64,000 bases of DNA from Pseudaquabacterium terrae (GTDB lineage Bacteria > Pseudomonadota > Gammaproteobacteria > Burkholderiales > Burkholderiaceae_C): contig NZ_JABRWJ010000017.1 of assembly GCF_013266755.1 (NCBI RefSeq), positions 1 to 64,000 on the forward strand, read 5' to 3'. Of this stretch, positions 1 to 64,000 are shown piece by piece; positions within the stretch are counted from its first letter, which is position 1, and each line of letters starts with the position of its first letter. The position numbers were made by a program, and so were the translations under genes. The notes below the pieces were generated by a model. The model worked only from the letters and a program-made list of their open reading frames with translations. It was not told the origin of the DNA and did not search any database.

Positions 1-8
1 CCGTGCCG

Positions 9-107
9 GATCAGGACGGCAGGGTGCCCTGTGGAGCGAGGTAAGAGGAGGAGGGAGCGGAGCGACCGGGGGACACGAGCGCAACAGGGCGCCCTGGCGG
101 CCTGATC
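9..107. repeat. Long imperfect inverted repeat left of the hut genes
   Basis: Arms at 9-32 and 84-107 are reverse complements with three mismatches in 24 positions. They enclose a purine-rich loop of 51 bases. No T tract follows, so it is not a typical intrinsic terminator. It could be a dispersed extragenic repeat or the structured 3' end of a gene left of the window. I see no gene in 1-180. Confidence 0.5.
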
Positions 108-128
108 TCGCTGAGTCTTCAATTGCAA

Positions 129-154
129 TGACAGCAATGGGCCGAAAGCTGTCA
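129..154. promoter_or_regulatory. Inverted repeat upstream of hutI, candidate operator
   Basis: TGACAGC (129-135) and GCTGTCA (148-154) are perfect 7-bp inverted arms 12 bp apart, ending 26 bp before the hutI ATG. The position fits an operator or activator site for the hut genes. It does not look like the HutC operator I know, so the regulator is unknown. Confidence 0.35.
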
Positions 155-180
155 CCGCGCAGGGCGATGGAGCATCTGAC

Positions 181-1410
181 ATGAGCACACCCCCCCTCAC
201 CCTCTGGCGCGGCGCGCGCCTGGCGACGATGTGTCCCGGCGCGCCCTGGGGCCTGATCGACGACGGCGCGCTGCTGGTCGAAGGCGACACGCTGCGCTGG
301 GTCGGCGCCGAGCACGCGCTGCCGCCGGCCCTGGCGCGCCAGGCCGAGCACGACATCTCGCTCGACGGTGCGCTGGTCACGCCGGGCCTGATCGATTGCC
401 ACACCCACCTGGTCTACGGCGGCCACCGGGCGACCGAGTTCGAGCTGCGGCTGCAAGGTGCGAGCTACGACGAGATCGCCCGCGCCGGCGGCGGCATCCG
501 CTCGACCGTCACTGCCACCCGCGTGGCCACCGATGCGCTGCTGTACAAGCTGGCCGCGCAGCGCGCACGCACGCTGATGGCCGAAGGCGTGACGACGATC
601 GAGATCAAGTCGGGCTACGGCTTGAGCGCCGAACACGAGGCGCGCTGCCTGCGCGTCGCGCGGCGCCTCGGCCGCGAACTGCCGCTGACGGTGCGCTGCA
701 CCAGCCTGGGCGCGCATGCCGTGCCGCACGAGTACACCGGCCGGCCCGACGACTACATCGATGCGGTGTGCGACTGGCTCACGATGCAGCACGGCGAAGG
801 CCTCGTCGACGCGGTCGATGCCTTCTGCGATCACATCGCCTTCACGCCGGCGCAGACGCGGCGGATCTTCGAAGCGGCGCGGCGCCTCGGCCTGCCGATC
901 AAGCTGCACGCCGAGCAGTTGAGCAACCAGCACGGCGCGGCACTGGCCGCCGAGTTCGGCGCGCTGTCGGCCGACCACCTCGAGCACCTCGACGATGCCG
1001 GCATCGCCGCGATGGCCAAGGCCGGCACGGTGGCCGTGCTGCTGCCGGGGGCGTTCTACTTCCTGCGCGAGACGCGGCTGCCGCCGACGCCCGAGCTGCG
1101 CGCCGCCGGCGTGCCGATCGCCATCGCCAGCGATCACAACCCCGGCTCGTCGCCCGGGCTGTCGCTGCTGCTGATGCTGAACATGGCCTGCACGCTGTTC
1201 CGCATGACGCCCGAGGAGGCGCTGGCCGGCGTCACCGTGCACGCGGCGCAGGCACTCGGGCTGGCGCAGACGCATGGCCGCCTGCAGGCCGGCCGCCAGG
1301 CCGACTTCGTCGTCTGGGACCTGGCGGCCCCGAACGAGCTGGCCTATTGGTTCGGGCGCAATCCCTGCCGGCGCATCGTGCGGGCCGGTGTCGAGATCGA
1401 AAGCACTTGA
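181..1410 (+). CDS. hutI: Imidazolonepropionase
   Basis: This cytoplasmic metal-dependent amidohydrolase opens the ring of 4-imidazolone-5-propionate to give N-formimino-L-glutamate, the third step of histidine degradation. Diagnostic motifs are visible: [10 protein letters not shown] at residues 72-81 with metal-binding H74 and H76, KSGYG near 144-148, HAEQ near 244-247 and DHNPG near 319-323. At 409 residues it has the usual family length. It begins a tight plus-strand run with hutG, a GNAT gene and hutF; hutG starts 2 bp after its stop. The earlier genes hutH and hutU are not seen and may lie to the left. The only regulatory hint is the inverted repeat at 129-154. Confidence 0.95.
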
Positions 1411-1412
1411 CG

Positions 1413-2204
1413 ATGGACGAGGTCTTCACGCTTCGCCGCGGCAGCACGCCGCTCCTGATCAGCCTGCCGCATGTCGGCACCGAACTGCCGGACGCTCAGA
1501 AGCCGCGTTATGTCGAGCGCGCGCTGGCGCTGGAGGACACCGATTGGCACCTCGAGCGGCTGTACGGCTTCGCCACCTCCCTCGGCGCCTCGATGCTGGT
1601 ACCGCGCTACAGCCGCTACCTGATCGACCTGAACCGGCCGCCGGAGAACGTGCCGATGTACCCCGGCGCCAACAACACCGAGCTGTGCCCGACGCGCTTC
1701 TTCTCCGGCGATGCGCTGTACCGCCCCGGCCAGGCCCCCGACGAGCCTGAGATCACGCGCCGCATCACGCACTACTGGCGCCCGTACCACGACGCACTGG
1801 CGGCCGAGCTCGAGCGGCTGCGCGCCGAGCACGGTTACGCGCTGCTGTTCGATGGCCACAGCATCAAGTCGCACCTGCCCTGGCTCTTCGAGGGCAAGCT
1901 GACCGACCTGAACCTGGGCACCGCCGAGGGCCGCAGTTGCGCGCCGGCGCTGCGCACCGCGCTGGCCGAGGTGCTGGCCGGCCAGGACAGCTTCACGCAG
2001 GTGGTCGACGGCCGCTTCAAGGGCGGCCACATCACACGCCATTACGGCCGGCCGGCCGAGAACATCCACGCCGTGCAGCTCGAGATGTGCTGGTCCAGCT
2101 ACATGGATGAAGCACCACCCTGGGCCTGGGACCCGGCGCGCGCCGCGAACATGCTGCCGCTGCTGCGCCGGCTGCTGCAGGCGATGCTGGACTGGCGGCC
2201 GTGA
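1413..2204 (+). CDS. hutG: N-formylglutamate deformylase
   Basis: This 263-residue enzyme hydrolyses N-formyl-L-glutamate to glutamate and formate, the last step of the five-step histidine pathway. The sequence matches the N-formylglutamate amidohydrolase family: ISLPHVG near the N-terminus, then RYLIDLNRP, an FDGHS segment around the middle and a late HITRHYGRP segment. I chose the ATG at 1413, 2 bp after the hutI stop. The same frame is open far upstream inside hutI, but that part is an out-of-frame shadow. Its stop overlaps the GTG of the next gene. The presence of hutF with hutG shows that this strain uses the deiminase/deformylase route and not one-step formiminoglutamase. Confidence 0.93.
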   Translation: MDEVFTLRRGSTPLLISLPHVGTELPDAQKPRYVERALALEDTDWHLERLYGFATSLGASMLVPRYSRYLIDLNRPPENVPMYPGANNTELCPTRFFSGDALYRPGQAPDEPEITRRITHYWRPYHDALAAELERLRAEHGYALLFDGHSIKSHLPWLFEGKLTDLNLGTAEGRSCAPALRTALAEVLAGQDSFTQVVDGRFKGGHITRHYGRPAENIHAVQLEMCWSSYMDEAPPWAWDPARAANMLPLLRRLLQAMLDWRP

Positions 2205-2665
2205 TCCATTTCGAGCCGGTCGACCCGCAGCATCCGGACGCACTGGCGCTGCTGCACGAGGCGGCGCTGGAAGCGCGCACGTTGTATCCGGAGCTGTTCG
2301 CGCCCGATGCACCGCTGCCGACCAATGCACCGGCCGAGCCGGGCAGCCTGTACCTGCTGGCGCGGGAACAAGGCCGCGCGCTGGCCTGCGGCGCCCTGCG
2401 GCCGATCGATGCGCAGACGGCCGAGCTGCGCCGCATGTTCGTCACCCACGACGCGCGCCGCCGGGGCCTGGCGCGCGCAGTGCTGCAGCAGCTCGAAGCG
2501 GCCGCGCCGACGCTCGGTTATCGGCGCCTGCGCCTGGAGACCGGCTACCGGCAGGTGCCGGCGATGACGCTCTATCAATCGTGCGGCTGGCGGCCGATCG
2601 AAGCCTTCGGGTCCTATGTCGGCGACCCCACCAGCCGCTGCTTCGAGAAGATCCTGCTGCCATGA
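2201..2665 (+). CDS. GNAT family N-acetyltransferase inside the hut operon
   Basis: This 154-residue protein has the GNAT fold signature: a central FVTHDARRRGLARAVLQ segment with the acetyl-CoA pyrophosphate loop at about residues 86-91, then a beta strand and TLYQSCGWRPI near the C-terminus, which is the usual GNAT ending. The GTG start at 2201 shares GTGA with the hutG stop, and its own stop shares ATGA with the hutF start. It is therefore translationally coupled on both sides and belongs to the hut transcript. The acceptor substrate cannot be read from sequence; a histidine-related amine or amino acid is only a guess from context. Confidence 0.85.
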   Translation: MIHFEPVDPQHPDALALLHEAALEARTLYPELFAPDAPLPTNAPAEPGSLYLLAREQGRALACGALRPIDAQTAELRRMFVTHDARRRGLARAVLQQLEAAAPTLGYRRLRLETGYRQVPAMTLYQSCGWRPIEAFGSYVGDPTSRCFEKILLP

Positions 2666-4050
2666 CGCACGACGAATCACTGCTGTGGGCGCCGCGCGCC
2701 TGGATCGACGGCCGCTGGCGTGAGCGCGTCGTGCTGCGCATCGGTGCCGACGGCTGTTTCGCCGAGCTGCAGCCCGACCAGCCCCCGCCGCCCGACGCGA
2801 CGCAGCTGTCCGGCCCCGTGCTGCCCGGCCTCGTCAACGCCCACAGCCACGCCTTCCAGCGCGCCTTCGCCGGCCTGGCCGAGCGCCGCAGCGGCGCGCA
2901 CGACGACTTCTGGAGCTGGCGCGACCGCATGTACGGCGTCGCGCTGCGCATCTCGCCCACGGCGCTCGAAGCGGTCGCCGCGCAGCTGTATGCCGAGCTG
3001 CTGCAAGGCGGCTACACGCAGGTCTGCGAGTTCCACTACCTGCACCACGCGCCGGACGGCCAACCCTACGCCGATCCGCTGACGATGTGCCACGCGCTGC
3101 AGCGCGCCGCCAACCGCACCGGCATCGGCCTGACGCTGCTGCCGGTGCTGTACGAGCGCGCCGGCTTCGCCGCGCCGCGGCTGCGCGACGACCAGCGCCG
3201 CTTCGCCACCGACGTCGAACGCGTGCTGGCGCTGCGCGACGGCGTGCGTGCGGCGCGCTGGCCGCTGGTCAACGCCGGCGTCGCGATCCACTCGCTGCGC
3301 GCCGCGGCACCCGAATCGATCCACCGGCTGCAGAGCGCGCTCGACGGCGACGCCGGACCGATCCACATCCACATCGCCGAGCAGACCGCCGAGGTCGACG
3401 ACTGCCTCGCAGCCACCGGTGCGCGGCCGATCGAGTGGCTGGCCCGGCACGTCGCGCTCGATGCGCGCTGGCACCTGGTGCATGCGACGCACGCGACGGC
3501 CGCCGAAATCGACACCGTGGCCGAGAGCGGCGCCGGCGTCGTGATCTGCCCGAGCACTGAGGCCAACCTCGGCGACGGGCTGACCGACATCCCGCGCTGG
3601 CTGCAGCAGGGCACCGTGCTGTCGATCGGCTCGGACAGCCATGTCGCGCGTTCGGCGATGGCCGAGCTGCGGCTGCTCGAAGAGGGGCAGCGCCTCGCAC
3701 TGCGGCGGCGCAATGTCGCCGCGGCGCCCGAGGCCGGTTGCGACGCGACCGCCGCGCACCTGTTCGACCGAATGCTTGCCGGCGGTGCCGCGGCCGCGTC
3801 TTTTGCGCGTTGGGGGCTGCGGCCCGGCGCGCGCGCCGACCTGCTGGTGCTTGATGCCGAAGCGCCCGGCCTGCTCGGCGTGCCGGCGTCGCACCTGCTC
3901 GACGCGCTGGTCTTCGCCACCGATGCGCCGGCCTTCGCCGAGGTGCGGGTCGCCGGACGCACGGTGCTCTCGGGCGGCCGGCGCCATGACCAGCAGGCGC
4001 TGCGCAGCGCCTTCGCCGACGCGATGGCGGCGCTGTGGTCTGACGCCTGA
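2662..4050 (+). CDS. hutF: Formimidoylglutamate deiminase
   Basis: This 462-residue amidohydrolase converts N-formimino-L-glutamate to N-formyl-L-glutamate and ammonia, feeding HutG. Metal-binding motifs include VNAHSHAFQRAF with H61 and H63, HIHIAEQ near 235-241, a conserved HATH segment near 274-277 and SIGSDSH near 321-327. The AFQRAFAG and DDFWSWRDRMY segments are characteristic of HutF rather than of other deaminases. The ATG at 2662 overlaps the GNAT stop. The longer upstream frame runs through the GNAT gene in the wrong phase and is ignored. This is the last hut gene; 113 bp separate it from the next gene. Confidence 0.93.
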   Translation: MTHDESLLWAPRAWIDGRWRERVVLRIGADGCFAELQPDQPPPPDATQLSGPVLPGLVNAHSHAFQRAFAGLAERRSGAHDDFWSWRDRMYGVALRISPTALEAVAAQLYAELLQGGYTQVCEFHYLHHAPDGQPYADPLTMCHALQRAANRTGIGLTLLPVLYERAGFAAPRLRDDQRRFATDVERVLALRDGVRAARWPLVNAGVAIHSLRAAAPESIHRLQSALDGDAGPIHIHIAEQTAEVDDCLAATGARPIEWLARHVALDARWHLVHATHATAAEIDTVAESGAGVVICPSTEANLGDGLTDIPRWLQQGTVLSIGSDSHVARSAMAELRLLEEGQRLALRRRNVAAAPEAGCDATAAHLFDRMLAGGAAAASFARWGLRPGARADLLVLDAEAPGLLGVPASHLLDALVFATDAPAFAEVRVAGRTVLSGGRRHDQQALRSAFADAMAALWSDA

Positions 4051-4163
4051 CGGGCTGGCATCGCGCGGCGTCCGGGCGGGCGCCGGGCATTCGCTTGCAA
4101 GCCTTACCGGCCGCGACGAGATCGCCGCGCTAAGCTCGCGCGCTTTGCCCGCCTTGATCGCCG

Positions 4164-5570
4164 ATGCCCTTCGTCGTTGTTCGCCTCTTCGCCGTGCTTG
4201 CGTTGCTGTTGTCGCTGGCCATCACGGCGCAGGCGGCAACACCGTCAGGCTGCGAAGTGTTCTGGCAGCTGACGCCGCGCTGGGCCGACAGCGGCGCGGC
4301 CACGCAACTCGATCTGCGGCTGGCGGTCGACGGCGGGCCGCTGGTGCCGCAGCCGCTGGCCGACGATCCGGCGCTGATGATCGGCGCGCGGCAGCTCGCC
4401 TTCGCCGGGCGTGCGCTGCTGATGCTGCCGCCGGCGCTGGCCGGCCGTGCAACGCTGCAGATGTGCCTGCAGGTCGACGGGCTGTCGCCCGACCAGCGGC
4501 TCTTCAGCAGCCTGCATCCGGCGCCGGGCGACGACCGCCTGCTGCGCTGGCAGGGGCCGCCGGCGCTGGCGCGCGAGATCGTGATCGCCGCCGGCAGCTG
4601 GCAACTGCGTGAGCGAATCGCCGAGGGCCAGGCGCTGCGGATCGTGCTGCCGACCGATGGCGCGGGCAGTGCCAACGTGGCCGACGCCGTGGCCGATGCG
4701 GCGGTGCGGGTGGTCACCGCGCAGCGCCGCTTCTGGGGCGCGACCGAGACCCCGCGCTCGACGTGGCTGGTGACGCTGGCGGCCAATGACAACGGCAGCC
4801 CCGCCGGGGCCATCGGCCTGCACGATGCGCTGCTGCTGCGCCTGCCTTCGGGCGCGCAGGCCATCGAGCCGGTGATCGAGACGCTGCTCGCCCAGGCCGC
4901 CCTGCGCAACTGGTTTCGCGAGCGTTTCGGCCCGGTCGCCTTCGCGCCGCGCGGCGACGAAGCCGCGAGCGCCTGGTTCAGCGAAGGCTTCAGCCTGTTC
5001 TACGCACTGCGCCTGCGCGCCGCCGACGGCAGCGGTTCGCTCGATGGCCTGGCGGCGGCACTGACGATGTTGTGGAACCAGCCCGGCACGAATCCCGCCG
5101 CGCTGCCCTGGCTTGCGGCGCACTGGCACAGCGCGCTGCAGGCACGCGGCCACGCGGGCGGACTCGATGCCGTGCTGCACCGACTGCAACTGCCGCCGGC
5201 GGCGCGTCGGGATGACGGCGGCCCGTTCGGTCCGTTGAGCCAGCCGCTGGCGGTGCATCGGCTGCAGGCTGCAGTGCGCCCGCTGCTCGGCGAGTCGATG
5301 CGCGCCGACCTGCTGCACTTCATCGGACCCGGCGCCGCGCCGAGCAGGTCGACGCTGGGACCCTGCTTCGAGCTCGATGTCGCCGCACGGCGCATCAGCG
5401 CGGCGCGTGATGCCGCCTCGTCGGCGGCGTGTCAGGCCTGGCTCGGTGTCGGCCGCAGCGCGGCTGCGGCTGCAGCGGCCAATGCGCAGCCGCCGAAGGC
5501 CGCTGCGGGCAAGAACGCCGCCGCCAGCTCGAAAGCGACGAAGGCCGCGCCGAAGCGCCGCAAGCGCTGA
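4164..5570 (+). CDS. Secreted protein resembling an M1/M61 peptidase without its zinc motif
   Basis: This 468-residue protein starts with a clear Sec signal peptide (hydrophobic stretch ending AQA near residue 24). Around 270-280 it has AWFSEGFSLFYALRLR, close to the WLSEGF segment found after the catalytic zinc motif of M1 and M61 metallopeptidases. The expected HExxH position instead reads ETLLAQAALRNWF, so zinc-binding histidines are missing. The C-terminus is an alanine- and lysine-rich tail, probably disordered and basic. I infer a periplasmic non-catalytic relative of these peptidases. It is convergent with map, 7 bp apart, and is not obviously part of the hut operon. Confidence 0.6.
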   Translation: MPFVVVRLFAVLALLLSLAITAQAATPSGCEVFWQLTPRWADSGAATQLDLRLAVDGGPLVPQPLADDPALMIGARQLAFAGRALLMLPPALAGRATLQMCLQVDGLSPDQRLFSSLHPAPGDDRLLRWQGPPALAREIVIAAGSWQLRERIAEGQALRIVLPTDGAGSANVADAVADAAVRVVTAQRRFWGATETPRSTWLVTLAANDNGSPAGAIGLHDALLLRLPSGAQAIEPVIETLLAQAALRNWFRERFGPVAFAPRGDEAASAWFSEGFSLFYALRLRAADGSGSLDGLAAALTMLWNQPGTNPAALPWLAAHWHSALQARGHAGGLDAVLHRLQLPPAARRDDGGPFGPLSQPLAVHRLQAAVRPLLGESMRADLLHFIGPGAAPSRSTLGPCFELDVAARRISAARDAASSAACQAWLGVGRSAAAAAAANAQPPKAAAGKNAAASSKATKAAPKRRKR

Positions 5571-5577
5571 CCGGCGC

Positions 5578-6336
5578 TCAGTGCACCCAGCGCAGGTCGG
5601 TCACGACGATCGGCCCGTGGCGGCCGACGACCAGCGTGTGCTCGTACTGCGCCGTCAGGCCACCCGCCGGCCCGACCAGCGTCCAGCCATCGCCGGTCTC
5701 GACCGCGGCACGCGCCTTGGTCGACAGGAAGGGCTCGATCGTGAACACCTGGCCGACCTGCATCAGGCGCCGGTCACGCGGCTCGTGATAACCGGTGATC
5801 TCGGTGGGGTCCTCGTGCAGCGCGGCGCCGACGCCGTGACTGCAGAGGTTGCGCACGATGCGCAGCCCGCTGGCCCGCGCGACCCGCTCGATCGCCGCGC
5901 CGATGCGGTTCAAGCGCGCACCGGCCTTGACCTCGGCCAGCGCCGCATCGAGCGCTGCACGCGTCGCCACGCGCACGCGGCGCTTGGCCGCGCTGTCCGG
6001 CGGCACGACCGTGCTCGCGCCGGTGTCGGCGAAGAAACCGCCGACCCGTGCCGAGACATCGATGTTGACCATGTCGCCGGCGCGCAGCACGCGCGCGCCC
6101 GGGATGCCATGGGCAATCTCCTCGTTGACGCTGATGCAGGTGGCACCGGGAAAGCCATAGGTCAGGCGCGGCGCCGGCTCGGCATGGCCTTCAGCCAGCC
6201 AGCGCTCGCCGAGCGCATCGAGCTCGTCGGTGCGCATGCCCGGCTCGATCGCCGCGGCCATGCGGCGCAGCACGTCGGCCACCGTGCGGCCGGCGCGTTG
6301 CAGGCCTTCGAGTTCTTCCTGGGTGTGGATCGTCAT
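5578..6336 (-). CDS. map: Methionine aminopeptidase, type I
   Basis: This 252-residue cytoplasmic enzyme removes the initiator methionine from nascent proteins. The five metal ligands of the family can be placed: Asp in VNIDVSA, Asp in FFADTGAS, His in CSHGVGAALHEDP, Glu in FTIEPFL and Glu in QYEHTLVV. The length is typical for type I. Its ATG overlaps the stop of the upstream HAD gene (ATGA), so it is translated from the LysE/HAD/map transcript and not next to rpsB as map often is. It may be a second map paralogue in this genome; I cannot check that from the window. Confidence 0.93.
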   Translation of the reverse strand: MTIHTQEELEGLQRAGRTVADVLRRMAAAIEPGMRTDELDALGERWLAEGHAEPAPRLTYGFPGATCISVNEEIAHGIPGARVLRAGDMVNIDVSARVGGFFADTGASTVVPPDSAAKRRVRVATRAALDAALAEVKAGARLNRIGAAIERVARASGLRIVRNLCSHGVGAALHEDPTEITGYHEPRDRRLMQVGQVFTIEPFLSTKARAAVETGDGWTLVGPAGGLTAQYEHTLVVGRHGPIVVTDLRWVH

Positions 6337-7031
6337 GAGGGGGTTTTTCGAATGAGCCGCGAGAGTACACCGGCGTCGGCAGCGTGCGCGGCCTGCAGCA
6401 GCGCCGGCAACTCGCGCATGTGGCCGAAGGTGGTGTCGGCGCCGGCCTCGTGCAGCCGCGCCGCCGGCGTCATCGCGGCGTAGCCGAGCACCCGCATGCC
6501 GGCGGCGCGCGCGGCAGCAACGCCGGTCGGGCTGTCCTCGATCACCACGCAGTGCTCGGCGCGCGCGGCCATCGTGCGCGCGGCGTGCAGGAACAGGTCC
6601 GGCGCCGGCTTCGGGCGCTCGACGTCCTCGGCGCTGAACATGCGGTCCTCGAAGTGCGGCAGCAGACCGGTGTGGCCGAGCGTGAAGCGCATCTTCTCGC
6701 GCGGAGCGTTCGACGCAACGCAGTACGGCGACGGCAGCGCGCGCACGACCTCGTGAACCCCGTCAACGGCGCGCAGCTCGGCACGAAACGCGTCGAAGGT
6801 GCGGGCGACGAAGGCCGCGATGAAGTCGGCCGGCACCGCGCGTCCCAGCAGCCCGGCCGCCACCTGCAGCAGCCCCCGCTCGGACGTGCCCATGAAGTGG
6901 CCGTAGGTCGCCTCCAGCGACAGCTCGACACCGAGCTCGCCGAGCATCTGCTGCAGCACCGTGTGGCTCAGGTGCTCGCTGTCGACGAGCACGCCGTCGC
7001 AGTCGAAGATGACCAGTCGGGGTTCGGACAC
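6333..7031 (-). CDS. HAD-superfamily phosphatase, beta-phosphoglucomutase-like
   Basis: This protein of about 232 residues carries the HAD motifs in order: FDCDGVLVDSE at the N-terminus (nucleophile Asp10, acid/base Asp12), VASNAP as motif II, the lysine of RPKPAPDLFL as motif III and VIEDSPTGV as motif IV. The helical cap between motifs I and II marks subfamily IA, the group of YieH-type sugar-phosphate phosphatases and beta-phosphoglucomutases. I use the GTG at 7031, giving VSEPRLVIFDCDG, because the open frame upstream runs into the LysE gene. It lies 10 bp after the LysE stop and overlaps map by 4 bp. The substrate is unknown. Confidence 0.85.
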   Translation of the reverse strand: MSEPRLVIFDCDGVLVDSEHLSHTVLQQMLGELGVELSLEATYGHFMGTSERGLLQVAAGLLGRAVPADFIAAFVARTFDAFRAELRAVDGVHEVVRALPSPYCVASNAPREKMRFTLGHTGLLPHFEDRMFSAEDVERPKPAPDLFLHAARTMAARAEHCVVIEDSPTGVAAARAAGMRVLGYAAMTPAARLHEAGADTTFGHMRELPALLQAAHAADAGVLSRLIRKTPS

Positions 7032-7041
7032 GGCGCAGGGC

Positions 7042-7686
7042 TCAGGCTGTTTTCGCCAGCGCCAACCTCGACGCGAGGAAGACGAACAGCAGGCCGAGCA
7101 GGCCATTGCCGTGCCGCTGCAGCGACGGCCCAGCGGGCCGGAACGATCGAAGCAGCGCGAAGAGCGCCGAGGCCAGCAGGTTGAAGGCGAAGGCCAGGAA
7201 CGTCAGCAGCAGGCCGAGCACGGCGAGTTGAAGCGACGGATTCCCCAGCGATGAATTGACGAACTGCGGCAGGAACAGGCTGAAGAACAGCAGCGCCTTC
7301 GGATTCAAAAGGTTGTTCAGCAGTCCCACGGCGACCAGCGTCGACATCTTCTGCTCGACGACCCCGGCCGCAGGAGCCGCTTCACTCGGCCGCGCCTTGT
7401 GCCAGGCCATCAGCATCCGGATGCCCAGGAAGCCGAAATAACACGCGCCCAGCAGCCGGAGCACCGTCGCGGCCAGCGGCCACGATTCCATCAGCCGCCC
7501 CAGGCCGAGCGCGACGAGTGCCGTCTGCAACAGGCCCGCGAGCATGACACCGAGCGAGCAGGCGGCACCGTACTTGAATCCTCGCCTGATCGACTGCACC
7601 GAAATGAGCAGCATGTCGGGGCCGGGGACGAGCAGCAGCACCACGACGGCACTCAGGTACAGCGGAAGGGTCTGGTAGTCGATCAT
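7042..7686 (-). CDS. LysE/RhtB-family exporter
   Basis: This inner-membrane protein of about 214 residues has the LysE/RhtB layout: a first helix ending LLLVPGPDMLLI with the family PGP signature, about six hydrophobic segments, and the conserved LLNNLLNPKALLFFSLFLPQFV segment in the middle. Family members export amino acids such as lysine, threonine or homoserine; the actual substrate cannot be assigned. The ATG at 7686 is preferred over the in-frame TTG at 7701, but neither has a strong Shine-Dalgarno sequence. It is the first gene of an operon with the HAD phosphatase and map. Confidence 0.87.
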   Translation of the reverse strand: MIDYQTLPLYLSAVVVLLLVPGPDMLLISVQSIRRGFKYGAACSLGVMLAGLLQTALVALGLGRLMESWPLAATVLRLLGACYFGFLGIRMLMAWHKARPSEAAPAAGVVEQKMSTLVAVGLLNNLLNPKALLFFSLFLPQFVNSSLGNPSLQLAVLGLLLTFLAFAFNLLASALFALLRSFRPAGPSLQRHGNGLLGLLFVFLASRLALAKTA

Positions 7687-7716
7687 GACGAGCTGGAGCA
7701 AGCAAGGAGGCGCGGC

Positions 7717-10206
7717 CTAACGCCCGATGGCCACTGCCCGAAGCACCGCATCATCCCATGCGGTCGCCGCCACCGGCCGGCCCCACAGCTCGATCGCCAC
7801 CGGCGTGCCGGCATGCACCTGCTGCGCCGCATCGCCGCGCACGTAGCCGAGGCCCGCGCAGCGGCCGGCGGCGCGGCTCCAGCCGGTGGACGACAGCTCG
7901 CCGACCGGGCGGCCTTCGATCAGGATCGACTCGCCGCCCCAGACCCAGGCCTGCGGGTCCTCGAGGATGAACGACAGCAGCTTCTTCGCCGGCGGCCGGC
8001 CGTGCGCGGCGAGCAGCGCATCGCGGCCGATGAAGCCCGGCTTGTCGAGCGCGACGCCGGCCCACAGCCCCGCCTCGTACGGCGTGTCGTCGGGCCCGAG
8101 CTCGGCGCCCCAGGCGCGGCGGCCGGCCTCGATGCGCAGCGCATCCAGCGCGTAGTAGCCGGCATCGACCAGCCCGCTGATGCGGCCGTGCGCATGGTCG
8201 AGGCCGATCTCGTCGCCGGCTTCGTGCAACACCGCATCGACATGCCGCGCGACTTCCACCGGCACGTACAGCTCATAGCCCGGCCCGCCGACATAGCTCA
8301 TGCGCGCCGCCCGCACCCGCGCCAGTCCGAGGTCGATCTCCTGGGTGCACGAGAACTTCAGCGCCGCCGGCGACAGGTCGTCCGGGCACACCCGCGCCAG
8401 CAGCTCGCGCGAGCGCGGCCCCATCACCGACAGCACGCACCACTGGTTGCTCACATCGTCAAGCAGCGCGACTTCATGCGCGCCGATCTGGCGGCCGATC
8501 CAGTCGAGGTCACGCGTCACCTGCGCCGAGCCGGTGATGATCAGGAAACGATCGGGCGCGAGCCGCATCACCGTCAGGTCGCTCTCGAAGCCGCCGCGCG
8601 GATTGAGCACCGCGCTGTAGACCATGCGCCCCGGCTCGACGTCGACGTTGGCCGCGCACACGCGCTGCAGCACCGCCAGCGCATCGCGGCCGCGCAGCAG
8701 CAGCTTGCCGAAGGAGCTCTGGTCGTACAGCGCGACGCCCTCGCGCGTGGCGGTCATCTCGGCCTGCACCCAGGGCAGCCAGCCCGGCGTGCCGAGCGTC
8801 GGCGGCGGCGCCGCGGCGCCGGCCGGGCGGAAGTAGTTGGCGCGCTCCCAGCCGAACTTCGAGCCGAACTCGGCGCCGCGCGCGGCCAGCACGTCATACA
8901 GCGGCGAAGTGCGCAGCGGGCGCGCGGTGACGAGCTCCTGGCGCGGCCAGCGCATCGCATAGTGCAGGCCCAAGGTCTCGGCGGTGCGTTCGGCCAGCAG
9001 CCGCCGATTGCCCATGAACGGGCCGAAGCGGCGGATGTCTACGTCCCACAGGTCGCCCGGCGATTCGCCGCCGGCGATCCAGTCGGCGATCAACTTGCCC
9101 GCGCCACCCGAATTGGCGATGCCCGCCGAATTGAAGCCGGCGCAGACGAAGTAGCCGCTCAAGCCCGGCGCCTGGCCGAGGATGAAGTTGCCGTCCGGCG
9201 TGAAGCTCTCGGGCCCGTTCAGCAGCAGCTTGATCTCGGCGGTCTCCAGGCACGGCGTGCGGTGGATGGCGTTGGTCATCAGGATTTCGAACTGGTCCCA
9301 GTCCTCGCCGAGCAGCTGGAACTGGAAGCTGGCCGGGATCGGATCGACGGCCCAAGGCTTGGCCTCGGGCTCGAAGCCGCCCATCACCAGCCCGCCGACC
9401 TCTTCCTTGTAGTAGATGTAGCCGTCGGGATCGCGCATCACCGGCAGCATCGGGTGCACGCCGTCGATGCGGCCGGTGACGACGTAGAAGTGCTCGGCCG
9501 AATACAGCGGCACATTCACGCCGGCCAGCGCGCCGAACTGGCGTGCCCACTGGCCGGCGCAGTTGACGAGCACTTCACACGTTATGTCCTGCTCCACCGC
9601 CTCGGTGCCGGTGCCGCGGCGCACCCGCGCGCCGGCGACGCGGCGGCCGCAAGCGCCCTGCTCCGTGCGCACCGCCAGCACCTCGCAGTCCTCGACCAGC
9701 GTCGCGCCGCCCTGCCGCGCGCCCTTGGCGAGCGACATCGTCAGGTCGGCCGGGTTGGCCTTGCCGTCGCCCGGAATCCACAACGCGCCCTGCAGGTCGT
9801 CGGTGCGCATCGGCGGCCACAGCGCGCCGGCGCGCTGCGCCGAGATCACCTCCACCTCGACGCCGAAGCTGCGCGCCAGCGCCGCCTGCTTGTGCAGCGT
9901 CTGCATGCGCTGCGGCGTGCGCGCGACGTTGACGCTGCCGCACTGTTTCCAGCCGGTCGCCAGGCCCGTCTCGGCCTCGAGCGACGCGTACAGCGCGATG
10001 CCGTACTGGCTCATGCGCGTCATCGCCCGGTTCGGCCGCATCTGGCCTACCAGGCCCGCCGCATGCCAGGTCGTGCCGCAGGTCAGCTTGCCTTGTTCGA
10101 GCAGCAGCACGTCGCGGAAACCGAGCTTCGTCAGGTGGTAGGCGGTCGAGCAGCCGGCGATGCCGCCGCCGACGATGAGTACGCGGGTTTGGGTCGGTAG
10201 GTCCAT
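7717..10206 (-). CDS. Dimethylglycine/sarcosine dehydrogenase-like flavoprotein
   Basis: This 829-residue protein has an N-terminal FAD-binding DAO domain (VGGGIAGCSTAYHL at residues 11-24) and the TTWHAAGL segment whose histidine carries covalent FAD in known dimethylglycine and sarcosine dehydrogenases. The second half is a GcvT-like folate-binding domain (YDQSSFGKLLLRG, then SYVGGPGYELYVP and the terminal barrel). By family knowledge it oxidatively demethylates an N-methylated glycine and passes the one-carbon unit to tetrahydrofolate. It is transcribed alone, 30 bp upstream of the LysE gene. Whether the substrate is dimethylglycine, sarcosine or a related amine is open. Confidence 0.85.
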   Translation of the reverse strand: MDLPTQTRVLIVGGGIAGCSTAYHLTKLGFRDVLLLEQGKLTCGTTWHAAGLVGQMRPNRAMTRMSQYGIALYASLEAETGLATGWKQCGSVNVARTPQRMQTLHKQAALARSFGVEVEVISAQRAGALWPPMRTDDLQGALWIPGDGKANPADLTMSLAKGARQGGATLVEDCEVLAVRTEQGACGRRVAGARVRRGTGTEAVEQDITCEVLVNCAGQWARQFGALAGVNVPLYSAEHFYVVTGRIDGVHPMLPVMRDPDGYIYYKEEVGGLVMGGFEPEAKPWAVDPIPASFQFQLLGEDWDQFEILMTNAIHRTPCLETAEIKLLLNGPESFTPDGNFILGQAPGLSGYFVCAGFNSAGIANSGGAGKLIADWIAGGESPGDLWDVDIRRFGPFMGNRRLLAERTAETLGLHYAMRWPRQELVTARPLRTSPLYDVLAARGAEFGSKFGWERANYFRPAGAAAPPPTLGTPGWLPWVQAEMTATREGVALYDQSSFGKLLLRGRDALAVLQRVCAANVDVEPGRMVYSAVLNPRGGFESDLTVMRLAPDRFLIITGSAQVTRDLDWIGRQIGAHEVALLDDVSNQWCVLSVMGPRSRELLARVCPDDLSPAALKFSCTQEIDLGLARVRAARMSYVGGPGYELYVPVEVARHVDAVLHEAGDEIGLDHAHGRISGLVDAGYYALDALRIEAGRRAWGAELGPDDTPYEAGLWAGVALDKPGFIGRDALLAAHGRPPAKKLLSFILEDPQAWVWGGESILIEGRPVGELSSTGWSRAAGRCAGLGYVRGDAAQQVHAGTPVAIELWGRPVAATAWDDAVLRAVAIGR

Positions 10207-10392
10207 CGCAGCGAGCCTACGACAGCTGACTGACGGGCTTTCATCCTAGGGGGTGCACTTGCGACTCAAGACATATGTCACGCCGCCGACGCAACACGAC
10301 GCCGCGTCTCCCACACCCTAGGGACGCTTTTGCAACGCCCCCCGAAGAAGAATCGCCGCACCCCATCGCCGTCCATACGAAAGGCACCGACC
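10207..10392. promoter_or_regulatory. Divergent promoter region with small palindromes
   Basis: This 186-bp gap separates two divergent genes, so it must hold both promoters. Visible elements are CCTAGG at 10245-10250, CCCTAGGG at 10316-10323 and the palindrome GACATATGTC at 10270-10279. No clear sigma-70 pair stands out. The roles of the palindromes are unknown. Confidence 0.3.
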
Positions 10393-11022
10393 ATGAACGT
10401 CCTGCTCCCCCTTGTCCGCAGCCTCTGCACCGTTGCCGCGTTGTCGGCCCCGCTGGCCGCGTCGGCCGGTCCGTCGCTGCTGGTCAACGGCAGCTTCGAA
10501 GCCAACGTCATCGCCGCCAACAGCTGGTCGGTGCTGCCCTCGCTGACCGGCTGGCAGGGCGTGCCGAACATCGAGCTGCGGCGCCAGAACGCGGGCCTCG
10601 CGCAGGACGGGCTGCAGTTCGTCGAGCTCGACACCTTCAACAACAGCGGCATGCGCCAGGATGTCGCAACGGCGACCGGCCAGCACTACACGCTGAGCTG
10701 GTACTACTCGCCCCGCATCAACCTCGCGGCCGCCTCGAACCCGATCGAGGTCTACTGGAACGACGTGCTGGTGACGACCAACGGCGGCACCGGCGTCGGC
10801 TCGAACGCGCACCAGTGGCAGCTGTTCAGCTTCGACGTGATCGGCACCGGCGGGCTCGACAGCCTGCGCTTCGCTGCCATCGGCACCTCCGACTCGCTGG
10901 GCGGCTCGCTCGACAACGTGGCGCTGGTCGCCGTGGCCGCGGTGCCCGAGCCGGGCGCGCTGGCGCTGGTTCTTGCCGCGCTGGGCGGGCTCGGCCTCGC
11001 CGGGCGACGCTCGAAGCGCTGA
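10393..11022 (+). CDS. PEP-CTERM sorting-domain protein
   Basis: This 209-residue exported protein begins with a signal peptide (ending near ASA, residue 25) and ends with the exosortase recognition module: VPEPGALALVLAALGGLGLAGRR, meaning the PEP motif, a transmembrane stretch and a terminal basic cluster. The middle begins LLVNGSFE, the start seen in many beta-sandwich PEP-CTERM proteins. By family knowledge such proteins are processed by exosortase (EpsH) and anchored or released with exopolysaccharide. The ATG at 10393 fits the signal peptide; an upstream in-frame start would add 21 basic residues. No exosortase gene is in the window. Confidence 0.88.
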   Translation: MNVLLPLVRSLCTVAALSAPLAASAGPSLLVNGSFEANVIAANSWSVLPSLTGWQGVPNIELRRQNAGLAQDGLQFVELDTFNNSGMRQDVATATGQHYTLSWYYSPRINLAAASNPIEVYWNDVLVTTNGGTGVGSNAHQWQLFSFDVIGTGGLDSLRFAAIGTSDSLGGSLDNVALVAVAAVPEPGALALVLAALGGLGLAGRRSKR

Positions 11023-11093
11023 TCGCGCGGGGGCGCTTGCCCCACCGGCTTGCTCCACAATGGGCGGCTTCACGAACCCTGAAATCCCGAGCG

Positions 11094-11630
11094 ATGAAGC
11101 AGGCCCTGTTGGTGATCGACGTCCAGGCCGGATTGTTCGACGGCGAACGGCGCCCCGGCGATGGCGCAGCCGTGGTCCAGCGCATCAACGCGCTCGCCGA
11201 CCGTGCCCGCGCCGCCGGCGTGCCGGTGCTCTACGTGCAGCACGAACGTGAAGGCACGCCGCTGGCGAGCGACAGCCCCGGCTGGGCACTGGCGGCCGGC
11301 CTGACGCCGCTGCCCGCCGATGCGCGGCTGCGCAAGACCACGCCCGACTGCTTCCTCGGCACCCGGCTCGAGCCGCTGCTGCAGGAGCACGACATCCGGC
11401 ACCTGGTGATCTGCGGCTACGCCAGCGAGTTCTGCGTCGACACGACGATCCGCCGCGCGGCGGCACTGGGCTACACCGTGACGCTCGCCGCCGACGCGCA
11501 CACGACGCACGACAAGGACCATGCCAGCGCCGAGCAGATCCGCGCCCACGAGAACGCGACGCTGCCGAACCTGACCAGCTTCGGCCCGGTGATCCGCGCC
11601 GTGCCGGCCGCCGAGATCACGTTCGGCTGA
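11094..11630 (+). CDS. Isochorismatase-family cysteine hydrolase
   Basis: This 178-residue protein has the isochorismatase-like fold and presumed catalytic triad: Asp9 in LLVIDVQAG, the Lys in LRKTTPDCF and the Cys in GYASEFCVDTTIR. The family cleaves isochorismate, nicotinamide, ureidoacrylate or other amides; this short form resembles unassigned cysteine hydrolases. The same frame is open upstream through the PEP-CTERM gene, but the true start is the ATG at 11094, where homology begins at once (MKQALLVIDVQ). An AraC-type regulator follows 4 bp after its stop, suggesting a shared transcript. Confidence 0.85.
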   Translation: MKQALLVIDVQAGLFDGERRPGDGAAVVQRINALADRARAAGVPVLYVQHEREGTPLASDSPGWALAAGLTPLPADARLRKTTPDCFLGTRLEPLLQEHDIRHLVICGYASEFCVDTTIRRAAALGYTVTLAADAHTTHDKDHASAEQIRAHENATLPNLTSFGPVIRAVPAAEITFG

Positions 11631-11634
11631 GCCC

Positions 11635-12576
11635 GTGTTCTCCGGCGGCGCCGCGTCGCGTGCCGAGTACGCGCGCCGCATGCAGCGCGTGCTGCAGCAC
11701 ATCGACGCCCATCTCGCCGAGACGCTCGACCTGAAGACGATCGCCCAGGTCGCTCACTTCTCGCCTTATCACTTCCATCGCCTGTTCGCCGCGTGGATGG
11801 GCGAGACGCTGGGCGACTACCTGCGGCGCCGGCGCCTCGAGACCGCTGCCGCGCGGCTGCGGGCCGATCCGGCGCTGCCGGTGCTGAACGCCGCACTCGA
11901 CGTCGGCTTCGGCTCCGGCGAGGCCTTCACGCGCGCCTTCCGCCAGCACTTCGGCAGCCCACCCAGCACCTGGCGGCGCCAGCGCAATCCCGGTCAGGCC
12001 ACGCGCAAGCTCGATCAGGCGGACCGCAAGCGCGATCAGGCGTCGGATGGCACCTGCCGCGACGATGGGCTGCCCTTCTACACACCGGAGCTCACGAGCA
12101 TGGATGTCCGCCTGATCGACCTGCCGCCCGCCCGCATCGCCTACCTGCGCTACACCGGCCCCTACGGACCGGCCCTGGGCGAATTCTGGGGCCGCACCTT
12201 CATGCCCTGGGTGGCCGAACACGGCCTGGCCGGCCGCACGATGTACGGCATCTCGCTCGACGACCCGTCGGTGACGCCGCCGTCGGAGTGCCGCTGCGAC
12301 ACCGGCGTCGAGGTCGACGACAACTTTCGCGCGCCGGGTGATGCCCACGTGACCACGCTGCCCGGCGGCCGCTACGCCGCGTTGCACTTCGAAGGCACCG
12401 GCGCCGAGATCGGCGCCGCCTGGCGCGCGATCTTCGGCCAGTGGCTGCCCGACAGCGGCTACCAGGTCGACAACCGGCCCTGCTTCGAGCGCTACCTGCC
12501 CGAGCAGATGGCCAGCGCGCCAGGGCAGCGCTTCGTGTGCGACATCTGCATCCCGGTGGTACCGCTGGAGGCCTGA
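11635..12576 (+). CDS. AraC-family regulator with GyrI-like effector domain
   Basis: This 313-residue protein has an N-terminal AraC DNA-binding domain (residues about 10-105, with two helix-turn-helix units and ending FRQHFGSPPSTWRR). A basic, polar linker follows, and then a GyrI-like small-molecule-binding domain (about 145-310) starting DVRLIDLPPARIAYLRYTGPY. This order is that of Rob-like regulators that sense amphipathic or toxic compounds. Translation starts at GTG 11635, 4 bp after the isochorismatase stop. The next gene begins inside its stop codon (TGATG), so the two are coupled. The target genes may be its own operon. Confidence 0.87.
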   Translation: MFSGGAASRAEYARRMQRVLQHIDAHLAETLDLKTIAQVAHFSPYHFHRLFAAWMGETLGDYLRRRRLETAAARLRADPALPVLNAALDVGFGSGEAFTRAFRQHFGSPPSTWRRQRNPGQATRKLDQADRKRDQASDGTCRDDGLPFYTPELTSMDVRLIDLPPARIAYLRYTGPYGPALGEFWGRTFMPWVAEHGLAGRTMYGISLDDPSVTPPSECRCDTGVEVDDNFRAPGDAHVTTLPGGRYAALHFEGTGAEIGAAWRAIFGQWLPDSGYQVDNRPCFERYLPEQMASAPGQRFVCDICIPVVPLEA

Positions 12577-13421
12577 TGAAGCGGCTGCGGCTCGTGCTGC
12601 TCGCGGCTTGCGCGTTCATCACCAGCGCGCAGGCGCAGGTGCACGCGGTACGCGCCGAGTCGCGGATCCCGACAGCGCTGGCCGAGCAGGGCCAGCCGGT
12701 GTCGCTGGTCCTGCTGACCTACCGGCCGCCCGGGCCCGGGCCGCATCCGTTGGTGCTGTTCAACCATGGCTCGACCGGCAACGGCCGCGATCCGGAACGC
12801 TTTCGCTTCGTCTTCGACCGGCCCGACGTGGCGCAGGTCTTCGTCGACGAGGGCTGGATGGTGGCCTTCCTGCAGCGGCGCGGCCGTGGCGGCTCGGGCG
12901 GGCTCTACGACGAAGGTTTCAACGCGGGGCGCAGCGGCTACTCGTGCGCTGCCGCGCTATCGCTGCCAGGCGTCGACCGGGCCCTCGCCGACATCGACAT
13001 CGGCCTGCGCCACCTGCGTGGGCTATCCGAGGTCGATGCGCGCCGCGTGGTCGTGGCCGGCCAATCGCGCGGCGGCATCCTGGCCATCGCCTTTGCGGGT
13101 CAGCACGCTGACCTCTTGGGCGCGATCAACTTCGCCGGCGGCTGGCTCGGCGACAACTGCGCCGATGGCCAGACCGTCAATATCACGACCTTCCGCCGCG
13201 GCACGGCCTTCAAGCAGCCGACGCTGTGGCTGTACGGCCGCAACGATGCGTTCTACGCCGAGCCGAACATCCGCCGCAACCTGGCCGCCTTCGTCGATGG
13301 CGGCGGCCGGGCGGAGTTCCAGCTCTTCGACCTCGGCGCCGGCCAGAACGGCCATCGCCTGATCGACCATCCGGAGCTCTGGCGGGCGGCGGTGCGCGCG
13401 TACCTCTCGACGCTGCGCTGA
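12576..13421 (+). CDS. Secreted alpha/beta hydrolase
   Basis: This 281-residue protein has a Sec signal peptide (cleavage near AQA-Q, residue 20) and an alpha/beta-hydrolase core: LVLFNHGSTGNGRD as the oxyanion-hole strand-loop, VVAGQSRGGILA as the nucleophile elbow (GxSxG form GQSRGG), an Asp in LYGRNDAFY and a His in GQNGHRLIDHPEL as the rest of a triad. It is similar to dienelactone-hydrolase-like periplasmic esterases; the substrate is unknown. The ATG at 12576 shares one base with the AraC regulator stop, so expression is coupled to that gene. Confidence 0.8.
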   Translation: MKRLRLVLLAACAFITSAQAQVHAVRAESRIPTALAEQGQPVSLVLLTYRPPGPGPHPLVLFNHGSTGNGRDPERFRFVFDRPDVAQVFVDEGWMVAFLQRRGRGGSGGLYDEGFNAGRSGYSCAAALSLPGVDRALADIDIGLRHLRGLSEVDARRVVVAGQSRGGILAIAFAGQHADLLGAINFAGGWLGDNCADGQTVNITTFRRGTAFKQPTLWLYGRNDAFYAEPNIRRNLAAFVDGGGRAEFQLFDLGAGQNGHRLIDHPELWRAAVRAYLSTLR

Positions 13422-13456
13422 TCACGGCATCCGGAACCCATCCTCCGCCCTTCCGG

Positions 13457-13474
13457 AGCGGGGGCTTCCCCGCT
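13457..13474. terminator. GC-rich hairpin after the hydrolase gene
   Basis: A 7-bp perfect stem (AGCGGGG and CCCCGCT) with a 4-base loop lies 35 bp after the hydrolase stop. No T tract follows, so termination is uncertain. A second palindrome, TAACCGCCGGTTA, lies at 13487-13499, 10 bp before the next start codon, where it could hide the ribosome site or act as an operator. Confidence 0.3.
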
Positions 13475-13509
13475 GTCAGCGCACGCTAACCGCCGGTTAC
13501 AGTGCCGGC

Positions 13510-15453
13510 ATGCATCGGGAGTCGTTCTTTCGGGATGGGCAGCAGCGCCAGCCCTACCAGGATGAGCTGCTGAACCGGCTGCTGCGAGGCTGCTTCGGCG
13601 AGATCGACGCCGCATCCATCGCGCTGCTGCGCCAGCACCTCGAATGGGTGGAGATCGCCGGCGGCCAGACCTTGCTCGAGCAGGGTCAGCCCGGCGATTC
13701 GATGTACCTGCTGGTCAGCGGCCGGCTGCGCGCCTACGTGCGCGACGAGAACAACGGCCACGGCCGCGCCGCAGCGGCCGGCGGTGTCCATGGCCAGCGC
13801 ATGCTCGGCGAGATCACCCGCGGCCAGATCGTCGGCGAGATGAGCCTCTACACCGACGAGCCGCGCATGGCCACCGTCGTCGCGATCCGCGATTCGGTGC
13901 TGGTGAAGCTGGGCAAGGAGGCCTTCGACCGGCTGCTGGCCAGCAGTGCGCAGGTCTCGGTGGCGCTGACGCGGCAGATCATCCAGCGCCTGAAGCAGGC
14001 GCATGCGCCGACGGTCTACGTGCGGCCGATCACCATCGGCCTGCTGCCGGTCAGCAACGGCCTCGACCTGGTCGGGCTGGCCGCGCAGCTGGCGCTGCAG
14101 TTGCAGCGGATCGGCCGCGTCGAGGTGATCGACGCGATGCGCATCGACGAGGAGCTCAACGCACCGGAAGCCACGCTCGGCCCCGGCGCGATGGCCGACA
14201 TGCAGCGCCGCATGACGCTGTTCCTCGACCGCGTCGAAGCGAATGCCGATTTCGTGCTGCTGCTGGCCGACCCGCTGCCCACCGCCTGGACCGAGCGCTG
14301 CTGCCGCGATGCCGACGAGCTGCTGCTGCTGGCCGATGCGTCGCAGCCGGCCGTCATCCACCCGAACGAGAAGGCGTGTTTGCTGAACCGGCCGGCACGC
14401 ACCGAGGTGGCCGAGGTGCTGGTGCTGCTGCACGAGGCCGACCTGCCCGCGCCGCGCGGCACGCGCGCCTGGCTCGACCGCCGGCCGGTTGCTGACCACT
14501 GGCACGTCCGCCCGGCGCTGGACAGCGACATGGCGCGGCTGGCGCGGCTGCTCAGCCGCACCGCCACCGGCCTGGTGCTGGCCGGCGGCGGCGCACGCGG
14601 CCTGGCGCACCTGGGCGTCTACCGCGCGCTGCAGGAGCACGGCATCGAGGTCGACTGCGTCGGCGGCACCAGCATCGGCGCGGTGATGGCGACCTACGTC
14701 GCATCGGACCGGCCGTGGCCGATGGTGATGGCCAATGCGCGGCGCGCCTTCGTCACCAACCCGACCGGCGACTGGAACCCGCTGCCGTGGCTGTCGCTGT
14801 TCCGCGGCCACCGGCTGCGCCGGATCCTCGAAACGGCCGTCACCGACCTGCTCGGCGCCGACGCCGATGTCGAGGACCTGTGGAAGACCTGGTTCTGCGT
14901 CGCGACCAACTACAGCCATGCGCGCGAGCAGGTGCTGCGCCGCGGCCGGCTGGTCAAGGCGCTGCTGGCCAGCACCTCGATCCCCGGCGCGCTGCCGCCG
15001 GTGCTGCACGAAGGCGAGCTGCTGTGCGACGGCGGCAGCTTCAACAACTTTCCGGTCGACGTGATGCGCGCGCAGCGCGGCATCGGCCGGGTGATCGGCA
15101 TCGACCTCGATTTCCGCCAGCCGCTGCGCGTCGACCTGGACGAGGTGCCGAGCGGCTGGGCGCTCTTCATCGACAGCTTCCGGCCGCTGCGCAAGCGCCG
15201 CTACCGGCTGCCCTCGCTGGCCGCCTACCTGATGACGGTCATGGTGCTCTACAGCATCTCGCGCAGCCGCCGCTCGCGCGAGCTGACCGACCTGTACTTC
15301 AACCCACCGCTGGACCGCGTCGGCCTGCTGCAATGGCACCGCTTCGACCGCATCGTGCAGCGCGGCTACGAGCACGGCGTGTCGGTGCTGGCCGAGCGCG
15401 CCAAGGCGGCAACCGAGACGCCGAAGCCGCTCGACCCCAGCGGCCCGCGCTGA
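13510..15453 (+). CDS. Patatin-like phospholipase with cyclic-nucleotide-binding domain
   Basis: This 647-residue protein resembles bacterial neuropathy-target-esterase-type phospholipases. Residues about 20-160 form a cNMP-binding jelly roll (LLEQGQPGDSMYLLVSGRLRAYV, then GEITRGQIVGEMSLYT). The middle (about 170-340) is a Rossmann-like linker. The patatin domain starts near 355 with VLAGGGARGLAHLG as oxyanion hole, the nucleophile serine in GGTSIGA and the aspartate of the dyad in LCDGGSFNNFPVD. It should hydrolyse phospholipids or lysophospholipids at the inner membrane. The cNMP site lacks an obvious canonical arginine motif, so nucleotide regulation is uncertain. Confidence 0.88.
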   Translation: MHRESFFRDGQQRQPYQDELLNRLLRGCFGEIDAASIALLRQHLEWVEIAGGQTLLEQGQPGDSMYLLVSGRLRAYVRDENNGHGRAAAAGGVHGQRMLGEITRGQIVGEMSLYTDEPRMATVVAIRDSVLVKLGKEAFDRLLASSAQVSVALTRQIIQRLKQAHAPTVYVRPITIGLLPVSNGLDLVGLAAQLALQLQRIGRVEVIDAMRIDEELNAPEATLGPGAMADMQRRMTLFLDRVEANADFVLLLADPLPTAWTERCCRDADELLLLADASQPAVIHPNEKACLLNRPARTEVAEVLVLLHEADLPAPRGTRAWLDRRPVADHWHVRPALDSDMARLARLLSRTATGLVLAGGGARGLAHLGVYRALQEHGIEVDCVGGTSIGAVMATYVASDRPWPMVMANARRAFVTNPTGDWNPLPWLSLFRGHRLRRILETAVTDLLGADADVEDLWKTWFCVATNYSHAREQVLRRGRLVKALLASTSIPGALPPVLHEGELLCDGGSFNNFPVDVMRAQRGIGRVIGIDLDFRQPLRVDLDEVPSGWALFIDSFRPLRKRRYRLPSLAAYLMTVMVLYSISRSRRSRELTDLYFNPPLDRVGLLQWHRFDRIVQRGYEHGVSVLAERAKAATETPKPLDPSGPR

Positions 15454-15509
15454 CTGCGGCACACTGCGCCCATTCGCGGCGCCTCCAGGCCGCCGCAAGG
15501 GAGCTCGAC

Positions 15510-15872
15510 ATGATCATCGCCATCTGGATCATCACCGCGGTGCTGCTCGCGCTGTGGTCGTTTGCAGGCTGGGCAATGCACGCGCTGCTCGTCAGCGGCA
15601 CGCAATGGATCGGCGACCTGAAGCCGCTGCTCGACCGCATTCCCCATGCCGCCGTCGTCGAGCAATGGATCCCCGGCTGGATCGATGCGCTGAAGCTCGC
15701 GCTCGATGCGATGCAGGGCCTGTTCGCCTGGCTCGGCGGCGCGGCGCCGGTGCTGGTGTGGGTGGTCTGGGGGCTGGGCACCGGCGTGCTGCTGCTGCTG
15801 GCGCTGATCCTGACGATGGTGGTCGCGCTGATCCGCAAGAACAGCCCGCCGCAGCAACCGAGCGCGGCCTGA
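15510..15872 (+). CDS. Small two-helix membrane protein of unknown function
   Basis: This 120-residue protein has an N-terminal transmembrane helix (residues 2-28, IIAIWIITAVLLALWSF), a short amphipathic middle with several tryptophans, and a second long hydrophobic helix (about 77-108) followed by a short basic, proline-rich tail. The start ATG 15510 has a good ribosome site, AAGGGAG, 6 bp upstream. It is convergent with nrtR, 10 bp apart. I recognise no family. It may share a transcript with the patatin gene, 56 bp upstream. Confidence 0.7.
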   Translation: MIIAIWIITAVLLALWSFAGWAMHALLVSGTQWIGDLKPLLDRIPHAAVVEQWIPGWIDALKLALDAMQGLFAWLGGAAPVLVWVVWGLGTGVLLLLALILTMVVALIRKNSPPQQPSAA

Positions 15873-15882
15873 CGACGACCCA

Positions 15883-16575
15883 TCAAGCGCCGCTGTTGAG
15901 CCCGCGCCCGGAGGTCGACAGCACGTGGCGGAAAGCCTTGCGCAAGCGATAGAGCTGGGCGGGCCGATGCGCGCCGCCGGCAGTGAATTCACCCTCGATC
16001 GGCTCGAGCATGCCCAGCTCGTCGATCTTGCGGCGAAAGCTCACCTTGTTGACCGGCTCGCCGAGCACCGCCTCGTACACCGCCTGCAGCTGCGGCAGCG
16101 TGAAACGCTCGCCGCACAGGTGCACCGGCAGAGACGAATACTGGCTCTTCGCGCGCACGCGCTCGACCGCCTCTTGCACGATCTGCCGGTGGTCGAAGGG
16201 CAGCGCCGGCAGCCGCTCGACCGGCTTCCACACGGCGCCCTCGTGCAGCGGCGGCAGCAGCGACTCGGGCAGCAGCGCGAAGTGGGCGATCGACACCGAC
16301 CAGCCGCGTGGATCGCGCGCCGGGCCCGAGAAGGTGGCCAGCTGCTCGAGGTACGGACTCTCGACACCGGCCTTGTCGCGCAGCACGCGCGCTGCGGCAT
16401 CGCTGGCGTCGTGGTCCGATTGCGCATGCACGTAGCCGCCCGGCAGCGCCAGCGCACCGGCGAAGGGCTCCGCCGTGCGGCGCAACAGCAGCACCTGCAG
16501 CGCGTCGTCGCGCAAGGTCAGCAGCACGACGTCGACGGTGCACAGCACGTTCGGATGTTCAGCCTTCGCAGCCAC
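15883..16575 (-). CDS. nrtR: NrtR-type repressor of NAD metabolism
   Basis: This protein of about 230 residues has an N-terminal Nudix-like domain (TVDVVLLTLRDD, then LALPGGYVH) whose catalytic REUXEE segment is degenerate (reads ARVLRDKAGV), and a C-terminal winged helix (FTLPQLQAVYEAVLGEPVNKVSFRRKI). This pairing is the NrtR architecture, a transcription factor that senses ADP-ribose-type ligands with an inactive Nudix domain. It is divergent from pncA-pncB-nadE-nadM, the expected regulon. I chose the GTG at 16575, preceded by AAGGA, because homology begins just after it; the frame stays open to 16653 but that would cover the promoter. Confidence 0.88.
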   Translation of the reverse strand: MAAKAEHPNVLCTVDVVLLTLRDDALQVLLLRRTAEPFAGALALPGGYVHAQSDHDASDAAARVLRDKAGVESPYLEQLATFSGPARDPRGWSVSIAHFALLPESLLPPLHEGAVWKPVERLPALPFDHRQIVQEAVERVRAKSQYSSLPVHLCGERFTLPQLQAVYEAVLGEPVNKVSFRRKIDELGMLEPIEGEFTAGGAHRPAQLYRLRKAFRHVLSTSGRGLNSGA

Positions 16576-16640
16576 GGCGTCCTTGCTTCGTGCACGATTG
16601 CAACGAATCAAACTATACGGCGTGCCAAGGACATCACGAC

Positions 16641-16665
16641 TAGTTAGTTGCACTAGTGACTTAAC
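16641..16665. promoter_or_regulatory. Candidate NrtR operator between nrtR and pncA
   Basis: The 129-bp divergent gap is much more AT-rich than its surroundings. Within it, TAGT and ACTA half-sites flank TGC at 16645-16655. ACTAGT occurs twice, at 16640-16645 and 16653-16658. TAGTC/GACTA-type palindromes are what I recall for proteobacterial NrtR, so the site is plausible, but the match is imperfect. Confidence 0.4.
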
Positions 16666-16704
16666 TGATCCAGAATGGCTTCACACCGACGAGGAGTGCT
16701 TCGA

Positions 16705-17541
16705 ATGAGCCGCCGCAGCCACCTGCTGATCATCGACCCGCAGAACGACTTCTGCGACCTGCCCGCCGCCGGCCCCGAGCAGACCCCCGCCCTGCCGGTG
16801 GCCGGCGCCGATGCCGACATGCAGCGCCTCGCGCGCCTGATCGATGCCGCCGCCCCGATGCTCGATGCGATCACCGTGACGCTCGACTCGCACCACCGGC
16901 TCGACATCGCCCACCCCGGCTTCTGGCGCCTGCGCGACGGCGGCCCGGTGATGCCCTTCACGCCGATCACCGCCGCCGACGTGCGCGCCGGAAGCTTCGC
17001 TCCGCGCGACCCGGATGCCCTGCCCCGCACGCTGGCCTACCTCGACGAGCTCGAAGCCCGCGGCCGCTACACGCTGATGGTGTGGCCAGTGCACTGCGAG
17101 ATCGGCAGCTGGGGCCACAACGTGCATGCCGACGTGCGCGCCGCCTACAACCGCTGGGAGTTAAGCCGCCAGCAAAGCGTCGCCAAGGTACTCAAGGGCA
17201 GCAACCCGTGGACCGAGCACTACAGCGCGGTGCAGGCCGAAGTGCCCGCGCCCGACGACGAAGGCACCCAGCTGAACCGCGCGCTGCTCGAGGACCTGGA
17301 TCGCGCCGAGCTGATCCTGATCGCCGGCGAGGCCAGCAGCCACTGCGTGAAAGCCACCACCGAACACATCGTCGAGCACCTGCCCGGCGGCCGGCCCGAG
17401 CGGCTGGTGCTGCTGACGGACTGCATGAGCCCGGTCGGCGGCTTCGAGGCGCAGGCCGAAGGCTTCCTCGCCGACATGAAGGCGCGCGGCGTGCGCCTTG
17501 CGACGAGCATCGAAGCCGCCGCTCTGTTGAGCAACCGCTGA
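16705..17541 (+). CDS. pncA: Nicotinamidase-like cysteine hydrolase
   Basis: This 278-residue enzyme should hydrolyse nicotinamide to nicotinate and ammonia, the entry to NAD salvage. The family triad is visible: Asp in [10 protein letters not shown], Lys in [10 protein letters not shown] and Cys in [12 protein letters not shown]. Metal ligands fit DSHH near residue 55 and a later His in IAHPGFW. It is longer than E. coli PncA (about 213 residues), matching a longer proteobacterial branch. The ATG at 16705 follows GAGGAG by 9 bp; an earlier in-frame ATG at 16675 lacks such a site. It leads the pncA-pncB-nadE-nadM operon opposite nrtR. Confidence 0.83.
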
Positions 17542-17557
17542 CACCCGAAAGACACGC

Positions 17558-18760
17558 ATGTCCGCGCCGATCTCGAGCCTGCTCGAAACCGACCTCTACA
17601 AGTTCACGATGTGGCAGACGATGCTGCATCGCAACCCGCAGGCCCATGCGCGCTACCGCTTCGTCTGCCGCAACCGGCCGGCGTATGCGCTGGCCGAGCT
17701 GCTGCCCGAGGTCAACGCGGCACTCGACGAGCTGTGCGCGCTGCGCTTCCGCTACGACGAGCTCGACTACCTGCGCGGCTTGCGCTTCATCAAGAGCGAC
17801 TTCGTCGACTTCCTGCGCATCTTCCAGTTCCAGCGCAGCTTCATTCACGCGCGTACCGACGGCGAGTACCTGGTGATCGAGGCGGCCGGCCCGCAGGTGC
17901 ACGTGATGGGCTTCGAGATCCACGTGCTGGCGATCATCAACGAGCTGTATTTCCGGCGCTTCGATGCCGCGAGAGCTGCCAGCGAAGGCCGGCGCCGGCT
18001 GCAGGCGAAGATCGCCGCGCTGAAGGCCTTCAATGCCGAGTCGCCACGCTGCCATCCGTTCGAGTTCTTCGATTTCGGGCTGCGCCGGCGCTTTTCCGGC
18101 GCCTGGCAGCGCGAGGTCGTCGCCACGCTGAAGGAGCAGGTGCCGGAGACCTTCAAGGGCAGCTCCAACGTGCTGCTCGCCCGCGACCTCGGCCTGGTGC
18201 CGATCGGCACGATGGCCCACGAATACCTGCAGAGCTACCAGGCGCTCGGCGTGCGCCTGCGCGACCACCAGAAGGCTGCGCTCGAGGACTGGGTGCAGGA
18301 ATACCGCGGCGACCTGGGCGTCGCGCTGACCGACGTGATCGGCATGGACGCCTTCCTCGCCGACTTCCATCTCTACTTCGCCAAGCTCTTCGACGGCCTG
18401 CGCCACGACTCGGGCGACCCGGTGGTCTGGGGCGAGAAAGCGCTCGCGCACTACGCGAAGCTGCGCCTCGACCCGCACACCAAGCGCCTCGTCTTCAGCG
18501 ACGGCCTGGACGTGCCGCGCGCCTTGGCGCTGTACCGCCACTTCGCCGACCGCGTGATGACCGGCTTCGGCATCGGCACGAGTCTCACGAACGACGTCGG
18601 CCTGGAGCCGCTGAACATCGTGATGAAGCTGATCGAATGCAACGGCCAGCCGGTGGCGAAGTTGTCGGACAGTCCGGGGAAGACGCTGTGCGAGGACGAG
18701 ACGTTCCTCGCCTACTTGCGCCAGGTCTTCAACGTTTCGACGCTCGTGCGTGTAACATGA
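17558..18760 (+). CDS. pncB: Nicotinate phosphoribosyltransferase
   Basis: This 400-residue cytoplasmic enzyme joins nicotinate and PRPP to nicotinate mononucleotide using ATP, the second step of the Preiss-Handler route. The N-terminal [17 protein letters not shown] is the PncB signature. [28 protein letters not shown] includes the conserved HE region with the phosphorylated histidine, and [14 protein letters not shown] and [11 protein letters not shown] bind PRPP. The length is typical of the bacterial form. It follows pncA by 16 bp and its stop overlaps the nadE start (ATGA). Confidence 0.95.
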
Positions 18761-20454
18761 ACATCACCCTCGCCCAACTCAACCCCACCATCGGCGACAT
18801 CGAGGGCAACGTCGCGCGCATCGTCGCCGCGGCGCAGACGGCGCGCCAGCACGAGGCCGAACTGCTCGTCTGCCCCGAGCTGTCGCTGACCGGCTACTAC
18901 CCCGGCGACCTGCTCGACGAGCCCGGCTTCATGGCCCGCGTCGACGCCGGGCTCGACACGCTGCTGCAGGCCTCGCGCCAATGGCGCGAGCTGTGGTGGG
19001 TGGTCGGCGCGCCGCGCCGCCGCCCCGGCCCGGGCAAGAAGCTGCACAACGCGCTGCTGGTGCTGCATGCCGGCGAGCTGAAGCTCGAGTATGCGAAGCA
19101 ATTGCTGCCGACCTACGACATCTTCGACGAGCGCCGCCATTTCGAGCCCGGCCCCGATGTGGCGCGCGTGCTGCGCATCGGCCAGATGCAGGTCGGGCTG
19201 ATGATCTGCGAGGACGGCTGGAATGACGAGGGCGAGGACTACATCGTCAACCCGTTCCAGCGCCTGGCCGATGCGGCGCCGGACGTGGTGGTGTCGATCA
19301 ACGCCAGCCCGTCGAACGTCGGCAAGCGCGAGCAGCGCCACCGCATCTTCGGCGACGCAAGCCGGCGCCACGGCTTGGCCGTCCTCTACGTCAACCAGAT
19401 CGGCGGCCACGACCAGCTGGTGTACGACGGCGCGTCGTTCGCCGTCGAGCCGCGCACCGGCGTGGTGTTCGAGGCCCGCCGCTTCTCCGAAGACGTGACG
19501 ACGCTGCGCTTCGACAACGGCCGCTTCGCCGCGCTCGACGGCAGCGCACTGCCGCCGGTGCCGGCCGCGGGGCTGTCGACGATGGCCTTCTACCAGGCGC
19601 AGATCCAGCTCGGCCTGGCCGACTACGCGCGCCGCTGCGGCTTCTCGCGCGTCGTTGTCGGCTCGTCGGGCGGCATCGACAGCGCGTTGACGCTGGCGCT
19701 CGCCGCGCAGGCGCTCGGGCCCGACAACGTCAGCGCGGTGACGATGCCCTCGCGCTTCTCGTCGGCCGGCTCGGTCGACGACTCGGTGATGCTGTGCCGC
19801 AATCTCGGCATCGAGCTGCACACGCATCCGATTGCCGAGCTGGTTGCGGGTTATTCAAGCCAGTTCGACGCCGCGTTCAACACGCCGCTGCAGGGGCTGC
19901 CGCTGGAGAACCTGCAGGCGCGCATCCGCGGCACGGTGCTGATGGCCTACTCCAACCGCTTCGGCCACCTGCTGCTGACCACCGGCAACAAGAGCGAGGT
20001 GGCGGTCGGCTACTGCACGCTGTACGGCGACACCAACGGCGGCCTCGGCTTGATCGGCGACCTGTACAAGACGGAGGTCTTCGCGCTGTCGCGCCATGTC
20101 AACGAGGCCGCCGGCCGCGAGCTGATCCCCGAGGCGATCCTCGTCAAGCCGCCGTCGGCCGAGCTGGCGCCGGGGCAGCTCGACACCGACAGCCTGCCGC
20201 CCTACGAGGTGCTGGACGAGCTGCTGAAGGTGCTGATCGAGGGCGAGCGCCTGGCCGCGCACGAGCGCGCCGGCGCCGAGGCCTTCGTCGCGAAGCTGCG
20301 CGGCACGGCCGATGGCGCTGCGCTGATCCAGCGCGTGCGCGGCATGATCGCGCGCAACGAATACAAGCGCCGGCAATCGCCGCCGATCATCCGCGTGCGC
20401 TCGCGCGCCTTCGGCTTCGGCCGGCAGATGCCGATCGCCGCGAAGCACGTCTGA
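18757..20454 (+). CDS. nadE: Glutamine-dependent NAD synthetase
   Basis: This 565-residue two-domain enzyme converts nicotinate adenine dinucleotide to NAD using glutamine as ammonia donor. Residues 1-260 form a nitrilase-like glutaminase with the Glu of [11 protein letters not shown], the Lys of [16 protein letters not shown] and the nucleophile Cys of LMICEDGW. From about 285 the synthetase domain carries the [15 protein letters not shown]-loop, [13 protein letters not shown] and [18 protein letters not shown]. The ATG at 18757 overlaps the pncB stop. The long open frame that starts inside pncB is a shadow extension and not a fusion. Confidence 0.95.
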
Positions 20455-20489
20455 CCCCTCATCGCCCGCCCACCCGAAAGCCCTTCCTC

Positions 20490-21548
20490 GTGACCACCGA
20501 ACCGCACGACGCCGCCGTCTTCATCGGCCGCTTCCAACCCTTCCACCTCGGCCATGCCGCGCTGCTGCGCGCGGCGCTGGAGGCGGCGCCGCTGTGCGTC
20601 GTCGTCATCGGCTCGGCCTTCCAGGCGCGCACGCCGAAGAACCCGTTCAGCTGGGAGGAACGGGCCGAGATGTTCCGCCTCGCGCTGCCCGCAGACCAGC
20701 GCAGCCGATTGCGCTTCCTGCCGGTGCGCGACTACTACAACGAGGAGCGCTGGACGCAGCGCGTGCGCACCGGCGTGCATGCGCTGCTGGCCGAGGCCGG
20801 CATCGAGACGCCGCGCATCACGCTGGTCGGCCACTTCAAGGACGCCACCAGCGACTACCTGCGCGGTTTCCCCGGCTGGACGCTGCAAAGCGTCGAGCGC
20901 AGCGGCCCGGTCGACGCCACCGCGCTGCGCGATGCCTATTTCGGCTGCGGCGGCGACAACCTCGATGCCACGCTGGCCGCGCTGGTCGACCAGGCACCGC
21001 CGTCGACGCGCGCGATGCTGCGCGCCTGGGCCGCGCTGCCGCAGTACGCGACCCTGACCGCCGAGTGGCGCTTCATCCAGGACTACCGCGAGGCCTGGTC
21101 GAAGGTGCCGTATCCGCCGGTGTTCGTCACCGTCGACGCGCTGGTGCGCTGCGGCGACGAGGTGCTGCTGATCCGCCGCGGCGAGGCGCCGGGCAAGGGT
21201 TTGTTCGCGCTGCCCGGCGGTTTCATCGACCCGCGCGAGACCGCCTGGCAGTCGGCGCTGCGCGAGCTGAAGGAGGAGACGCGCCTGGCGCTGCTCGACA
21301 GCGCGATGCGCATGGCGCTGAAGGCCAACGTCGTCTTCGACCACCCCGACCGCAGCCAGCGCGGCCGCACGATCACGCACGCCTTCTACTTCGACCTCGG
21401 CGAGCGCGAGCGCCCCGAAGTGCAGCCAGGTGACGACGCAGCGCGCGTCGAATGGATCCCGATCGAGCGCCTGGCGGCGCTGGAAGACCAGTTCCACGAC
21501 GACCACTTCCACATGCTCGACCACTTCCTGCGCCTGACCGACGACTGA
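20490..21548 (+). CDS. nadM: Bifunctional NMN adenylyltransferase / Nudix hydrolase
   Basis: This 352-residue protein has an N-terminal nucleotidyltransferase domain (VFIGRFQPFHLGHAALL, with the HxGH motif) that should adenylate nicotinamide or nicotinate mononucleotide. Residues about 210-345 form a Nudix hydrolase whose box reads GGFIDPRETAWQSALRELKEET, an intact catalytic pattern likely acting on ADP-ribose. This is the known NadM-Nudix fusion architecture. I start at GTG 20490, just before the first conserved strand. It closes the NAD cluster, 35 bp after nadE, so nicotinamide conversion to NAD is fully encoded here. Confidence 0.9.
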   Translation: MTTEPHDAAVFIGRFQPFHLGHAALLRAALEAAPLCVVVIGSAFQARTPKNPFSWEERAEMFRLALPADQRSRLRFLPVRDYYNEERWTQRVRTGVHALLAEAGIETPRITLVGHFKDATSDYLRGFPGWTLQSVERSGPVDATALRDAYFGCGGDNLDATLAALVDQAPPSTRAMLRAWAALPQYATLTAEWRFIQDYREAWSKVPYPPVFVTVDALVRCGDEVLLIRRGEAPGKGLFALPGGFIDPRETAWQSALRELKEETRLALLDSAMRMALKANVVFDHPDRSQRGRTITHAFYFDLGERERPEVQPGDDAARVEWIPIERLAALEDQFHDDHFHMLDHFLRLTDD

Positions 21549-21729
21549 ACGGCTCGAACCGGGCCGCTGTGTGACGAATGGCGGATTTCGAGGAACAGAC
21601 GGCGGAAAGCCGAATTGACGCCGCAGGGGCGGCTGGGCAACAGTCCCGGATTCATCCAATCCCCAAGCCTGCTCGCCGCCCGCCGCTACCCGTGGCGCGT
21701 GGACAGCGGCGGCCCTCTCGATCAACAGC

Positions 21730-24528
21730 ATGCATCCCGCCAACGACCCGTCCGCTCGCCCCCGCCTGCCTGTCACCCTGCGCCTGAGCGCCTTGGCCGC
21801 CGCCGCACTGCTCGGCGCCTGCGCCACGACACAGCCTGCTGCCACCGGCGCGCCGAGCCCCGCGGCGCCCGCAACCACCGGCGCCGAAGCCCCCAAGGCG
21901 GCCACCGGCCCCGCAGCCGCCGCCTCGGGCCCGGCCACCGGTGCCAGCGCCGTCGCCACGCGCCCGACCCCGCCCGACCCGACAGCGCCGAAGCCCTTCG
22001 CCGAAGTCTCCAAGGGCGCGACGCGCCAGGACGGCCTGTTCCCGATCTGGCGCAAGGACGAGAAGGTCTGGTTGGAGATCCCGCGCAGCGCGCTGAACAA
22101 GCCCTTCCTGTTCGACGTCAACATCGCCAGCTCGATCGGCGAGCGCGGCCTCTATGCCAGCCAGATGGGCCCATCGACGATGGCCGAGTGGCGCCGCATC
22201 GGCAACCAGGTGCAGCTGATCGCGCTGAACACGCAATTCCGCGCCCAGGGCGGCAGCCAGCGCGCCGTCGAGCAGGCCTTCTCGCCGAGCCTGATCGGCT
22301 CGGTCGGCGTCGCCAGCGCCGACGATGCCGAGCGCAAGGCCTTCCTGATCGACGCGGGCTTCCTGCTCAGCGACATTCCGGGCTACTCCACGCGCATCGA
22401 GGCGGCCTTCCGCCTGCCCTATGGCCCGGACCGCGCCAACTCGTACTTCGAATCCGCGCGCGCCGAGGCGCAGCTGTCGACGCTGGCCGCGCGCATGCAC
22501 TTCGTCACCGCGCGCATCCCGGCGCCGCCCATGACGCCCTCGCCGGTGCCGATGCCCTCGCCGCCGCAGACGGTGCCCGATCCGCGCAGCTTCTTCGTCA
22601 CCTACGTCTACAACTTCCAGGCGCTGCCCGAGACGGCAATGCGCCCGCGGCTGACCGATCCGCGCGTCGGCCACTTTCCGCAGTCGTTCACCGATTTCTC
22701 GTCCGACCTGAAGGCCAACCCGCGCGTGCACTACGTGCGCCGCTGGCGCCTCGAGAAGAAGGACCCGGCCGCGGAGATCTCCGAACCGGTGACGCCGATC
22801 ACCTTCTGGATCGACAAGAACGTGCCCGAGCGCTACCGCGGCGCGGTCGAGGGCGGCATCGTCGAGTGGAACAAGGCCTTCGAGCGCATCGGCTTCAAGA
22901 ACGCCGTCGTCGCCAAACAGCAGCCCGACGACGCGAACTGGGACAACATGGACGGCAAGCACGCATCGATCCGCTGGTTCGTCGGCGCCGACGTCGGCTT
23001 CGCGATCGGCCCCAGCCGCGCCGACCCGCGCAGCGGCGAAATCCTGGATGCCGACATCGGCATGAGCGACGTCTTCGCGCGCGGCTCGCGGCGCATGATC
23101 GTCGAGGACGTCGGCCGCAGCGCGGCCACGGCCCAAGGGATGCCGGCGATGCCTGGCGCCTTCACCGCGCACGGCCTGCCGGGGTTCGCCAGCCACGCCG
23201 GCCATGACGCGCACTTCTGCAGTTATGCGCACGAGGCGGCGGCGGAGATGCACTTCGCGCTCGACATCCTCGAAGCGCGCGGCGACATCGCCCCGGACAG
23301 CCCCGAGGCCGAGGCCTTCGTGCAGCAGGTGATCAAGGACACGATCATGCACGAGGTCGGCCACACGCTCGGCCTGAAGCACAACTTCAAGGCCTCGACG
23401 ACGATTGCCGGCGCGCAGCTGAAGGACAAGGCCTTCACCGATGCCAACAGCATCTCCGGCTCGGTGATGGACTACAACGCCTACAACATCGCGCTAAAGG
23501 GCGAGCCGCAGGCCGGCTTCAACATGACCACGCTCGGCGCCTACGACTACTGGGCGATCGAGTACGCGTACAAGCCGCTCGACGCTGCGGCCGAAGGCGC
23601 CGAGCTGGCGCGTATCGCCGCGCGCAGCACCGAGCCGGCGCTGGCCTTCGGCGACGACACCGACGCCGGCGGCTTCGGCCCCTACGACGGCATGGACCCG
23701 CTGGCCAACCGCTTCGACCTGGGCGACGACCCGCTCGCGTACTACAAGCGCCGGCTGCAGCTGAGCCAGGAGCTGTGGAGCCGCGTGCAGGAGCGGCCGG
23801 CGCAGGCTGGCGAAGACCCGCTTCGCCGCCCGCGCTCGATGATGGCCGGCTTCAACCAGCTGTACCGCTCGGCCGAGCTGGTCGGCAAGTACGTCGGCGG
23901 CATGCACGCGGTGCGCGACCTGCCCGGCACCACCGGCCGCGCGAGCCTGAAGCCGGTCGAGCCGGCGAAGCAGCGCGAGGCGCTGCAGTTCCTCGCCACC
24001 GGCCTCTTCAGCATCGACAGCTTCCGCTTCAAGCCGGAGTTCCTGAGCTCGCTGACCGTCGACTACAACGAGTGGGATCGGCCCTCCGTGAACCTGCCGG
24101 CGGCGGTGGCGCGCGTGCAGATCGTCGCGCTCGACCGGCTGCTCGGCGCACCCACCGCGCAGCGCCTGCTCGACCTGCCGGGTTACGTGCCCGAGAGCCA
24201 GCGCAAGGGCCTGATCTCGCTGGCCGAGGTCTATGGCACGCTGCAGTCGTCGATCTGGAGCGAGCTCAAGAGCGGCAGCGAGATCGACCGCCTGCGCCGC
24301 AACCTGCAGCGCGAGCACCTGAAGCGCGTGCAGGCGCTGCTGCTGCGTTCGACATCGAGCCTGCCGCCCGACGCGTTGAGCCTGGCGCGCCTGCACGCCA
24401 CGCAGCTGCAAGCCGACCTGCGCAAGGCGGCAGCGAAGCCGGGCCTGTCGATCGAAACGCAAGCCCACCTGGCCGACAGCCTGGGCGTGCTGACCGAGGC
24501 CTTGCGCGCGACGATGCAACGCAGCTGA
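21730..24528 (+). CDS. Zinc metalloprotease lipoprotein, DUF5117-type
   Basis: This 932-residue protein has a lipoprotein signal with lipobox LLGAC near residues 29-34, a long Ala/Pro/Thr-rich linker to about 85, and a large conserved domain matching the DUF5117/DUF5118 zinc-dependent metalloprotease family (LFPIWRKDEKVWLEIP and later WIDKNVPERYRGAVEGGIVEWNKAFERIGF). The catalytic motif IMHEVGHTLGLKHN lies near 538-551, an extended HExxHxxGxxH metzincin-type motif, with SVMDYNAY downstream as a Met-turn. It is likely anchored to the outer membrane and faces the periplasm or exterior. It is transcribed alone; its physiological substrate is unknown. Confidence 0.88.
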   Translation: MHPANDPSARPRLPVTLRLSALAAAALLGACATTQPAATGAPSPAAPATTGAEAPKAATGPAAAASGPATGASAVATRPTPPDPTAPKPFAEVSKGATRQDGLFPIWRKDEKVWLEIPRSALNKPFLFDVNIASSIGERGLYASQMGPSTMAEWRRIGNQVQLIALNTQFRAQGGSQRAVEQAFSPSLIGSVGVASADDAERKAFLIDAGFLLSDIPGYSTRIEAAFRLPYGPDRANSYFESARAEAQLSTLAARMHFVTARIPAPPMTPSPVPMPSPPQTVPDPRSFFVTYVYNFQALPETAMRPRLTDPRVGHFPQSFTDFSSDLKANPRVHYVRRWRLEKKDPAAEISEPVTPITFWIDKNVPERYRGAVEGGIVEWNKAFERIGFKNAVVAKQQPDDANWDNMDGKHASIRWFVGADVGFAIGPSRADPRSGEILDADIGMSDVFARGSRRMIVEDVGRSAATAQGMPAMPGAFTAHGLPGFASHAGHDAHFCSYAHEAAAEMHFALDILEARGDIAPDSPEAEAFVQQVIKDTIMHEVGHTLGLKHNFKASTTIAGAQLKDKAFTDANSISGSVMDYNAYNIALKGEPQAGFNMTTLGAYDYWAIEYAYKPLDAAAEGAELARIAARSTEPALAFGDDTDAGGFGPYDGMDPLANRFDLGDDPLAYYKRRLQLSQELWSRVQERPAQAGEDPLRRPRSMMAGFNQLYRSAELVGKYVGGMHAVRDLPGTTGRASLKPVEPAKQREALQFLATGLFSIDSFRFKPEFLSSLTVDYNEWDRPSVNLPAAVARVQIVALDRLLGAPTAQRLLDLPGYVPESQRKGLISLAEVYGTLQSSIWSELKSGSEIDRLRRNLQREHLKRVQALLLRSTSSLPPDALSLARLHATQLQADLRKAAAKPGLSIETQAHLADSLGVLTEALRATMQRS

Positions 24529-24565
24529 TGCCACGCTCAAAAGTGCTGCTATACTGCGAGGCTTC

Positions 24566-24642
24566 GCGGCTGTAGCTCAGTTGGATAGAGTACTTGGCTA
24601 CGAACCAAGGGGTCGTGGGTTCGAATCCTGCCAGCCGCGCCA
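24566..24642 (+). tRNA. tRNA-Arg (anticodon ACG)
   Basis: The acceptor arms GCGGCTG and CAGCCGC pair perfectly, the discriminator base is G and CCA is encoded. The D arm TAGCTCAGTTGGATAGAGTA, the anticodon stem CTTGG/CCAAG with loop CTACGAA, and the T arm GTGGG-TTCGAAT-CCTGC are all regular. The anticodon ACG is read as inosine-CG and decodes CGU, CGC and CGA. A recombinase gene converges on its 3' end, marking it as the probable integration site of an element. Confidence 0.97.
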
Positions 24643-24661
24643 GAAAAACAAGAAACGGATC

Positions 24662-24698
24662 AACGGGTTAGGTGCTCATCGCGCCTAACCCGTTTTTC
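24662..24698 (+). terminator. Intrinsic terminator after tRNA-Arg
   Basis: AACGGGTTAGG (24662-24672) and CCTAACCCGTT (24684-24694) form a perfect 11-bp stem with an 11-base loop, followed by a T-rich tail. It terminates the tRNA transcript. The stem also covers the stop codon of the convergent integrase gene, so it may serve both directions. Confidence 0.85.
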
Positions 24699-26397
24699 TT
24701 TGCTGGGGGACTTTTGGGGGACTCGCATCCCGCCTCGCCCCCTCTTGCTCGAGCCTGAGCGTCGCCAGGCTCTTGTTCCAGCACCCGCCATCGTCCCTGA
24801 TCTTTTCCAGCGCCCCGTGCAGCTCGACGATCTGCGCCATGCTGTAGTGGTGCGTCATGGACGGGCTGGTGTGCCAGAGGATGTCGGCCCGCGTCGACTC
24901 CGGAACGCCCGCCTCCCGCAGGCGCATGCCGGTCGTATGCCGCAGGTCGTGCACGTGGAGGTCACCCAAGCCGGCCTCCCGTCGTGCGCGCTGCCAGGCC
25001 GTGTTGTTCATCGTTTCGATGGCATGCGGCTCCTCGCGGCCGGCCGTTCCATCCTTCCTGAGGCGCTGGTAGACGAACACGAACTCGGCGTGCTGCCCCC
25101 GCACCGCCTCGATGACGGACTGCGCGACGCTGTTGCAGACCAGCACCCGCGCACGCCTGCGCCCCTTGACGTGGGTAGCGGGCACCTCGAACACGCTGAC
25201 CCCGAGTTCGCGGACCTTGATCTCCCAGTCCCAGCGCAGGCTGCAGACCACATCGTCGCGCGCGCCGGTGTTCAGCATGAACAGCGACATGCGCGCCAGG
25301 TGCGGCGGCAGCTTCGGCAGCAGCAGCTGGCGCTGCTCCTGCCAGCTGATCGGCCGAGGCTCGCGCTGGTGGCCGATCAGTGGCAGGAGCGTGATGCGCG
25401 GAGCGTGCTCGAGCCAGGTGATGCCGTTGTCGTCGCGCCAGCTCGTCGCACACAGGTTGAGCACCCGACGCACGATGGCCAGCTCGAGGTTGACGGTCTT
25501 GTGCGAACGGCCGGCCGCGAGACGCCTCTTGATGTGTGGCGCCAGCGTGCCGTCATGCACCTGGTTGATCGGCAGGTCGCCGATGGTCGTCAACGACTTC
25601 AGCAGCCTGTCCACCCGCGCGAACTGCTCATCGCACACCTTGCCAGGCAGACAGCGGCGCAGGCGCTGGTACTCGACCATGCCGAACAGGAGATCCGCCT
25701 TCATCATCAGCGCGAGATACGAGCCGCAGTGCGGCGACACCACCTCGGCAGGCACCAGCAAGGGACCGACGCCGTACCGGACCGACTGGCAAACGCCGTT
25801 GTCGGCCATGACCTTCTGTGCCTTCGCAAGGAGACCATCGACTTCGGCGGTGGCCGTGCGTATCGACTCCTCGACCATCTCTTCTGCTTGCGCGATCAGC
25901 TCGGGCTGGCTGCGCACCTTCTCGTGCGCCCGGGCATGCACTTCCATGAAGTGCAAGTTGTGGGCGGTGTAGGCGTAGTAGCGGACGAAGTGGGCCCAGT
26001 ATTTGCGCTTGCCCGCAGCCCAAACCTGCAAGGTGTGCGGCATCAGCACCTCCCACGAGTCGGCCGCGAAGATCACCGGGAAGCGGTAGAGGCGCCGCTC
26101 GGGCATCGGGAAGTCGCCGCGCCGTGCGCTGAAGTACGGCACGTTGGCAGGCTTGAGCGGGTTCTTCAGGTTCGGCGCGGCGCGGTGGATCTCGTCCTCG
26201 ATCGCGTCGAAGCCCTTGCCTTCAGTGCAGCCGCGCTCGTAGATCGCGCGGGCGGCATCGTTCTGCTGCGCGGCATGGGTCAGCTCCTTGATGCCGGGCC
26301 GGATGACCCCGCCGATGGGGACCTGCGGCGCCGGTCGGCGGCCCAGGAGGGAGGCCGGCGTGATCGACGCCTGCGACGTGGCTGCGAGTTGATTCAT
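24685..26397 (-). CDS. Large tyrosine recombinase at tRNA-Arg
   Basis: This 570-residue site-specific recombinase carries the catalytic residues in the C-terminal third: Arg in NTGARDDVVCSLRW, HDLRHTTGMRLREAG as HxxR, His in ADILWHTSPSM and the nucleophile Tyr in THHYSMAQ. A core-binding domain precedes it (about 265-340). The first 250 residues are an extension absent from short phage integrases and not recognised by me. The ATG at 26397 follows GAGGAG by 7 bp; the frame upstream is non-coding. The gene ends 43 bp from tRNA-Arg, the usual place for an island integrase. Confidence 0.87.
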   Translation of the reverse strand: MNQLAATSQASITPASLLGRRPAPQVPIGGVIRPGIKELTHAAQQNDAARAIYERGCTEGKGFDAIEDEIHRAAPNLKNPLKPANVPYFSARRGDFPMPERRLYRFPVIFAADSWEVLMPHTLQVWAAGKRKYWAHFVRYYAYTAHNLHFMEVHARAHEKVRSQPELIAQAEEMVEESIRTATAEVDGLLAKAQKVMADNGVCQSVRYGVGPLLVPAEVVSPHCGSYLALMMKADLLFGMVEYQRLRRCLPGKVCDEQFARVDRLLKSLTTIGDLPINQVHDGTLAPHIKRRLAAGRSHKTVNLELAIVRRVLNLCATSWRDDNGITWLEHAPRITLLPLIGHQREPRPISWQEQRQLLLPKLPPHLARMSLFMLNTGARDDVVCSLRWDWEIKVRELGVSVFEVPATHVKGRRRARVLVCNSVAQSVIEAVRGQHAEFVFVYQRLRKDGTAGREEPHAIETMNNTAWQRARREAGLGDLHVHDLRHTTGMRLREAGVPESTRADILWHTSPSMTHHYSMAQIVELHGALEKIRDDGGCWNKSLATLRLEQEGARRDASPPKVPQQRKTG

Positions 26398-26484
26398 GGG
26401 CAGACTCCTCGACGAATCGCTGGCCCGCCGCGGAACACGCATGCAGCGGGATGAGGTCTCACGGTAGGCCTCGCGCTCGTGGAA

Positions 26485-28593
26485 TCAAGCCGCCTCGTCG
26501 ACCGCCAACGCGGACCGTGGGTCTGCGTCGCCATCGACCTGAAGCAGCATCGGCGGCAGCGAGCGCAGCAGTTCTCGTCCATACCGTCGCGTCACGAGGC
26601 GCCGGTCGAGGATCGTCACCGTTCCCCGATCCGTGGAGGTCCGGATCAACCGGCCCACGGCTTGCGCGAGCCGCATCGCGGCTTCGGGCACGACGAGTTC
26701 ACGGAACGGACTGCGACCGCAGCGCCGAACCCATTCGGCGCGCGCCTGCTCCCAGGGATGCGTCGGTACGGCAAAGGGCAGTCGAACGATGACGACCTGC
26801 GTGCAATAGCGGCCCGGCAGGTCGACGCCCTCATGGAAGGCCGCGAGGCCGAAGATCGTGGACGCCCTGCCCTCGTCGACGCGCTGCCGATGGCGCTGAA
26901 TGAGAGCGGCCTTGGACAGCTCGCCCTGCATGAGCACTTGCGGCCTTTCGGCCGCGCTCAGGCGAGCGACGACGTCGTGCATCTGCTGCGCGGAAGCGAA
27001 CAGCACGAGCGATGCCCCGCCGGCCACCAGTCCGGGCAGCAGCGCGGCCAGTTCGTCGGTGTGCGCCGCGGCGTCGGCTGGGGTCGTGCGCATGTGCGGC
27101 ACCACGATCCGCGCCTGCCGGCGGTAGTCGAACGGAGAACCCAAGCGCAACATCCGGACGTCGGGCAGCCGGTCGAGCCCTGTCCGGCGCAGGAAGTGGC
27201 CGAATTCGCCGCCGGCGGTCAGCGTGGCCGACGTCACGATCGCCGCGCTGACCCGCCGCCACACCGCGCGCTGGACCCGATCGCCGGCATCGATCGGCGT
27301 TGCGGCGACGATCGCATCGTCGGCCGACCGCTCGATCCAGCGTGCAGTCGGCGCGGCACCCGGACGGTCATTGCGCAGCATCAGGGTCCAGACGTCAACA
27401 ACGCGCTCGGCCTGCGCCTCATGCGCGCCCAGCTCGCCCAGCAGGTGCTGCACGAGTTCTGGCTTCAAGGCCGCGCTCTTGAGCGCATCGACGCGCAGGT
27501 CACTGACGAGATCCAGCACGACGCGCATCGCGCCGAGCAGCGACTCGCCGGCTCGCGCGAGGTCGCCTGGCACGACGCCGTGCCGGAAACGAAGCACATC
27601 GCCGTTCCAGCCCTCCGCTTGCTCGATCCAGCGCCACAGCACGCCCAGCGCCTGGGTCACGTCGGCACAGGCGCCTTGCATGCGGCAATGCAACGACGCA
27701 TCGATGTGCAAGGCGTGCACGATGGTCGTCACCAGTCTCGGAACCTCGCCGATCCAGCCGTACGCGGCCCGGACCGGATGCCGCTCGGCGTGGTGCAGTA
27801 CGGTCTTCGCCGGCAGGGTGTGCCCTTCATCGAAGACGAAGAAGCAGTCCGCCGGATCGGGCAGCACGCTGCCTGGGTTCAGGTCGAGCGCGGACAGCAC
27901 GAGGTCATGGTTCGCGACGATCACGTCGGCCTCCCTCGCCCGTTGCCGGGCCCGTTGGAAGGGACAGTCACCGAAGTGCGGGCAGATGCTGCCGGTGCAG
28001 CCGCTGCGATCCGTCGTCAGGCGCGCCCACAGCGCATCGGGCATCGCCTGCTCGATCTGGTCACGGTCACCCGTCCAGCGGCCTGCGTCCAGCATCTCGA
28101 CCAGGCCGCGGAGCGCCGCCGCGTGCTTTGGATCGTCGTGCGGGTCGACCTCGTCGAGCCTGATCTGGCGCGCCTCGAGCGCTGCCGCCTCCAGACGCGT
28201 GCGGCATGCGTACCGGACCCGACCCTTGGCGATCGCGAAACTGAAGGGCCAGGGTGCGCACGACTGCAGGAACGGCAGGTCCTTCGCGCACAGCTGCTCC
28301 TGCAGCGCAACGGTGGACGTCGAGATGACGAGCTTCTTGCCGACCGAGCGCGCGAGCACCAGTCCGGGCATTGCATAGGCGAAGGTCTTACCGGTGCCGG
28401 TACCGGATTCGCAGACGAGGATGTTCGCGCCGTCCGTCTCGGCAACCTCGCGGCCATGCAGGCAACGATCGAAGGTCTCGGCGATCGCGGACATCATGTG
28501 GTGCTGCGAGTCGGATTCCCGGAAGTTCGGCAGCGCTCGTCGCACGGCATCGGTGAACCGTGCGAGGTCGGAGGACTCCTGGCGGGTCAGCAT
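26485..28593 (-). CDS. DinG-type ATP-dependent DNA helicase
   Basis: This 702-residue superfamily-2 helicase has the XPD/DinG layout: Walker A ESGTGTGKTFAYAMPG near residue 65, a four-cysteine iron-sulfur region (RYACRTR and then SGCTGSICPHFGDCPFQ), the FDEGH box as motif II, and a C-terminal half with TSATLTAGG and AVGRLIRTSTDRGTVTILDRR as motif VI. Such enzymes unwind DNA 5'-3', including R-loops and G-quadruplexes. It lies 30 bp downstream of the DUF1173 gene on the element next to tRNA-Arg. No csf genes or CRISPR repeats accompany it, so a type IV CRISPR role is not supported. Confidence 0.87.
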   Translation of the reverse strand: MLTRQESSDLARFTDAVRRALPNFRESDSQHHMMSAIAETFDRCLHGREVAETDGANILVCESGTGTGKTFAYAMPGLVLARSVGKKLVISTSTVALQEQLCAKDLPFLQSCAPWPFSFAIAKGRVRYACRTRLEAAALEARQIRLDEVDPHDDPKHAAALRGLVEMLDAGRWTGDRDQIEQAMPDALWARLTTDRSGCTGSICPHFGDCPFQRARQRAREADVIVANHDLVLSALDLNPGSVLPDPADCFFVFDEGHTLPAKTVLHHAERHPVRAAYGWIGEVPRLVTTIVHALHIDASLHCRMQGACADVTQALGVLWRWIEQAEGWNGDVLRFRHGVVPGDLARAGESLLGAMRVVLDLVSDLRVDALKSAALKPELVQHLLGELGAHEAQAERVVDVWTLMLRNDRPGAAPTARWIERSADDAIVAATPIDAGDRVQRAVWRRVSAAIVTSATLTAGGEFGHFLRRTGLDRLPDVRMLRLGSPFDYRRQARIVVPHMRTTPADAAAHTDELAALLPGLVAGGASLVLFASAQQMHDVVARLSAAERPQVLMQGELSKAALIQRHRQRVDEGRASTIFGLAAFHEGVDLPGRYCTQVVIVRLPFAVPTHPWEQARAEWVRRCGRSPFRELVVPEAAMRLAQAVGRLIRTSTDRGTVTILDRRLVTRRYGRELLRSLPPMLLQVDGDADPRSALAVDEAA

Positions 28594-28623
28594 GCGGCGA
28601 CCCTACGGGGAGCCACCGTGAAA

Positions 28624-29874
28624 TCAAGCCTTGGCCGGAAGTGGCGGCGGCGACGGGTCCGCCTGCATGTCCCACACCCAGGCCTTCGGCAATCGCTTGG
28701 CGATGGCGGCCAGCTTCGCCTGCCGCTCCCGTTCCGGCATGAACGGCGTGACGACGTCCAACGGGGTCTCGCTGTTCCCCGTGTCGAGAAGCACGGCGTT
28801 CGGGAAGGAGGCACCGCGCTTCGCTTCGAATCGCAGCGGCTTCAGGAAGCGGCGCTCGTGGCGGACGAGTTCGTCGATCAGCAGCCGCTCGTAAGGGTGG
28901 TCCAGAGGCAGCCAGTTCGAGCTGGCCATGACCAGTGTCGCCATATCGACGGCATACAGATCCTCGCGCCGGGCATAGATGAGTCCGCAGAACAGGAAGC
29001 GCGAGCGCCACGGGTCGACCTGGCCGGCCTGCTCGGCGCAGCGTTGATGCGCCCAGGCTTCGTACTCGCGCTCGAAGATCGCCTTGAAGCGGTCGCCGGC
29101 CTTGCGCTGCATGTACAGCGGGCAGTCCGGCATGTGGCGCAGGACGATGCGGTAGTCGACTTCGGTCGCGGTGAACTCCTTCAGCTCGCTCATCACGAGC
29201 ATGAGCCGGAACTGCGCGTCCTGGTCCGGGCACTGCAGCCTGGCCAGCACTTGCGTGCGCCGGCGCGCCAGCTCGGGACCCTTGTCGATCGAGTACGGCT
29301 CGGGGATGAAGAGGCAGTCGGCGAGGCGCATGCCCTTCGCGTGAATCTCGGCCGCCGCCTCGATTAGATGCTTGCGCACGACGAACCACGTGCGCTTGCC
29401 CTGCATTCGCGGCACCCAGCGGTTGAAGCCGGCTCGCTGCAGCAGTAGATGGACGAGCCCTCGTAGCCCCAGCCGCCGACGCTGGGCGACGGCTTCGGTC
29501 GCTTCAGCCCCGCCGCCTCCCGCAGGCGCCGCACAGCCGGGTCGCCTGGTGAGCGGAAAGTCGAGCAGGACGTCGACGCGATCAGGGGCACGCTCGACCA
29601 CGGCCTCGCCGAGCACCTCGCCGAGGCCGGACAAGGCGGGCGGCGGGTCGAAGGAAGGGCACGCCGGGTGATGCAGGTGGCCGGTGTCGGGCATGCGTTT
29701 GATGACCGCCGCGTCGTAGCGCGCGAGGTACATGGGCACGCCGGCCGGTCGGCACAGGCACAGTGGCTGCAGGCCGCGCGCGTATGCATCCTCGAGCACC
29801 TGCTGCCACCGATCGTGGCCGGCACGCAGCGCTGCGTCTCCGATCCGATACAGCGCTGATGGAGAGTCGTCCAC
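28624..29874 (-). CDS. DUF1173 family protein
   Basis: This protein of about 416 residues matches the DUF1173 family as I know it: an N-terminal cysteine-containing PLCLCRPAGVPMYLARYD segment, HLHHPACPSFDPPPALSGLGEVLG, and a later region with RTWFVVRKHLIEAA and DCLFIPEPYSIDK. Members are found mainly on plasmids and integrative elements of proteobacteria; no function is established to my knowledge. The GTG at 29874 is chosen because it follows a GGAG site by 8 bp and homology starts there; an earlier start at 29952 would add 26 unlike residues. Probably co-transcribed with the helicase. Confidence 0.8.
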   Translation of the reverse strand: MDDSPSALYRIGDAALRAGHDRWQQVLEDAYARGLQPLCLCRPAGVPMYLARYDAAVIKRMPDTGHLHHPACPSFDPPPALSGLGEVLGEAVVERAPDRVDVLLDFPLTRRPGCAAPAGGGGAEATEAVAQRRRLGLRGLVHLLLQRAGFNRWVPRMQGKRTWFVVRKHLIEAAAEIHAKGMRLADCLFIPEPYSIDKGPELARRRTQVLARLQCPDQDAQFRLMLVMSELKEFTATEVDYRIVLRHMPDCPLYMQRKAGDRFKAIFEREYEAWAHQRCAEQAGQVDPWRSRFLFCGLIYARREDLYAVDMATLVMASSNWLPLDHPYERLLIDELVRHERRFLKPLRFEAKRGASFPNAVLLDTGNSETPLDVVTPFMPERERQAKLAAIAKRLPKAWVWDMQADPSPPPLPAKA

Positions 29875-30600
29875 GTGTCGCTCCGTTCGGGCTGAGGTGG
29901 CACGGATCGGCCAGATCAGCGCCAACGCCACAACGGATCGAGTTGGCGGCAAGCGTGCGTCGGGCGCAAGCCGGAACTGCAGTCAAATCGAAGCCGCTTC
30001 TGTCAAGGGACGACAGAGGTCGGCCACATGCATAACGACGACGCCGAGCAGCGCAGGTCTCGGACGTGAGTTCGACAGAATTTACCTTGTCGCCCACCGC
30101 ACTGCTGTAGGCGATGCGCGAGGCCGACTGGCTCAAGACCGAACGCCGAGCACAGTTCGACGTCAGTGAACTGCCTCAGATGTTTGGTGCCAGGCTTCTT
30201 GTCGCGCAGCGCTACCGGCTGGCCCAGGTTCGCCGACTAGGACTGCAAACGCCGGCTCGCCAGTGAAGCGGCCCGATGCGATACGCTGCAGATGTCGGTC
30301 GTCGCGCGAGGTGTGGGCGATGCACTTGGTTTCCTGCTTCGGCGTGGGCACGAGCTGCAGGCCACCAAACAGCAGGCGAGGCGTTCGGCGACGACTACGT
30401 CCATTGTGGCTGGGCGATACGGTCGGGTTGATTTGGCCTGGTCGACCCAGGCAATCAGCCTGACCGGCCCTCGGGGCCCGGAAAAGCCGCATGTTCAACG
30501 GCCTGTTTGTCGGCAGGCTCCGCGCCGCCCATCGCTAAACTGCTAAAACCGAACATCGCGCCGTACCGCACTCCTTGATCGCCGCCCGGCCGGCCCGACG
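29875..30600. other. About 730 bp without a convincing gene
   Basis: Upstream of the DUF1173 start there must be a minus-strand promoter; TTGACA on the minus strand near 30001-30006 is a possible -35. Short open frames on both strands (for example 30163-30498 minus, 111 codons) have unlike-protein composition and match no family I know. I see no tRNA, attachment repeat or insertion-sequence end. It may be degraded DNA at the edge of the island cargo. Confidence 0.45.
30114..30266 (+). CDS. Possible small hypothetical protein
   Basis: A 50-codon frame (start MREADWLKTERRAQFDV) has a plausible amino-acid balance with charged and helical residues, unlike neighbouring shadow frames. There is no obvious ribosome site and no recognised family. 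It could be a remnant of a larger gene. Kept only as a low-confidence candidate. Confidence 0.2.
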   Translation: MREADWLKTERRAQFDVSELPQMFGARLLVAQRYRLAQVRRLGLQTPARQ

Positions 30601-30626
30601 ATGAAGGTCTCGATGGCCCCCCCGAA

Positions 30627-32804
30627 ATGACGTTTCTCCTGTCGAAGTACGACCCTTGGCTGGTCGCGCTGTCCATCGTCATCGCCAGCATCGCCTCGTA
30701 TGTCGCCCTCGACCTGGCGAAACGGGTCCGCACGCCTGACCGCGCGCTCGCCGTCGGATGGTGGGCCGGGGGCTCGGTGGCGATGGGTTCGGGCATCTGG
30801 TCGATGCACTTCGTGGGCATGCTGGCCTTCAGCCTTCCGGTGCAGCTGGGCTACACGACCTGGCTGACGATCGCGTCGTGGGCAGCGGGCGTGGCGGTCT
30901 CCGGAGTCGCGCTTGCCGTCGCCGGCTACGGCCAGCTCACGCTGGCCCGCCTGACGCTGGGTGCCGTCGCGATGGGAGCCGGCATCTGTGCAATGCACTA
31001 CCTCGGAATGGCCGCCCTGGACATGGCCCCGGGCATCGTCTGGGACGCCTGGCTCGTGGCCGCGTCGGCGGCGATCGCGGTGGTGGCTTCCGGCGCGGCG
31101 CTGTCGATCTTCTTCTGGCTGCGGCGCTTCAACGTGCGGCGCGGCATGCCCTACCAGGCCGGCGCCGCCGTGGTGATGGGGTTCGCCATCTGCGGCATGC
31201 ACTACACCGGCATGGCCGCAGCGGCCTTTCCGACCGGATCGGTTTGCCTCAGCGCCGGCGCCATCGTCGGCGAGCGCATCGGCGCGCTGGTGATCCTGGC
31301 CTCGGTGCTGATGCTCGGGATGACCTGGCTGACCTCGATCCTCGATGCACGGATGCAGGACAGGGCGGCCCGGCTGGCCAGTGCATTGCAGGTCGCCAAC
31401 ACTCAGCTGCGCAGTGCCAACGACGAGCTTCGGCTGCGTACGCTGCAGGATCCGCTGACGGCGCTGGCCAACCGGGAGCTGTTCGAAGACCGCCTCAAGC
31501 ACGCCATCGCCCGCTGCGAGCGCTCGTCAGACGGCGTTGCCGAGCGCCATCGGACCAAGCTGGCTGTGCTCTTCGTCGACCTCGACGGCTTCAAGCCGGT
31601 GAACGACTCCTTCGGACACGGGACCGGCGACCTTCTGCTGAAGGAAGTGGCCCGCCGCCTTGCCCACGCGGCGCGCGACAGCGACACCGTCGCGCGCGTG
31701 GGTGGCGACGAGTTCCTGGTCCTGATGGAGGATGTCGCCACCATCGCGGACTGCGCATCGCTCGCGCAACGCATCGTCGGCGACATCGCGCGTCCGCTCG
31801 AGATCGGCAAGCGCCGGGTCGAGATCTCGGCTTCGGTCGGGATCGCGATCTTCCCGGACCACGGTCGCGGCGAGAAGCTGGTCGCCCATGCGGACAGCGC
31901 GATGTACGCGGCCAAGCGCGCGGGCGGCAACTCGATGTCGGTGTTCGAAGCGCACATGGACAGCGATGCGCTCTACACGCTGAGCCTGCAGAGCGACCTG
32001 CGCCACGCCGTCGAACGCGGCGAACTGCAGCTGTACTACCAACCCAAGATCGACGGCCACGAGGGCCGGATCCATGGCGTGGAGGCCCTGGTGCGCTGGA
32101 ACCACCCGCAGCGCGGCCTGCTGAGCCCGGGCGTGTTCATCCCGCTGGCGGAACGTTTCGGCCTCATCGGCGCCATTGGCAACTGGGTCATCGAAGAGGC
32201 CTGCCGCCAGATGCGCGACTGGGCCGAGGTCGGCGTGCGCATGCGCGTGGCGATCAACCTGTCGGCCTACCAGCTGCGCGAGCCGGACCTGGTCGAGCGC
32301 ATCGAGCGGGCGCTGCAGCGCGAGCGTGTCGAGCCGTCCTGTCTGCTGTGCGAGATCACCGAGTCCGTCGCGATGGAGGACATCCAGGCCACGCAGACCG
32401 CCTTCGAAGGGCTCGCGCGCATCGGCGTCTTTCTGTCGATCGACGATTTCGGAACCGGCTACTCGAGCCTGAGCTATCTGCGCCAATTGCCCGCGCGGCA
32501 GCTGAAGATCGATCGCAGCTTCGTGCAGGACCTGCAGTCGAGTAGCGATGCGCGAGCCGTGGTCGATGCGGTCGTACGGCTCGCCCATGCCCTGGGCCTG
32601 CGCGTCGTCGCCGAGGGCGTGGAGACCGCAGGGCAACGCGATGCGCTGGTGCGCATGGGCTGCGACGAGATGCAAGGCTTCCTGTTCGCGCGGCCGATGC
32701 CTGCCGCCGAACTGCTGGACTGGGCCCTGGGGCGCCGGGCTGAGAGCATGGCCGACTTCGCGCCATCGGTGGTGGCGCAGCTCGACTCCGATCGCGGCAT
32801 GTGA
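30627..32804 (+). CDS. MHYT-GGDEF-EAL membrane protein for cyclic-di-GMP
   Basis: This 725-residue inner-membrane protein starts with about seven hydrophobic helices (residues 1-240) bearing three MHxxGM motifs (MHFVGM, MHYLGM, MHYTGM), the MHYT sensor domain proposed to bind copper and sense gases. A GGDEF domain follows with intact RVGGDEF at 359-363, then an EAL domain with intact EAL at 486-488, DDFGTGYSSLSYL and a terminal EGVET region. Both synthesis and breakdown of cyclic di-GMP are thus possible. No strong ribosome site precedes the ATG; a C7 run at 30617-30623 and a nine-codon frame overlap its start. Confidence 0.93.
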   Translation: MTFLLSKYDPWLVALSIVIASIASYVALDLAKRVRTPDRALAVGWWAGGSVAMGSGIWSMHFVGMLAFSLPVQLGYTTWLTIASWAAGVAVSGVALAVAGYGQLTLARLTLGAVAMGAGICAMHYLGMAALDMAPGIVWDAWLVAASAAIAVVASGAALSIFFWLRRFNVRRGMPYQAGAAVVMGFAICGMHYTGMAAAAFPTGSVCLSAGAIVGERIGALVILASVLMLGMTWLTSILDARMQDRAARLASALQVANTQLRSANDELRLRTLQDPLTALANRELFEDRLKHAIARCERSSDGVAERHRTKLAVLFVDLDGFKPVNDSFGHGTGDLLLKEVARRLAHAARDSDTVARVGGDEFLVLMEDVATIADCASLAQRIVGDIARPLEIGKRRVEISASVGIAIFPDHGRGEKLVAHADSAMYAAKRAGGNSMSVFEAHMDSDALYTLSLQSDLRHAVERGELQLYYQPKIDGHEGRIHGVEALVRWNHPQRGLLSPGVFIPLAERFGLIGAIGNWVIEEACRQMRDWAEVGVRMRVAINLSAYQLREPDLVERIERALQRERVEPSCLLCEITESVAMEDIQATQTAFEGLARIGVFLSIDDFGTGYSSLSYLRQLPARQLKIDRSFVQDLQSSSDARAVVDAVVRLAHALGLRVVAEGVETAGQRDALVRMGCDEMQGFLFARPMPAAELLDWALGRRAESMADFAPSVVAQLDSDRGM

Positions 32805-32967
32805 GGCGGCGTGGCTCCGGCCCCGCGCACGACCGTCACGCGCAGTGACAGCGGACCAATTCTCTGGTCGCCGACTTCGTGGCTCCCACCATGCGACCGC
32901 AGGGCAGCGTGTCGATATGCATTGATGAATCCATGTTGATCGGCCGACTCGCGCTGTTCCCCAAACA

Positions 32968-33399
32968 TCAGGAAGTGGCCGGCCGCTTCCGCGCGAGAAT
33001 GCCCTCTTTCACGATACGCTCCAATTCATCGACGCTTATCGGCTTCACAAGGTGTTCTTCGAAACCGGCTTCCAGCGCGTGCTGCCGGTCTTCAGGATGT
33101 CCGTATCCCGTCAGCGCCACCAGCCACAGCGAGGCCCCTTGTGCCCTGACACGCCGTGCGAATTCGTAGCCGTCCATTCGGGGCAAACCAATGTCGACCA
33201 GGGCTGCGTCGGCGCGCAGTCGAAAGGCCAGTTCGAGGCCGGCCTCGCCATCCGCCGCTTCGAACACTTCGTGCTCGTTGAGCGTTAGCAGCGTCGACAA
33301 AGACTCGCGTGAGTCCGCGAGCGATATCCGAGGCGCGCCTCGCACACGCCCACTTTGTGATCTAGCACCAGGGCCGTCACGAGTCGACTCGGCCAGCAA
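32968..33399 (-). pseudogene. Orphan receiver-domain fragment
   Basis: The frame encodes most of a CheY-like receiver (ESLSTLLTLNEHEVFEAADGE, the phospho-acceptor Asp in ALVDIGLPRMDGYE, Thr in ALTGYG, Lys in LVKPIS), such as ends a hybrid histidine kinase. The N-terminal strand that should carry the Asp-Asp pair reads RISLADSRES, so several residues including the acidic pocket are lost. The first 25 residues are not receiver-like and no kinase lies upstream. I infer a decayed C-terminal remnant that cannot be phosphorylated normally. Confidence 0.6.
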
Positions 33400-33504
33400 C
33401 AGCGAGGCTCGCAGCGTTTCGAATGATGCGGGCCGAGCGTGCCGCGCGTCAGCGTGAACGCTTCGCGCGTCGACGCCTCCATCGCGTCGAGGGGTAGTGC
33501 GCGC

Positions 33505-34254
33505 TCATCCGTTGGCAATCCCGCCGTCGCAGTTGATGACCTGGCCGGTGATGTAGCTCGCGTCTGCGCTGCACAGGAACTTGACGACGCCGGCAACTTC
33601 GCGCGGGTGACCGAAGCGCGCCACAGGAATGGTGTTGAGGAGTGCGTCGGCGCGTGAGTCGATGATGTCCTGCGCCATTGCAGTGCGGATGATGCCCGGC
33701 GCGACGGCGTTGACCATGGCGCGCGGGCCGAGGCGGCGCGACATGGCGCGGACCATGGCTGCGATGCCACCCTTTGCCGCGGAGTAGCCGATGTGGTCGA
33801 ACGATCCGCGCCGATACGCGACCGAGGCCATGAAGACCAGGCGCGCGGCTTCGTCGGTCACCAAATGCGGAAGGCAAGCCCCGGTGATGTCGAAGGCCGA
33901 TGTCAGATTGACGGCAATGGCGCGATCCCACACAGGGCGCGACTGGGCATCGATCTCATCCGCTTCGAAGATGCCGGCCAGGTGCAGCAGCGCGAAGATG
34001 GGCGCGTCCACCTTGCCGATCGCCGCCGCGCAGGCCGCCGGAGATTCGAGCCCCGGACACCACTGTCGCCACCCTTGCCCTGCCGGCATGGCGCTCGCTC
34101 GAGGCCGACAGGGCCGACAACGCGGAAGCGTCGCGATCGATGGCGACGATGCGAGCACCGTGGCCAGCAGCAGGTCCACGCATTCGCGCCCGATGCCGCC
34201 GGCCGCACCGGTGACCACGATGAGCTTGCTTTCGAAATCGGCCAGGGGTTTCAT
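33505..34254 (-). CDS. Short-chain dehydrogenase with two compensating frameshifts
   Basis: This 249-codon frame is an SDR oxidoreductase: VVTGAAGGIGREC as the NAD(P) loop, LLHLAGIF in the NNAG position, YSAAK active site and GQVINCDGG near the end. Between about 34162 and 34055 the protein continues correctly only in another frame, which reads GARIVAIDRDASALSAL, the expected second strand. One base appears lost in a C run near 34162 and one gained in the C run 34051-34054 (plus-strand view). The call remains open but about 36 residues are wrong. Either the gene is damaged or the sequence has two homopolymer errors. It is the last gene of the ABC transporter operon. Confidence 0.7.
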   Translation of the reverse strand: MKPLADFESKLIVVTGAAGGIGRECVDLLLATVLASSPSIATLPRCRPCRPRASAMPAGQGWRQWCPGLESPAACAAAIGKVDAPIFALLHLAGIFEADEIDAQSRPVWDRAIAVNLTSAFDITGACLPHLVTDEAARLVFMASVAYRRGSFDHIGYSAAKGGIAAMVRAMSRRLGPRAMVNAVAPGIIRTAMAQDIIDSRADALLNTIPVARFGHPREVAGVVKFLCSADASYITGQVINCDGGIANG

Positions 34255-34267
34255 GAGGTGGCTCCGT

Positions 34268-35045
34268 TCAGACGCTCGCAGCGCTGGCGTGCTGCGACAG
34301 CGCATCCAGCACCTTGGTCGCCACCATGTCGCAGACGCGGAAGTCTGATTCGACGGTCGTGCTGCCCACATGCGGCGAGAGCAGCAGGTTCGCGGGGCGA
34401 TCGGCGAACGCAGAACCGGCCGGCAAGGGCTCGTCGTCGAAGACATCGAGCGCTGCGCCGCGGAGGTGGCCCCTTCTCAGCGCGTCAAGCAAAGCCCTGG
34501 CGTCGACGATCGGCCCGCGGGCGGTGTTGATCAGAATGGCGTCGGGCTTCATCAACGCGAGTTGCGCAGCACCGATCAGGCCCCGCGTCTGCGGCGTCAG
34601 CGGCACGTGCAGTGTCAGGACGTCGCTTGCGCCAAGACCTCCTCCAGCGACATCATCGCCACGCTTTCCAGCTGTGTGGCGGGCGTGGCCGTCGCGTTGC
34701 GTGAAGCGGCGATGACGCGCATTCCCATGCCTTGCGCGAGCCGGGCCGTCAGTTGCCCGATGCCGCCGAAACCCACCACGCCGAGCGTGGCGCCGGCGAT
34801 CTCGTGGCATTGGCTTGCGTGCGGCCTCGGCCAGTGCCCCTGGGCAACGTCGTCCGACACGGTGTAGCTGCCGGGACGCCTCAGCAGCAAGGCGGTGGTG
34901 ATCACGTACTCGGCCACCGATTGCGCGTTGGCACCGGTAGCCGGCAAGATGGCGATACCGCGCGCGCGGCACGCCTCGACATCGATGTTGTCCAGCCCGA
35001 CGCCGAGACGGCCGACGCAACGGCATTGCTTCAGACAATGCGCAT
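34268..35045 (-). pseudogene. Truncated, frameshifted 2-hydroxyacid dehydrogenase
   Basis: The frame from about 35035 to 34627 encodes CVGRLGVGLDNIDVEACRARG and VGFGGIGQLTARLAQGMGMRV, the NAD-binding half of a SerA-like D-2-hydroxyacid dehydrogenase. After a one-base loss at the plus-strand TT of 34627-34628 it continues in another frame with SDVLTLHVPLTPQTRG and ends LLLSPHVGSTTVES. The first roughly 60 residues are missing; an ATG at 35045 starts MRIV, the usual beginning, and then hits a stop, as if about 180 bp were deleted. No functional product is expected. It sits between the ABC ATPase and the SDR. Confidence 0.8.
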
Positions 35046-35075
35046 GGTCAGCTGACGGATACGGGCGCCGATGCT

Positions 35076-36779
35076 TCAGGCCACGGCCAACGCGGGCGCC
35101 GAGCGCACCAGCGTGCAGAAGTTCTGGAAGTCCCAGTCGCGTCCCGGCGCCGCTTCGATCAGCTCGCGGGTGTAGGCCTCGCGCGGATTCGTCAGCACCG
35201 TGGCCGCCGGCCCGGACTCGACGATCCGGCCCTTCTTCATCACGACGATGGTGTCGCAGATCTGTGCCGCGACCCGCAGGTCGTGGGTGATGAACAGCAC
35301 CGCGACACCGGTGCGTTCGCGGATCTCCTCGAGCAGCGTCAGCACCTGCGCCTGTACCGACACATCGAGCGCCGAAACGGCTTCGTCGGCGACCAGGATG
35401 TCGGGCTCCAGCGCCAGCGCACGCGCGATGCAGATGCGCTGCCGCTGGCCGCCGGAGAACTGGTGCGGATAGCGGTTCATGGCATCGGGCGGCAGGCCCA
35501 CCAGCACCAGCAGTTCGCGCGCCCTGGCCAGAGCGGTCTCCCGCGCCATGCCGTTGTTGAGCAGGCCCTCGATGATCGACTCGCCGACACGGCGCCGCGG
35601 GTTGAGGGACCGATAGGGATCCTGGAACACGATCTGGATGTGCTTGCGCACCGGGCGCAGCGCACCGCGCCGGACGCGAGCGATGTCGCGCCCCTTGAGG
35701 CGAATCTCGCCGGCGGTCGGTTCGATCAGCCGCACCACGCAACGCGCGACGGTGGACTTGCCCGAACCCGATTCGCCCACCACGCCCAGGATTTCGCCTT
35801 TGGCAAGGCTCAAGTTCACGTCGCTCGCGGCGGCAACGACGCGGTCCGGACCGAACAGACGGTGCTCGGTGTACCGCTTGTCGAGGCCGGCGACTTCGAG
35901 CACCACGTCGACTCCGCGCTGGCGGGCCGCGCGCGGCACCAGACTCGGCACCGACGAGATGAGCATGCGCGTGTACGCCGCCTGCGGCCGCGCCAGGATG
36001 TCGTCGCGCGAGCCGACCTCGACCACGTTGCCCCGGTTCATCACGACGATGCGGTCGGCGATCTCGGAGACGACTCCGAAGTCATGTGTGATGAACAGGA
36101 TCGCGGTGCCGTGCTTGTGCTGCAGCTCGCGCATGAGCAACAGGATCTGCCGCTGAGTGGTGACGTCGAGCGCGGTGGTCGGCTCATCGGCGATGAGCAG
36201 GCGCGGCTGGAGGATCAGCGCCATCGCAATGACGATGCGCTGGCGCTGGCCGCCGGACAGCTGGTGCGGATACGAGTCGAAGATGCGGCGTACGTCGGGC
36301 AGGTGTACCGAGTCCAGCATGGCGAGTACCTTCTCGCGGCGCGCAGCCCGGCCCAGACCGCTGTGCAGGCGCACCACTTCGTCGATCTGTTCGCCGACCG
36401 TCTGCACCGGGTTCAACGCGGTCATCGGCTCCTGGAACACCATCGACATGCGCGTGGCGCGCAGCTCGCGAAGGCGGCGCGGCCGGGCCTGCAGGACGTC
36501 CTCGCCTTCCACGAGGATGCGCCCGGCGGTCGCTGCGAGCGCACCCTTGGGCAACAGGCCCATGACGCTCAGCGAAGTCACCGACTTGCCGGAGCCCGAC
36601 TCGCCGACGATGCACACAGTCTCGCCGGCATGAACGTCGAAGCCGATGCCATCGAGCACTGTCACAGGCCCGGTGCCGTGGCCGTGGCCATGCGCGGCGC
36701 GAACCGACAGGTCCTCGATGCGCAGCACCGGCGACGGGGACGTGGATGGGCGAACGCAGGAAGTGTGGATGATGGCCAT
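35076..36779 (-). CDS. ABC transporter ATPase with two fused nucleotide-binding domains
   Basis: This 567-residue protein joins two peptide-type ATPase domains (DppD- and DppF-like, as in GsiA). Domain 1 has Walker A GESGSGKSVTSL, signature LSGGQRQR and Walker B LLIADEPTT. Domain 2 has GESGSGKSTVARC, FSGGQRQR and ILVADEAVSALD, where the usual DEP reads DEA while the catalytic Glu is kept. It powers the importer formed by the next three genes. A His/Gly-rich segment near residue 30 is unusual. It follows the permease gene by 21 bp. Confidence 0.92.
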   Translation of the reverse strand: MAIIHTSCVRPSTSPSPVLRIEDLSVRAAHGHGHGTGPVTVLDGIGFDVHAGETVCIVGESGSGKSVTSLSVMGLLPKGALAATAGRILVEGEDVLQARPRRLRELRATRMSMVFQEPMTALNPVQTVGEQIDEVVRLHSGLGRAARREKVLAMLDSVHLPDVRRIFDSYPHQLSGGQRQRIVIAMALILQPRLLIADEPTTALDVTTQRQILLLMRELQHKHGTAILFITHDFGVVSEIADRIVVMNRGNVVEVGSRDDILARPQAAYTRMLISSVPSLVPRAARQRGVDVVLEVAGLDKRYTEHRLFGPDRVVAAASDVNLSLAKGEILGVVGESGSGKSTVARCVVRLIEPTAGEIRLKGRDIARVRRGALRPVRKHIQIVFQDPYRSLNPRRRVGESIIEGLLNNGMARETALARARELLVLVGLPPDAMNRYPHQFSGGQRQRICIARALALEPDILVADEAVSALDVSVQAQVLTLLEEIRERTGVAVLFITHDLRVAAQICDTIVVMKKGRIVESGPAATVLTNPREAYTRELIEAAPGRDWDFQNFCTLVRSAPALAVA

Positions 36780-36800
36780 GGGAGCTTGGGTCGGTTCGGA

Positions 36801-37739
36801 TCAGAGCTTGCGCACCATGCGCGGGTCGAGGGCGTCACGCATCGCGTCGCCGAGGATGTTCACGCTGAGCACGGTCAGCGACAGCACGATGCCGGGATAA
36901 AGGATCAGGCCCGAGATCATCTGGAAGTACATGCGGCCATCGGCCATCACATTGCCCCACGACGGTCGCTCGGGCGGCACGCCGGCGCCGAGGAAGCTGA
37001 GGATGGCCTCCATCAGGATCGCCGACGCGAAGATGTAGGTGCCCTGCACGATCAGCGGCGCGATGGTGTTGGGGACCAGGTGCCGCAGCAGCAGTGTCGG
37101 CAGCGGCGTGCCCAGCGAGATCGCCGCTTCGACATAGGACTCGCCCTTCGCGCTCAGGATCACCGCTCGCACCATGCGGACGACCCGCGGTATCTCGGGG
37201 ATGGCGATGGCGACCATCACCGTCACGATGCCGGCGCCCGACACTGACACGAGTGCGATCGCGAGCAGGATGGCCGGGATGGCCATGACGCCGTCCATCA
37301 CGCGCATGATGATGCCGCCTGCCAAGTCGAAGTAGCCGGCGATCACGCCGATGAGCAGGCCGAGCGCCACCGTCACGATGGCGGTGCCCATCCCCACCAC
37401 CAGCGACACCCGCGCGCCGTGCATCACGCGCGCGGCAACATCCCGGCCGAAGGCGTCGGTGCCGAGCCAGTGGTCTGCCGACGGCATGGCGAGGCGGCTC
37501 ACCGGGTTCATTTCGGTGGGGTCGATCGCGCTGATCTGGGACGCGAATAGGGCGATCAGCACGACCGATGCCAGGATCAGCACCGCGGCGAAGACCGGAG
37601 CGGTCTTGAGCGCGCGCCGCAGCTCCGAGAACACCGACGGCGCGGATGCGGGCGGGGGCACCGCGGCGGATGCTGTCGCTTCGGGGGGTGCCGTCGCGAA
37701 GGACTGGTTCATCGTGGATTCCTGCAAGAGCGCCGACAT
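36801..37739 (-). CDS. ABC transporter permease, DppC type
   Basis: This 312-residue inner-membrane subunit has the N-terminal DppC layout: a first helix near residues 45-67, the periplasmic loop with HWLGTDAFGRDVAARVMHGARVSL, then five helices and the EAA loop AISLGTPLPTLLLRHLVPNT that contacts the ATPase. It forms a heterodimer with the DppB-type permease encoded 8 bp upstream. Two starts have ribosome sites: ATG 37739 (AGGGA) and ATG 37712 (AGGA); the second removes nine residues. The family transports peptides, nickel, glutathione or plant-derived compounds; context suggests a catabolic substrate. Confidence 0.9.
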   Translation of the reverse strand: MSALLQESTMNQSFATAPPEATASAAVPPPASAPSVFSELRRALKTAPVFAAVLILASVVLIALFASQISAIDPTEMNPVSRLAMPSADHWLGTDAFGRDVAARVMHGARVSLVVGMGTAIVTVALGLLIGVIAGYFDLAGGIIMRVMDGVMAIPAILLAIALVSVSGAGIVTVMVAIAIPEIPRVVRMVRAVILSAKGESYVEAAISLGTPLPTLLLRHLVPNTIAPLIVQGTYIFASAILMEAILSFLGAGVPPERPSWGNVMADGRMYFQMISGLILYPGIVLSLTVLSVNILGDAMRDALDPRMVRKL

Positions 37740-37747
37740 GGAGTTCC

Positions 37748-38689
37748 CTAGTAGCGGATACGCGGATCGAAGACCGTGTAGAGCACGTCGACGATCAGGT
37801 TGATCAGGATGTAGAGGAACGAGAACAGCAGGATCAGTCCCTGGATCAGCGGGTAGTCCCGTGCCAGCACCGCCTCCACCACCAGCCGGCCGAGACCGGG
37901 CAGGTTGAACACCGACTCGGTGACCACCACGCCGCTCAACAGCAGCCCGATTCCGACGCCGATGATGGTGATGATCGGTACCGCCGCGTTGCCCAGCGCG
38001 TGGCGCAGCAGCACGGCCCGCTCGGTCAGCCCCTTGGACCGGGCGGTGCGGATGAAGTCCTCGCCCATGATCTCGACGATGCTCGATCGCGTGATGCGCG
38101 CAATGAGCGCGACGTACACCGTGCTCAGCGCGATCGACGGCAGCAGCAGCCGCTGCAGGAAGGGCCAGAAGCCCTGGTCCAGCGGCGAGTACCCCTGCAC
38201 CGGAAACCAGCCGAGCTTGATCGAGAACAGCAGGATCAGCACGTAGCCCGTGACGAAAACCGGCACCGAGAAGCCCAGCACCGACACTGACATCACTGCC
38301 CTGTCGACCAGCTTGCCCTGCTGCGCCGCCGCGACGATGCCCAGCGGCAAGGCGATCAGCAGCGTCAACAAGAGCGTGGTGCAAGCCAGCGCGATGGTCG
38401 GGAATATGCGGCCGGCAATCATCTCGGCCACCGGCTGATTCGAGATCAGCGAGTTGCCCAGGTTGCCTTGCAGCAGCTGGCCCGACCACACGAAGAATTG
38501 CGTGTGCAGCGGCTTGTCCAGCCCCATGTGGCGCCGCAGGTCCTCCACTTGTTCGGGGCTGGCGCTGTCGCCCGCGATGATGGCCGCCGGGTCGCCCGGC
38601 GAGAGTCGCAGCATCGCGAACACGATGACCGCGACCATGACGACGACGGGGGCCGTGGCGACGACCCGCCGCAGGATGTAGGCAAGCAT
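37748..38689 (-). CDS. ABC transporter permease, DppB type
   Basis: This 313-residue protein begins with the classic DppB N-terminus (MLAYILRRVVATAPVVVMVAVIVFAMLRLSPGDPA), followed by the ABC membrane domain with six helices and the EAA loop ARSKGLTERAVLLRHALGNA. It pairs with the DppC-type permease. It lies 10 bp after the substrate-binding protein gene and is the second gene of the minus-strand importer operon. Nothing unusual is seen. Confidence 0.92.
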   Translation of the reverse strand: MLAYILRRVVATAPVVVMVAVIVFAMLRLSPGDPAAIIAGDSASPEQVEDLRRHMGLDKPLHTQFFVWSGQLLQGNLGNSLISNQPVAEMIAGRIFPTIALACTTLLLTLLIALPLGIVAAAQQGKLVDRAVMSVSVLGFSVPVFVTGYVLILLFSIKLGWFPVQGYSPLDQGFWPFLQRLLLPSIALSTVYVALIARITRSSIVEIMGEDFIRTARSKGLTERAVLLRHALGNAAVPIITIIGVGIGLLLSGVVVTESVFNLPGLGRLVVEAVLARDYPLIQGLILLFSFLYILINLIVDVLYTVFDPRIRY

Positions 38690-38699
38690 GGCAGGACGG

Positions 38700-40301
38700 T
38701 CAGTTCTGCGCCGGCTTGCTCATGCCCCAGAACACGGGGATGGGCGCATAGACGACGTTGCTCAGGGCGGTGCGGAAGGCGGTCGGCAGGAAGAACTGCC
38801 CTGCCGGCACCATCACGCCCTCCTCGATCACGCGCTTCTGGATCTGCGCGGCGATGCGCTTTTGCTCTTCGAGGTCACTGGCCTGCGCAAACTTCTGGCG
38901 CAGCTCCTCGATGTCGGCGATGTCGGGCCAGCCGTTCCAGGCCTTTGCGCCGTTGGTGGCCACCGGCAACGCGCGGATCGGATCCGACAGGTCCAGCGTG
39001 CCCAGGTTCGTGTGGAACATGTTCCAGCCACCCTTGTCGACCGGGCCGGAATTGACGCGCCGCGTCATGAAGGTCTGGAAGTCCATCGACTGCAGGTCGA
39101 CCTTCAGTCCGCTCTTGCGCAGCGATTGAGCGATGACCATGGGCTGCGGCGCCAGCACCGCCACGTCGGTCGGCTGCAGCACGATGATCGGCGCGCCGTC
39201 GAACTTCGCCTCCTTGCTCAGGCTCTGCACGAGCGCCGGGTCGGGCTTGACCAGCGACTCGGTGCCGACCGTGGTGGAGAACGGCGAGCCGCTGCAACCG
39301 TAGATCGATGCACAGGCCCGCGCGTACTTCGGGTTGCCGACCAGCGCCTGCATGATGGCCGCCCGGTCGATCGAAGCGATCGCCGCCTGGCGCATCTTGC
39401 GGTTGTTGAAAGGCGGCTGCGCGAAGTTGAAGCGGTAGAAGGTGAGCTGGCCGGTGTTGTCGACGACGTCGACCTTGATATTGGGCTTGCCCTCGAGCAT
39501 CGGCAGCAGGTCGTAAGGCACCAGCTCCATGTAGTCGATCTCGCCGTTGAGCAGCGCGTTGACCGTGGTCACGTGGTCAGGCATGGTCACCCACACCACG
39601 CGGTCGACGTTGACCGCCTTGCTGCCCGCCAACCAGCTCGCCGGCTCCTTGCGCGGCGCGTAGTCGGCGTTCTTTTCGTAGACGGCCTGCAGGCCCGGCT
39701 TGAATTCCGCCGTGACGAACTTGAACGGGCCCGAGCCGATGTGCTCCTTGATCGGCTGGCTGGCCGGTGTGGACTCCGCGATGCGCTTTTGCATCATGTA
39801 GGCCGCGCCGCGCGGCTTGGACAGTGCCGCCAGCACCAGGCCGTTGGGGGTGTTGAACACCATCTCGAAGCTGTTGTCGTTCAGCGCCTTCATCTCGCGC
39901 ATGAAGGACACCATCACCTGGCCCATCTTGTCCTGCTCGGCCCAGCGCTTGATCGAGGCCACGCAGTCCTCGGCCTTGACCGGCGTTCCGTCGTGCCACT
40001 TCAGGCCCGGGCGCAGCGTGAACTTGTAGGTCTTCTTGTCGGCCGAGATTTCGTACTTGTCGACCATCTGCGGCTGCACCTTCTGGTTCGCGTCGAGCGC
40101 GAACAAGGTGTCGTAGATCATGTACGCGTGGTTCTGCGTGACGTAGCCGCCGTTGGCGACCGGGTCCAGCAGGCGCAGCGGTGAATAGAGCACCGCCTTG
40201 ACGGTGGTGGCGGCAACGGCCGGCACCAGGCACGAGGCCGACAGGACGGCGGCGAGAACCGCTGACTTCAACGAGCCGCGAACGAGTGGATGAACGGACA
40301 T
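38700..40301 (-). CDS. ABC transporter substrate-binding protein, peptide/oligopeptide type
   Basis: This 533-residue periplasmic protein has a Sec signal peptide (ending AVA near residue 30) and the SBP family 5 fold: YDTLFALDANQKVQPQM, the KKTYKFTLRPGLKWHDGTPV signature around 90-110, and a long ligand-binding C lobe. Such proteins bind peptides but also many other organic compounds. It leads the importer operon; ATG 40301 has AAAGGAAA 6 bp upstream. The promoter region contains the shared TATCCCA operator at 40451-40470 and a -35-like TTTACA at 40437-40432 (minus), so expression is probably controlled with the monooxygenase and CoA genes. Confidence 0.92.
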   Translation of the reverse strand: MSVHPLVRGSLKSAVLAAVLSASCLVPAVAATTVKAVLYSPLRLLDPVANGGYVTQNHAYMIYDTLFALDANQKVQPQMVDKYEISADKKTYKFTLRPGLKWHDGTPVKAEDCVASIKRWAEQDKMGQVMVSFMREMKALNDNSFEMVFNTPNGLVLAALSKPRGAAYMMQKRIAESTPASQPIKEHIGSGPFKFVTAEFKPGLQAVYEKNADYAPRKEPASWLAGSKAVNVDRVVWVTMPDHVTTVNALLNGEIDYMELVPYDLLPMLEGKPNIKVDVVDNTGQLTFYRFNFAQPPFNNRKMRQAAIASIDRAAIMQALVGNPKYARACASIYGCSGSPFSTTVGTESLVKPDPALVQSLSKEAKFDGAPIIVLQPTDVAVLAPQPMVIAQSLRKSGLKVDLQSMDFQTFMTRRVNSGPVDKGGWNMFHTNLGTLDLSDPIRALPVATNGAKAWNGWPDIADIEELRQKFAQASDLEEQKRIAAQIQKRVIEEGVMVPAGQFFLPTAFRTALSNVVYAPIPVFWGMSKPAQN

Positions 40302-40442
40302 CTGATTTCCTTTGCCAAGAGTGAAGCGTCGACATCACCCGCTTCGCGGTCATTGAATCCTGATTTATGAGATTCAGTTCCAACAAACGTGATGACTCGA
40401 TGTGCTTTAGTATGAACGTCGATGTCGTCGCTGTAAACAAAT

Positions 40443-40470
40443 TTGGGATTGATATCCCAATATACAGGAC
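40443..40470. promoter_or_regulatory. Shared operator, site 1 (importer promoter)
   Basis: GATATCCCAATATACAGGAC at 40451-40470 aligns with sites at 44910 and 58411: ATATCCCA is identical and the second half is AGGA instead of GGGA. Its left half also pairs with TTGGGAT at 40443-40449. On the minus strand it ends a few bases upstream of a TTTACA -35 with a CATACT -10 at 17 bp spacing, a position that suits activation of the substrate-binding protein gene. Confidence 0.55.
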
Positions 40471-40486
40471 AAAATAGGGAAGACAC

Positions 40487-42166
40487 CTAGCCGTCGGCCG
40501 GGATGGCCGCGTCTGCGGTCCCGGCCTTCGCGCGCGCGGCGGCTCTCGCGCCTGCAGGCGCCGACAGCTCCGCGCGGGCAGCGGCCAGGATCATTTCGCT
40601 GGCCTTCTCGGCGATCATCACCGTCGGCGAATTGGTGTTGCCGGACACCAGCAGCGGCATCACCGAGCAGTCCACCACGCGCAGCCCGTCGACCCCCCGC
40701 ACGCGCAGCTGCGGGTCGACCACGGCCATCGGGTCCCGGCCCATCTTGCAGGTGCCCGACGGGTGGAAGATGGTCGTGCCGTGCTGCCTCGCGAAAGCCA
40801 GCAGCTCGTCGTCGCTCAGCGCCCCCGGCTCGGGCAGGAAGCGGCCCTCGATGTAGGGCCGCATGGCCTGCGTGTCCGCGATGCACTGCGTCAGCTTCAG
40901 GCCCTCGACGACGCAGCGCTGGTCGACTTCCGCCGACAGGTAGTTCGCCTGGATGACCGGGTCCGCCCGCGAATCGGTGCTGCAGATGGACAGGCTGCCG
41001 CGCGATGCCGGTCGCAACTGGCAGACCGACAAGGTGCAACCCGACCATTTGTGCGGATCGGTTCGCACGTAATCGGCCGACAGTGCCCCGAAGTGGAACT
41101 GCACGTCCGGCGTCTCGGACTCCGGCAGCACCTTCGCGAACATGCCGCCCGGCGTGGCCGTGTGCGCCAGCCAGCCGCGCTTGAACAGCAGGTAGGACAG
41201 GCCCAGGCCGGCGCGGCCGGTGAGCGTGCGCATGCGGTCGTTCAGTGTGATGGGCTTGCTCACCCGATAGACATGGCGCACCTGCAGGTGATCCTGGAGG
41301 TTCTGGCCCACGCCGGGCAAGTCGCTGACCAGCGGGATGCCCAGGCCGGCCAGCAACTTCGCGGGCCCGACGCCCGACAACTGCAGCACCTGCGGGCTCT
41401 GCAGCGCGCCGGCCGACAACACGACCTCGCGGTTCGCACCGACCTCCACCGTCTGCCCGTCCTGCTCGAACCGCACGCCCGTGGCGCGGCGGCCTTCGAA
41501 CAGCAGCCGGCTCACGTGGGCGCCGCTCTCGACCTGCAGGTTCGGGCGTCCCAGGGCCGGGCGCAGGTAGGCCACCGCGGTGCTGCAGCGCTTGCCGTGG
41601 CGGGTGAACATCTGGTAGTAGCCGACACCTTCCTGCTCGTCGCCGTTGAAGTCGTCGTTGCGCGGAATGCCCAGCTCCTGGCCCGCCGCGATGAAGGCCT
41701 CCATCAGCTCGTGACGCCCCTGCACGTCGGAGGACCACAGCGGCCCGTCGCCGCCGTGCAGCGGGCTCGGACCGCGGCTGTTGTGTTCGGACTTGATGAA
41801 GTACGGCAGCACGTCGCGCCACGACCAGCCGTCGCAACCGGCGGCGGCCCAGGCGTCGTAGTCCTGCCGCTGCCCGCGGATGAAGATCAGGCCATTAATC
41901 GAGCTGGAACCGCCGAGCACGACGCCGCGTGGCCACTTCAGCGAGCGGCCGGCCATCAGCGGGTCGGGCTCGGTGTGGAAGTGGCGGGCAAAGCGGGTCT
42001 CCACCGAGGTCTTGCCGTAGCCCAGCGGCGTGTGGATCCAGAACGAGCGGTCCTTGGGGCCGGCCTCGAGCAGCAGCACCGAGTAGCGGCCCGACTCGCT
42101 CAGCCGGTTAGCCATCACGCAGCCGGCGGAGCCGGCCCCGACGACGATGTAGTCGTAGCGCTTCAT
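40487..42166 (-). CDS. GMC-family FAD-dependent oxidoreductase
   Basis: This 559-residue flavoprotein resembles choline and alcohol dehydrogenases. It has [16 protein letters not shown] (FAD loop, residues 8-23), [15 protein letters not shown] as GMC signature 1, [18 protein letters not shown] as signature 2, and a C-terminal [10 protein letters not shown] segment with the catalytic His followed by [17 protein letters not shown]. It should oxidise a primary or secondary alcohol to an aldehyde or ketone. The ATG 42166 overlaps the stop of the monooxygenase fusion (ATGA), so the two are co-translated; a ketone product could directly feed the Baeyer-Villiger enzyme. The tail after residue 535 is Ala-rich. 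Confidence 0.92.
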
Positions 42167-44808
42167 TTCGCGCCTGCACCAATGGCTTCCGGCATCCGCA
42201 CCGGCGGCGTCGCCGGCGCCGTGCCGAAGGCGAAGCCGCGGTAGCCGTCGGCGACGACCTCGTCGCAGACCTTTCGATAGGCCTCGGCGCCGCCGACATA
42301 CGGCATGAACACGCGCGGCTTGCCCGGCACGTTGGTGCCCAGGTACCAGGAGTTCGCGCGCGGGTACAGGGTCTTGGCCGCCAGTCCGTTGACGTGGTCG
42401 ACCCAGTCGTCCTGGGCGGCGAGTTCGGGCTCGATCAGTGCCTGTCCGTTGCGCTCCATGTCCGCCAGGCACTGGGCGATCCAGTCCACGTGCTGTTCGA
42501 TCGACAGGATCATGTTGGTCAACACGCTCGGGCTGCCCGGACCGGTGACGAAGAAGATGTTGGGCAGGCCGTGCGTCATCAGGCCGAGGTAGGTGCGCGG
42601 GCCCGCGGACCACTGGTCGCGCAGCGTCACGCCGTCGCTGGTGCGGATATCGATCGCCAGCAGGGTGCCGGTCATCGCGTCGAAGCCGGTCGCGAAGATC
42701 AGCGCGTCGAGCGGATATTCCTTCTCCGCAGTGCGCACCGCGTCCGGCGTGATGACCTCGATCGGCGCGCGCTGGATGTCCACCAGCGTCACGTTGGCGC
42801 GGTTGTAGGTCTCGTAGTAGTCGGTGTCGAGGCAGACACGGCGCGTGCCGAGGAAGTGGCGCGGCACCAGCGCTTCGGCCACCACCGGGTCCTTGACGAT
42901 CTCGCGCACCTTGTCCTGCACGAACTTCGACACGGTCGCGTTCGCGGCCTCGTTGACCAGCAGGTCGTTGTAAACACGCGTGATGCTGGTGCGGCCATCA
43001 CCCCAGTGCCTCTCGTAGGCGGTGCGCCGCTCTTCCTCGGAGACCTCCAGCGCCGACTGGGTCGGCTTGCAGAAGGCGGCGATGCCCGAGATCGTGCGCT
43101 TGGCGGCCTCGCGGATCTCGTTGTAGCGGCGCTTCCAGGCCTGCTCCTCCTGCGGCGCGACCGGCCGGTTGCGTGCCGGCAGCGTGTACGGCGGCGTGCG
43201 CTGGAAGACGACCAAGTGCTCGGCCTGCTGCGCGACCAGCGGGATCACCTGGATCGCCGACGAGCCGGTGCCGATCACGCCGACGCGCAGCCCGGTGAAG
43301 TCGACGCCTTCGGCCGGCCACTGGCCGGTGTGGTAGCAGTCGCCGGCGAAGGACTCACGCCCGGCGATGTCCGGGAACTTGGTGGTCGACAAATTGCCCG
43401 AGGCCATCACGCAATAGCGGGCCTCGACGGTGTCGCCGGCGTCGGTGGTGACACGCCACAGGGCGCTGGCGCGGTCGAACACGGCCGACACGACGCGGGT
43501 GTTCAGGCGGATCAGCGGGCGCAGGTCGAACCGGTCGGCCACGTGGTTGATGTAACGCAGGATTTCGGGCTGGGCGGCGTAGCGCTCGCTCCACGACCAT
43601 TCCTGCTGCAGTTCCTCGGAGAAGGAGTACGAGTACTCGACGCTCTCGAAGTCGCAACGCGCACCGGGATAGCGGTTCCAGAACCACGTGCCGCCGACGC
43701 CGCTTCCGGCTTCGAAGCCCTGCACCTCCAGGCCGAGGCTGCGCAGCTTGTGCAGCGCATACAGCCCGCCGAAACCGGCGCCGACGACCACCGCGTCGAC
43801 GCGTCGGTGCCGAGGGGCCGGCGCATCGGCGCGCTGGGTGTTGAGCTTGTTCATGGGTACTCCTGAAGTGGCAAGGGATGGGGCCCGTCGGCAGACGGCG
43901 CGAATGGCGGCCGATGCTTCGTCCAGCATGCGGTCGGCGGTGTCGAGGATGTTCATCATTCGCACGCAGCCGTGCGTCACGCCCTCGTAGCGATGCAGTT
44001 CCACCGGAACGCCCGCGGACTGGAGGCGGCGCGCATATGCGACGCCCTCGTCGTGCAGCACGTCGTGTTCGGCCACCGCAACCCATGCCGGCGCGACACC
44101 GGCCAGATCGGTGGCATTGATCGGCGAGATGCGCGGATCGGCCCACGCCGACTCGGGCGCGTAGTGGCGATAGAACCAGCGCATGTCGGCGCTGGTGAGA
44201 AACGGGTAATCGCCGAACCGGGTGTAGCTGGGCCAGGCCATCGCGCTGTCGGTGGCCGGGTAGACGAGCAGTTGCAGCGTTATGTCGACGTCGTGGCGCA
44301 AGGCAGCCGCGGCGACGGTGGCCAGGTTGCCGCCCGCGCTGTCGCCCGCCACCACGAGGGGCAACGAGGCGCCCAGCCCGGCGATGCGGTCCAGGCCCCC
44401 GCCGGCGACAAAGCGCAGCGCGTCCTCCACGTCGTGCAGGCCCGCGGGGAAAGGGTGCTCGGGCGCCAGGCGGTAGTCGAGCAGCAGAACGGCGCAGCGG
44501 CTGCGGTCGGCCAGGTGGCGCGCCAGCGCGTCGAAGTCGTCGAGCGCACCGATGACCCAACCACCGCCGTGCAAGTACACCACCACGCCCTCGGGCACGG
44601 CCGAGGGCAACAACAACCTGGCCGGCACGCTGCCGCCGCGCGTGGGGATCGACAGCTCCCGTGCGGCGACGCTGGCGGGGCCTGCGCCGAGCAGCGGTCG
44701 GCCGCTGGCGATCAACGACCGCGCATCATTCGGCGAGCCTGATGACATATTGGGACGACATGATAGGCGATAGGCCTCACACAGATCGACCAACACCGGA
44801 TGCAGCAT
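42163..44808 (-). CDS. Esterase fused in frame to a Baeyer-Villiger monooxygenase
   Basis: One open frame of about 881 residues holds two enzymes. Residues 1-310 are an HSL-type esterase: HGGGW at 80-84, nucleophile S157 in GDSAGG, D249 and H279 as triad. From 319 (an internal Met) a complete 563-residue Baeyer-Villiger monooxygenase follows: GAGFGG at 343-348, the fingerprint [12 protein letters not shown] at 487-498 and a second Rossmann loop IGTGSSA. The BVMO should turn a ketone into an ester that the esterase then cleaves. The internal ATG 43854 has a strong AGGAG 7 bp upstream, so the BVMO may also be made alone. I start at ATG 44808 (AGGG site); the frame is open to 44919. The following GMC gene overlaps. 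Confidence 0.85.
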
Positions 44809-44909
44809 CAAGACCCTATCTCCATTGGTTGATTCTGCGAGGAGAAGCGCGTTTTTCACCGCTTTCGCAAGAACCGTTGTGGCAGTCATGTGTCCCATGT
44901 TATTATCTT

Positions 44910-44929
44910 CATATCCCATTTTATGGGAT
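44910..44929. promoter_or_regulatory. Shared operator, site 2 (monooxygenase/dehydrogenase promoter)
   Basis: CATATCCCATTTTATGGGAT contains perfect 7-bp inverted arms ATCCCAT and ATGGGAT around TTT (44913-44929). It aligns with sites at 40451 and 58411. It lies between the minus-strand esterase-BVMO gene and the plus-strand dehydrogenase at 45008, in an AT-rich stretch. It overlaps the most upstream possible ATG of the fusion (44919), which argues for the downstream start at 44808. Confidence 0.6.
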
Positions 44930-44930
44930 C

Positions 44931-44957
44931 AATGTTGCGGATTATAGGAGCAACATT
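44931..44957. promoter_or_regulatory. Second inverted repeat beside operator site 2
   Basis: AATGTTGC (44931-44938) and GCAACATT (44950-44957) are perfect 8-bp arms with an 11-bp spacer, 51 bp before the dehydrogenase ATG at 45008. The geometry resembles LysR-family sites, and a LysR gene (46664) lies nearby. This promoter may therefore have two regulators. Confidence 0.5.
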
Positions 44958-45007
44958 CCGATCGTCAAGCTGTGCGCGAAAGAAGAGCGCACTCAAAGGA
45001 AACACGC

Positions 45008-45784
45008 ATGGACCTGGGGCTTTCGGGGCGCACGGCGCTCATCACGGGCGCTGGCCGCGGCATCGGCAAGGCAGAGGCGGACGCGCTGGCTGCCGAGGGC
45101 GTCGCCATCGCGATCAACGACATCGACCCGGAGGCTGCGCAGGCGGCTGTCGAGTCGCTGCGCGGCATGGGCGTCAAGGCCTGCGCCTGCATCGGCGATG
45201 TGTCCGATGCCGCGCAGGCGGCCGCGGTGGTCGAACAGGCCGCCGAGCAGCTGGGGCGGCTGGACATCCTGGTCAACAACGCGGGCGCCGGCTGGCGCTA
45301 CATGGGCAAGGTCACCGAGGAGATGTCGGTCGACGACTGGGACAAGATCGTCGACACCCACCTGCGCAGCAGCTTCCTGTGCAGCAAGTACGCGATCCCG
45401 CACATGCGCCGGCGCGGCTTCGGCCGCATCGTCAACACCTCGTCGATCAACTACACCGGCGGCGGCCGCAGCGGCGTTGTCAACTATTCGGCGGCCAAGG
45501 CCGGCGTCGTCGGGCTGACCCGCACGATGGCCAAGGAAGTCGGCCGCCACGGCATCACGGCCAACGCGATCGCACCGGGTTATGTGGAAACGGCGCTGAC
45601 CGAGCGCTTCTCCGACGAGCGCCGCTCGATCATCACCGGCCAGAACCCGATCGGCCGCTACTGCCGTGTCGAGGAGATCGGCGCGCTGGTCGCCTACCTG
45701 TGCTCAGTGCAGGCGTCGTTCATCAATGGCGCGCTGGTACCGCTGGATGGTGGACGCAATGACTTCTATTGGGGCGACCACTGA
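45008..45784 (+). CDS. Short-chain dehydrogenase/reductase
   Basis: This 258-residue NAD(P)-dependent oxidoreductase shows ALITGAGRGIGKAEA as cofactor loop, NNAGAGWRYMG, the catalytic Ser in VNTSSINYTGG, YSAAK active site and a C-terminal SFINGALVPLDGG. It is a classical FabG-like SDR that could interconvert an alcohol and ketone. The ATG 45008 has AAAGGA 8 bp upstream. It is divergent from the esterase-BVMO gene and shares its operator region, so it is probably induced together with it. The next gene converges on it, 16 bp away. Confidence 0.9.
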   Translation: MDLGLSGRTALITGAGRGIGKAEADALAAEGVAIAINDIDPEAAQAAVESLRGMGVKACACIGDVSDAAQAAAVVEQAAEQLGRLDILVNNAGAGWRYMGKVTEEMSVDDWDKIVDTHLRSSFLCSKYAIPHMRRRGFGRIVNTSSINYTGGGRSGVVNYSAAKAGVVGLTRTMAKEVGRHGITANAIAPGYVETALTERFSDERRSIITGQNPIGRYCRVEEIGALVAYLCSVQASFINGALVPLDGGRNDFYWGDH

Positions 45785-45800
45785 GCCAGGCCGGGGCGCC

Positions 45801-46538
45801 TCAGCTGCGGTTGAGGCCCCCGTTGACCTGCAAGGTCTCGCCGGTGATGAAACTCGCGAGCGACGAACACAGGAAGGCGATCGCACCGGCCACCTCGGCC
45901 GGTTGCCCGTGACGGCCCATCGGCGTCTGCGCCATGTACACGGGGCCCCGCACCTCGATCAACTCCACCGCCATGCCGGTGTCGATGATGCCGGGCGACA
46001 CGCAGTTGACACGCGTCTTCGGCGCGAGCTCCATCGACAGGCTGCGCGTGAAGCTGATCACCGCGCCTTTGGAGGCCGAGTAATGCGCGTGCGAATGGCT
46101 GCCGCGGTGCCCCGAGATCGACGCGATGTTGACGATGGAGCTGTTCTCACGCAGGTGCGGGATGCTCGCCTTGCACACCAGGAAGGTGCCGTCGGCATTG
46201 ATGCGCATCACGTCCTGCCATTGGGCCAGGCTCATGTCCTGCACCAGCACCTTGGGGAAGACGCCGGCGGCATGCACCACGTGGTCGACCCCGCCGAAAC
46301 GTCGAGATGCCTGTTCGAACAGGCGCTCGCAATCGGCCGGCTCGGCCACGTTGACCGGCACGCACAGCGTGCGCGCAGGCGCGGCGCCGATGTCGTTGGC
46401 CGTGGCCATCAGCGCCGCTTCGGACAGGTCGGCCAGCACCAGGCTGGCCCCGGCCCCGTACATCAGGCGCGCCGTCTCGCGGGCGATGCCTCCGGCGGCA
46501 CCAGTGATGACAACGGTCTTGTCGGCGAACGAGATCAT
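45801..46538 (-). CDS. Short-chain dehydrogenase/reductase
   Basis: This 245-residue SDR carries VVITGAAGGIARETARLM, where the third position of the usual GxxxGIG reads GGIA, HAAGVFPKVLVQD in the NAG position, NIASISGHRG with the catalytic Ser, YSASK and FITGETLQVNGG. It is a distinct paralogue of the dehydrogenase at 45008. It is divergent from the LysR regulator at 46664; an inverted repeat ATCGAAC/GTTCGAT (46618-46650) lies between them and may be that regulator's site. The substrate is unknown; context suggests an alcohol intermediate of the same pathway. Confidence 0.9.
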   Translation of the reverse strand: MISFADKTVVITGAAGGIARETARLMYGAGASLVLADLSEAALMATANDIGAAPARTLCVPVNVAEPADCERLFEQASRRFGGVDHVVHAAGVFPKVLVQDMSLAQWQDVMRINADGTFLVCKASIPHLRENSSIVNIASISGHRGSHSHAHYSASKGAVISFTRSLSMELAPKTRVNCVSPGIIDTGMAVELIEVRGPVYMAQTPMGRHGQPAEVAGAIAFLCSSLASFITGETLQVNGGLNRS

Positions 46539-46663
46539 GGCAGCTCCAACAACGGATGCGGTCCATCCGTATTGGTCACAGTGTGCCGGCCGGCGCTGGC
46601 GAGTGCCAACGAGAAATATCGAACGACTCCCTTCGCATTTGCTGTTCGATCTCAGGGCCGGCC

Positions 46664-47557
46664 ATGAACATCAAGCAGATCGAGACCTTCGTACGCATCG
46701 TCGAGGTGGGCAGCTTCCAGGCGGCGGCCGGCGCGCTCTACGCATCGCCATCGACCGTCTCGGTGCGGGTGAAGGAACTCGAGCGCTTCATCGGCACCGA
46801 GCTGTTCGACCGCAGCTTCCACCGCGCCCAGCTCACCGCCAAGGGGCATGAGTTCTATGCCCATGCGAGGCAGCTCGTGGACTTCACCACGTCCCTGTCG
46901 CAACAGATGCGCGCCCCGCAGGCGGTGACCGGGCTGGTTCGGCTGGGCGTCGTCGGGGTGGTCACCGACACCTGGCTGCCGCAGTTGGTGCGCTCGCTGC
47001 GCGAGGCCTATCCCGGCGTCACCCTGCGCCTCGACGCCAACCTGACGCGGCTTCTGACGGAACGCGTCTCGGACGGCAAGCTCGACCTGGCGATCGTCGC
47101 CGGCAGCGTCACCGACTCCGAACTCCAGGGCGTCGTGCTGGGTGTCGAGCGCTTCGTCTGGATGACCGGACGCAACGGCCCGCAGGCCCCCGCAGGCGGC
47201 GCACCGATGACGCCGCTCGAGCTGTCGCGCCATCCGGTGCTGGCGTTGAGCGAAGACTCGCACCACCACCCGATCGTGAAGAACTGGTTCCGCGAAGGCG
47301 GGGTCAGCCTGAACCCCTCGGTGTCGTGCAACAACATCAGCGCGCTGGCGGCGCTCACGATGAAAGGCCTGGGCGTCAGCCTGCTGCCGCGCCTGGGCTA
47401 CCGCGAGGCCCTCGCTGCGGGCCGGCTGCTCGAGCTGGCCACCACACCCGCGCTGCCGCAGGTGCAGTTCTCGATCGTCTACCGCAAGGAGCGCGTCCCG
47501 CCGCTGGCCGAGGCGATCACCGCGATGGCGCAGGCGGCCAGCGCTCAGCCCCTGTAG
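46664..47557 (+). CDS. LysR-family transcriptional regulator
   Basis: This 297-residue protein has an N-terminal winged helix-turn-helix (MNIKQIETFVRIVEVGSFQAAAGALYASPSTVSVRVKELE) and a periplasmic-binding-like effector domain from about residue 90 (VRLGVVGVVTDTWLPQLVRSL). It is similar along its length to the regulator at 50519-51403, including the GTWL/DTWL and HHP segments, so the two look like paralogues. The ATG 46664 starts homology directly. It is divergent from the SDR at 45801 and likely controls it. Its 3' end overlaps the convergent IclR gene by 13 bp. Confidence 0.92.
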   Translation: MNIKQIETFVRIVEVGSFQAAAGALYASPSTVSVRVKELERFIGTELFDRSFHRAQLTAKGHEFYAHARQLVDFTTSLSQQMRAPQAVTGLVRLGVVGVVTDTWLPQLVRSLREAYPGVTLRLDANLTRLLTERVSDGKLDLAIVAGSVTDSELQGVVLGVERFVWMTGRNGPQAPAGGAPMTPLELSRHPVLALSEDSHHHPIVKNWFREGGVSLNPSVSCNNISALAALTMKGLGVSLLPRLGYREALAAGRLLELATTPALPQVQFSIVYRKERVPPLAEAITAMAQAASAQPL

Positions 47558-48270
47558 CCCATGGCATGCGAAATCTGCGCGGCCTGCTTCTTGACCGCCG
47601 GCGCGAGTTCGTTGAGCTTTCCGATGCCCAGCCGTTCCAGCGGCCCGGAGATGCCGAGTGCCGCGACCACCTGGTTCAAGCCGTTGAAGACGGTCACGGC
47701 GAGCCCGCCGACCGATTCGCGCCACTCGCCCCGGTTGATCGCATAGCCGACGCGCACGATCCGGGCCAGTTCTTCCTTCAACACCGGCAAGGACGTGATC
47801 GTGGCGGGCGTGTGGCGCTGCATTTCGCTGGCGTAGCGCTCGAGGTAGCCGTCGGGCTGGTAGGCCAGCATGGCCTTGCCGGTGGCCACCGCGTACGCCG
47901 GCGCGCGCCCGCCGATGGCGGTGTACGACCGCACGGGTTGCGGGCTGTCGATCTTGTCGATGTAGACGACCGAAAAGCCTTCGAGGACCGACAGGTGCAC
48001 CGTCTCGCCGGTCTCGTCGGCCAGCGTCCGCATGAACGGCGGCGCGAAGGTCCGCACATCGAAACGCGACAACTGCTTGGTGCCCATTTCGAACAGCTTC
48101 ATCGTCGGATAGTAGCTGCCGTTGGCCTCGTTCTTCGCGAGGTAGTGCGCATGCGCCAGCGTCTGCAGCGTGCGGTGAACGTTGCTCTTGGTGAGCTTCA
48201 GATCATGGGACAACTCTTCGATGGTTCGGGCGCGCCCCTCTTGCTCGACGATGGCCTCGAGCACGGCCAA
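47545..48270 (-). CDS. IclR-family regulator with unclear start codon
   Basis: The protein has an N-terminal winged helix (TIEELSHDLKLTKSNVHRTLQTL) and a C-terminal IclR effector domain (YVAT-type segments: VVYIDKIDSPQPVRSYTAIGGRAPAYAVATGKAMLA and a final VVAALGISGP). Coordinates use the TTG at 48270, but conserved sequence continues upstream as IDKTLLKG, and a perfect AGGAGG lies at 48299-48304. Between that site and the TTG no ATG, GTG or TTG is in frame; the codons at the correct distance are ATC at 48297 and 48294. Either an ATC start is used or the start codon mutated. It is a candidate regulator of the catabolic block. Confidence 0.88.
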   Translation of the reverse strand: MAVLEAIVEQEGRARTIEELSHDLKLTKSNVHRTLQTLAHAHYLAKNEANGSYYPTMKLFEMGTKQLSRFDVRTFAPPFMRTLADETGETVHLSVLEGFSVVYIDKIDSPQPVRSYTAIGGRAPAYAVATGKAMLAYQPDGYLERYASEMQRHTPATITSLPVLKEELARIVRVGYAINRGEWRESVGGLAVTVFNGLNQVVAALGISGPLERLGIGKLNELAPAVKKQAAQISHAMGYRG

Positions 48271-48321
48271 ACCCTTGAGCAGCGTCTTGTCGATGATGTC
48301 CTCCTGTGTTGATCAGGCGTC

Positions 48322-48340
48322 CATGTGCCCGTATCACATG
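48322..48340. promoter_or_regulatory. Inverted repeat upstream of the IclR gene
   Basis: CATGTG (48322-48327) and CACATG (48335-48340) form an inverted repeat with a 7-bp spacer, about 30 bp before the IclR ribosome site. It overlaps a TATCA/TGATA pair at 48332-48343. Position suggests autoregulation. It does not match the shared TATCCCA operator. Confidence 0.35.
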
Positions 48341-48398
48341 ATAAGACGTTGCGACAAAGAAATGGTCCGAATCAATCGATGCGCGAGGGCCCCATGCA

Positions 48399-49466
48399 TC
48401 ACCCATTGCGAGTCAGCGCGAACCCCAGCACCAGCAGCGCCAGCCACAGGGTCTCGACGAGGATCAAGACCATCGGTCGCCAGCCGGCGCGTGCGAGTTG
48501 CTGGAACGAGGTCTTCATGCCCAGCGCCGCGATGGCCACGACGAGGCTCGCACGCGAGACGTCGTTCAAGCCGTGCTGCACGACGGCCGGCAACGCCCCC
48601 GCCGAGTTCAGCGCCACCATCGCGACGAACAGCCACAGGAACCACGGCACGAGCGGCTGTCGTGCGGACCGCCTGCCTTGCGCGTGCTCTCGTTCGGCAT
48701 GAAGCCGCGCCTGCTTGAAGGCCGCCGCGACCACCACCACGACGACGGTCAGCATCGCGACCCGGAAGAGCTTGACGACGGTGGCGATGTCGGCCGTTTC
48801 GGGGCCGAGGATGTAGCCTGCGCCGACCACCTGCGCGACGTCGTGGATCGTCCCCCCCAGGAACAGGCCGGCCAGTTGCGGCGACAGGTGCAGCGCCTTC
48901 GCCACCATCGGGTACAGCACCATGGCCACGGTCGACAACACCGTGACCGTGACGACGACCATCAGCGTGAAGCGGTCCCCTTCCTTCTCGCGCGGCAGCA
49001 CCGCCGAGATCGCCAACGCAGCCGATGCGCCGCAGATGGCCACCGAGCCGCCGGACAGCACGCTCTGCGCGCGGGTCAGTCCCAGCCGCCGGCCCAGCAG
49101 CGTGCCGACGGCCATCGTCGTGACGACCCCCACGACGACGATCAGCGCTGTGCTCCATCCCAGGTCCCCGATCTGGTCGAGCGTGATGCGGGCCCCCAGC
49201 AGGCCCACTCCGAGGCGCAGCAGCCCGCGCGAGCAGAACTCGATTCCCGGCTTCGTCCTCGGCTCGTGGCTGAGGTAGTTGAAGGCAACGCCGAAGAACA
49301 GCGCGTACAGGAACTGCGGTCCACCGTGCAGCGTGGCCACGAAGGTGGCGGCCAGGGCGATCAGGCCGGACAACCCCGTGCCGGGGATGCACCGGACGAG
49401 GTCGAGCAGGCGCGAGTGCGCTCGCCTGGCTTGTGCTCGGGATTCGGCAGCGGTCGGGATGTACAT
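48399..49466 (-). CDS. yeiH: YeiH-family putative sulfate/sulfonate exporter
   Basis: This 355-residue inner-membrane protein has about ten hydrophobic segments and the conserved segments of the UPF0324/YeiH family: RGLLRLGVGLLGARITLDQI, GGSVAICGASAALAISAVLP and GLFLGGTIHDVAQVVGAGY. Members are annotated as putative sulfate or sulfonate exporters. The ATG 49466 lacks an obvious ribosome site. It is divergent from a LysR gene, the common YeiE-YeiH arrangement. The long open frame upstream overlaps the LysR gene and is ignored. Its link to the surrounding catabolic genes is unclear. Confidence 0.88.
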   Translation of the reverse strand: MYIPTAAESRAQARRAHSRLLDLVRCIPGTGLSGLIALAATFVATLHGGPQFLYALFFGVAFNYLSHEPRTKPGIEFCSRGLLRLGVGLLGARITLDQIGDLGWSTALIVVVGVVTTMAVGTLLGRRLGLTRAQSVLSGGSVAICGASAALAISAVLPREKEGDRFTLMVVVTVTVLSTVAMVLYPMVAKALHLSPQLAGLFLGGTIHDVAQVVGAGYILGPETADIATVVKLFRVAMLTVVVVVVAAAFKQARLHAEREHAQGRRSARQPLVPWFLWLFVAMVALNSAGALPAVVQHGLNDVSRASLVVAIAALGMKTSFQQLARAGWRPMVLILVETLWLALLVLGFALTRNG

Positions 49467-49547
49467 GATGCAAGGGCCGGGACGGGTAGGGTCGCCCACA
49501 TCATCAACGCGCCAGAGTGAACTGAAAATCGCATAATTCGCATAGTC

Positions 49548-50450
49548 ATGAACATCAAAACCGATCAGCGACTTCGCATCACGCTGCGCCAGCTGGAAGT
49601 CTTCGCCGCCACGGTCCGCGCCGGCTCCACACGAGCCGCCGCCGGCAGGGTCGCCCGATCGCAATCCGCGGCCAGCAACGCGCTGGCGGAACTCGAGGCG
49701 ACGCTCGGTCACACGCTGTTCGACCGCATCGGGCGCCGCCTCGTGCTCAACGAGAACGGCCAGGCCTTGCTGCCGCACACGATCTCGCTGCTCGAGCAGG
49801 CGGTCGAAGTGGAGGCGCTGCTCAATGCCGAGCACCAGGCGCCGCTGCGCATGGCATCCAGCTTCACGATCGGCGAGTACCTGCTGCCCGGGCTGATCGC
49901 GCAATGGAAGCTGCAGCGGCCGCAGGCTCAGGTCCGCCTGGACATCGCCAATACGCGTGAGGTGCTGGAGGCGGTGGCGACCTTCGATGTCGACCTCGGC
50001 TTCATCGAAGGCACCGGGTCGCATCCCGACCTGCTCGTACGGCGCTGGCGGCCCGACGAGCTGGTCGCCGTCGCCGCCGCCGGGCACACATTCGGCCGCC
50101 GCGGCGCCAGCGCGAAGCAGCTGGCGCAGGCGACGTGGATCCTGCGCGAGCGTGGCTCGGGCACGCGGGAGGTGTCGGACCGCTGGTTGACCACGCACCT
50201 CGGGCGGGCGCCGGTGGGTCTCGAGCTGGGCAGCAACGAAGCCGTCAAGCGCGCCGTCGCCGCCGGGCTCGGCATTGGCTTCCTGTCGCGCCATGCGGTG
50301 ACGGACGCGGTGCAGCAGGGTTGGCTCGTGGAGCTCAAGACGCCTTTCCCGCCGATGCGCCGCATGCTCGCGGTGGTGGTGCATCGGTCCAGGCGCCTCG
50401 GTTCGGTGGCCCAAGGCTTCCTGCAGCACTGCCTGGCCAGCACGGGCTGA
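49548..50450 (+). CDS. LysR-family regulator, YeiE-like
   Basis: This 300-residue regulator has an N-terminal winged helix (ITLRQLEVFAATVRAGSTRAAAGRVARSQSAASNALAELE) and a CysB/YeiE-like effector domain (ASSFTIGEYLLPGLIAQWKLQRPQAQVRLDIAN). LRQLEVF with SQSAASNALAELE is typical of the YeiE branch, whose members activate the neighbouring yeiH. The 81-bp divergent spacer to yeiH is AT-rich and contains the shared promoter region. It ends convergent to another LysR gene 68 bp away. Confidence 0.92.
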   Translation: MNIKTDQRLRITLRQLEVFAATVRAGSTRAAAGRVARSQSAASNALAELEATLGHTLFDRIGRRLVLNENGQALLPHTISLLEQAVEVEALLNAEHQAPLRMASSFTIGEYLLPGLIAQWKLQRPQAQVRLDIANTREVLEAVATFDVDLGFIEGTGSHPDLLVRRWRPDELVAVAAAGHTFGRRGASAKQLAQATWILRERGSGTREVSDRWLTTHLGRAPVGLELGSNEAVKRAVAAGLGIGFLSRHAVTDAVQQGWLVELKTPFPPMRRMLAVVVHRSRRLGSVAQGFLQHCLASTG

Positions 50451-50484
50451 CCCTGGCCTGACCTGCCCCTTGTGCAGGCCGTGA

Positions 50485-50504
50485 TGCGCCGGCCTGGCGG
50501 CGCA
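50485..50504. terminator. Hairpin between two convergent LysR genes
   Basis: TGCGCCG and CGGCGCA form a perfect 7-bp stem with a 6-base loop in the 68-bp gap between convergent genes. The position suits a bidirectional terminator, but no T tract flanks it on either side. Confidence 0.35.
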
Positions 50505-50518
50505 GGATCAGCCTCTGG

Positions 50519-51403
50519 TCAGCCCCTGCCGCGCCGCACCGCCTGCACCGCCTCGCGCACCACGGCAGCGAAGCCGGTGCGGCGCTCCAGCGCCGATACC
50601 AGCGTGAGCTCGACGCCGGGAATCTCCGGCAGGGTCTGCAGCACCTCGAGCCGACCGAGCGAGATCTCCGGCCCGAAGTGATCGGCGGGCAGCAACCCCA
50701 CGCCCAGCCGCTGCATCACCAGCCGGGCGATGAGGTCCATGCTGTTGCAGGTGAGCGCCGGCCGGAAACGCAGGCCGGCGGCCTTGAACCACGCGGTGAG
50801 CACCGGGTGGTGGTACGACTGCGGTGGAAAGGCCACGATCGGCCATTCGGCGAGTTCCTGCGGCCCGAGCGGCCGGCGCGGCACCTCAAGCGCCGGGCTG
50901 GCCATCCAGACGAAGCGGTCCTCGCCGACCACGTCGCTGTGCAGGGCCTCGTCGGCGATGCGTCCGGCGACGATCGCCACGTCCAGGTGCCCGGCCTTCA
51001 GGCGCTGGGCCAGCACCTTGGTCAGCGCCACCTCCACCGCCAGTTCCAGCGCCGGATGGCGCGCGCGCAGCTCGGCGATCAGCGCGCTGAGCCACGTGCC
51101 GGCGACCAAGCCGACCGCGCCGAGCCGCAGCGTGCCGGTGAGCGAGCCGCGGTCGCCGAGCCGGTCGCGCAGCTGGTCCAGCAAGGTGACGATCTGCTGT
51201 GACATGTCGTAGAGCTGCCATCCCTTCGGTGTCAGCCGGGCGCGGTGCGCACTGCGATCGAACAGCCCGACACCGAAGTAGTGCTCCAGGTCCTTCATCC
51301 GCGTCGACACCGTCGACTGGGTGGTGTGCAGCGCCTCGGCGGCAGCGGCGAAGCTGCCCTTGTCCACGATCTGCAGGAAGGTCTCGAGGTGCTTGAGGTT
51401 CAT
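50519..51403 (-). CDS. LysR-family transcriptional regulator
   Basis: This 294-residue protein starts MNLKHLETFLQIVDKGSFAAAAEALHTTQSTVSTRMKDLE, a standard LysR helix-turn-helix, followed by an effector domain with LRLGAVGLVAGTWLSALIAEL. It resembles the regulator at 46664 throughout. Homology begins at ATG 51403; the frame is open 48 bp further. It is divergent from the TauD-type dioxygenase (147-bp spacer), the likely target. The spacer contains no copy of the TATCCCA operator. Confidence 0.92.
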   Translation of the reverse strand: MNLKHLETFLQIVDKGSFAAAAEALHTTQSTVSTRMKDLEHYFGVGLFDRSAHRARLTPKGWQLYDMSQQIVTLLDQLRDRLGDRGSLTGTLRLGAVGLVAGTWLSALIAELRARHPALELAVEVALTKVLAQRLKAGHLDVAIVAGRIADEALHSDVVGEDRFVWMASPALEVPRRPLGPQELAEWPIVAFPPQSYHHPVLTAWFKAAGLRFRPALTCNSMDLIARLVMQRLGVGLLPADHFGPEISLGRLEVLQTLPEIPGVELTLVSALERRTGFAAVVREAVQAVRRGRG

Positions 51404-51550
51404 GGCGCAATGCCTCTGTGCCGGCTTAGGCGCGGGCGTCTTCATCGCCATGCGCGATGGAAACCGATCGCCCGATCTCGCCGACGCCGCGGCGAGCGCT
51501 TCCTACACTGGACCGCATCGGCAGACATCCGGCATCCACCGGGAGCAGAC

Positions 51551-52564
51551 ATGGGCAGCAGCCAAGGCATTTTGAACGAGACGGCGCACCGCAGCGCCTC
51601 GGACATCCCGCGCGCGCCGCTGGCCGGCCGCGTAGCGTGGGAGAGTGCGAGCTTGAAGCCGGACGACGGCATCATCACGCTGCCCGACGCCGCGCGCCGC
51701 GAGATCGACGCGGTGGTCGCCGTGCTGCGCGACAACCCGCTGGCCCTCGAGATGCTCGAGCCCGACGCGTTCCGGCTCGACGCCTGCCGGCGCCTGATGG
51801 CCACGGTGCGCGAGACGCTGCGCGACGGCGTCGGCTTCGTCATCATCGACAGGCTGCCGATGGACGTGTACTCGAAGGAGGACGCCAAGGCGGCGTACTG
51901 GCTGCTGTCGCAGCTGGTGTCGCGGCCGGTGGCGCAGAGCTGGGACGGCAAGCTCGTCTACGACGTGCGCGACCTCGGCAAGCCGCCGGGCAACGGCGTG
52001 CGGCCCGACGTGACGAACGCCGAGCAGAACTTCCACACCGACAACAGCTACAACCTGTGCGCGCCCGACTACGTGGCGCTGCTGTGCCTGCGGCCGGCCA
52101 AGGAAGGCGGCATCAGCAGCATCGTGAGCTTCCACTCGGTCTACAACGAGATGCTGCGCAAGCATCCGCAGCTCATCGACCGGCTCTTCGCGCCCTATCT
52201 GTTCGACCGCAACCGAGAGCACGCGCCCGACGCGCCGCCGGTGATCAGCCATCCCCTGATGCAGGTGGTGGACGGGCGCCTGAGCTGCCGGCTGTCGCAT
52301 CGCCACGTGATCAACGGCTACCGGATGGCGGGCATCGAGCTCGACCGGCTGGGCGAGGATGCGCTCGAGACGCTGGAGCAGACGATGCGCGAAGCGCGCT
52401 TCGCCCGTGAGTTCTTCTTCGAGCCGGGACAGATCCAGATCGTCGACAACCGGCGCCTGGGGCACCGGCGCACCGGCTACGTCGATTTCACGCAGGAGGA
52501 TCGCAAGCGGCACCTGGTGCGCCTGTGGCTGCGCCAGGCCGGCCGGCGCTTCTATAACGGCTGA
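51551..52564 (+). CDS. TauD/TfdA-family Fe(II)/2-oxoglutarate dioxygenase
   Basis: This 337-residue enzyme has the two-His-one-carboxylate metal site: HTD at residues 162-164 (NFHTDNSYNL) and a distal His near 305 in RRLGHRRTGYVDF, with the following Arg expected to bind 2-oxoglutarate. SFHSVYNEMLRKHP is a clavaminate-synthase-like segment. Such enzymes hydroxylate a C-H bond next to a carboxylate, sulfonate or amine, often releasing an aldehyde. The ATG 51551 has GGAG 6 bp upstream. Its divergent LysR regulator supports inducible expression. The substrate is not predictable; taurine is possible but the family is broad. Confidence 0.87.
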   Translation: MGSSQGILNETAHRSASDIPRAPLAGRVAWESASLKPDDGIITLPDAARREIDAVVAVLRDNPLALEMLEPDAFRLDACRRLMATVRETLRDGVGFVIIDRLPMDVYSKEDAKAAYWLLSQLVSRPVAQSWDGKLVYDVRDLGKPPGNGVRPDVTNAEQNFHTDNSYNLCAPDYVALLCLRPAKEGGISSIVSFHSVYNEMLRKHPQLIDRLFAPYLFDRNREHAPDAPPVISHPLMQVVDGRLSCRLSHRHVINGYRMAGIELDRLGEDALETLEQTMREARFAREFFFEPGQIQIVDNRRLGHRRTGYVDFTQEDRKRHLVRLWLRQAGRRFYNG

Positions 52565-52583
52565 AGGCAGCGGCCACGGCGGC

Positions 52584-52640
52584 GCGGCGCCCCTCGCGGC
52601 GCCCCTCGCGGCGCCCCTCGCGGCGCCCTCACGGCGCCCC
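52584..52640. repeat. 12-bp tandem repeat between convergent genes
   Basis: Three exact copies of GCGGCGCCCCTC (52584-52619) are followed by an 11-base copy lacking one C and a partial fifth copy. The array fills most of the 84-bp gap between the dioxygenase and the convergent acyl-CoA ligase gene. Each unit contains GGCGCC, so the array can fold into GC-rich hairpins. Confidence 0.85.
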
Positions 52641-52648
52641 ACCGCCGG

Positions 52649-54172
52649 TCAGGCGGACGGCTGCCTGACGCGCGCCGCCAGCAGCTTGCGATCCACCTTG
52701 CCCACCGAGTTCTCCGGCAGCGCCTCCACGTAGGCATAACCCGCCGGTTTGTGGATGCGCGACAGCTCGGCGGTCACCGCCCGGCCCATGCACTCGTCGT
52801 CCAGCCGCAGGCCCTCTTCATCGCGGCTGCGCACGACGAAGGCCCACGGCACTTCGCCCAGGTCGGCATCGGGCCGGCCCACCACGCAGCAGGCCTGCAC
52901 GCCCGGCACGCGGCACAGCACCTCCTCGATCAGGTTCGGTGACAGGTTCTCGCCGCCGCGGATGATGACTTCCTTGATGCGGCCGGTGATCTGCAGGTAG
53001 CCCTCGGCGTCGAAGCGGCCGAGGTCGCCGGTGTGCAGCCGGCCCTCGATCGGGCGCGGCCGGCCCCCCGACTGCTCGTCCAGGTAACCCAGCATGAGGC
53101 CGGGCCCGTCGACGCAGATCTCGCCGTCGCGCCCCGGGCCCTCGATCGGCCGGCCGGCGCCATCGGCCAGCACCACCTGCTGGCCCGCGAGCACCGTGCC
53201 CACGGTGCCGATGCGGCGCTGCCCCGGCGGATTCATGGTCGAGGTGCAGGTGGCTTCCGACAGCCCGTACGACACCAGCAGCTCGACGCCGAGCTGGCGC
53301 TCGACCCGCCGGTGCAACTCCTCGGTGATGGGGGCCGAGCCGCAGCGCGCCATGCGCAGCGACGCCAGCGCCTCGGGCGCGAAGTCGCAGGCCAGCATGC
53401 GCGAGTACATCGTCGGCACGCCGGTGATGATGGTCGGCCGGTGGCGCGCCATCAAGGCCGACATCTCGTCGGCCTTGAAGCGCTCGGCAATGACCACCGA
53501 CGCACCGGCCAGCAAAGGCGCGAAGAGCTGGTTGTTCACGCCGTTGGTGTGGTACAGCGGCATCACGTGCAGCAGCCGGTCCTGCGGTCCGAGCTGCGTA
53601 TGGCGCATCACGCCGGCCGCGTTGGCGAGCAGGCCGCGGTGGCTCTGCAGCACGCCCTTGGGCTTGCCGCTGCTGCCGGAGGTGAAGAGCAGGAAGCCCT
53701 CGTCGCCGCCCGCGATGTCGGCGGCCCAGAACGGCTGCGCCGGCGGCAGCGCGTCGATGTGCAGGCGGTCGACGCCGGGCAGGTCCGCGAGCTTGTCGTC
53801 GGCGGCATGCGCCTCGTCCAGCAGGAGCCGGTTCAGGCGCGTGATGGCAAAGCGCCGCAGCGTCTCGTCTCGCCCCAGCCGCGGCTCCAGCACGCACGGG
53901 CATGCGCCGCAGGCCAGCACCGCCAGCAGCGCCACCGCGGCGGGCAGCGAGCGCTGCATGGCAATCGCGACGCGGTCGCCGCGACCGATGCCGTGCGCAT
54001 GCAGGCGGCCCGACAGGCTGCCGACCTCGGCCGCCAATTCGCCGTAGCTGAGCATGCGATCGGAGCCGACCAGCGCGGGCAGGCCGGCGCGCGGCGCGCG
54101 CTGCCAGGCCTCGGCGAAGGCCGGAACCAGGCTAACGCAGTCGGATGGCGGCATCACGTTCGAACTGTCCAT
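52649..54172 (-). CDS. AMP-forming acyl-CoA synthetase
   Basis: This 507-residue enzyme activates a carboxylic acid to its CoA thioester through an acyl-AMP. Motifs are FLLFTSGSSGKPKGV (AMP loop), VSYGLSEATCTS, the hinge GRIKEVIIRGGENLSPNLIEE, and the catalytic Lys in ENSVGKVDRKLL near the C-terminus. ATG 54172 lies 41 bp inside the end of the CoA-transferase beta gene; ATG 54154 is an alternative. It is the last gene of the six-gene minus-strand CoA operon. The acid substrate is unknown. Confidence 0.92.
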   Translation of the reverse strand: MDSSNVMPPSDCVSLVPAFAEAWQRAPRAGLPALVGSDRMLSYGELAAEVGSLSGRLHAHGIGRGDRVAIAMQRSLPAAVALLAVLACGACPCVLEPRLGRDETLRRFAITRLNRLLLDEAHAADDKLADLPGVDRLHIDALPPAQPFWAADIAGGDEGFLLFTSGSSGKPKGVLQSHRGLLANAAGVMRHTQLGPQDRLLHVMPLYHTNGVNNQLFAPLLAGASVVIAERFKADEMSALMARHRPTIITGVPTMYSRMLACDFAPEALASLRMARCGSAPITEELHRRVERQLGVELLVSYGLSEATCTSTMNPPGQRRIGTVGTVLAGQQVVLADGAGRPIEGPGRDGEICVDGPGLMLGYLDEQSGGRPRPIEGRLHTGDLGRFDAEGYLQITGRIKEVIIRGGENLSPNLIEEVLCRVPGVQACCVVGRPDADLGEVPWAFVVRSRDEEGLRLDDECMGRAVTAELSRIHKPAGYAYVEALPENSVGKVDRKLLAARVRQPSA

Positions 54173-54866
54173 CGGGGTCGAGCTCCGCCAGCGCGCGGCG
54201 CTCGCGTTCGGTGGGTGGCGCGGTGGGGTGCGCGCCATGGGCGTCGAACTCGAAGCCAGTGCGCTGCTGCACCTCCTCGAGCGACGCTTCGGGATGCCAG
54301 GATTGCAGTGCCAGCCGGCCGTCGCGCTTGACGAACACCGCGATCGGCGTCACGACGCCATGGAAGCCGCCCCAGGAGGTGCGGAAGTCCAGCTTGGGCA
54401 CCAGCGTGCGGCGCGAGTGCTCGGTGCGCCAGGTGCAGGCGCGCCGGGCGGTGGGCAGCATCACCGCGCCGCCGCCGCCGCCCGGCAGGCGCACCTTGGG
54501 CTCGTGCCAGTTGCCGATCACCGAGTTGTTGGCGCAGCCCTCGCCGTCGATCTGCGCCGCGCCGAGAAAGGTGAGGTCCATGCGGCCGCGCGTGCAGAGG
54601 TCGTAGAAGTCCTCGTTCGCGAAGATCGACGCCGAGTGCTCGGCCAGCACCGGGTCGGAGCTGGACAGCGGCACGTGCGAGGGGCGCGGGTCCACGCCGC
54701 CGGCGACGTTGATGTAGACGAAGTCCCAGTCGTAGGCCTGCTTGGCGAGCAGGCAGGCCAGCATCGGCAGCGTGGAGTTGACGCCGCTGAAGGTGATCTC
54801 GTCGGGGCGGATGAAGCGCGCGAGGTTGGTGGCGATGTAGGAGAAGCCGGACCAGGGGTTGTTCAT
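54132..54866 (-). CDS. CoA-transferase family protein, beta subunit
   Basis: This 244-residue protein resembles the B subunits of glutaconate CoA-transferase and the steroid-ring hydrolase IpdAB: ATNLARFIRPDEITFSGVNSTLPMLACLLAK at the start and MDLTFLGAAQIDGEGCANNSVIGN in the middle, then a glycine run and LDFRTSWGGFHGVVTPIAVF. The ATG 54866 overlaps the alpha-subunit stop (ATGA), as expected for a heteromer. Whether it transfers CoA or opens a ring, as IpdAB does, cannot be settled here. Confidence 0.85.
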   Translation of the reverse strand: MNNPWSGFSYIATNLARFIRPDEITFSGVNSTLPMLACLLAKQAYDWDFVYINVAGGVDPRPSHVPLSSSDPVLAEHSASIFANEDFYDLCTRGRMDLTFLGAAQIDGEGCANNSVIGNWHEPKVRLPGGGGGAVMLPTARRACTWRTEHSRRTLVPKLDFRTSWGGFHGVVTPIAVFVKRDGRLALQSWHPEASLEEVQQRTGFEFDAHGAHPTAPPTERERRALAELDPDGQFERDAAIRLR

Positions 54867-55693
54867 GCGCTCACCTTCGTCTCGGGCCCCTGGGCGAGGT
54901 GGGCCTGCAAGGCCTCGTCGCCGGGGCGCAGGTAGGCTTCCACCGCCGGGTAGTCGATCTCGTAGTGCGGCCAGCAGGAGCCCGGCCACGCGCCCTGCGG
55001 CATCACGGCGAAGGCCTCGACCATGAAGTACGGCACCACGGTCGATTCCGGCTGTGCGGTGAAGACGCTGCTGTCGACCAGCTTCTCGGCCACCACCAGC
55101 ACGCTCTTCGCGGCGCGGCTCATGATGCGGTCCCAGTGGGAGGTGCCGGCAACGCGCACGTTGCCCCATTCGTCGACCTCGCTCGCATGCAGTACCGCGA
55201 AGTCGGGCTGGATCGCCGGGATCACCCACACCGGCTCGCCGGCGCCGTAGGGGTCGGGCAGCCGATGCCAGCCGTTGAGCTGCGGGATGTCGCTGCCGTG
55301 CAGGCCGCCGCAGGGCTGGAACGGCACGCCGAACGCGGCCGCGCGCAGGCCCGCGGTGAGGCTGGCGCAGGCGTGCTCTTCCAGTACCACCTCGCGCCGC
55401 TCGATCGCCTTGCGGTAGGAAGGCGCCAGGCCGAAGTTGCCTTCCATCGCGACGATGCCGGCGCGCACCTTGCGCACGGCGCCGGCGCGGCACAGCAGGT
55501 CGATGTCGTAGCCGGGCGATTGCTTGATGATCTCCAGGTCCTTGCGGCCCTGGCGGATCAGCTCGCGCACGAACGAGAACGGCCCGCGGTGCAGGAAGCT
55601 GCCGCCCAGCGCGAGGGACGCGCCGTCGGGCACCAACTGCACCAGCGCGGACAGCGACCTGCGCTTGTCCTTGCCTGCGAAACCAGAAGGCAT
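54863..55693 (-). CDS. CoA-transferase family protein, alpha subunit
   Basis: This 276-residue partner has the CoA-transferase A fold: KRRSLSALVQLVPDGASLALGGSFLHRGPFSFVRELI, then LCRAGAVRKVRAGIVAMEGNFGLAPSYRKAIERREV, and a mid segment with FAVLHASEVDEWGNVRVAG. It resembles GctA/IpdA. The ATG 55693 follows the crotonase-gene-side gap: its start lies 9 bp downstream of the crotonase stop, so the order on the transcript is crotonase, alpha, beta, ligase. Activity and substrate are inferred only at family level. Confidence 0.86.
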   Translation of the reverse strand: MPSGFAGKDKRRSLSALVQLVPDGASLALGGSFLHRGPFSFVRELIRQGRKDLEIIKQSPGYDIDLLCRAGAVRKVRAGIVAMEGNFGLAPSYRKAIERREVVLEEHACASLTAGLRAAAFGVPFQPCGGLHGSDIPQLNGWHRLPDPYGAGEPVWVIPAIQPDFAVLHASEVDEWGNVRVAGTSHWDRIMSRAAKSVLVVAEKLVDSSVFTAQPESTVVPYFMVEAFAVMPQGAWPGSCWPHYEIDYPAVEAYLRPGDEALQAHLAQGPETKVSA

Positions 55694-55702
55694 GTCTTCT
55701 CC

Positions 55703-56422
55703 TTACTTGCCCAGGTACCGGCGCAACCGGTCCTTCAGGCCGAAACGTGCGGCCGAGCGCACCAGGCTGGCCAGGTCGGCATCGGGCTCGTCCTCGCCCA
55801 GCACGCGGTACAGCGCGCCGCGGGTGGCGTCGTCCAGCACGTCGGCTTTGGCCTCGGCCTCGGCGACGAGGCCGTCCCACTGCTCGGGGGCGGCGATGCG
55901 GTTGACGAAGCCCATGTCGCTCGCGCGCTGCGCGTCGAAGCTGCCGACCTCCTCGAGCACGCTGCGCGCCACCGCATTGCCGACGATGCGGCCGAAGCGG
56001 CGCGTGCCGAGCACGAGGCCGAATTTCAGGCCCGGCATGCGGAACACCGCATCCGGCGCGGCGACACGCTGGCGGCACACCGCGAACAGGTCGACGCCGG
56101 CGCCGAACACCTTGCCGTGCGCCAGGCCCAGCGTCTGCGCCGGCGATTGCGCCACCGCCTGCAGCAGCATCTCGATGCGCACGAAGCGCAGCACCAGGTC
56201 GCCTTCGCTCTGCGCCTCCAGGTCCGACAGGTCGAAGCCGGCGCTGAAGCTCTTGCCGGCGCCGCGGAAGACCAGCAGTCGGGCCCCCTGTGCATGCGCC
56301 TGCTCGACCGCCTGCAGCAGCTCGTCGACCAGCGTGCCGTTCAGCGCATTGAGCTTCTCGGGCCGGTTCAGCGTGAAGGTCCAGCGGCGGCCGGCCGAGC
56401 GGACGTCGAGTTCATTGCTCAT
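55703..56422 (-). CDS. Crotonase-family protein lacking the usual catalytic glutamates
   Basis: This 239-residue protein has the enoyl-CoA hydratase/isomerase fold: FTLNRPEKLNALNGTL, the oxyanion-hole segments KSFSAGFDLSDL and HGKVFGAGVDLFAVC, and the FRMPGLKFGLVLG segment. In hydratases the last motif reads PE with a catalytic Glu; here it is PG. The other Glu (GxGxEL) is Asp. Classical hydration is therefore unlikely, and another crotonase reaction such as isomerisation, decarboxylation or C-C cleavage is more plausible. ATG 56422 is used. It lies between the aldolase and the CoA-transferase alpha gene. Confidence 0.85.
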   Translation of the reverse strand: MSNELDVRSAGRRWTFTLNRPEKLNALNGTLVDELLQAVEQAHAQGARLLVFRGAGKSFSAGFDLSDLEAQSEGDLVLRFVRIEMLLQAVAQSPAQTLGLAHGKVFGAGVDLFAVCRQRVAAPDAVFRMPGLKFGLVLGTRRFGRIVGNAVARSVLEEVGSFDAQRASDMGFVNRIAAPEQWDGLVAEAEAKADVLDDATRGALYRVLGEDEPDADLASLVRSAARFGLKDRLRRYLGK

Positions 56423-56442
56423 CGGGTGGGGTCTCCACAATT

Positions 56443-57222
56443 TCAGTCGCGGAAGTCGCTGCCGAGCCGGTCCAGCATGCGCAGCAGCGAGGTCCAGGCG
56501 CGCGCGCCCTTGGTGCGCGTGGCATCGTGGAACTGGGCGTCGGCCGTGTCGGCGGCGGCGGCCGGCATGGCGACGACGTTGTCGATGCCGCCGGCCATCG
56601 CGTCCACCTGGATCTGGCAGGCGCACTCGAGGTAGTACATGACCTCGAAGGCCTCGTGCGTGCTGGCGCCCACGGCGAGCAGCCCGTGGTTGCGCAGGAT
56701 CATCGCCGGCGCGTGGGGCCCCAGGTCGCGCACCAGCCGCTCCTGCTCGTCCAACTCCAGCGCGATGCCTTCGTAGCCGTGGTAGGTCACGCGCTGCTGC
56801 ACGCGCATGGCATGCTGGCTCAGCGGCAGCAGGCCGCACTTCATCGCCGAGACGGCGACGCCGGCGCGCGAGTGCGTGTGCATGATGGCGTGCGCGTCCG
56901 GCCGCGCACGGTGGATGCAGCTGTGGATGACGTAGCCGGCGCGGTTGATGCCCAGGCCGGTGCTGTCCGACAGGATCTCGCCGTCGAGCGTGAGCTTGAC
57001 CAGCGACGACGCGGTGATCTCGTCGAACATCAGTCCGAACGGATTGATGAGGATGTGCTCGGTGCCGGGGATCTTGGCGGAAAAGTGGGTGTAGATCAGG
57101 TCGGTCCACTTGAAGTGAGCGGCCAGCCGATACGCCGCAGCGAGGTCGATGCGCGCCTCGCGCTCGGCCGGGTCCATCGCGGCCATGCTGGCCACGCGTT
57201 GCAGGTCGACGGCGGCGCTCAC
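56443..57222 (-). CDS. Class II aldolase/adducin family protein
   Basis: This 259-residue protein has the fuculose-aldolase/adducin fold: YTHFSAKIPGTEHILINPFGLMFDEITASSLVKL, the metal-binding HTHSRAG segment near residue 125, and ILRNHGLLAVG with a further metal His. Members catalyse aldol cleavage, epimerisation or decarboxylation, and many are unassigned. The GTG 57222 has a near-perfect AGGAGGT 6 bp upstream and overlaps the CaiB stop (GTGA). It is second in the CoA operon, next to a crotonase, so a C-C bond step on the activated intermediate is a reasonable guess. Confidence 0.87.
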   Translation of the reverse strand: MSAAVDLQRVASMAAMDPAEREARIDLAAAYRLAAHFKWTDLIYTHFSAKIPGTEHILINPFGLMFDEITASSLVKLTLDGEILSDSTGLGINRAGYVIHSCIHRARPDAHAIMHTHSRAGVAVSAMKCGLLPLSQHAMRVQQRVTYHGYEGIALELDEQERLVRDLGPHAPAMILRNHGLLAVGASTHEAFEVMYYLECACQIQVDAMAGGIDNVVAMPAAAADTADAQFHDATRTKGARAWTSLLRMLDRLGSDFRD

Positions 57223-58397
57223 AGTCCCACCTCCTCGACACGGGCTTCGGCCGGGCGCAGCGGGCCGAGAATCTCGTCGTTGTGCTCGCCCAAAGCCGGC
57301 GGGCGCATGCGCACCGCGGCGCCGTCGGCGCCCCAGCGCACCGGCGAGCCGAAGGTGCGCGTCGACTTGCCGTTGGGCAGCGTCAGCGGCTGTATCCAGC
57401 CCATGTGCGCGACCTGCGGATCCTCGAGCACCTGCGAATAGGTGTTGATCGGCGCACACGGCACGCCGGCGGCGCGGAAGCGCTCCAGCCAGGTGGTCGT
57501 GTCCGCCTCGGTGAACATCGTCTCCAGGATCATGAGCAGCGCGTCCTGGTGCTGCGCGCGCGAGGTCGGCGAGACGAAGCGCTCGTCGGCCAGCAGGTCC
57601 GGCCGGTCCAGCACCTCGCACACCGCGCGCCACAGCGCGTTGTTGCCGGCGGCCATGCCGAAGTAGCCGTCGCGGCTGCGGAAGACACGGTACGGCGCGT
57701 TGCGCGGATGCGCCGAGCCGAGCGGCTGCGGATCGCGCCCGCTGCCGAAGTACTCCGAGGTCTGCAGCGCCGCGATGCCGAGCGTGGCGCCGAGCATCGA
57801 CACGTCCAGGTGCACGCCGCGGCCGGTGTTCTCGGCCGCGCGCAGCGCGGTCGCGATCGAGAACGCACCGTAGAGGCCGGCGGAGAAGTCGGCCAGCGGC
57901 ACGCCGCACTTCACCGGGGCGCCGCCGGGCTCGCCGGTGATGCTCATGATGCCGCTCATCGCCTGCAGCGTGAGGTCGAAGCCGCCTTCGTTCGAGCGCG
58001 GCCCCGACTGCCCGTAGGCCGAGATCGAGCAGTAGATCAGCCGCGGATTGAGCGCCGACAGTGCCTGGTAGCCGAGCCCGAGCCGGTCCATCACGCCCGG
58101 TCGGTTGTTCTCGATCAGCACGTGCGCCGTGCGGGCCAGCTCGCGCAGCAGTGCCGCATCGCCCGCGTCCTTCAGGTTCAGCGTCACCGAGCGCTTGTTG
58201 CGGTTGAGCGAGGCGAAGTTCTCGCTGTAGCCGTCGTTGATCGGCGGCCAGGTGCGCAAGGTGTCGCCGCCGTCGGGGTTCTCGACCTTGATGACGTCGG
58301 CGCCCATGTCGGCCAGCAGCATCGCGCAATACGGGCCCGCGGCGACGTTGCAGACCTCGATGACCTGGATGCCCTCGAGCGGCAGTCTCATGCTCAT
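57219..58397 (-). CDS. CaiB/BaiF-type (class III) CoA-transferase
   Basis: This 392-residue enzyme shows the family pattern: LEGIQVIEVCNVAAGPYCAMLLADMGADVIKVENPDGGD, LNRNKRSVTLNLKD, the ADFSAGLYGAF segment carrying the catalytic Asp, and GVHLDVSMLGA. It moves CoA between carboxylic acids without free intermediates. It leads the six-gene minus-strand operon (CaiB, aldolase, crotonase, CoA-transferase alpha and beta, ligase). ATG 58397 has AAAGGA 6 bp upstream, and the shared operator at 58411-58430 lies directly behind that. Confidence 0.92.
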   Translation of the reverse strand: MSMRLPLEGIQVIEVCNVAAGPYCAMLLADMGADVIKVENPDGGDTLRTWPPINDGYSENFASLNRNKRSVTLNLKDAGDAALLRELARTAHVLIENNRPGVMDRLGLGYQALSALNPRLIYCSISAYGQSGPRSNEGGFDLTLQAMSGIMSITGEPGGAPVKCGVPLADFSAGLYGAFSIATALRAAENTGRGVHLDVSMLGATLGIAALQTSEYFGSGRDPQPLGSAHPRNAPYRVFRSRDGYFGMAAGNNALWRAVCEVLDRPDLLADERFVSPTSRAQHQDALLMILETMFTEADTTTWLERFRAAGVPCAPINTYSQVLEDPQVAHMGWIQPLTLPNGKSTRTFGSPVRWGADGAAVRMRPPALGEHNDEILGPLRPAEARVEEVGL

Positions 58398-58410
58398 GTT
58401 CGTCCTTTGT

Positions 58411-58430
58411 GATATCCCAAATATTGGGAC
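58411..58430. promoter_or_regulatory. Shared operator, site 3 (CoA operon/tctC promoter)
   Basis: GATATCCCAAATATTGGGAC has perfect inverted arms TCCCAA and TTGGGA around ATA (58415-58429). It shares ATATCCCA and GGGA at the same spacing with sites at 40451 and 44910. It lies 13 bp before the CaiB ATG and about 40 bp upstream of the tctC -35. A nearby GAATC/GATTC pair at 58433-58451 also occurs, with different spacing, near site 1 (40355-40375). Confidence 0.6.
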
Positions 58431-58469
58431 TTGAATCTTGAACTTTGATTCTACGGCGCGGGCATTGAT

Positions 58470-58498
58470 TTGACAATAGCCTAAGAAGCCACGATCAT
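58470..58498 (+). promoter_or_regulatory. Candidate sigma-70 promoter of tctC
   Basis: TTGACA at 58470-58475 and GATCAT at 58493-58498 are 17 bp apart. The -35 is perfect and the -10 matches four of six. The distance to the ATG at 58557 leaves an untranslated leader of about 50 bases with GGAG 9 bp before the start. Confidence 0.5.
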
Positions 58499-58556
58499 CA
58501 ACTCACGAAACCATGAACTTTAATATCAGCATTTAGGACTTAACGGAGACCTACTC

Positions 58557-59525
58557 ATGCAACGTCGTGACTTCATGCTCGGCGCGCTCGGCGCACTCGC
58601 CAGCGCGCCGGCCCTTTCCCAGGCCTGGCCCTCCCGGCCGGTCAAGCTGATCGTCCCCTATCCGCCGGGCGGCGCCAACGACATCATTGCGCGCCTGTAC
58701 GCCCAGGAGCTGCAGGCGGCGCTGGGCCAGACCTTCGTGGTCGACAACCGCGCCGGCGCCGGCGGCGAGATCGGGGCCGAAGCGGCCGCGCGCTCGATGC
58801 CCGACGGCTACTCGCTGCTGTTCGCCGCCATCGGCAGCCTGACCATCCATGCGGTGCTGCCGGCGGCGCAGAAGCCCGGCTACGACCTGAAGACCGACCT
58901 GCTGCCGGTGTCGATGGGCGCCGGCGTCCCGCTGGCGATCGCGGTGCGGGCGAGCCTGCCGGTGTCGTCGGTCAAGGAGTTCCTCGACTACGCGCGGGCG
59001 CAGAAGCAGAGCGTGAGCTACGGCTCGGCGGGCAACGGCTCGACGCAGCACATGACCGGCGAGTACTTCAAGAGCGTCACCGGCATCCCGATGTTGCACG
59101 TCGCGTACAAGGGCAGCGGCCCGGCGCTGAACGACCTGCTCGGCGGACAGATCGACCTGGTGTTCGAGACCCTGCCGGCGCTGAGCGCGCACTTCACGAA
59201 CCCGAAGATCAAGATCCTGGCCGTCACCGGCGCGGCGCGCAGCGAGCTGCTGCCCGAGACACCCACGCTGCGCGATTCCGGCGTGCCCGGCTTCGAGGTC
59301 ACCACCTACTACGGCATGCTGGCGCCCAAGGGCACGCCCAAGGCCATCGTCGAGCAGGTGTCCGCGGCGATGCAGGCCATCGCACAGAAGCCGGAGATGA
59401 AGGCCGCGCTGAACAAGCAGGGGGCCGTCGCCGTCGCCACCACCCCGGCCCGCATGGACGCGATGATCCAGGCCGAGATCGAGAAGTGGGCGCGCGTGCA
59501 GCAGTCCGCGCAGATCAAGGCTTGA
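58557..59525 (+). CDS. Bug/TctC-family tripartite receptor
   Basis: This 322-residue periplasmic binding protein has a twin-arginine-like signal (MQRRDFMLGALGALASAPALSQA), followed by the Bug core: WPSRPVKLIVPYPPGGANDIIAR, VVDNRAGAGGEIGAEAAARS and YGSAGNGSTQHMTGEYFKS. Bug proteins bind carboxylates and related organic acids; burkholderials hold many copies, often without the TctAB membrane partners, and none are seen here. It is divergent from the CoA operon and shares operator site 3, so it may deliver or sense the acid that operon degrades. Confidence 0.92.
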   Translation: MQRRDFMLGALGALASAPALSQAWPSRPVKLIVPYPPGGANDIIARLYAQELQAALGQTFVVDNRAGAGGEIGAEAAARSMPDGYSLLFAAIGSLTIHAVLPAAQKPGYDLKTDLLPVSMGAGVPLAIAVRASLPVSSVKEFLDYARAQKQSVSYGSAGNGSTQHMTGEYFKSVTGIPMLHVAYKGSGPALNDLLGGQIDLVFETLPALSAHFTNPKIKILAVTGAARSELLPETPTLRDSGVPGFEVTTYYGMLAPKGTPKAIVEQVSAAMQAIAQKPEMKAALNKQGAVAVATTPARMDAMIQAEIEKWARVQQSAQIKA

Positions 59526-59528
59526 GCC

Positions 59529-59555
59529 CGAGGGCGGCGCCGCGCGCCGCCCTCG
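59529..59555. terminator. Strong hairpin between convergent tctC and aldehyde dehydrogenase genes
   Basis: A perfect 11-bp stem (CGAGGGCGGCG and CGCCGCCCTCG) with a 5-base loop starts 4 bp after the tctC stop. It lies in the 76-bp gap between convergent genes, so it may end both transcripts. It has no T tract, as is common in GC-rich genomes. Confidence 0.55.
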
Positions 59556-59601
59556 TCGCATGGCGTCCGACCCGGCAACAAAGGCCGGCCCGGACCCGCG
59601 T

Positions 59602-61047
59602 TCAGGCAGCGGCCTGTGTGACGAACTTGACGTTGTAGTAGGCCTCCATCGCCTCGGTGCCGCCTTCGGAGCCGTAGCCCGAGTCCTTGACGCCGCCAAA
59701 CGGCACCTCCGGCAGCGCCAGGCCGAGGTGGTTGATGGTCACCATCCCGCTCTCGATCTCGGCCGCGGCACGCGTGGCGTTGCGGATCGAACCCGTGAAG
59801 ACGTACGACGCCAGGCCGAAGGGCAGCCGGTTGGCCTCCTCGAGCGCCGCATCGATGTGCTTGAACGGCGTCAGCGTCACCAGCGGGCCGAAAGGCTCGA
59901 GGTTCATCGCCTGCGCGGCGAGCGGCACGTCGCTGAGGATGGTCGGGGCGAAGAAGTTGCCGCGGCCGCCGACACGCTCGCCGCCCAGGCGCAGCTGCGC
60001 GCCCTGCCCGACCGCATCGCGCACCAGCGACTGCATCGCCTCCAGCCGCCGCCCGTTGGCCAGCGGGCCCATCGTGGTGTCGGGCGCCAGGCCATCGCCG
60101 ACGCGGATCGCGCGGGTCACCTCCAGCAGCGCCTGCGTGAAGGCCTCGTAGACGTCCTGCTGCACCAGGAAGCGGGTCGGCGCGATGCACACCTGACCGG
60201 CGTTGCGGAACTTCGCGATCGCCAGCAGCCGGGCCGCGGCCGGGATGTCGGCATCGTCGAACACCAGCACCGGAGCGTGGCCGCCCAGTTCCATCGTGAT
60301 GCGCTTCATGTGCTGGCCGGCGAGCGCGGCGAGCTGCTTGCCCACCGGCGTCGAGCCGGTGAAGGTGACCTTGCGGATCACCGGGCTCGGGATCAGGTAC
60401 GACGAGATCTCCGAGGGCGTGCCGAACACCAGGTTCAGCACCCCCGGCGGCACGCCGGCGTCGTGGAATGCGCGCACCAGCGCCGCGCAGCTCGCGGGCG
60501 TCTCCTCGGGGCCCTTGAGGATGATGGAGCAGCCCGCGGCCAGTGCCGCGGCGATCTTGCGCACCGCCTGGTTGATCGGGAAGTTCCACGGCGTGAAGGC
60601 GGCCACCGGCCCGACCGGCTCGCGCAGCGACAGCTGCGTCACGCCCTCGCTGCGGGCCGGGATCACGCGGCCGTAGCCGCGCCGCGCCTCCTCGGCGAAC
60701 CAGTCGATGATGCCGGCGGCGGCGCTGGCTTCCGTGGCCGCTTCCTTCAGCGGTTTGCCCTGCTCCATCGTCACCAGTGGCGCGATGGCTTCGGCGCGCT
60801 CGCGCATCAGGTCCGCCGCACGCCGCAACGTGGCCGCGCGGTCGAACCCCGAGGTCTTGCGCCAGATGCGGAAGCCGCGCTCGGCGGCGGCCAGCGCGCG
60901 GTCCAGGTCGGCGCGCGAGGCGTGCGCGACGCGGCCGATCTCGCTGCCGTCGGCGGGGTTCAGCACCGGCAGCGTCGCACCTTCGACCGCCGCGCTCCAG
61001 GCGCCGTCGATGTAGAGGGAAACGTCGGGGTATTGAAGTTTGGTCAT
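59602..61047 (-). CDS. NAD(P)-dependent aldehyde dehydrogenase, succinate-semialdehyde type
   Basis: This 481-residue enzyme has the ALDH motifs in order: [23 protein letters not shown], the cofactor loop [12 protein letters not shown], the general base Glu in [12 protein letters not shown] and the nucleophile Cys in [12 protein letters not shown], with [11 protein letters not shown] and [14 protein letters not shown] near the end. The [14 protein letters not shown] ending is common in GabD-like dehydrogenases. It would oxidise an aldehyde released by the dioxygenase, GMC enzyme or aldolase to an acid. ATG 61047 starts homology; 15 upstream in-frame codons are discounted. Confidence 0.92.
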
Positions 61048-61297
61048 GGGTATTCGTGTCCGGATGGCGTGGAAGGGCGGCGCCTGCGACATCGAGCCGC
61101 TGCGCCTCGTCGTGCAACGACCGAGCTCGGCCCGCGAGGGGCGTACCGCGCCGATCGGGGTGGGTGTGCAAAAGTGGACTTCGCGGGTCTCCTCGTCGGC
61201 TCGATCGCGCGCGTCAGCGCCCGCTGAAAACGCGGCGCGCGCTTCTCGCGCAGGCGGAACCGCCCGTCGATCACTAGCTGGGTGTCCTGGCAGTTCG
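61048..61297. other. Gap of 250 bp between catabolic block and polyol cluster
   Basis: The gap holds the promoter of the minus-strand aldehyde dehydrogenase. A 100-codon minus-strand frame spans it (61044-61346) but shows no recognised domain, and it overlaps the HAD gene end. I see no repeat or insertion-sequence end, though gene content changes here. Confidence 0.4.
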
Positions 61298-62044
61298 TCA
61301 TTCGATGGATCTCTTCATCGGGACGGCGCCCACTTCCTTCACCCATCGCTGCACGAGGTCGGGAAGTTGCTTCATGTCGTGGAAAGTCTGGTGGACGCCG
61401 GCTTCCCGCAACCGCAGGCCCTGCACCTGGTGGTCATGCGCCAATCCGGCATAGGCGAACACCGTCATGCCGGCGGCGAGTGCTGCCGACGCGCCTGCAA
61501 CGCTGTCTTCGATGACGAGGCAGCGGCTCGGCGCGACTTTCGACGATCGCGCTGCCAGCAGGTACACATCGGGCGCTGGCTTCGGCCGAGAGACCATGTC
61601 GCCTGTGAAGACCCGATCCCCGAAGGTGCCTGAAAGTCCGGTGCGACGCAGGACTTCCGTGACATAGCTGAACACGCTGTTGCTGGCGCAAGCTTTGTGC
61701 AATGGAATTTGAGACAACGCCTCGTGGATTCCGTCGACCATCGGCGCCCGGATCGCAGCGTCGAGAGCCCGACGGCGAATCGCCTGGATGGCGTCGGCTG
61801 GCAAGGGCTTGCCGACCATCGAAGCCGTGATCTGCAAGACCTCCACGATTCGGCGGCCGAGCAGCGGCGTGACGACCGGACGCACATCTGCACCCGGCCA
61901 GCACCGCTGGAGTTCGTCCACGAGTACGTCGCCGACGACCGCTTCGCTCTCGATCAGGACGCCGTCGCAGTCGCAGACTAGCAGCAGATCGGGGCGGGGG
62001 TGCGTTGGCCACATGGGCTGGGGCGCGTCGCGAGACGTGTTCAC
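61298..62044 (-). CDS. HAD-superfamily phosphatase
   Basis: This 248-residue protein has HAD motif [15 protein letters not shown] (near residues 21-34), motif [12 protein letters not shown], motif [16 protein letters not shown] and motif [19 protein letters not shown], with the helical cap of subfamily IA. It is related to, but clearly different from, the HAD protein at 6333. The start is uncertain: GTG 62044 is used, ATG 62014 is possible, and neither has a clear ribosome site. It lies 24 bp after an SDR in a cluster with a PfkB kinase, so a sugar- or polyol-phosphate substrate is likely. Confidence 0.82.
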
Positions 62045-62068
62045 CTCGCTGGACCGGACTTCGACGTC

Positions 62069-62833
62069 TCAGTGGAAGTGAAGGCCGCCGCAGACATTCA
62101 GCGCCTGTCCCGTCACGAAGCGCGACTGCTCGGAGGCAAAGAACAGCGCTGGTCCGACGACATCCTCAGGGGCCCCAAGGCGCTTGAGCGCCGTCGCCTG
62201 CTCCCATTTGAAGACGGCTTCCTCGCTGCCCAGATTGTTCCTTCCCATTTCGGTAAGGATGATCCCGGGACACAGTGCATTCACGGTGATTCCGTCCTCG
62301 CCGATCTCCTGAGCGAGCACACGCGTCAGGGTGACGACCGCGGCTTTCGTTGCGGCGTAGTGGCCTTGCATTGGAGCCCCCTTGCGGGCAGCGACCGACG
62401 CCATGTTGATGATGCGCCCGGACTTGCGCTCACGCATGTGGGGCACGACCGCTTGGCACATCATCAGTACACCTTTGACGTTGACGTCGAAGTGCGAGTT
62501 CCAGGTCTTGTCGTCAATGTCCTGGAGCGAAGAAAGCTTGAGGATGCCCGCGTTGTTGATCAGCACGTCGATGCGGCCAGCGGCGGCGATGGCCTGGTGC
62601 ACCGTCTGCTCGACTTGCTCCCGATTCGAGACATCGAGCAGGTACACGTGCGCTTGGCGACCGCAGCTTGAAATCTTGTCGGCCGTCTTGCGCAGATCGC
62701 GTTCGGTGCTCGGGAGGTCGGTGAGGACCACGTCATAGCCGGCTGCAGCGAAGCCGACAGCGATGGCCTGTCCAATGCCACGGCTGGCACCGGTCACCAA
62801 TGCCACCTTGCCGGTGGTGTTCTCGTCAGTCAT
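62069..62833 (-). CDS. Short-chain dehydrogenase, probable polyol dehydrogenase
   Basis: This 254-residue SDR shows ALVTGASRGIGQAIA, INNAGILKLSS, the catalytic Ser in INMASVAARKGA, YAATK and FVTGQALNVCGGLHFH; the terminal GLHFH is typical of sugar-alcohol dehydrogenases. AAGGAG lies 6 bp before ATG 62833. It sits 28 bp after the PfkB kinase gene and 24 bp before the HAD gene, so the three likely form one operon. I infer oxidation of a sugar alcohol to a ketose for the kinase; this is context only. Confidence 0.88.
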   Translation of the reverse strand: MTDENTTGKVALVTGASRGIGQAIAVGFAAAGYDVVLTDLPSTERDLRKTADKISSCGRQAHVYLLDVSNREQVEQTVHQAIAAAGRIDVLINNAGILKLSSLQDIDDKTWNSHFDVNVKGVLMMCQAVVPHMRERKSGRIINMASVAARKGAPMQGHYAATKAAVVTLTRVLAQEIGEDGITVNALCPGIILTEMGRNNLGSEEAVFKWEQATALKRLGAPEDVVGPALFFASEQSRFVTGQALNVCGGLHFH

Positions 62834-62861
62834 GAGGATCTCCTTCTTCGATAGTTCGCCG

Positions 62862-63824
62862 TCAGGCGTAAGCTGAGGTGCGCTTCGGGGTGGTGTTCAT
62901 CATCCGGACCGTCTCGTCGAACGACACCAAGTTGGCGCCGGAACCGACGCCGGTCGCCACGATGGCAGACGTGGCGGTAGCCAGGCGTGCGCAATCCCGC
63001 AGGTCCCAGTCGTGCACCAGGCCCGCGATGAAGCCGCCGGTGTACGCGTCACCGCAGCCCGACGTGTCGCGCACCTGGATGTCGTGGGCGGGTACGGCGA
63101 ACTTCAAGCCGTCGCGCGTCATCACGAAGGAGCCGTCCGCACCCAGCGAGACGGCACACGCGCGCGCCCCTTTGTCGATGAAATAGCGCGCACATGTCTC
63201 GGGATCTGCGGACCCCATCAATGCATGCGTCTCGTCGATGCTGGGCATGAAGAAGTCGACGTAGGGCATGAGCGGTTCGACCTTGGCCAGCGTTTCGCTG
63301 CGCGCCTGGATCAGGTCGAGCGTCGTGATGCAGCCTGCAGCTTTCGCATCCCGCAGCAGCGCGACGCTGGGCTCACCGTCCATCGCCAGCAGCGAACCGA
63401 CGCCGCCGAGATGGAGGACCTTGCTCTGGCAAGCGGCCGCTTGCACCGAAGGGGTTATGCGCCAATGGGCCGATGCGCCGCGGGCATGCAGCACCGGACG
63501 GGAGCCGTCCGGGCGGATTGGCAAAATGGTGGCAGACGTGGGCAAGCCCTCGATCTGTTCCATGAGCGACGTATCAATTCCTTCGCGTGCCAGGGTGTCG
63601 AGGATCCATTGAGCCTTCTCATCCGAGCCGACCGCGCCGACAGCGCGGGTACGCAAGCCGAGCCGGCCGCACGGCACCGCCGTGCCGCCGGCCGTGCCGG
63701 CGACCGTGAGCCGGATCTCGTCGAGAAAAATACGGCTGCCGCCGGGAGGAATCTCGGAAACAGGAACACCGACGATGTCGAGGATGTACGTTCCGCAGAC
63801 GCTGACGTCATAGGTGGTATGCAT
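62862..63824 (-). CDS. PfkB-family carbohydrate kinase
   Basis: This 320-residue kinase has the ribokinase fold: SRIFLDEIRLTVAGTAGGTAVPCGRLG (substrate-binding glycine segment) near residue 30 and the second signature DTSGCGDAYTGGFIAGL near 248-264 with the catalytic Asp, preceded by SLGADGSFVMTRDG. It phosphorylates a sugar or nucleoside with ATP. ATG 63824 is the first in-frame start. It leads or is early in a minus-strand cluster that continues right of the window. Substrate unknown. Confidence 0.9.
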   Translation of the reverse strand: MHTTYDVSVCGTYILDIVGVPVSEIPPGGSRIFLDEIRLTVAGTAGGTAVPCGRLGLRTRAVGAVGSDEKAQWILDTLAREGIDTSLMEQIEGLPTSATILPIRPDGSRPVLHARGASAHWRITPSVQAAACQSKVLHLGGVGSLLAMDGEPSVALLRDAKAAGCITTLDLIQARSETLAKVEPLMPYVDFFMPSIDETHALMGSADPETCARYFIDKGARACAVSLGADGSFVMTRDGLKFAVPAHDIQVRDTSGCGDAYTGGFIAGLVHDWDLRDCARLATATSAIVATGVGSGANLVSFDETVRMMNTTPKRTSAYA

Positions 63825-63878
63825 GGCAGTGAACTTGCTCCGGGAAAGTGAACCGATGCGGTCGGAAAGAGGTGGCGC

Positions 63879-64000
63879 TCAGCCCGCCCGCGACGCGGGC
63901 TGCTGACCGTAAGTGCCGTACTTCCGGAGCACGCGGTCCATCTCTTCGTCAGAAAGCGTGGGCGGCTCGCCGAAGGGAAGGCAGGCCAGGTAAAGCGTGG
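63879..64000 (-). CDS. 3' end of an unidentified gene, cut by the window edge
   Basis: The last 39 codons of a minus-strand gene are visible, with LPFGEPPTLSDEEMDRVLRKYG and the stop at 63879. The segment looks like a genuine protein C-terminus, but I cannot name the family. It ends 54 bp before the kinase gene, so it is probably the preceding gene of the same cluster. A GC-rich hairpin covers its last codons. Confidence 0.6.
   Translation of the reverse strand, partial: TLYLACLPFGEPPTLSDEEMDRVLRKYGTYGQQPASRAG

Follow-up and report, generated by a model that had tools for sequence, protein, structure and literature searches.

IclR-family proteins include repressors, activators and dual regulators; they bind DNA as dimers or tetramers, and their predicted tandem sites are 18-22 bp apart (Suvorova and Gelfand 2021, PMC8222616). 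A catabolic system with a bearing on the genes described here is that for 3,3'-thiodipropionate in Variovorax paradoxus TBEA6, in which Mdo, a CoA-transferase and enoyl-CoA hydratases work together; IclR goes unmentioned in the main text of the paper that describes it (PMC6370202). A literature search for the present regulon found no paper with both terms and led back to PMC8222616. Here we analyzed a stretch of 64,000 nucleotides (the window; bases 1-64000 of C9, a contig in the host genome of 8.04 Mb), for which an earlier note had proposed that a 20-bp operator shared by three promoters places scattered operons under one regulator.

The three 20-mers were found exactly where the note had placed them, at 40451-40470 (GATATCCCAATATACAGGAC), 44910-44929 (CATATCCCATTTTATGGGAT) and 58411-58430 (GATATCCCAAATATTGGGAC), and all three are intergenic, between recognised genes, in agreement with their assignment to promoter gaps. 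They have in common a core that forms a 15-bp palindrome, TCCYR-N5-YRGGA, and ATATCCCA occurs in 3 copies in the 64-kb window against 0.25 expected, a number reached in 0 of 100 shuffles. Two of the sites had been described as perfect inverted repeats; this holds for their arms, which are perfect over 7 bp (44910 site) and 6 bp (58411 site) and flank a 3-bp centre, but not for the whole 20 bp, over which the symmetry does not extend. The 40451 site is an imperfect palindrome (TCCCA-N5-CAGGA) with one degenerate side, and it pairs with an extra inverted box, TGGGA at 40444-40448, as TGGGA-N6-TCCCA. The predicted operators, to which no strand applies, are operator 1 at 40455-40469 (TCCCAATATACAGGA), a three-box site together with this TGGGA, operator 2 at 44914-44928 (TCCCATTTTATGGGA), which has an additional direct half-site TCCCA 21 bp upstream at 44893-44897, and operator 3 at 58415-58429 (TCCCAAATATTGGGA), whose centre precedes the start of the caiB ORF by 25 bp. 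A weaker second site, likewise without strand, is predicted at 40358-40372 (TCCTGATTTATGAGA); its weight-matrix score of 19.3 is the sixth best on contig C9, and its centre is 97 bp from operator 1, closer to the importer start.

For the genome-wide search we used a refined pattern, TCCYRNWWWNYRGGA, with the reversed pattern as control. The refined pattern matched five times in the host genome, always on C9 and inside 36 kb, at 40455, 44914, 58415, 68823 and 76683, the last two just beyond the window. In Piscinibacter (Ideonella) sakaiensis 201-F6 (6.1 Mb) it matched four times, on one contig and inside 18 kb, and the reversed pattern gave 0 matches in the host genome and 0 in that of P. sakaiensis. 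Random placement would put the five host sites within 36 kb with a probability of about 2e-9 and would produce the P. sakaiensis clustering with one of about 1e-7; the pattern was fitted to 7 of the 9 sites of the two genomes, the other two, at 16891 and 28436 in P. sakaiensis, being predictions. The motif scan suggested by the earlier note therefore spoke for the regulon, with no copy of the refined pattern outside the cluster (5 of 5 matches on C9 in the host, 4 of 4 on one contig in P. sakaiensis). The note's estimate of rarity stood for the whole palindrome but not for the 8-mer alone, of which about 30 copies are expected in 8 Mb when the window rate is scaled up. Its remark that no other copy had been noticed is correct for the strict core within the window, but two strict copies follow past the window end and the weaker match at 40358-40372 lies inside it. 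Similarly, the scattered operons are indeed united, but the 18 kb first given is too small, the regulon covering 36 kb and running past the window. Other patterns were tried and rejected: the symmetric ATATCCCAN4TGGGATAT has the wrong spacing and zero matches, TCCCAN5TGGGA caught 2 of the 5 sites plus two GC-centred matches elsewhere, and ATCCCAN7GGAT, when 2 mismatches were allowed, lacked specificity, with 2276 strand matches. It was this loose ATCCCAN7GGAT scan that revealed the first site past the window, and the adjoining stretch gave the second.

The homologous cluster of P. sakaiensis is syntenic with that of the host (IclR 86%, LysR 68%, short-chain dehydrogenases (SDRs) 75-81%, Baeyer-Villiger monooxygenase (BVMO) 66-80%, GMC oxidoreductase 82%, importer protein 82%, caiB operon present). 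Its sites occupy the SDR/BVMO, GMC/importer and caiB/tctC gaps, which are the three gaps of the window, and the counterparts of the operator 1 and operator 2 gaps contain TCCTGAATTGCAGGA and TCCCGATATGCAGGA, respectively. The fourth P. sakaiensis site is in the lysR/SDR2 gap, where the host has no site. At the caiB promoter a site was present in 7 of the 7 genomes mapped, these having been selected for holding the IclR ortholog. Conservation at orthologous genes, whose absence would by the note have refuted the proposal, was thus observed for all three window gaps in P. sakaiensis and for the caiB promoter in every genome mapped. With a motif confined to the cluster and conserved at orthologous promoters, the proposal of one regulator for scattered operons is supported, and on this sequence evidence the three sites are genuine predicted operators and members of one regulon.

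The proposed target of operator 1 is the SBP_bac_5 solute-binding protein of a peptide-type ABC importer (38700-40301, minus strand; PF00496, 5.5e-65), whose permeases and ATPase are encoded at 35076-38689 (minus strand; BPD_transp_1 and ABC_tran matches). A choline-dehydrogenase-like GMC oxidoreductase is found at 40487-42220 (minus strand, start approximate). Operator 2 is proposed to serve an ORF in which an esterase (Abhydrolase_3) is fused to a BVMO (42163-44919, minus strand; 66-80% to P. sakaiensis), with a probable start near 44808, and the divergent short-chain dehydrogenase (45009-45784, plus strand). For operator 3 the proposed targets are the caiB operon (52649-58397, minus strand), which is conserved next to the operator and comprises caiB (57219-58397), a crotonase, CoA-transferase A and B and an acyl-CoA ligase, and the divergent gene for a TctC solute-binding protein (58557-59525, plus strand; PF03401, 8.7e-60). 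A TauD-family gene lies at 51245-52564 (plus strand); the ORF 51503-52642 (minus strand), which is antisense to it, was rejected as a gene. Past the window, the genes downstream of the 76683 site encode TctC, an MR_MLE enzyme, an acyl-CoA ligase and a crotonase, together with the acrylyl-CoA reductase AcuI (above the NCBIfam cut-off) and a relative (57%) of a protein that matches 3-mercaptopropionate dioxygenases.

The conserved partners of the IclR gene located in this cluster are caiB and the crotonase, to which the host adds the importer, the GMC oxidoreductase, the esterase-BVMO fusion and the SDRs. In the stretches fetched, caiB (at 55% or more) accompanies this IclR in 7 of 7 genomes and 20 of 25 further clade loci, and a BVMO does so in 2 of 7 and 0 of 25. 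Ketones, put forward earlier as candidate inducers, are accordingly rejected as a general rule, the BVMO lying outside the conserved core. The regulon probably coordinates the import and breakdown of a carbon compound. An organosulfur or propionate-type substrate is a lead rather than a conclusion, since Mdo, CoA-transferase and Ech act together in thiodipropionate catabolism of V. paradoxus and similar genes are present here.

Both an IclR and a LysR protein had been named as candidate regulators; the comparative evidence favours the first and disfavours the second. The IclR-family protein proposed to bind the sites is encoded at 47545-48270 (minus strand) and contains both the HTH_IclR and IclR_C domains (PF01614, 8.9e-48; PF09339, 2.6e-07; both above cut-off); translation probably begins 24 bp further upstream, with the ATC codon at 48294 as start. 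The operator has the box spacing of the IclR type, as judged from TCCYR-N5-YRGGA in 44 sites compared with the consensus of PMC8222616. It is extremely unlikely that the operator belongs to the LysR-family regulator at 46664-47557 (plus strand), or to the second LysR at 50519-51451, with the IclR as an incidental neighbour. LysR genes are inside the cluster and one P. sakaiensis site is in a lysR/SDR gap, but an ortholog of the first LysR was found in 3 of the 7 operator-bearing genomes and the other four gave a best match of 34% or none at E 1e-40, for which reason we rejected the 46664-47557 protein as owner of the operator. Furthermore, at 55% identity or more this LysR was found within 6 kb of iclR in 0 of 25 clade loci, where absence means absence from the stretch fetched, and the operator tracks IclR identity and clade, often directly upstream of iclR. 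The regulator is therefore very probably the predicted IclR protein of 47545-48270 and not LysR.

Among 399 genomes of the order, 5 had IclR orthologs at 58-63%, and each of these five has sites no more than 22 kb from iclR, 10 altogether, where genome-wide counts lead one to expect 0.36. Four genomes with 41-49% IclR homologs had no site on the iclR contig. A wider family search covered 268 genomes, 117 of which gave a match, and from these 40 loci of at most 12.7 kb each were hand-picked to span genera. Out of the 24 loci with an IclR of at least 54% identity, 17 carried sites (24 in total against 0.22 expected), compared with 1 of the 16 loci below 54% (one site against 0.17 expected); each locus supplied its own first-order Markov model for the expected counts, the sampling is uneven, and loci of one genus do not count as independent. 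The one site-bearing locus below the threshold, at 53% identity, falls inside the operator clade on the tree. In this maximum-likelihood tree of 53 IclRs, all 26 site-bearing rows are in a single 34-row clade (support 100/98) and 0 of the 19 rows outside it bear a site, rows being matches of at least 40% identity; a row counted as site-bearing when A or T filled at least 4 of the 5 centre positions, and four of the siteless rows come from loci of 3.7 kb only. The strict pattern was absent from 7 of the 24 loci at 54% or more; with a looser matrix four of these scored at least 14.8, two scored 10.3 and 8.0, and L208 reached at most 1.9. As to possible autoregulation, a set from one genus had a site just upstream of iclR in 28 of 28 further best-scoring loci. 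The iclR genes of the host and of P. sakaiensis have no site of their own by pattern or weight matrix.

The operator is not exclusive to this clade. The distant IclRs of G016, G023 and G030 (25-32% identity) and of L238 (39% identity) each lie within about 150 bp of a single TCC-type palindrome, which rules out confinement to the clade; the first three stretches were examined with a fourth, G035, and the alignment missed the IclR in 2 of these 4. At the best IclR-homolog loci of 29 relatives, 0 of 29 had a TCC or TTC site. Scattered matches also bear on the notion that the sites are chance AT-rich palindromes, or terminator or hairpin elements of promoter gaps. Intergenic DNA is AT-rich, in G182 a dispersed palindrome, TCCCGCTTTGCGGGA, fits the pattern away from the cluster, and a pattern search of 40 genomes gave matches in 23 including the host, leaving 22 of the 39 relatives with 1-9 matches each, in scattered positions. 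We nevertheless regard this explanation as vanishingly improbable, because site counts near clade IclRs are about 100-fold above the first-order Markov expectation and because the pattern is missing altogether from 15 of 20 same-genus genomes (the other 5 have one), in which IclR identity does not exceed about 38%. Comparison between genomes shows one shared motif that is confined to the cluster, conserved in orthologous promoters and strongly associated with this IclR clade.

Sister IclRs appear to have a different form of operator, TTCYR-N5-YRGAA, in which one base is changed per half-site. In the 30 clade loci we counted 34 TCC sites, distributed over 23 loci (0.31 expected), and 1 TTC site (0.27 expected); the 14 sister loci held 0 TCC sites (0.14 expected) and 14 TTC sites in 10 loci (0.13 expected). 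These counts exclude L219, which has two kinds of IclR, and L163. Because the TTC pattern was first spotted as low-scoring matches near sister IclRs on loci that were later counted, held-out loci are its only fair test. They were split by the recognition-helix residue after His-Arg, and 24 of the 25 were summed (L239, with two kinds of IclR, was dropped). Of the 8 loci of the Thr type, 5 carried TCC sites, 9 in all (0.10 expected), and there was 1 TTC site; the remainder held 0 TCC sites and 13 TTC sites in 8 of 16 loci (0.10 expected), L240 (helix residue unreadable) and L244 (Val) being counted with the Leu-like type. The residue in question, number 48 of the window IclR, is Thr in 34 of 34 clade members and in 1 of 19 sisters. 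The IclR of L238 has Thr and a TCC site; that of L245 (43% identity) has Thr yet a TTC site and no TCC. Thr48 is thereby ruled out as sole determinant of the TCC code, and other residues must contribute. Sister IclR groups, often beside the same caiB/crotonase genes, may thus use insulated codes, TCC-N9-GGA and TTC-N9-GAA, with a switch coupled (imperfectly) to a Leu-to-Thr change at Thr48, two residues after the conserved recognition-helix His, and coexist without cross-talk; we advance this tentatively and put its chances slightly below even.

The same loci bear on another explanation, in which the sites belong to an unlinked regulator that recognises a similar palindrome and the IclR association reflects hitchhiking with the caiB cluster. 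As caiB and iclR travel together (caiB in 20 of the 25 clade loci, as above), the two associations are hard to separate. However, the sister IclRs, which also adjoin caiB in 10 of the 14 loci, have TTC sites in place of TCC sites; the operator therefore changes with the IclR while the targets stay. The distant IclRs that adjoin a TCC palindrome also point to the IclR family. We consider an unlinked regulator very unlikely.

We return to the IclR protein of 47545-48270 as the regulator. It is highly likely that the sites are its operators, on which TCCYR-N5-YRGGA would be occupied by a dimer, or by a tetramer where two sites lie 21 bp apart. The C-terminal domain would bind a pathway intermediate, either an acid or a CoA ester, and the importer, BVMO/SDR and caiB/tctC promoters would be switched together. 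That the protein binds these sites directly, what its effector is and in which direction it regulates are inferences. Pairs of weight-matrix sites less than 60 bp apart number four, one of them in a sister-IclR locus, and all are spaced by exactly 21 bp. Relative to the best predicted promoters the operator centre is at +13 (BVMO) and +19 (caiB), and relative to a predicted importer promoter of moderate score (9.0) it is at -60 (host) and -61 (P. sakaiensis). A site just downstream of the predicted -10, as for caiB and BVMO, would mean repression, and one near -60, as for the importer, would mean activation. Repression would also fit the conserved TGCTATGTT that immediately precedes the iclR site in 30 loci of one genus and that we interpret as an extended -10. 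Over 42 sites, strong predicted promoters with the centre between 0 and +25 are weakly enriched (5 against 2.3, reached in 5 of 60 shuffles) and those with the centre between -55 and -70 clearly so (6 against 0.6, in 0 of 60 shuffles), three of the latter six being close relatives, a distribution that speaks against a simple repressor. As the IclR family includes repressors, activators and dual regulators and the site positions in the window are mixed, a dual role of this IclR is possible.

The analysis replaces an 18-kb hunch with a defined regulon and a named regulator, and it yields an operator matrix that can be applied again to an IclR clade in many of the Burkholderiales genomes searched, including that of the PET degrader P. 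sakaiensis. It also joins into one functional unit genes without a known pathway, namely the esterase-BVMO fusion, the GMC oxidoreductase, the CaiB/crotonase/CoA-transferase operon and the thiol-dioxygenase-like gene, and with the TCC/TTC contrast, changes in the DNA specificity of IclR proteins can be tested cleanly. Compared with the V. paradoxus TBEA6 system as described in PMC6370202, the regulon has similar protein types, but the acyl-CoA dehydrogenase-like AcdA was not found among the proteins scanned here. The E. coli IclR operator, TGGAAATNATTTCCA (PMC8222616), is likewise a 15-bp palindrome with 5-bp arms and a 5-bp centre; it differs in the opposite orientation of its boxes (our own reading), in sequence and in serving the glyoxylate bypass rather than a catabolic cluster. 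There is also a close resemblance to the group 1 IclR operators as presented by Suvorova and Gelfand (2021, PMC8222616), which share the odd-length palindrome, the W3 centre, the YR/RY flanks and the 5-5-5 geometry, as well as three-box sites, tandem sites about two turns apart and proximity to the start codon, and among whose frequent targets are CoA-transferase genes (AtoDA type). The group 1 subgroups given there (TGT-11-ACA, GTT-11-AAC, WTT-11-AAW and NGT-12-ACN) have T where TCC has C when TCC is aligned to TTY/GTTY/TGTY, a base that the clade loci (n=30) carry at this half-site position in the single TTC site (0.27 expected), against the 34 TCC sites. The clade may already be among the 181 ortholog groups of the supplementary list of PMC8222616. 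Set beside these systems, the regulon is of an ordinary kind, with an interesting contrast in specificity.

At the position where its relatives start (MDKTLLKG), which falls within 48270-48310 (minus strand), the reading frame of the window's iclR gene contains no ATG, GTG or TTG. Instead, the region reads AGGAGG followed by ATC ATC GAC AAG, with an in-frame stop located upstream of these codons. The iclR gene of Piscinibacter (Ideonella) sakaiensis 201-F6, which carries a syntenic cluster, has the same ATC ATC GAC at this place. ATC is a possible start codon of iclR. About 3 kb from this gene, P. sakaiensis has another iclR paralog (contig 22, locus L157, 5117-5824), whose product shares 60% identity with the IclR of the window. 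The strict form of the operator, with its 15-bp palindromic core TCCYR-N5-YRGGA, was not found beside this paralog gene.

Outside the 34-member IclR clade, three further genomes each carry one TCC-type palindrome close to a distantly related iclR gene (L254, 1864; L255, 2741; L256, 2276). These sites show the same TCC code as those of the clade, through either descent or convergence. In one 7 Mb genome (G182) a palindrome, TCCCGCTTTGCGGGA, occurs with its variants in about 26 copies scattered over many contigs; it may be a repeat of intergenic regions that has nothing to do with the operator.

Past the window end, the strict operator copy at 76683 of the window's contig (C9) lies upstream of a gene (74973-75515, minus strand) encoding a relative (57% identity) of a protein matching 3-mercaptopropionate dioxygenases, and an acrylyl-CoA reductase gene is close by. 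The window itself contains a TauD/TfdA-family dioxygenase gene (51245-52564, plus strand; PF02668, 3.3e-37), and a TauD-family gene likewise adjoins the P. sakaiensis cluster.

In a single open reading frame (42163-44919, minus strand), an Abhydrolase_3 esterase domain precedes a Baeyer-Villiger monooxygenase. For published fusions of this kind, a limited literature search returned nothing beyond a review. This ORF is a natural esterase/Baeyer-Villiger monooxygenase fusion, which could convert a ketone to an acid and an alcohol, and its monooxygenase part is nearest to phenylacetone monooxygenase.
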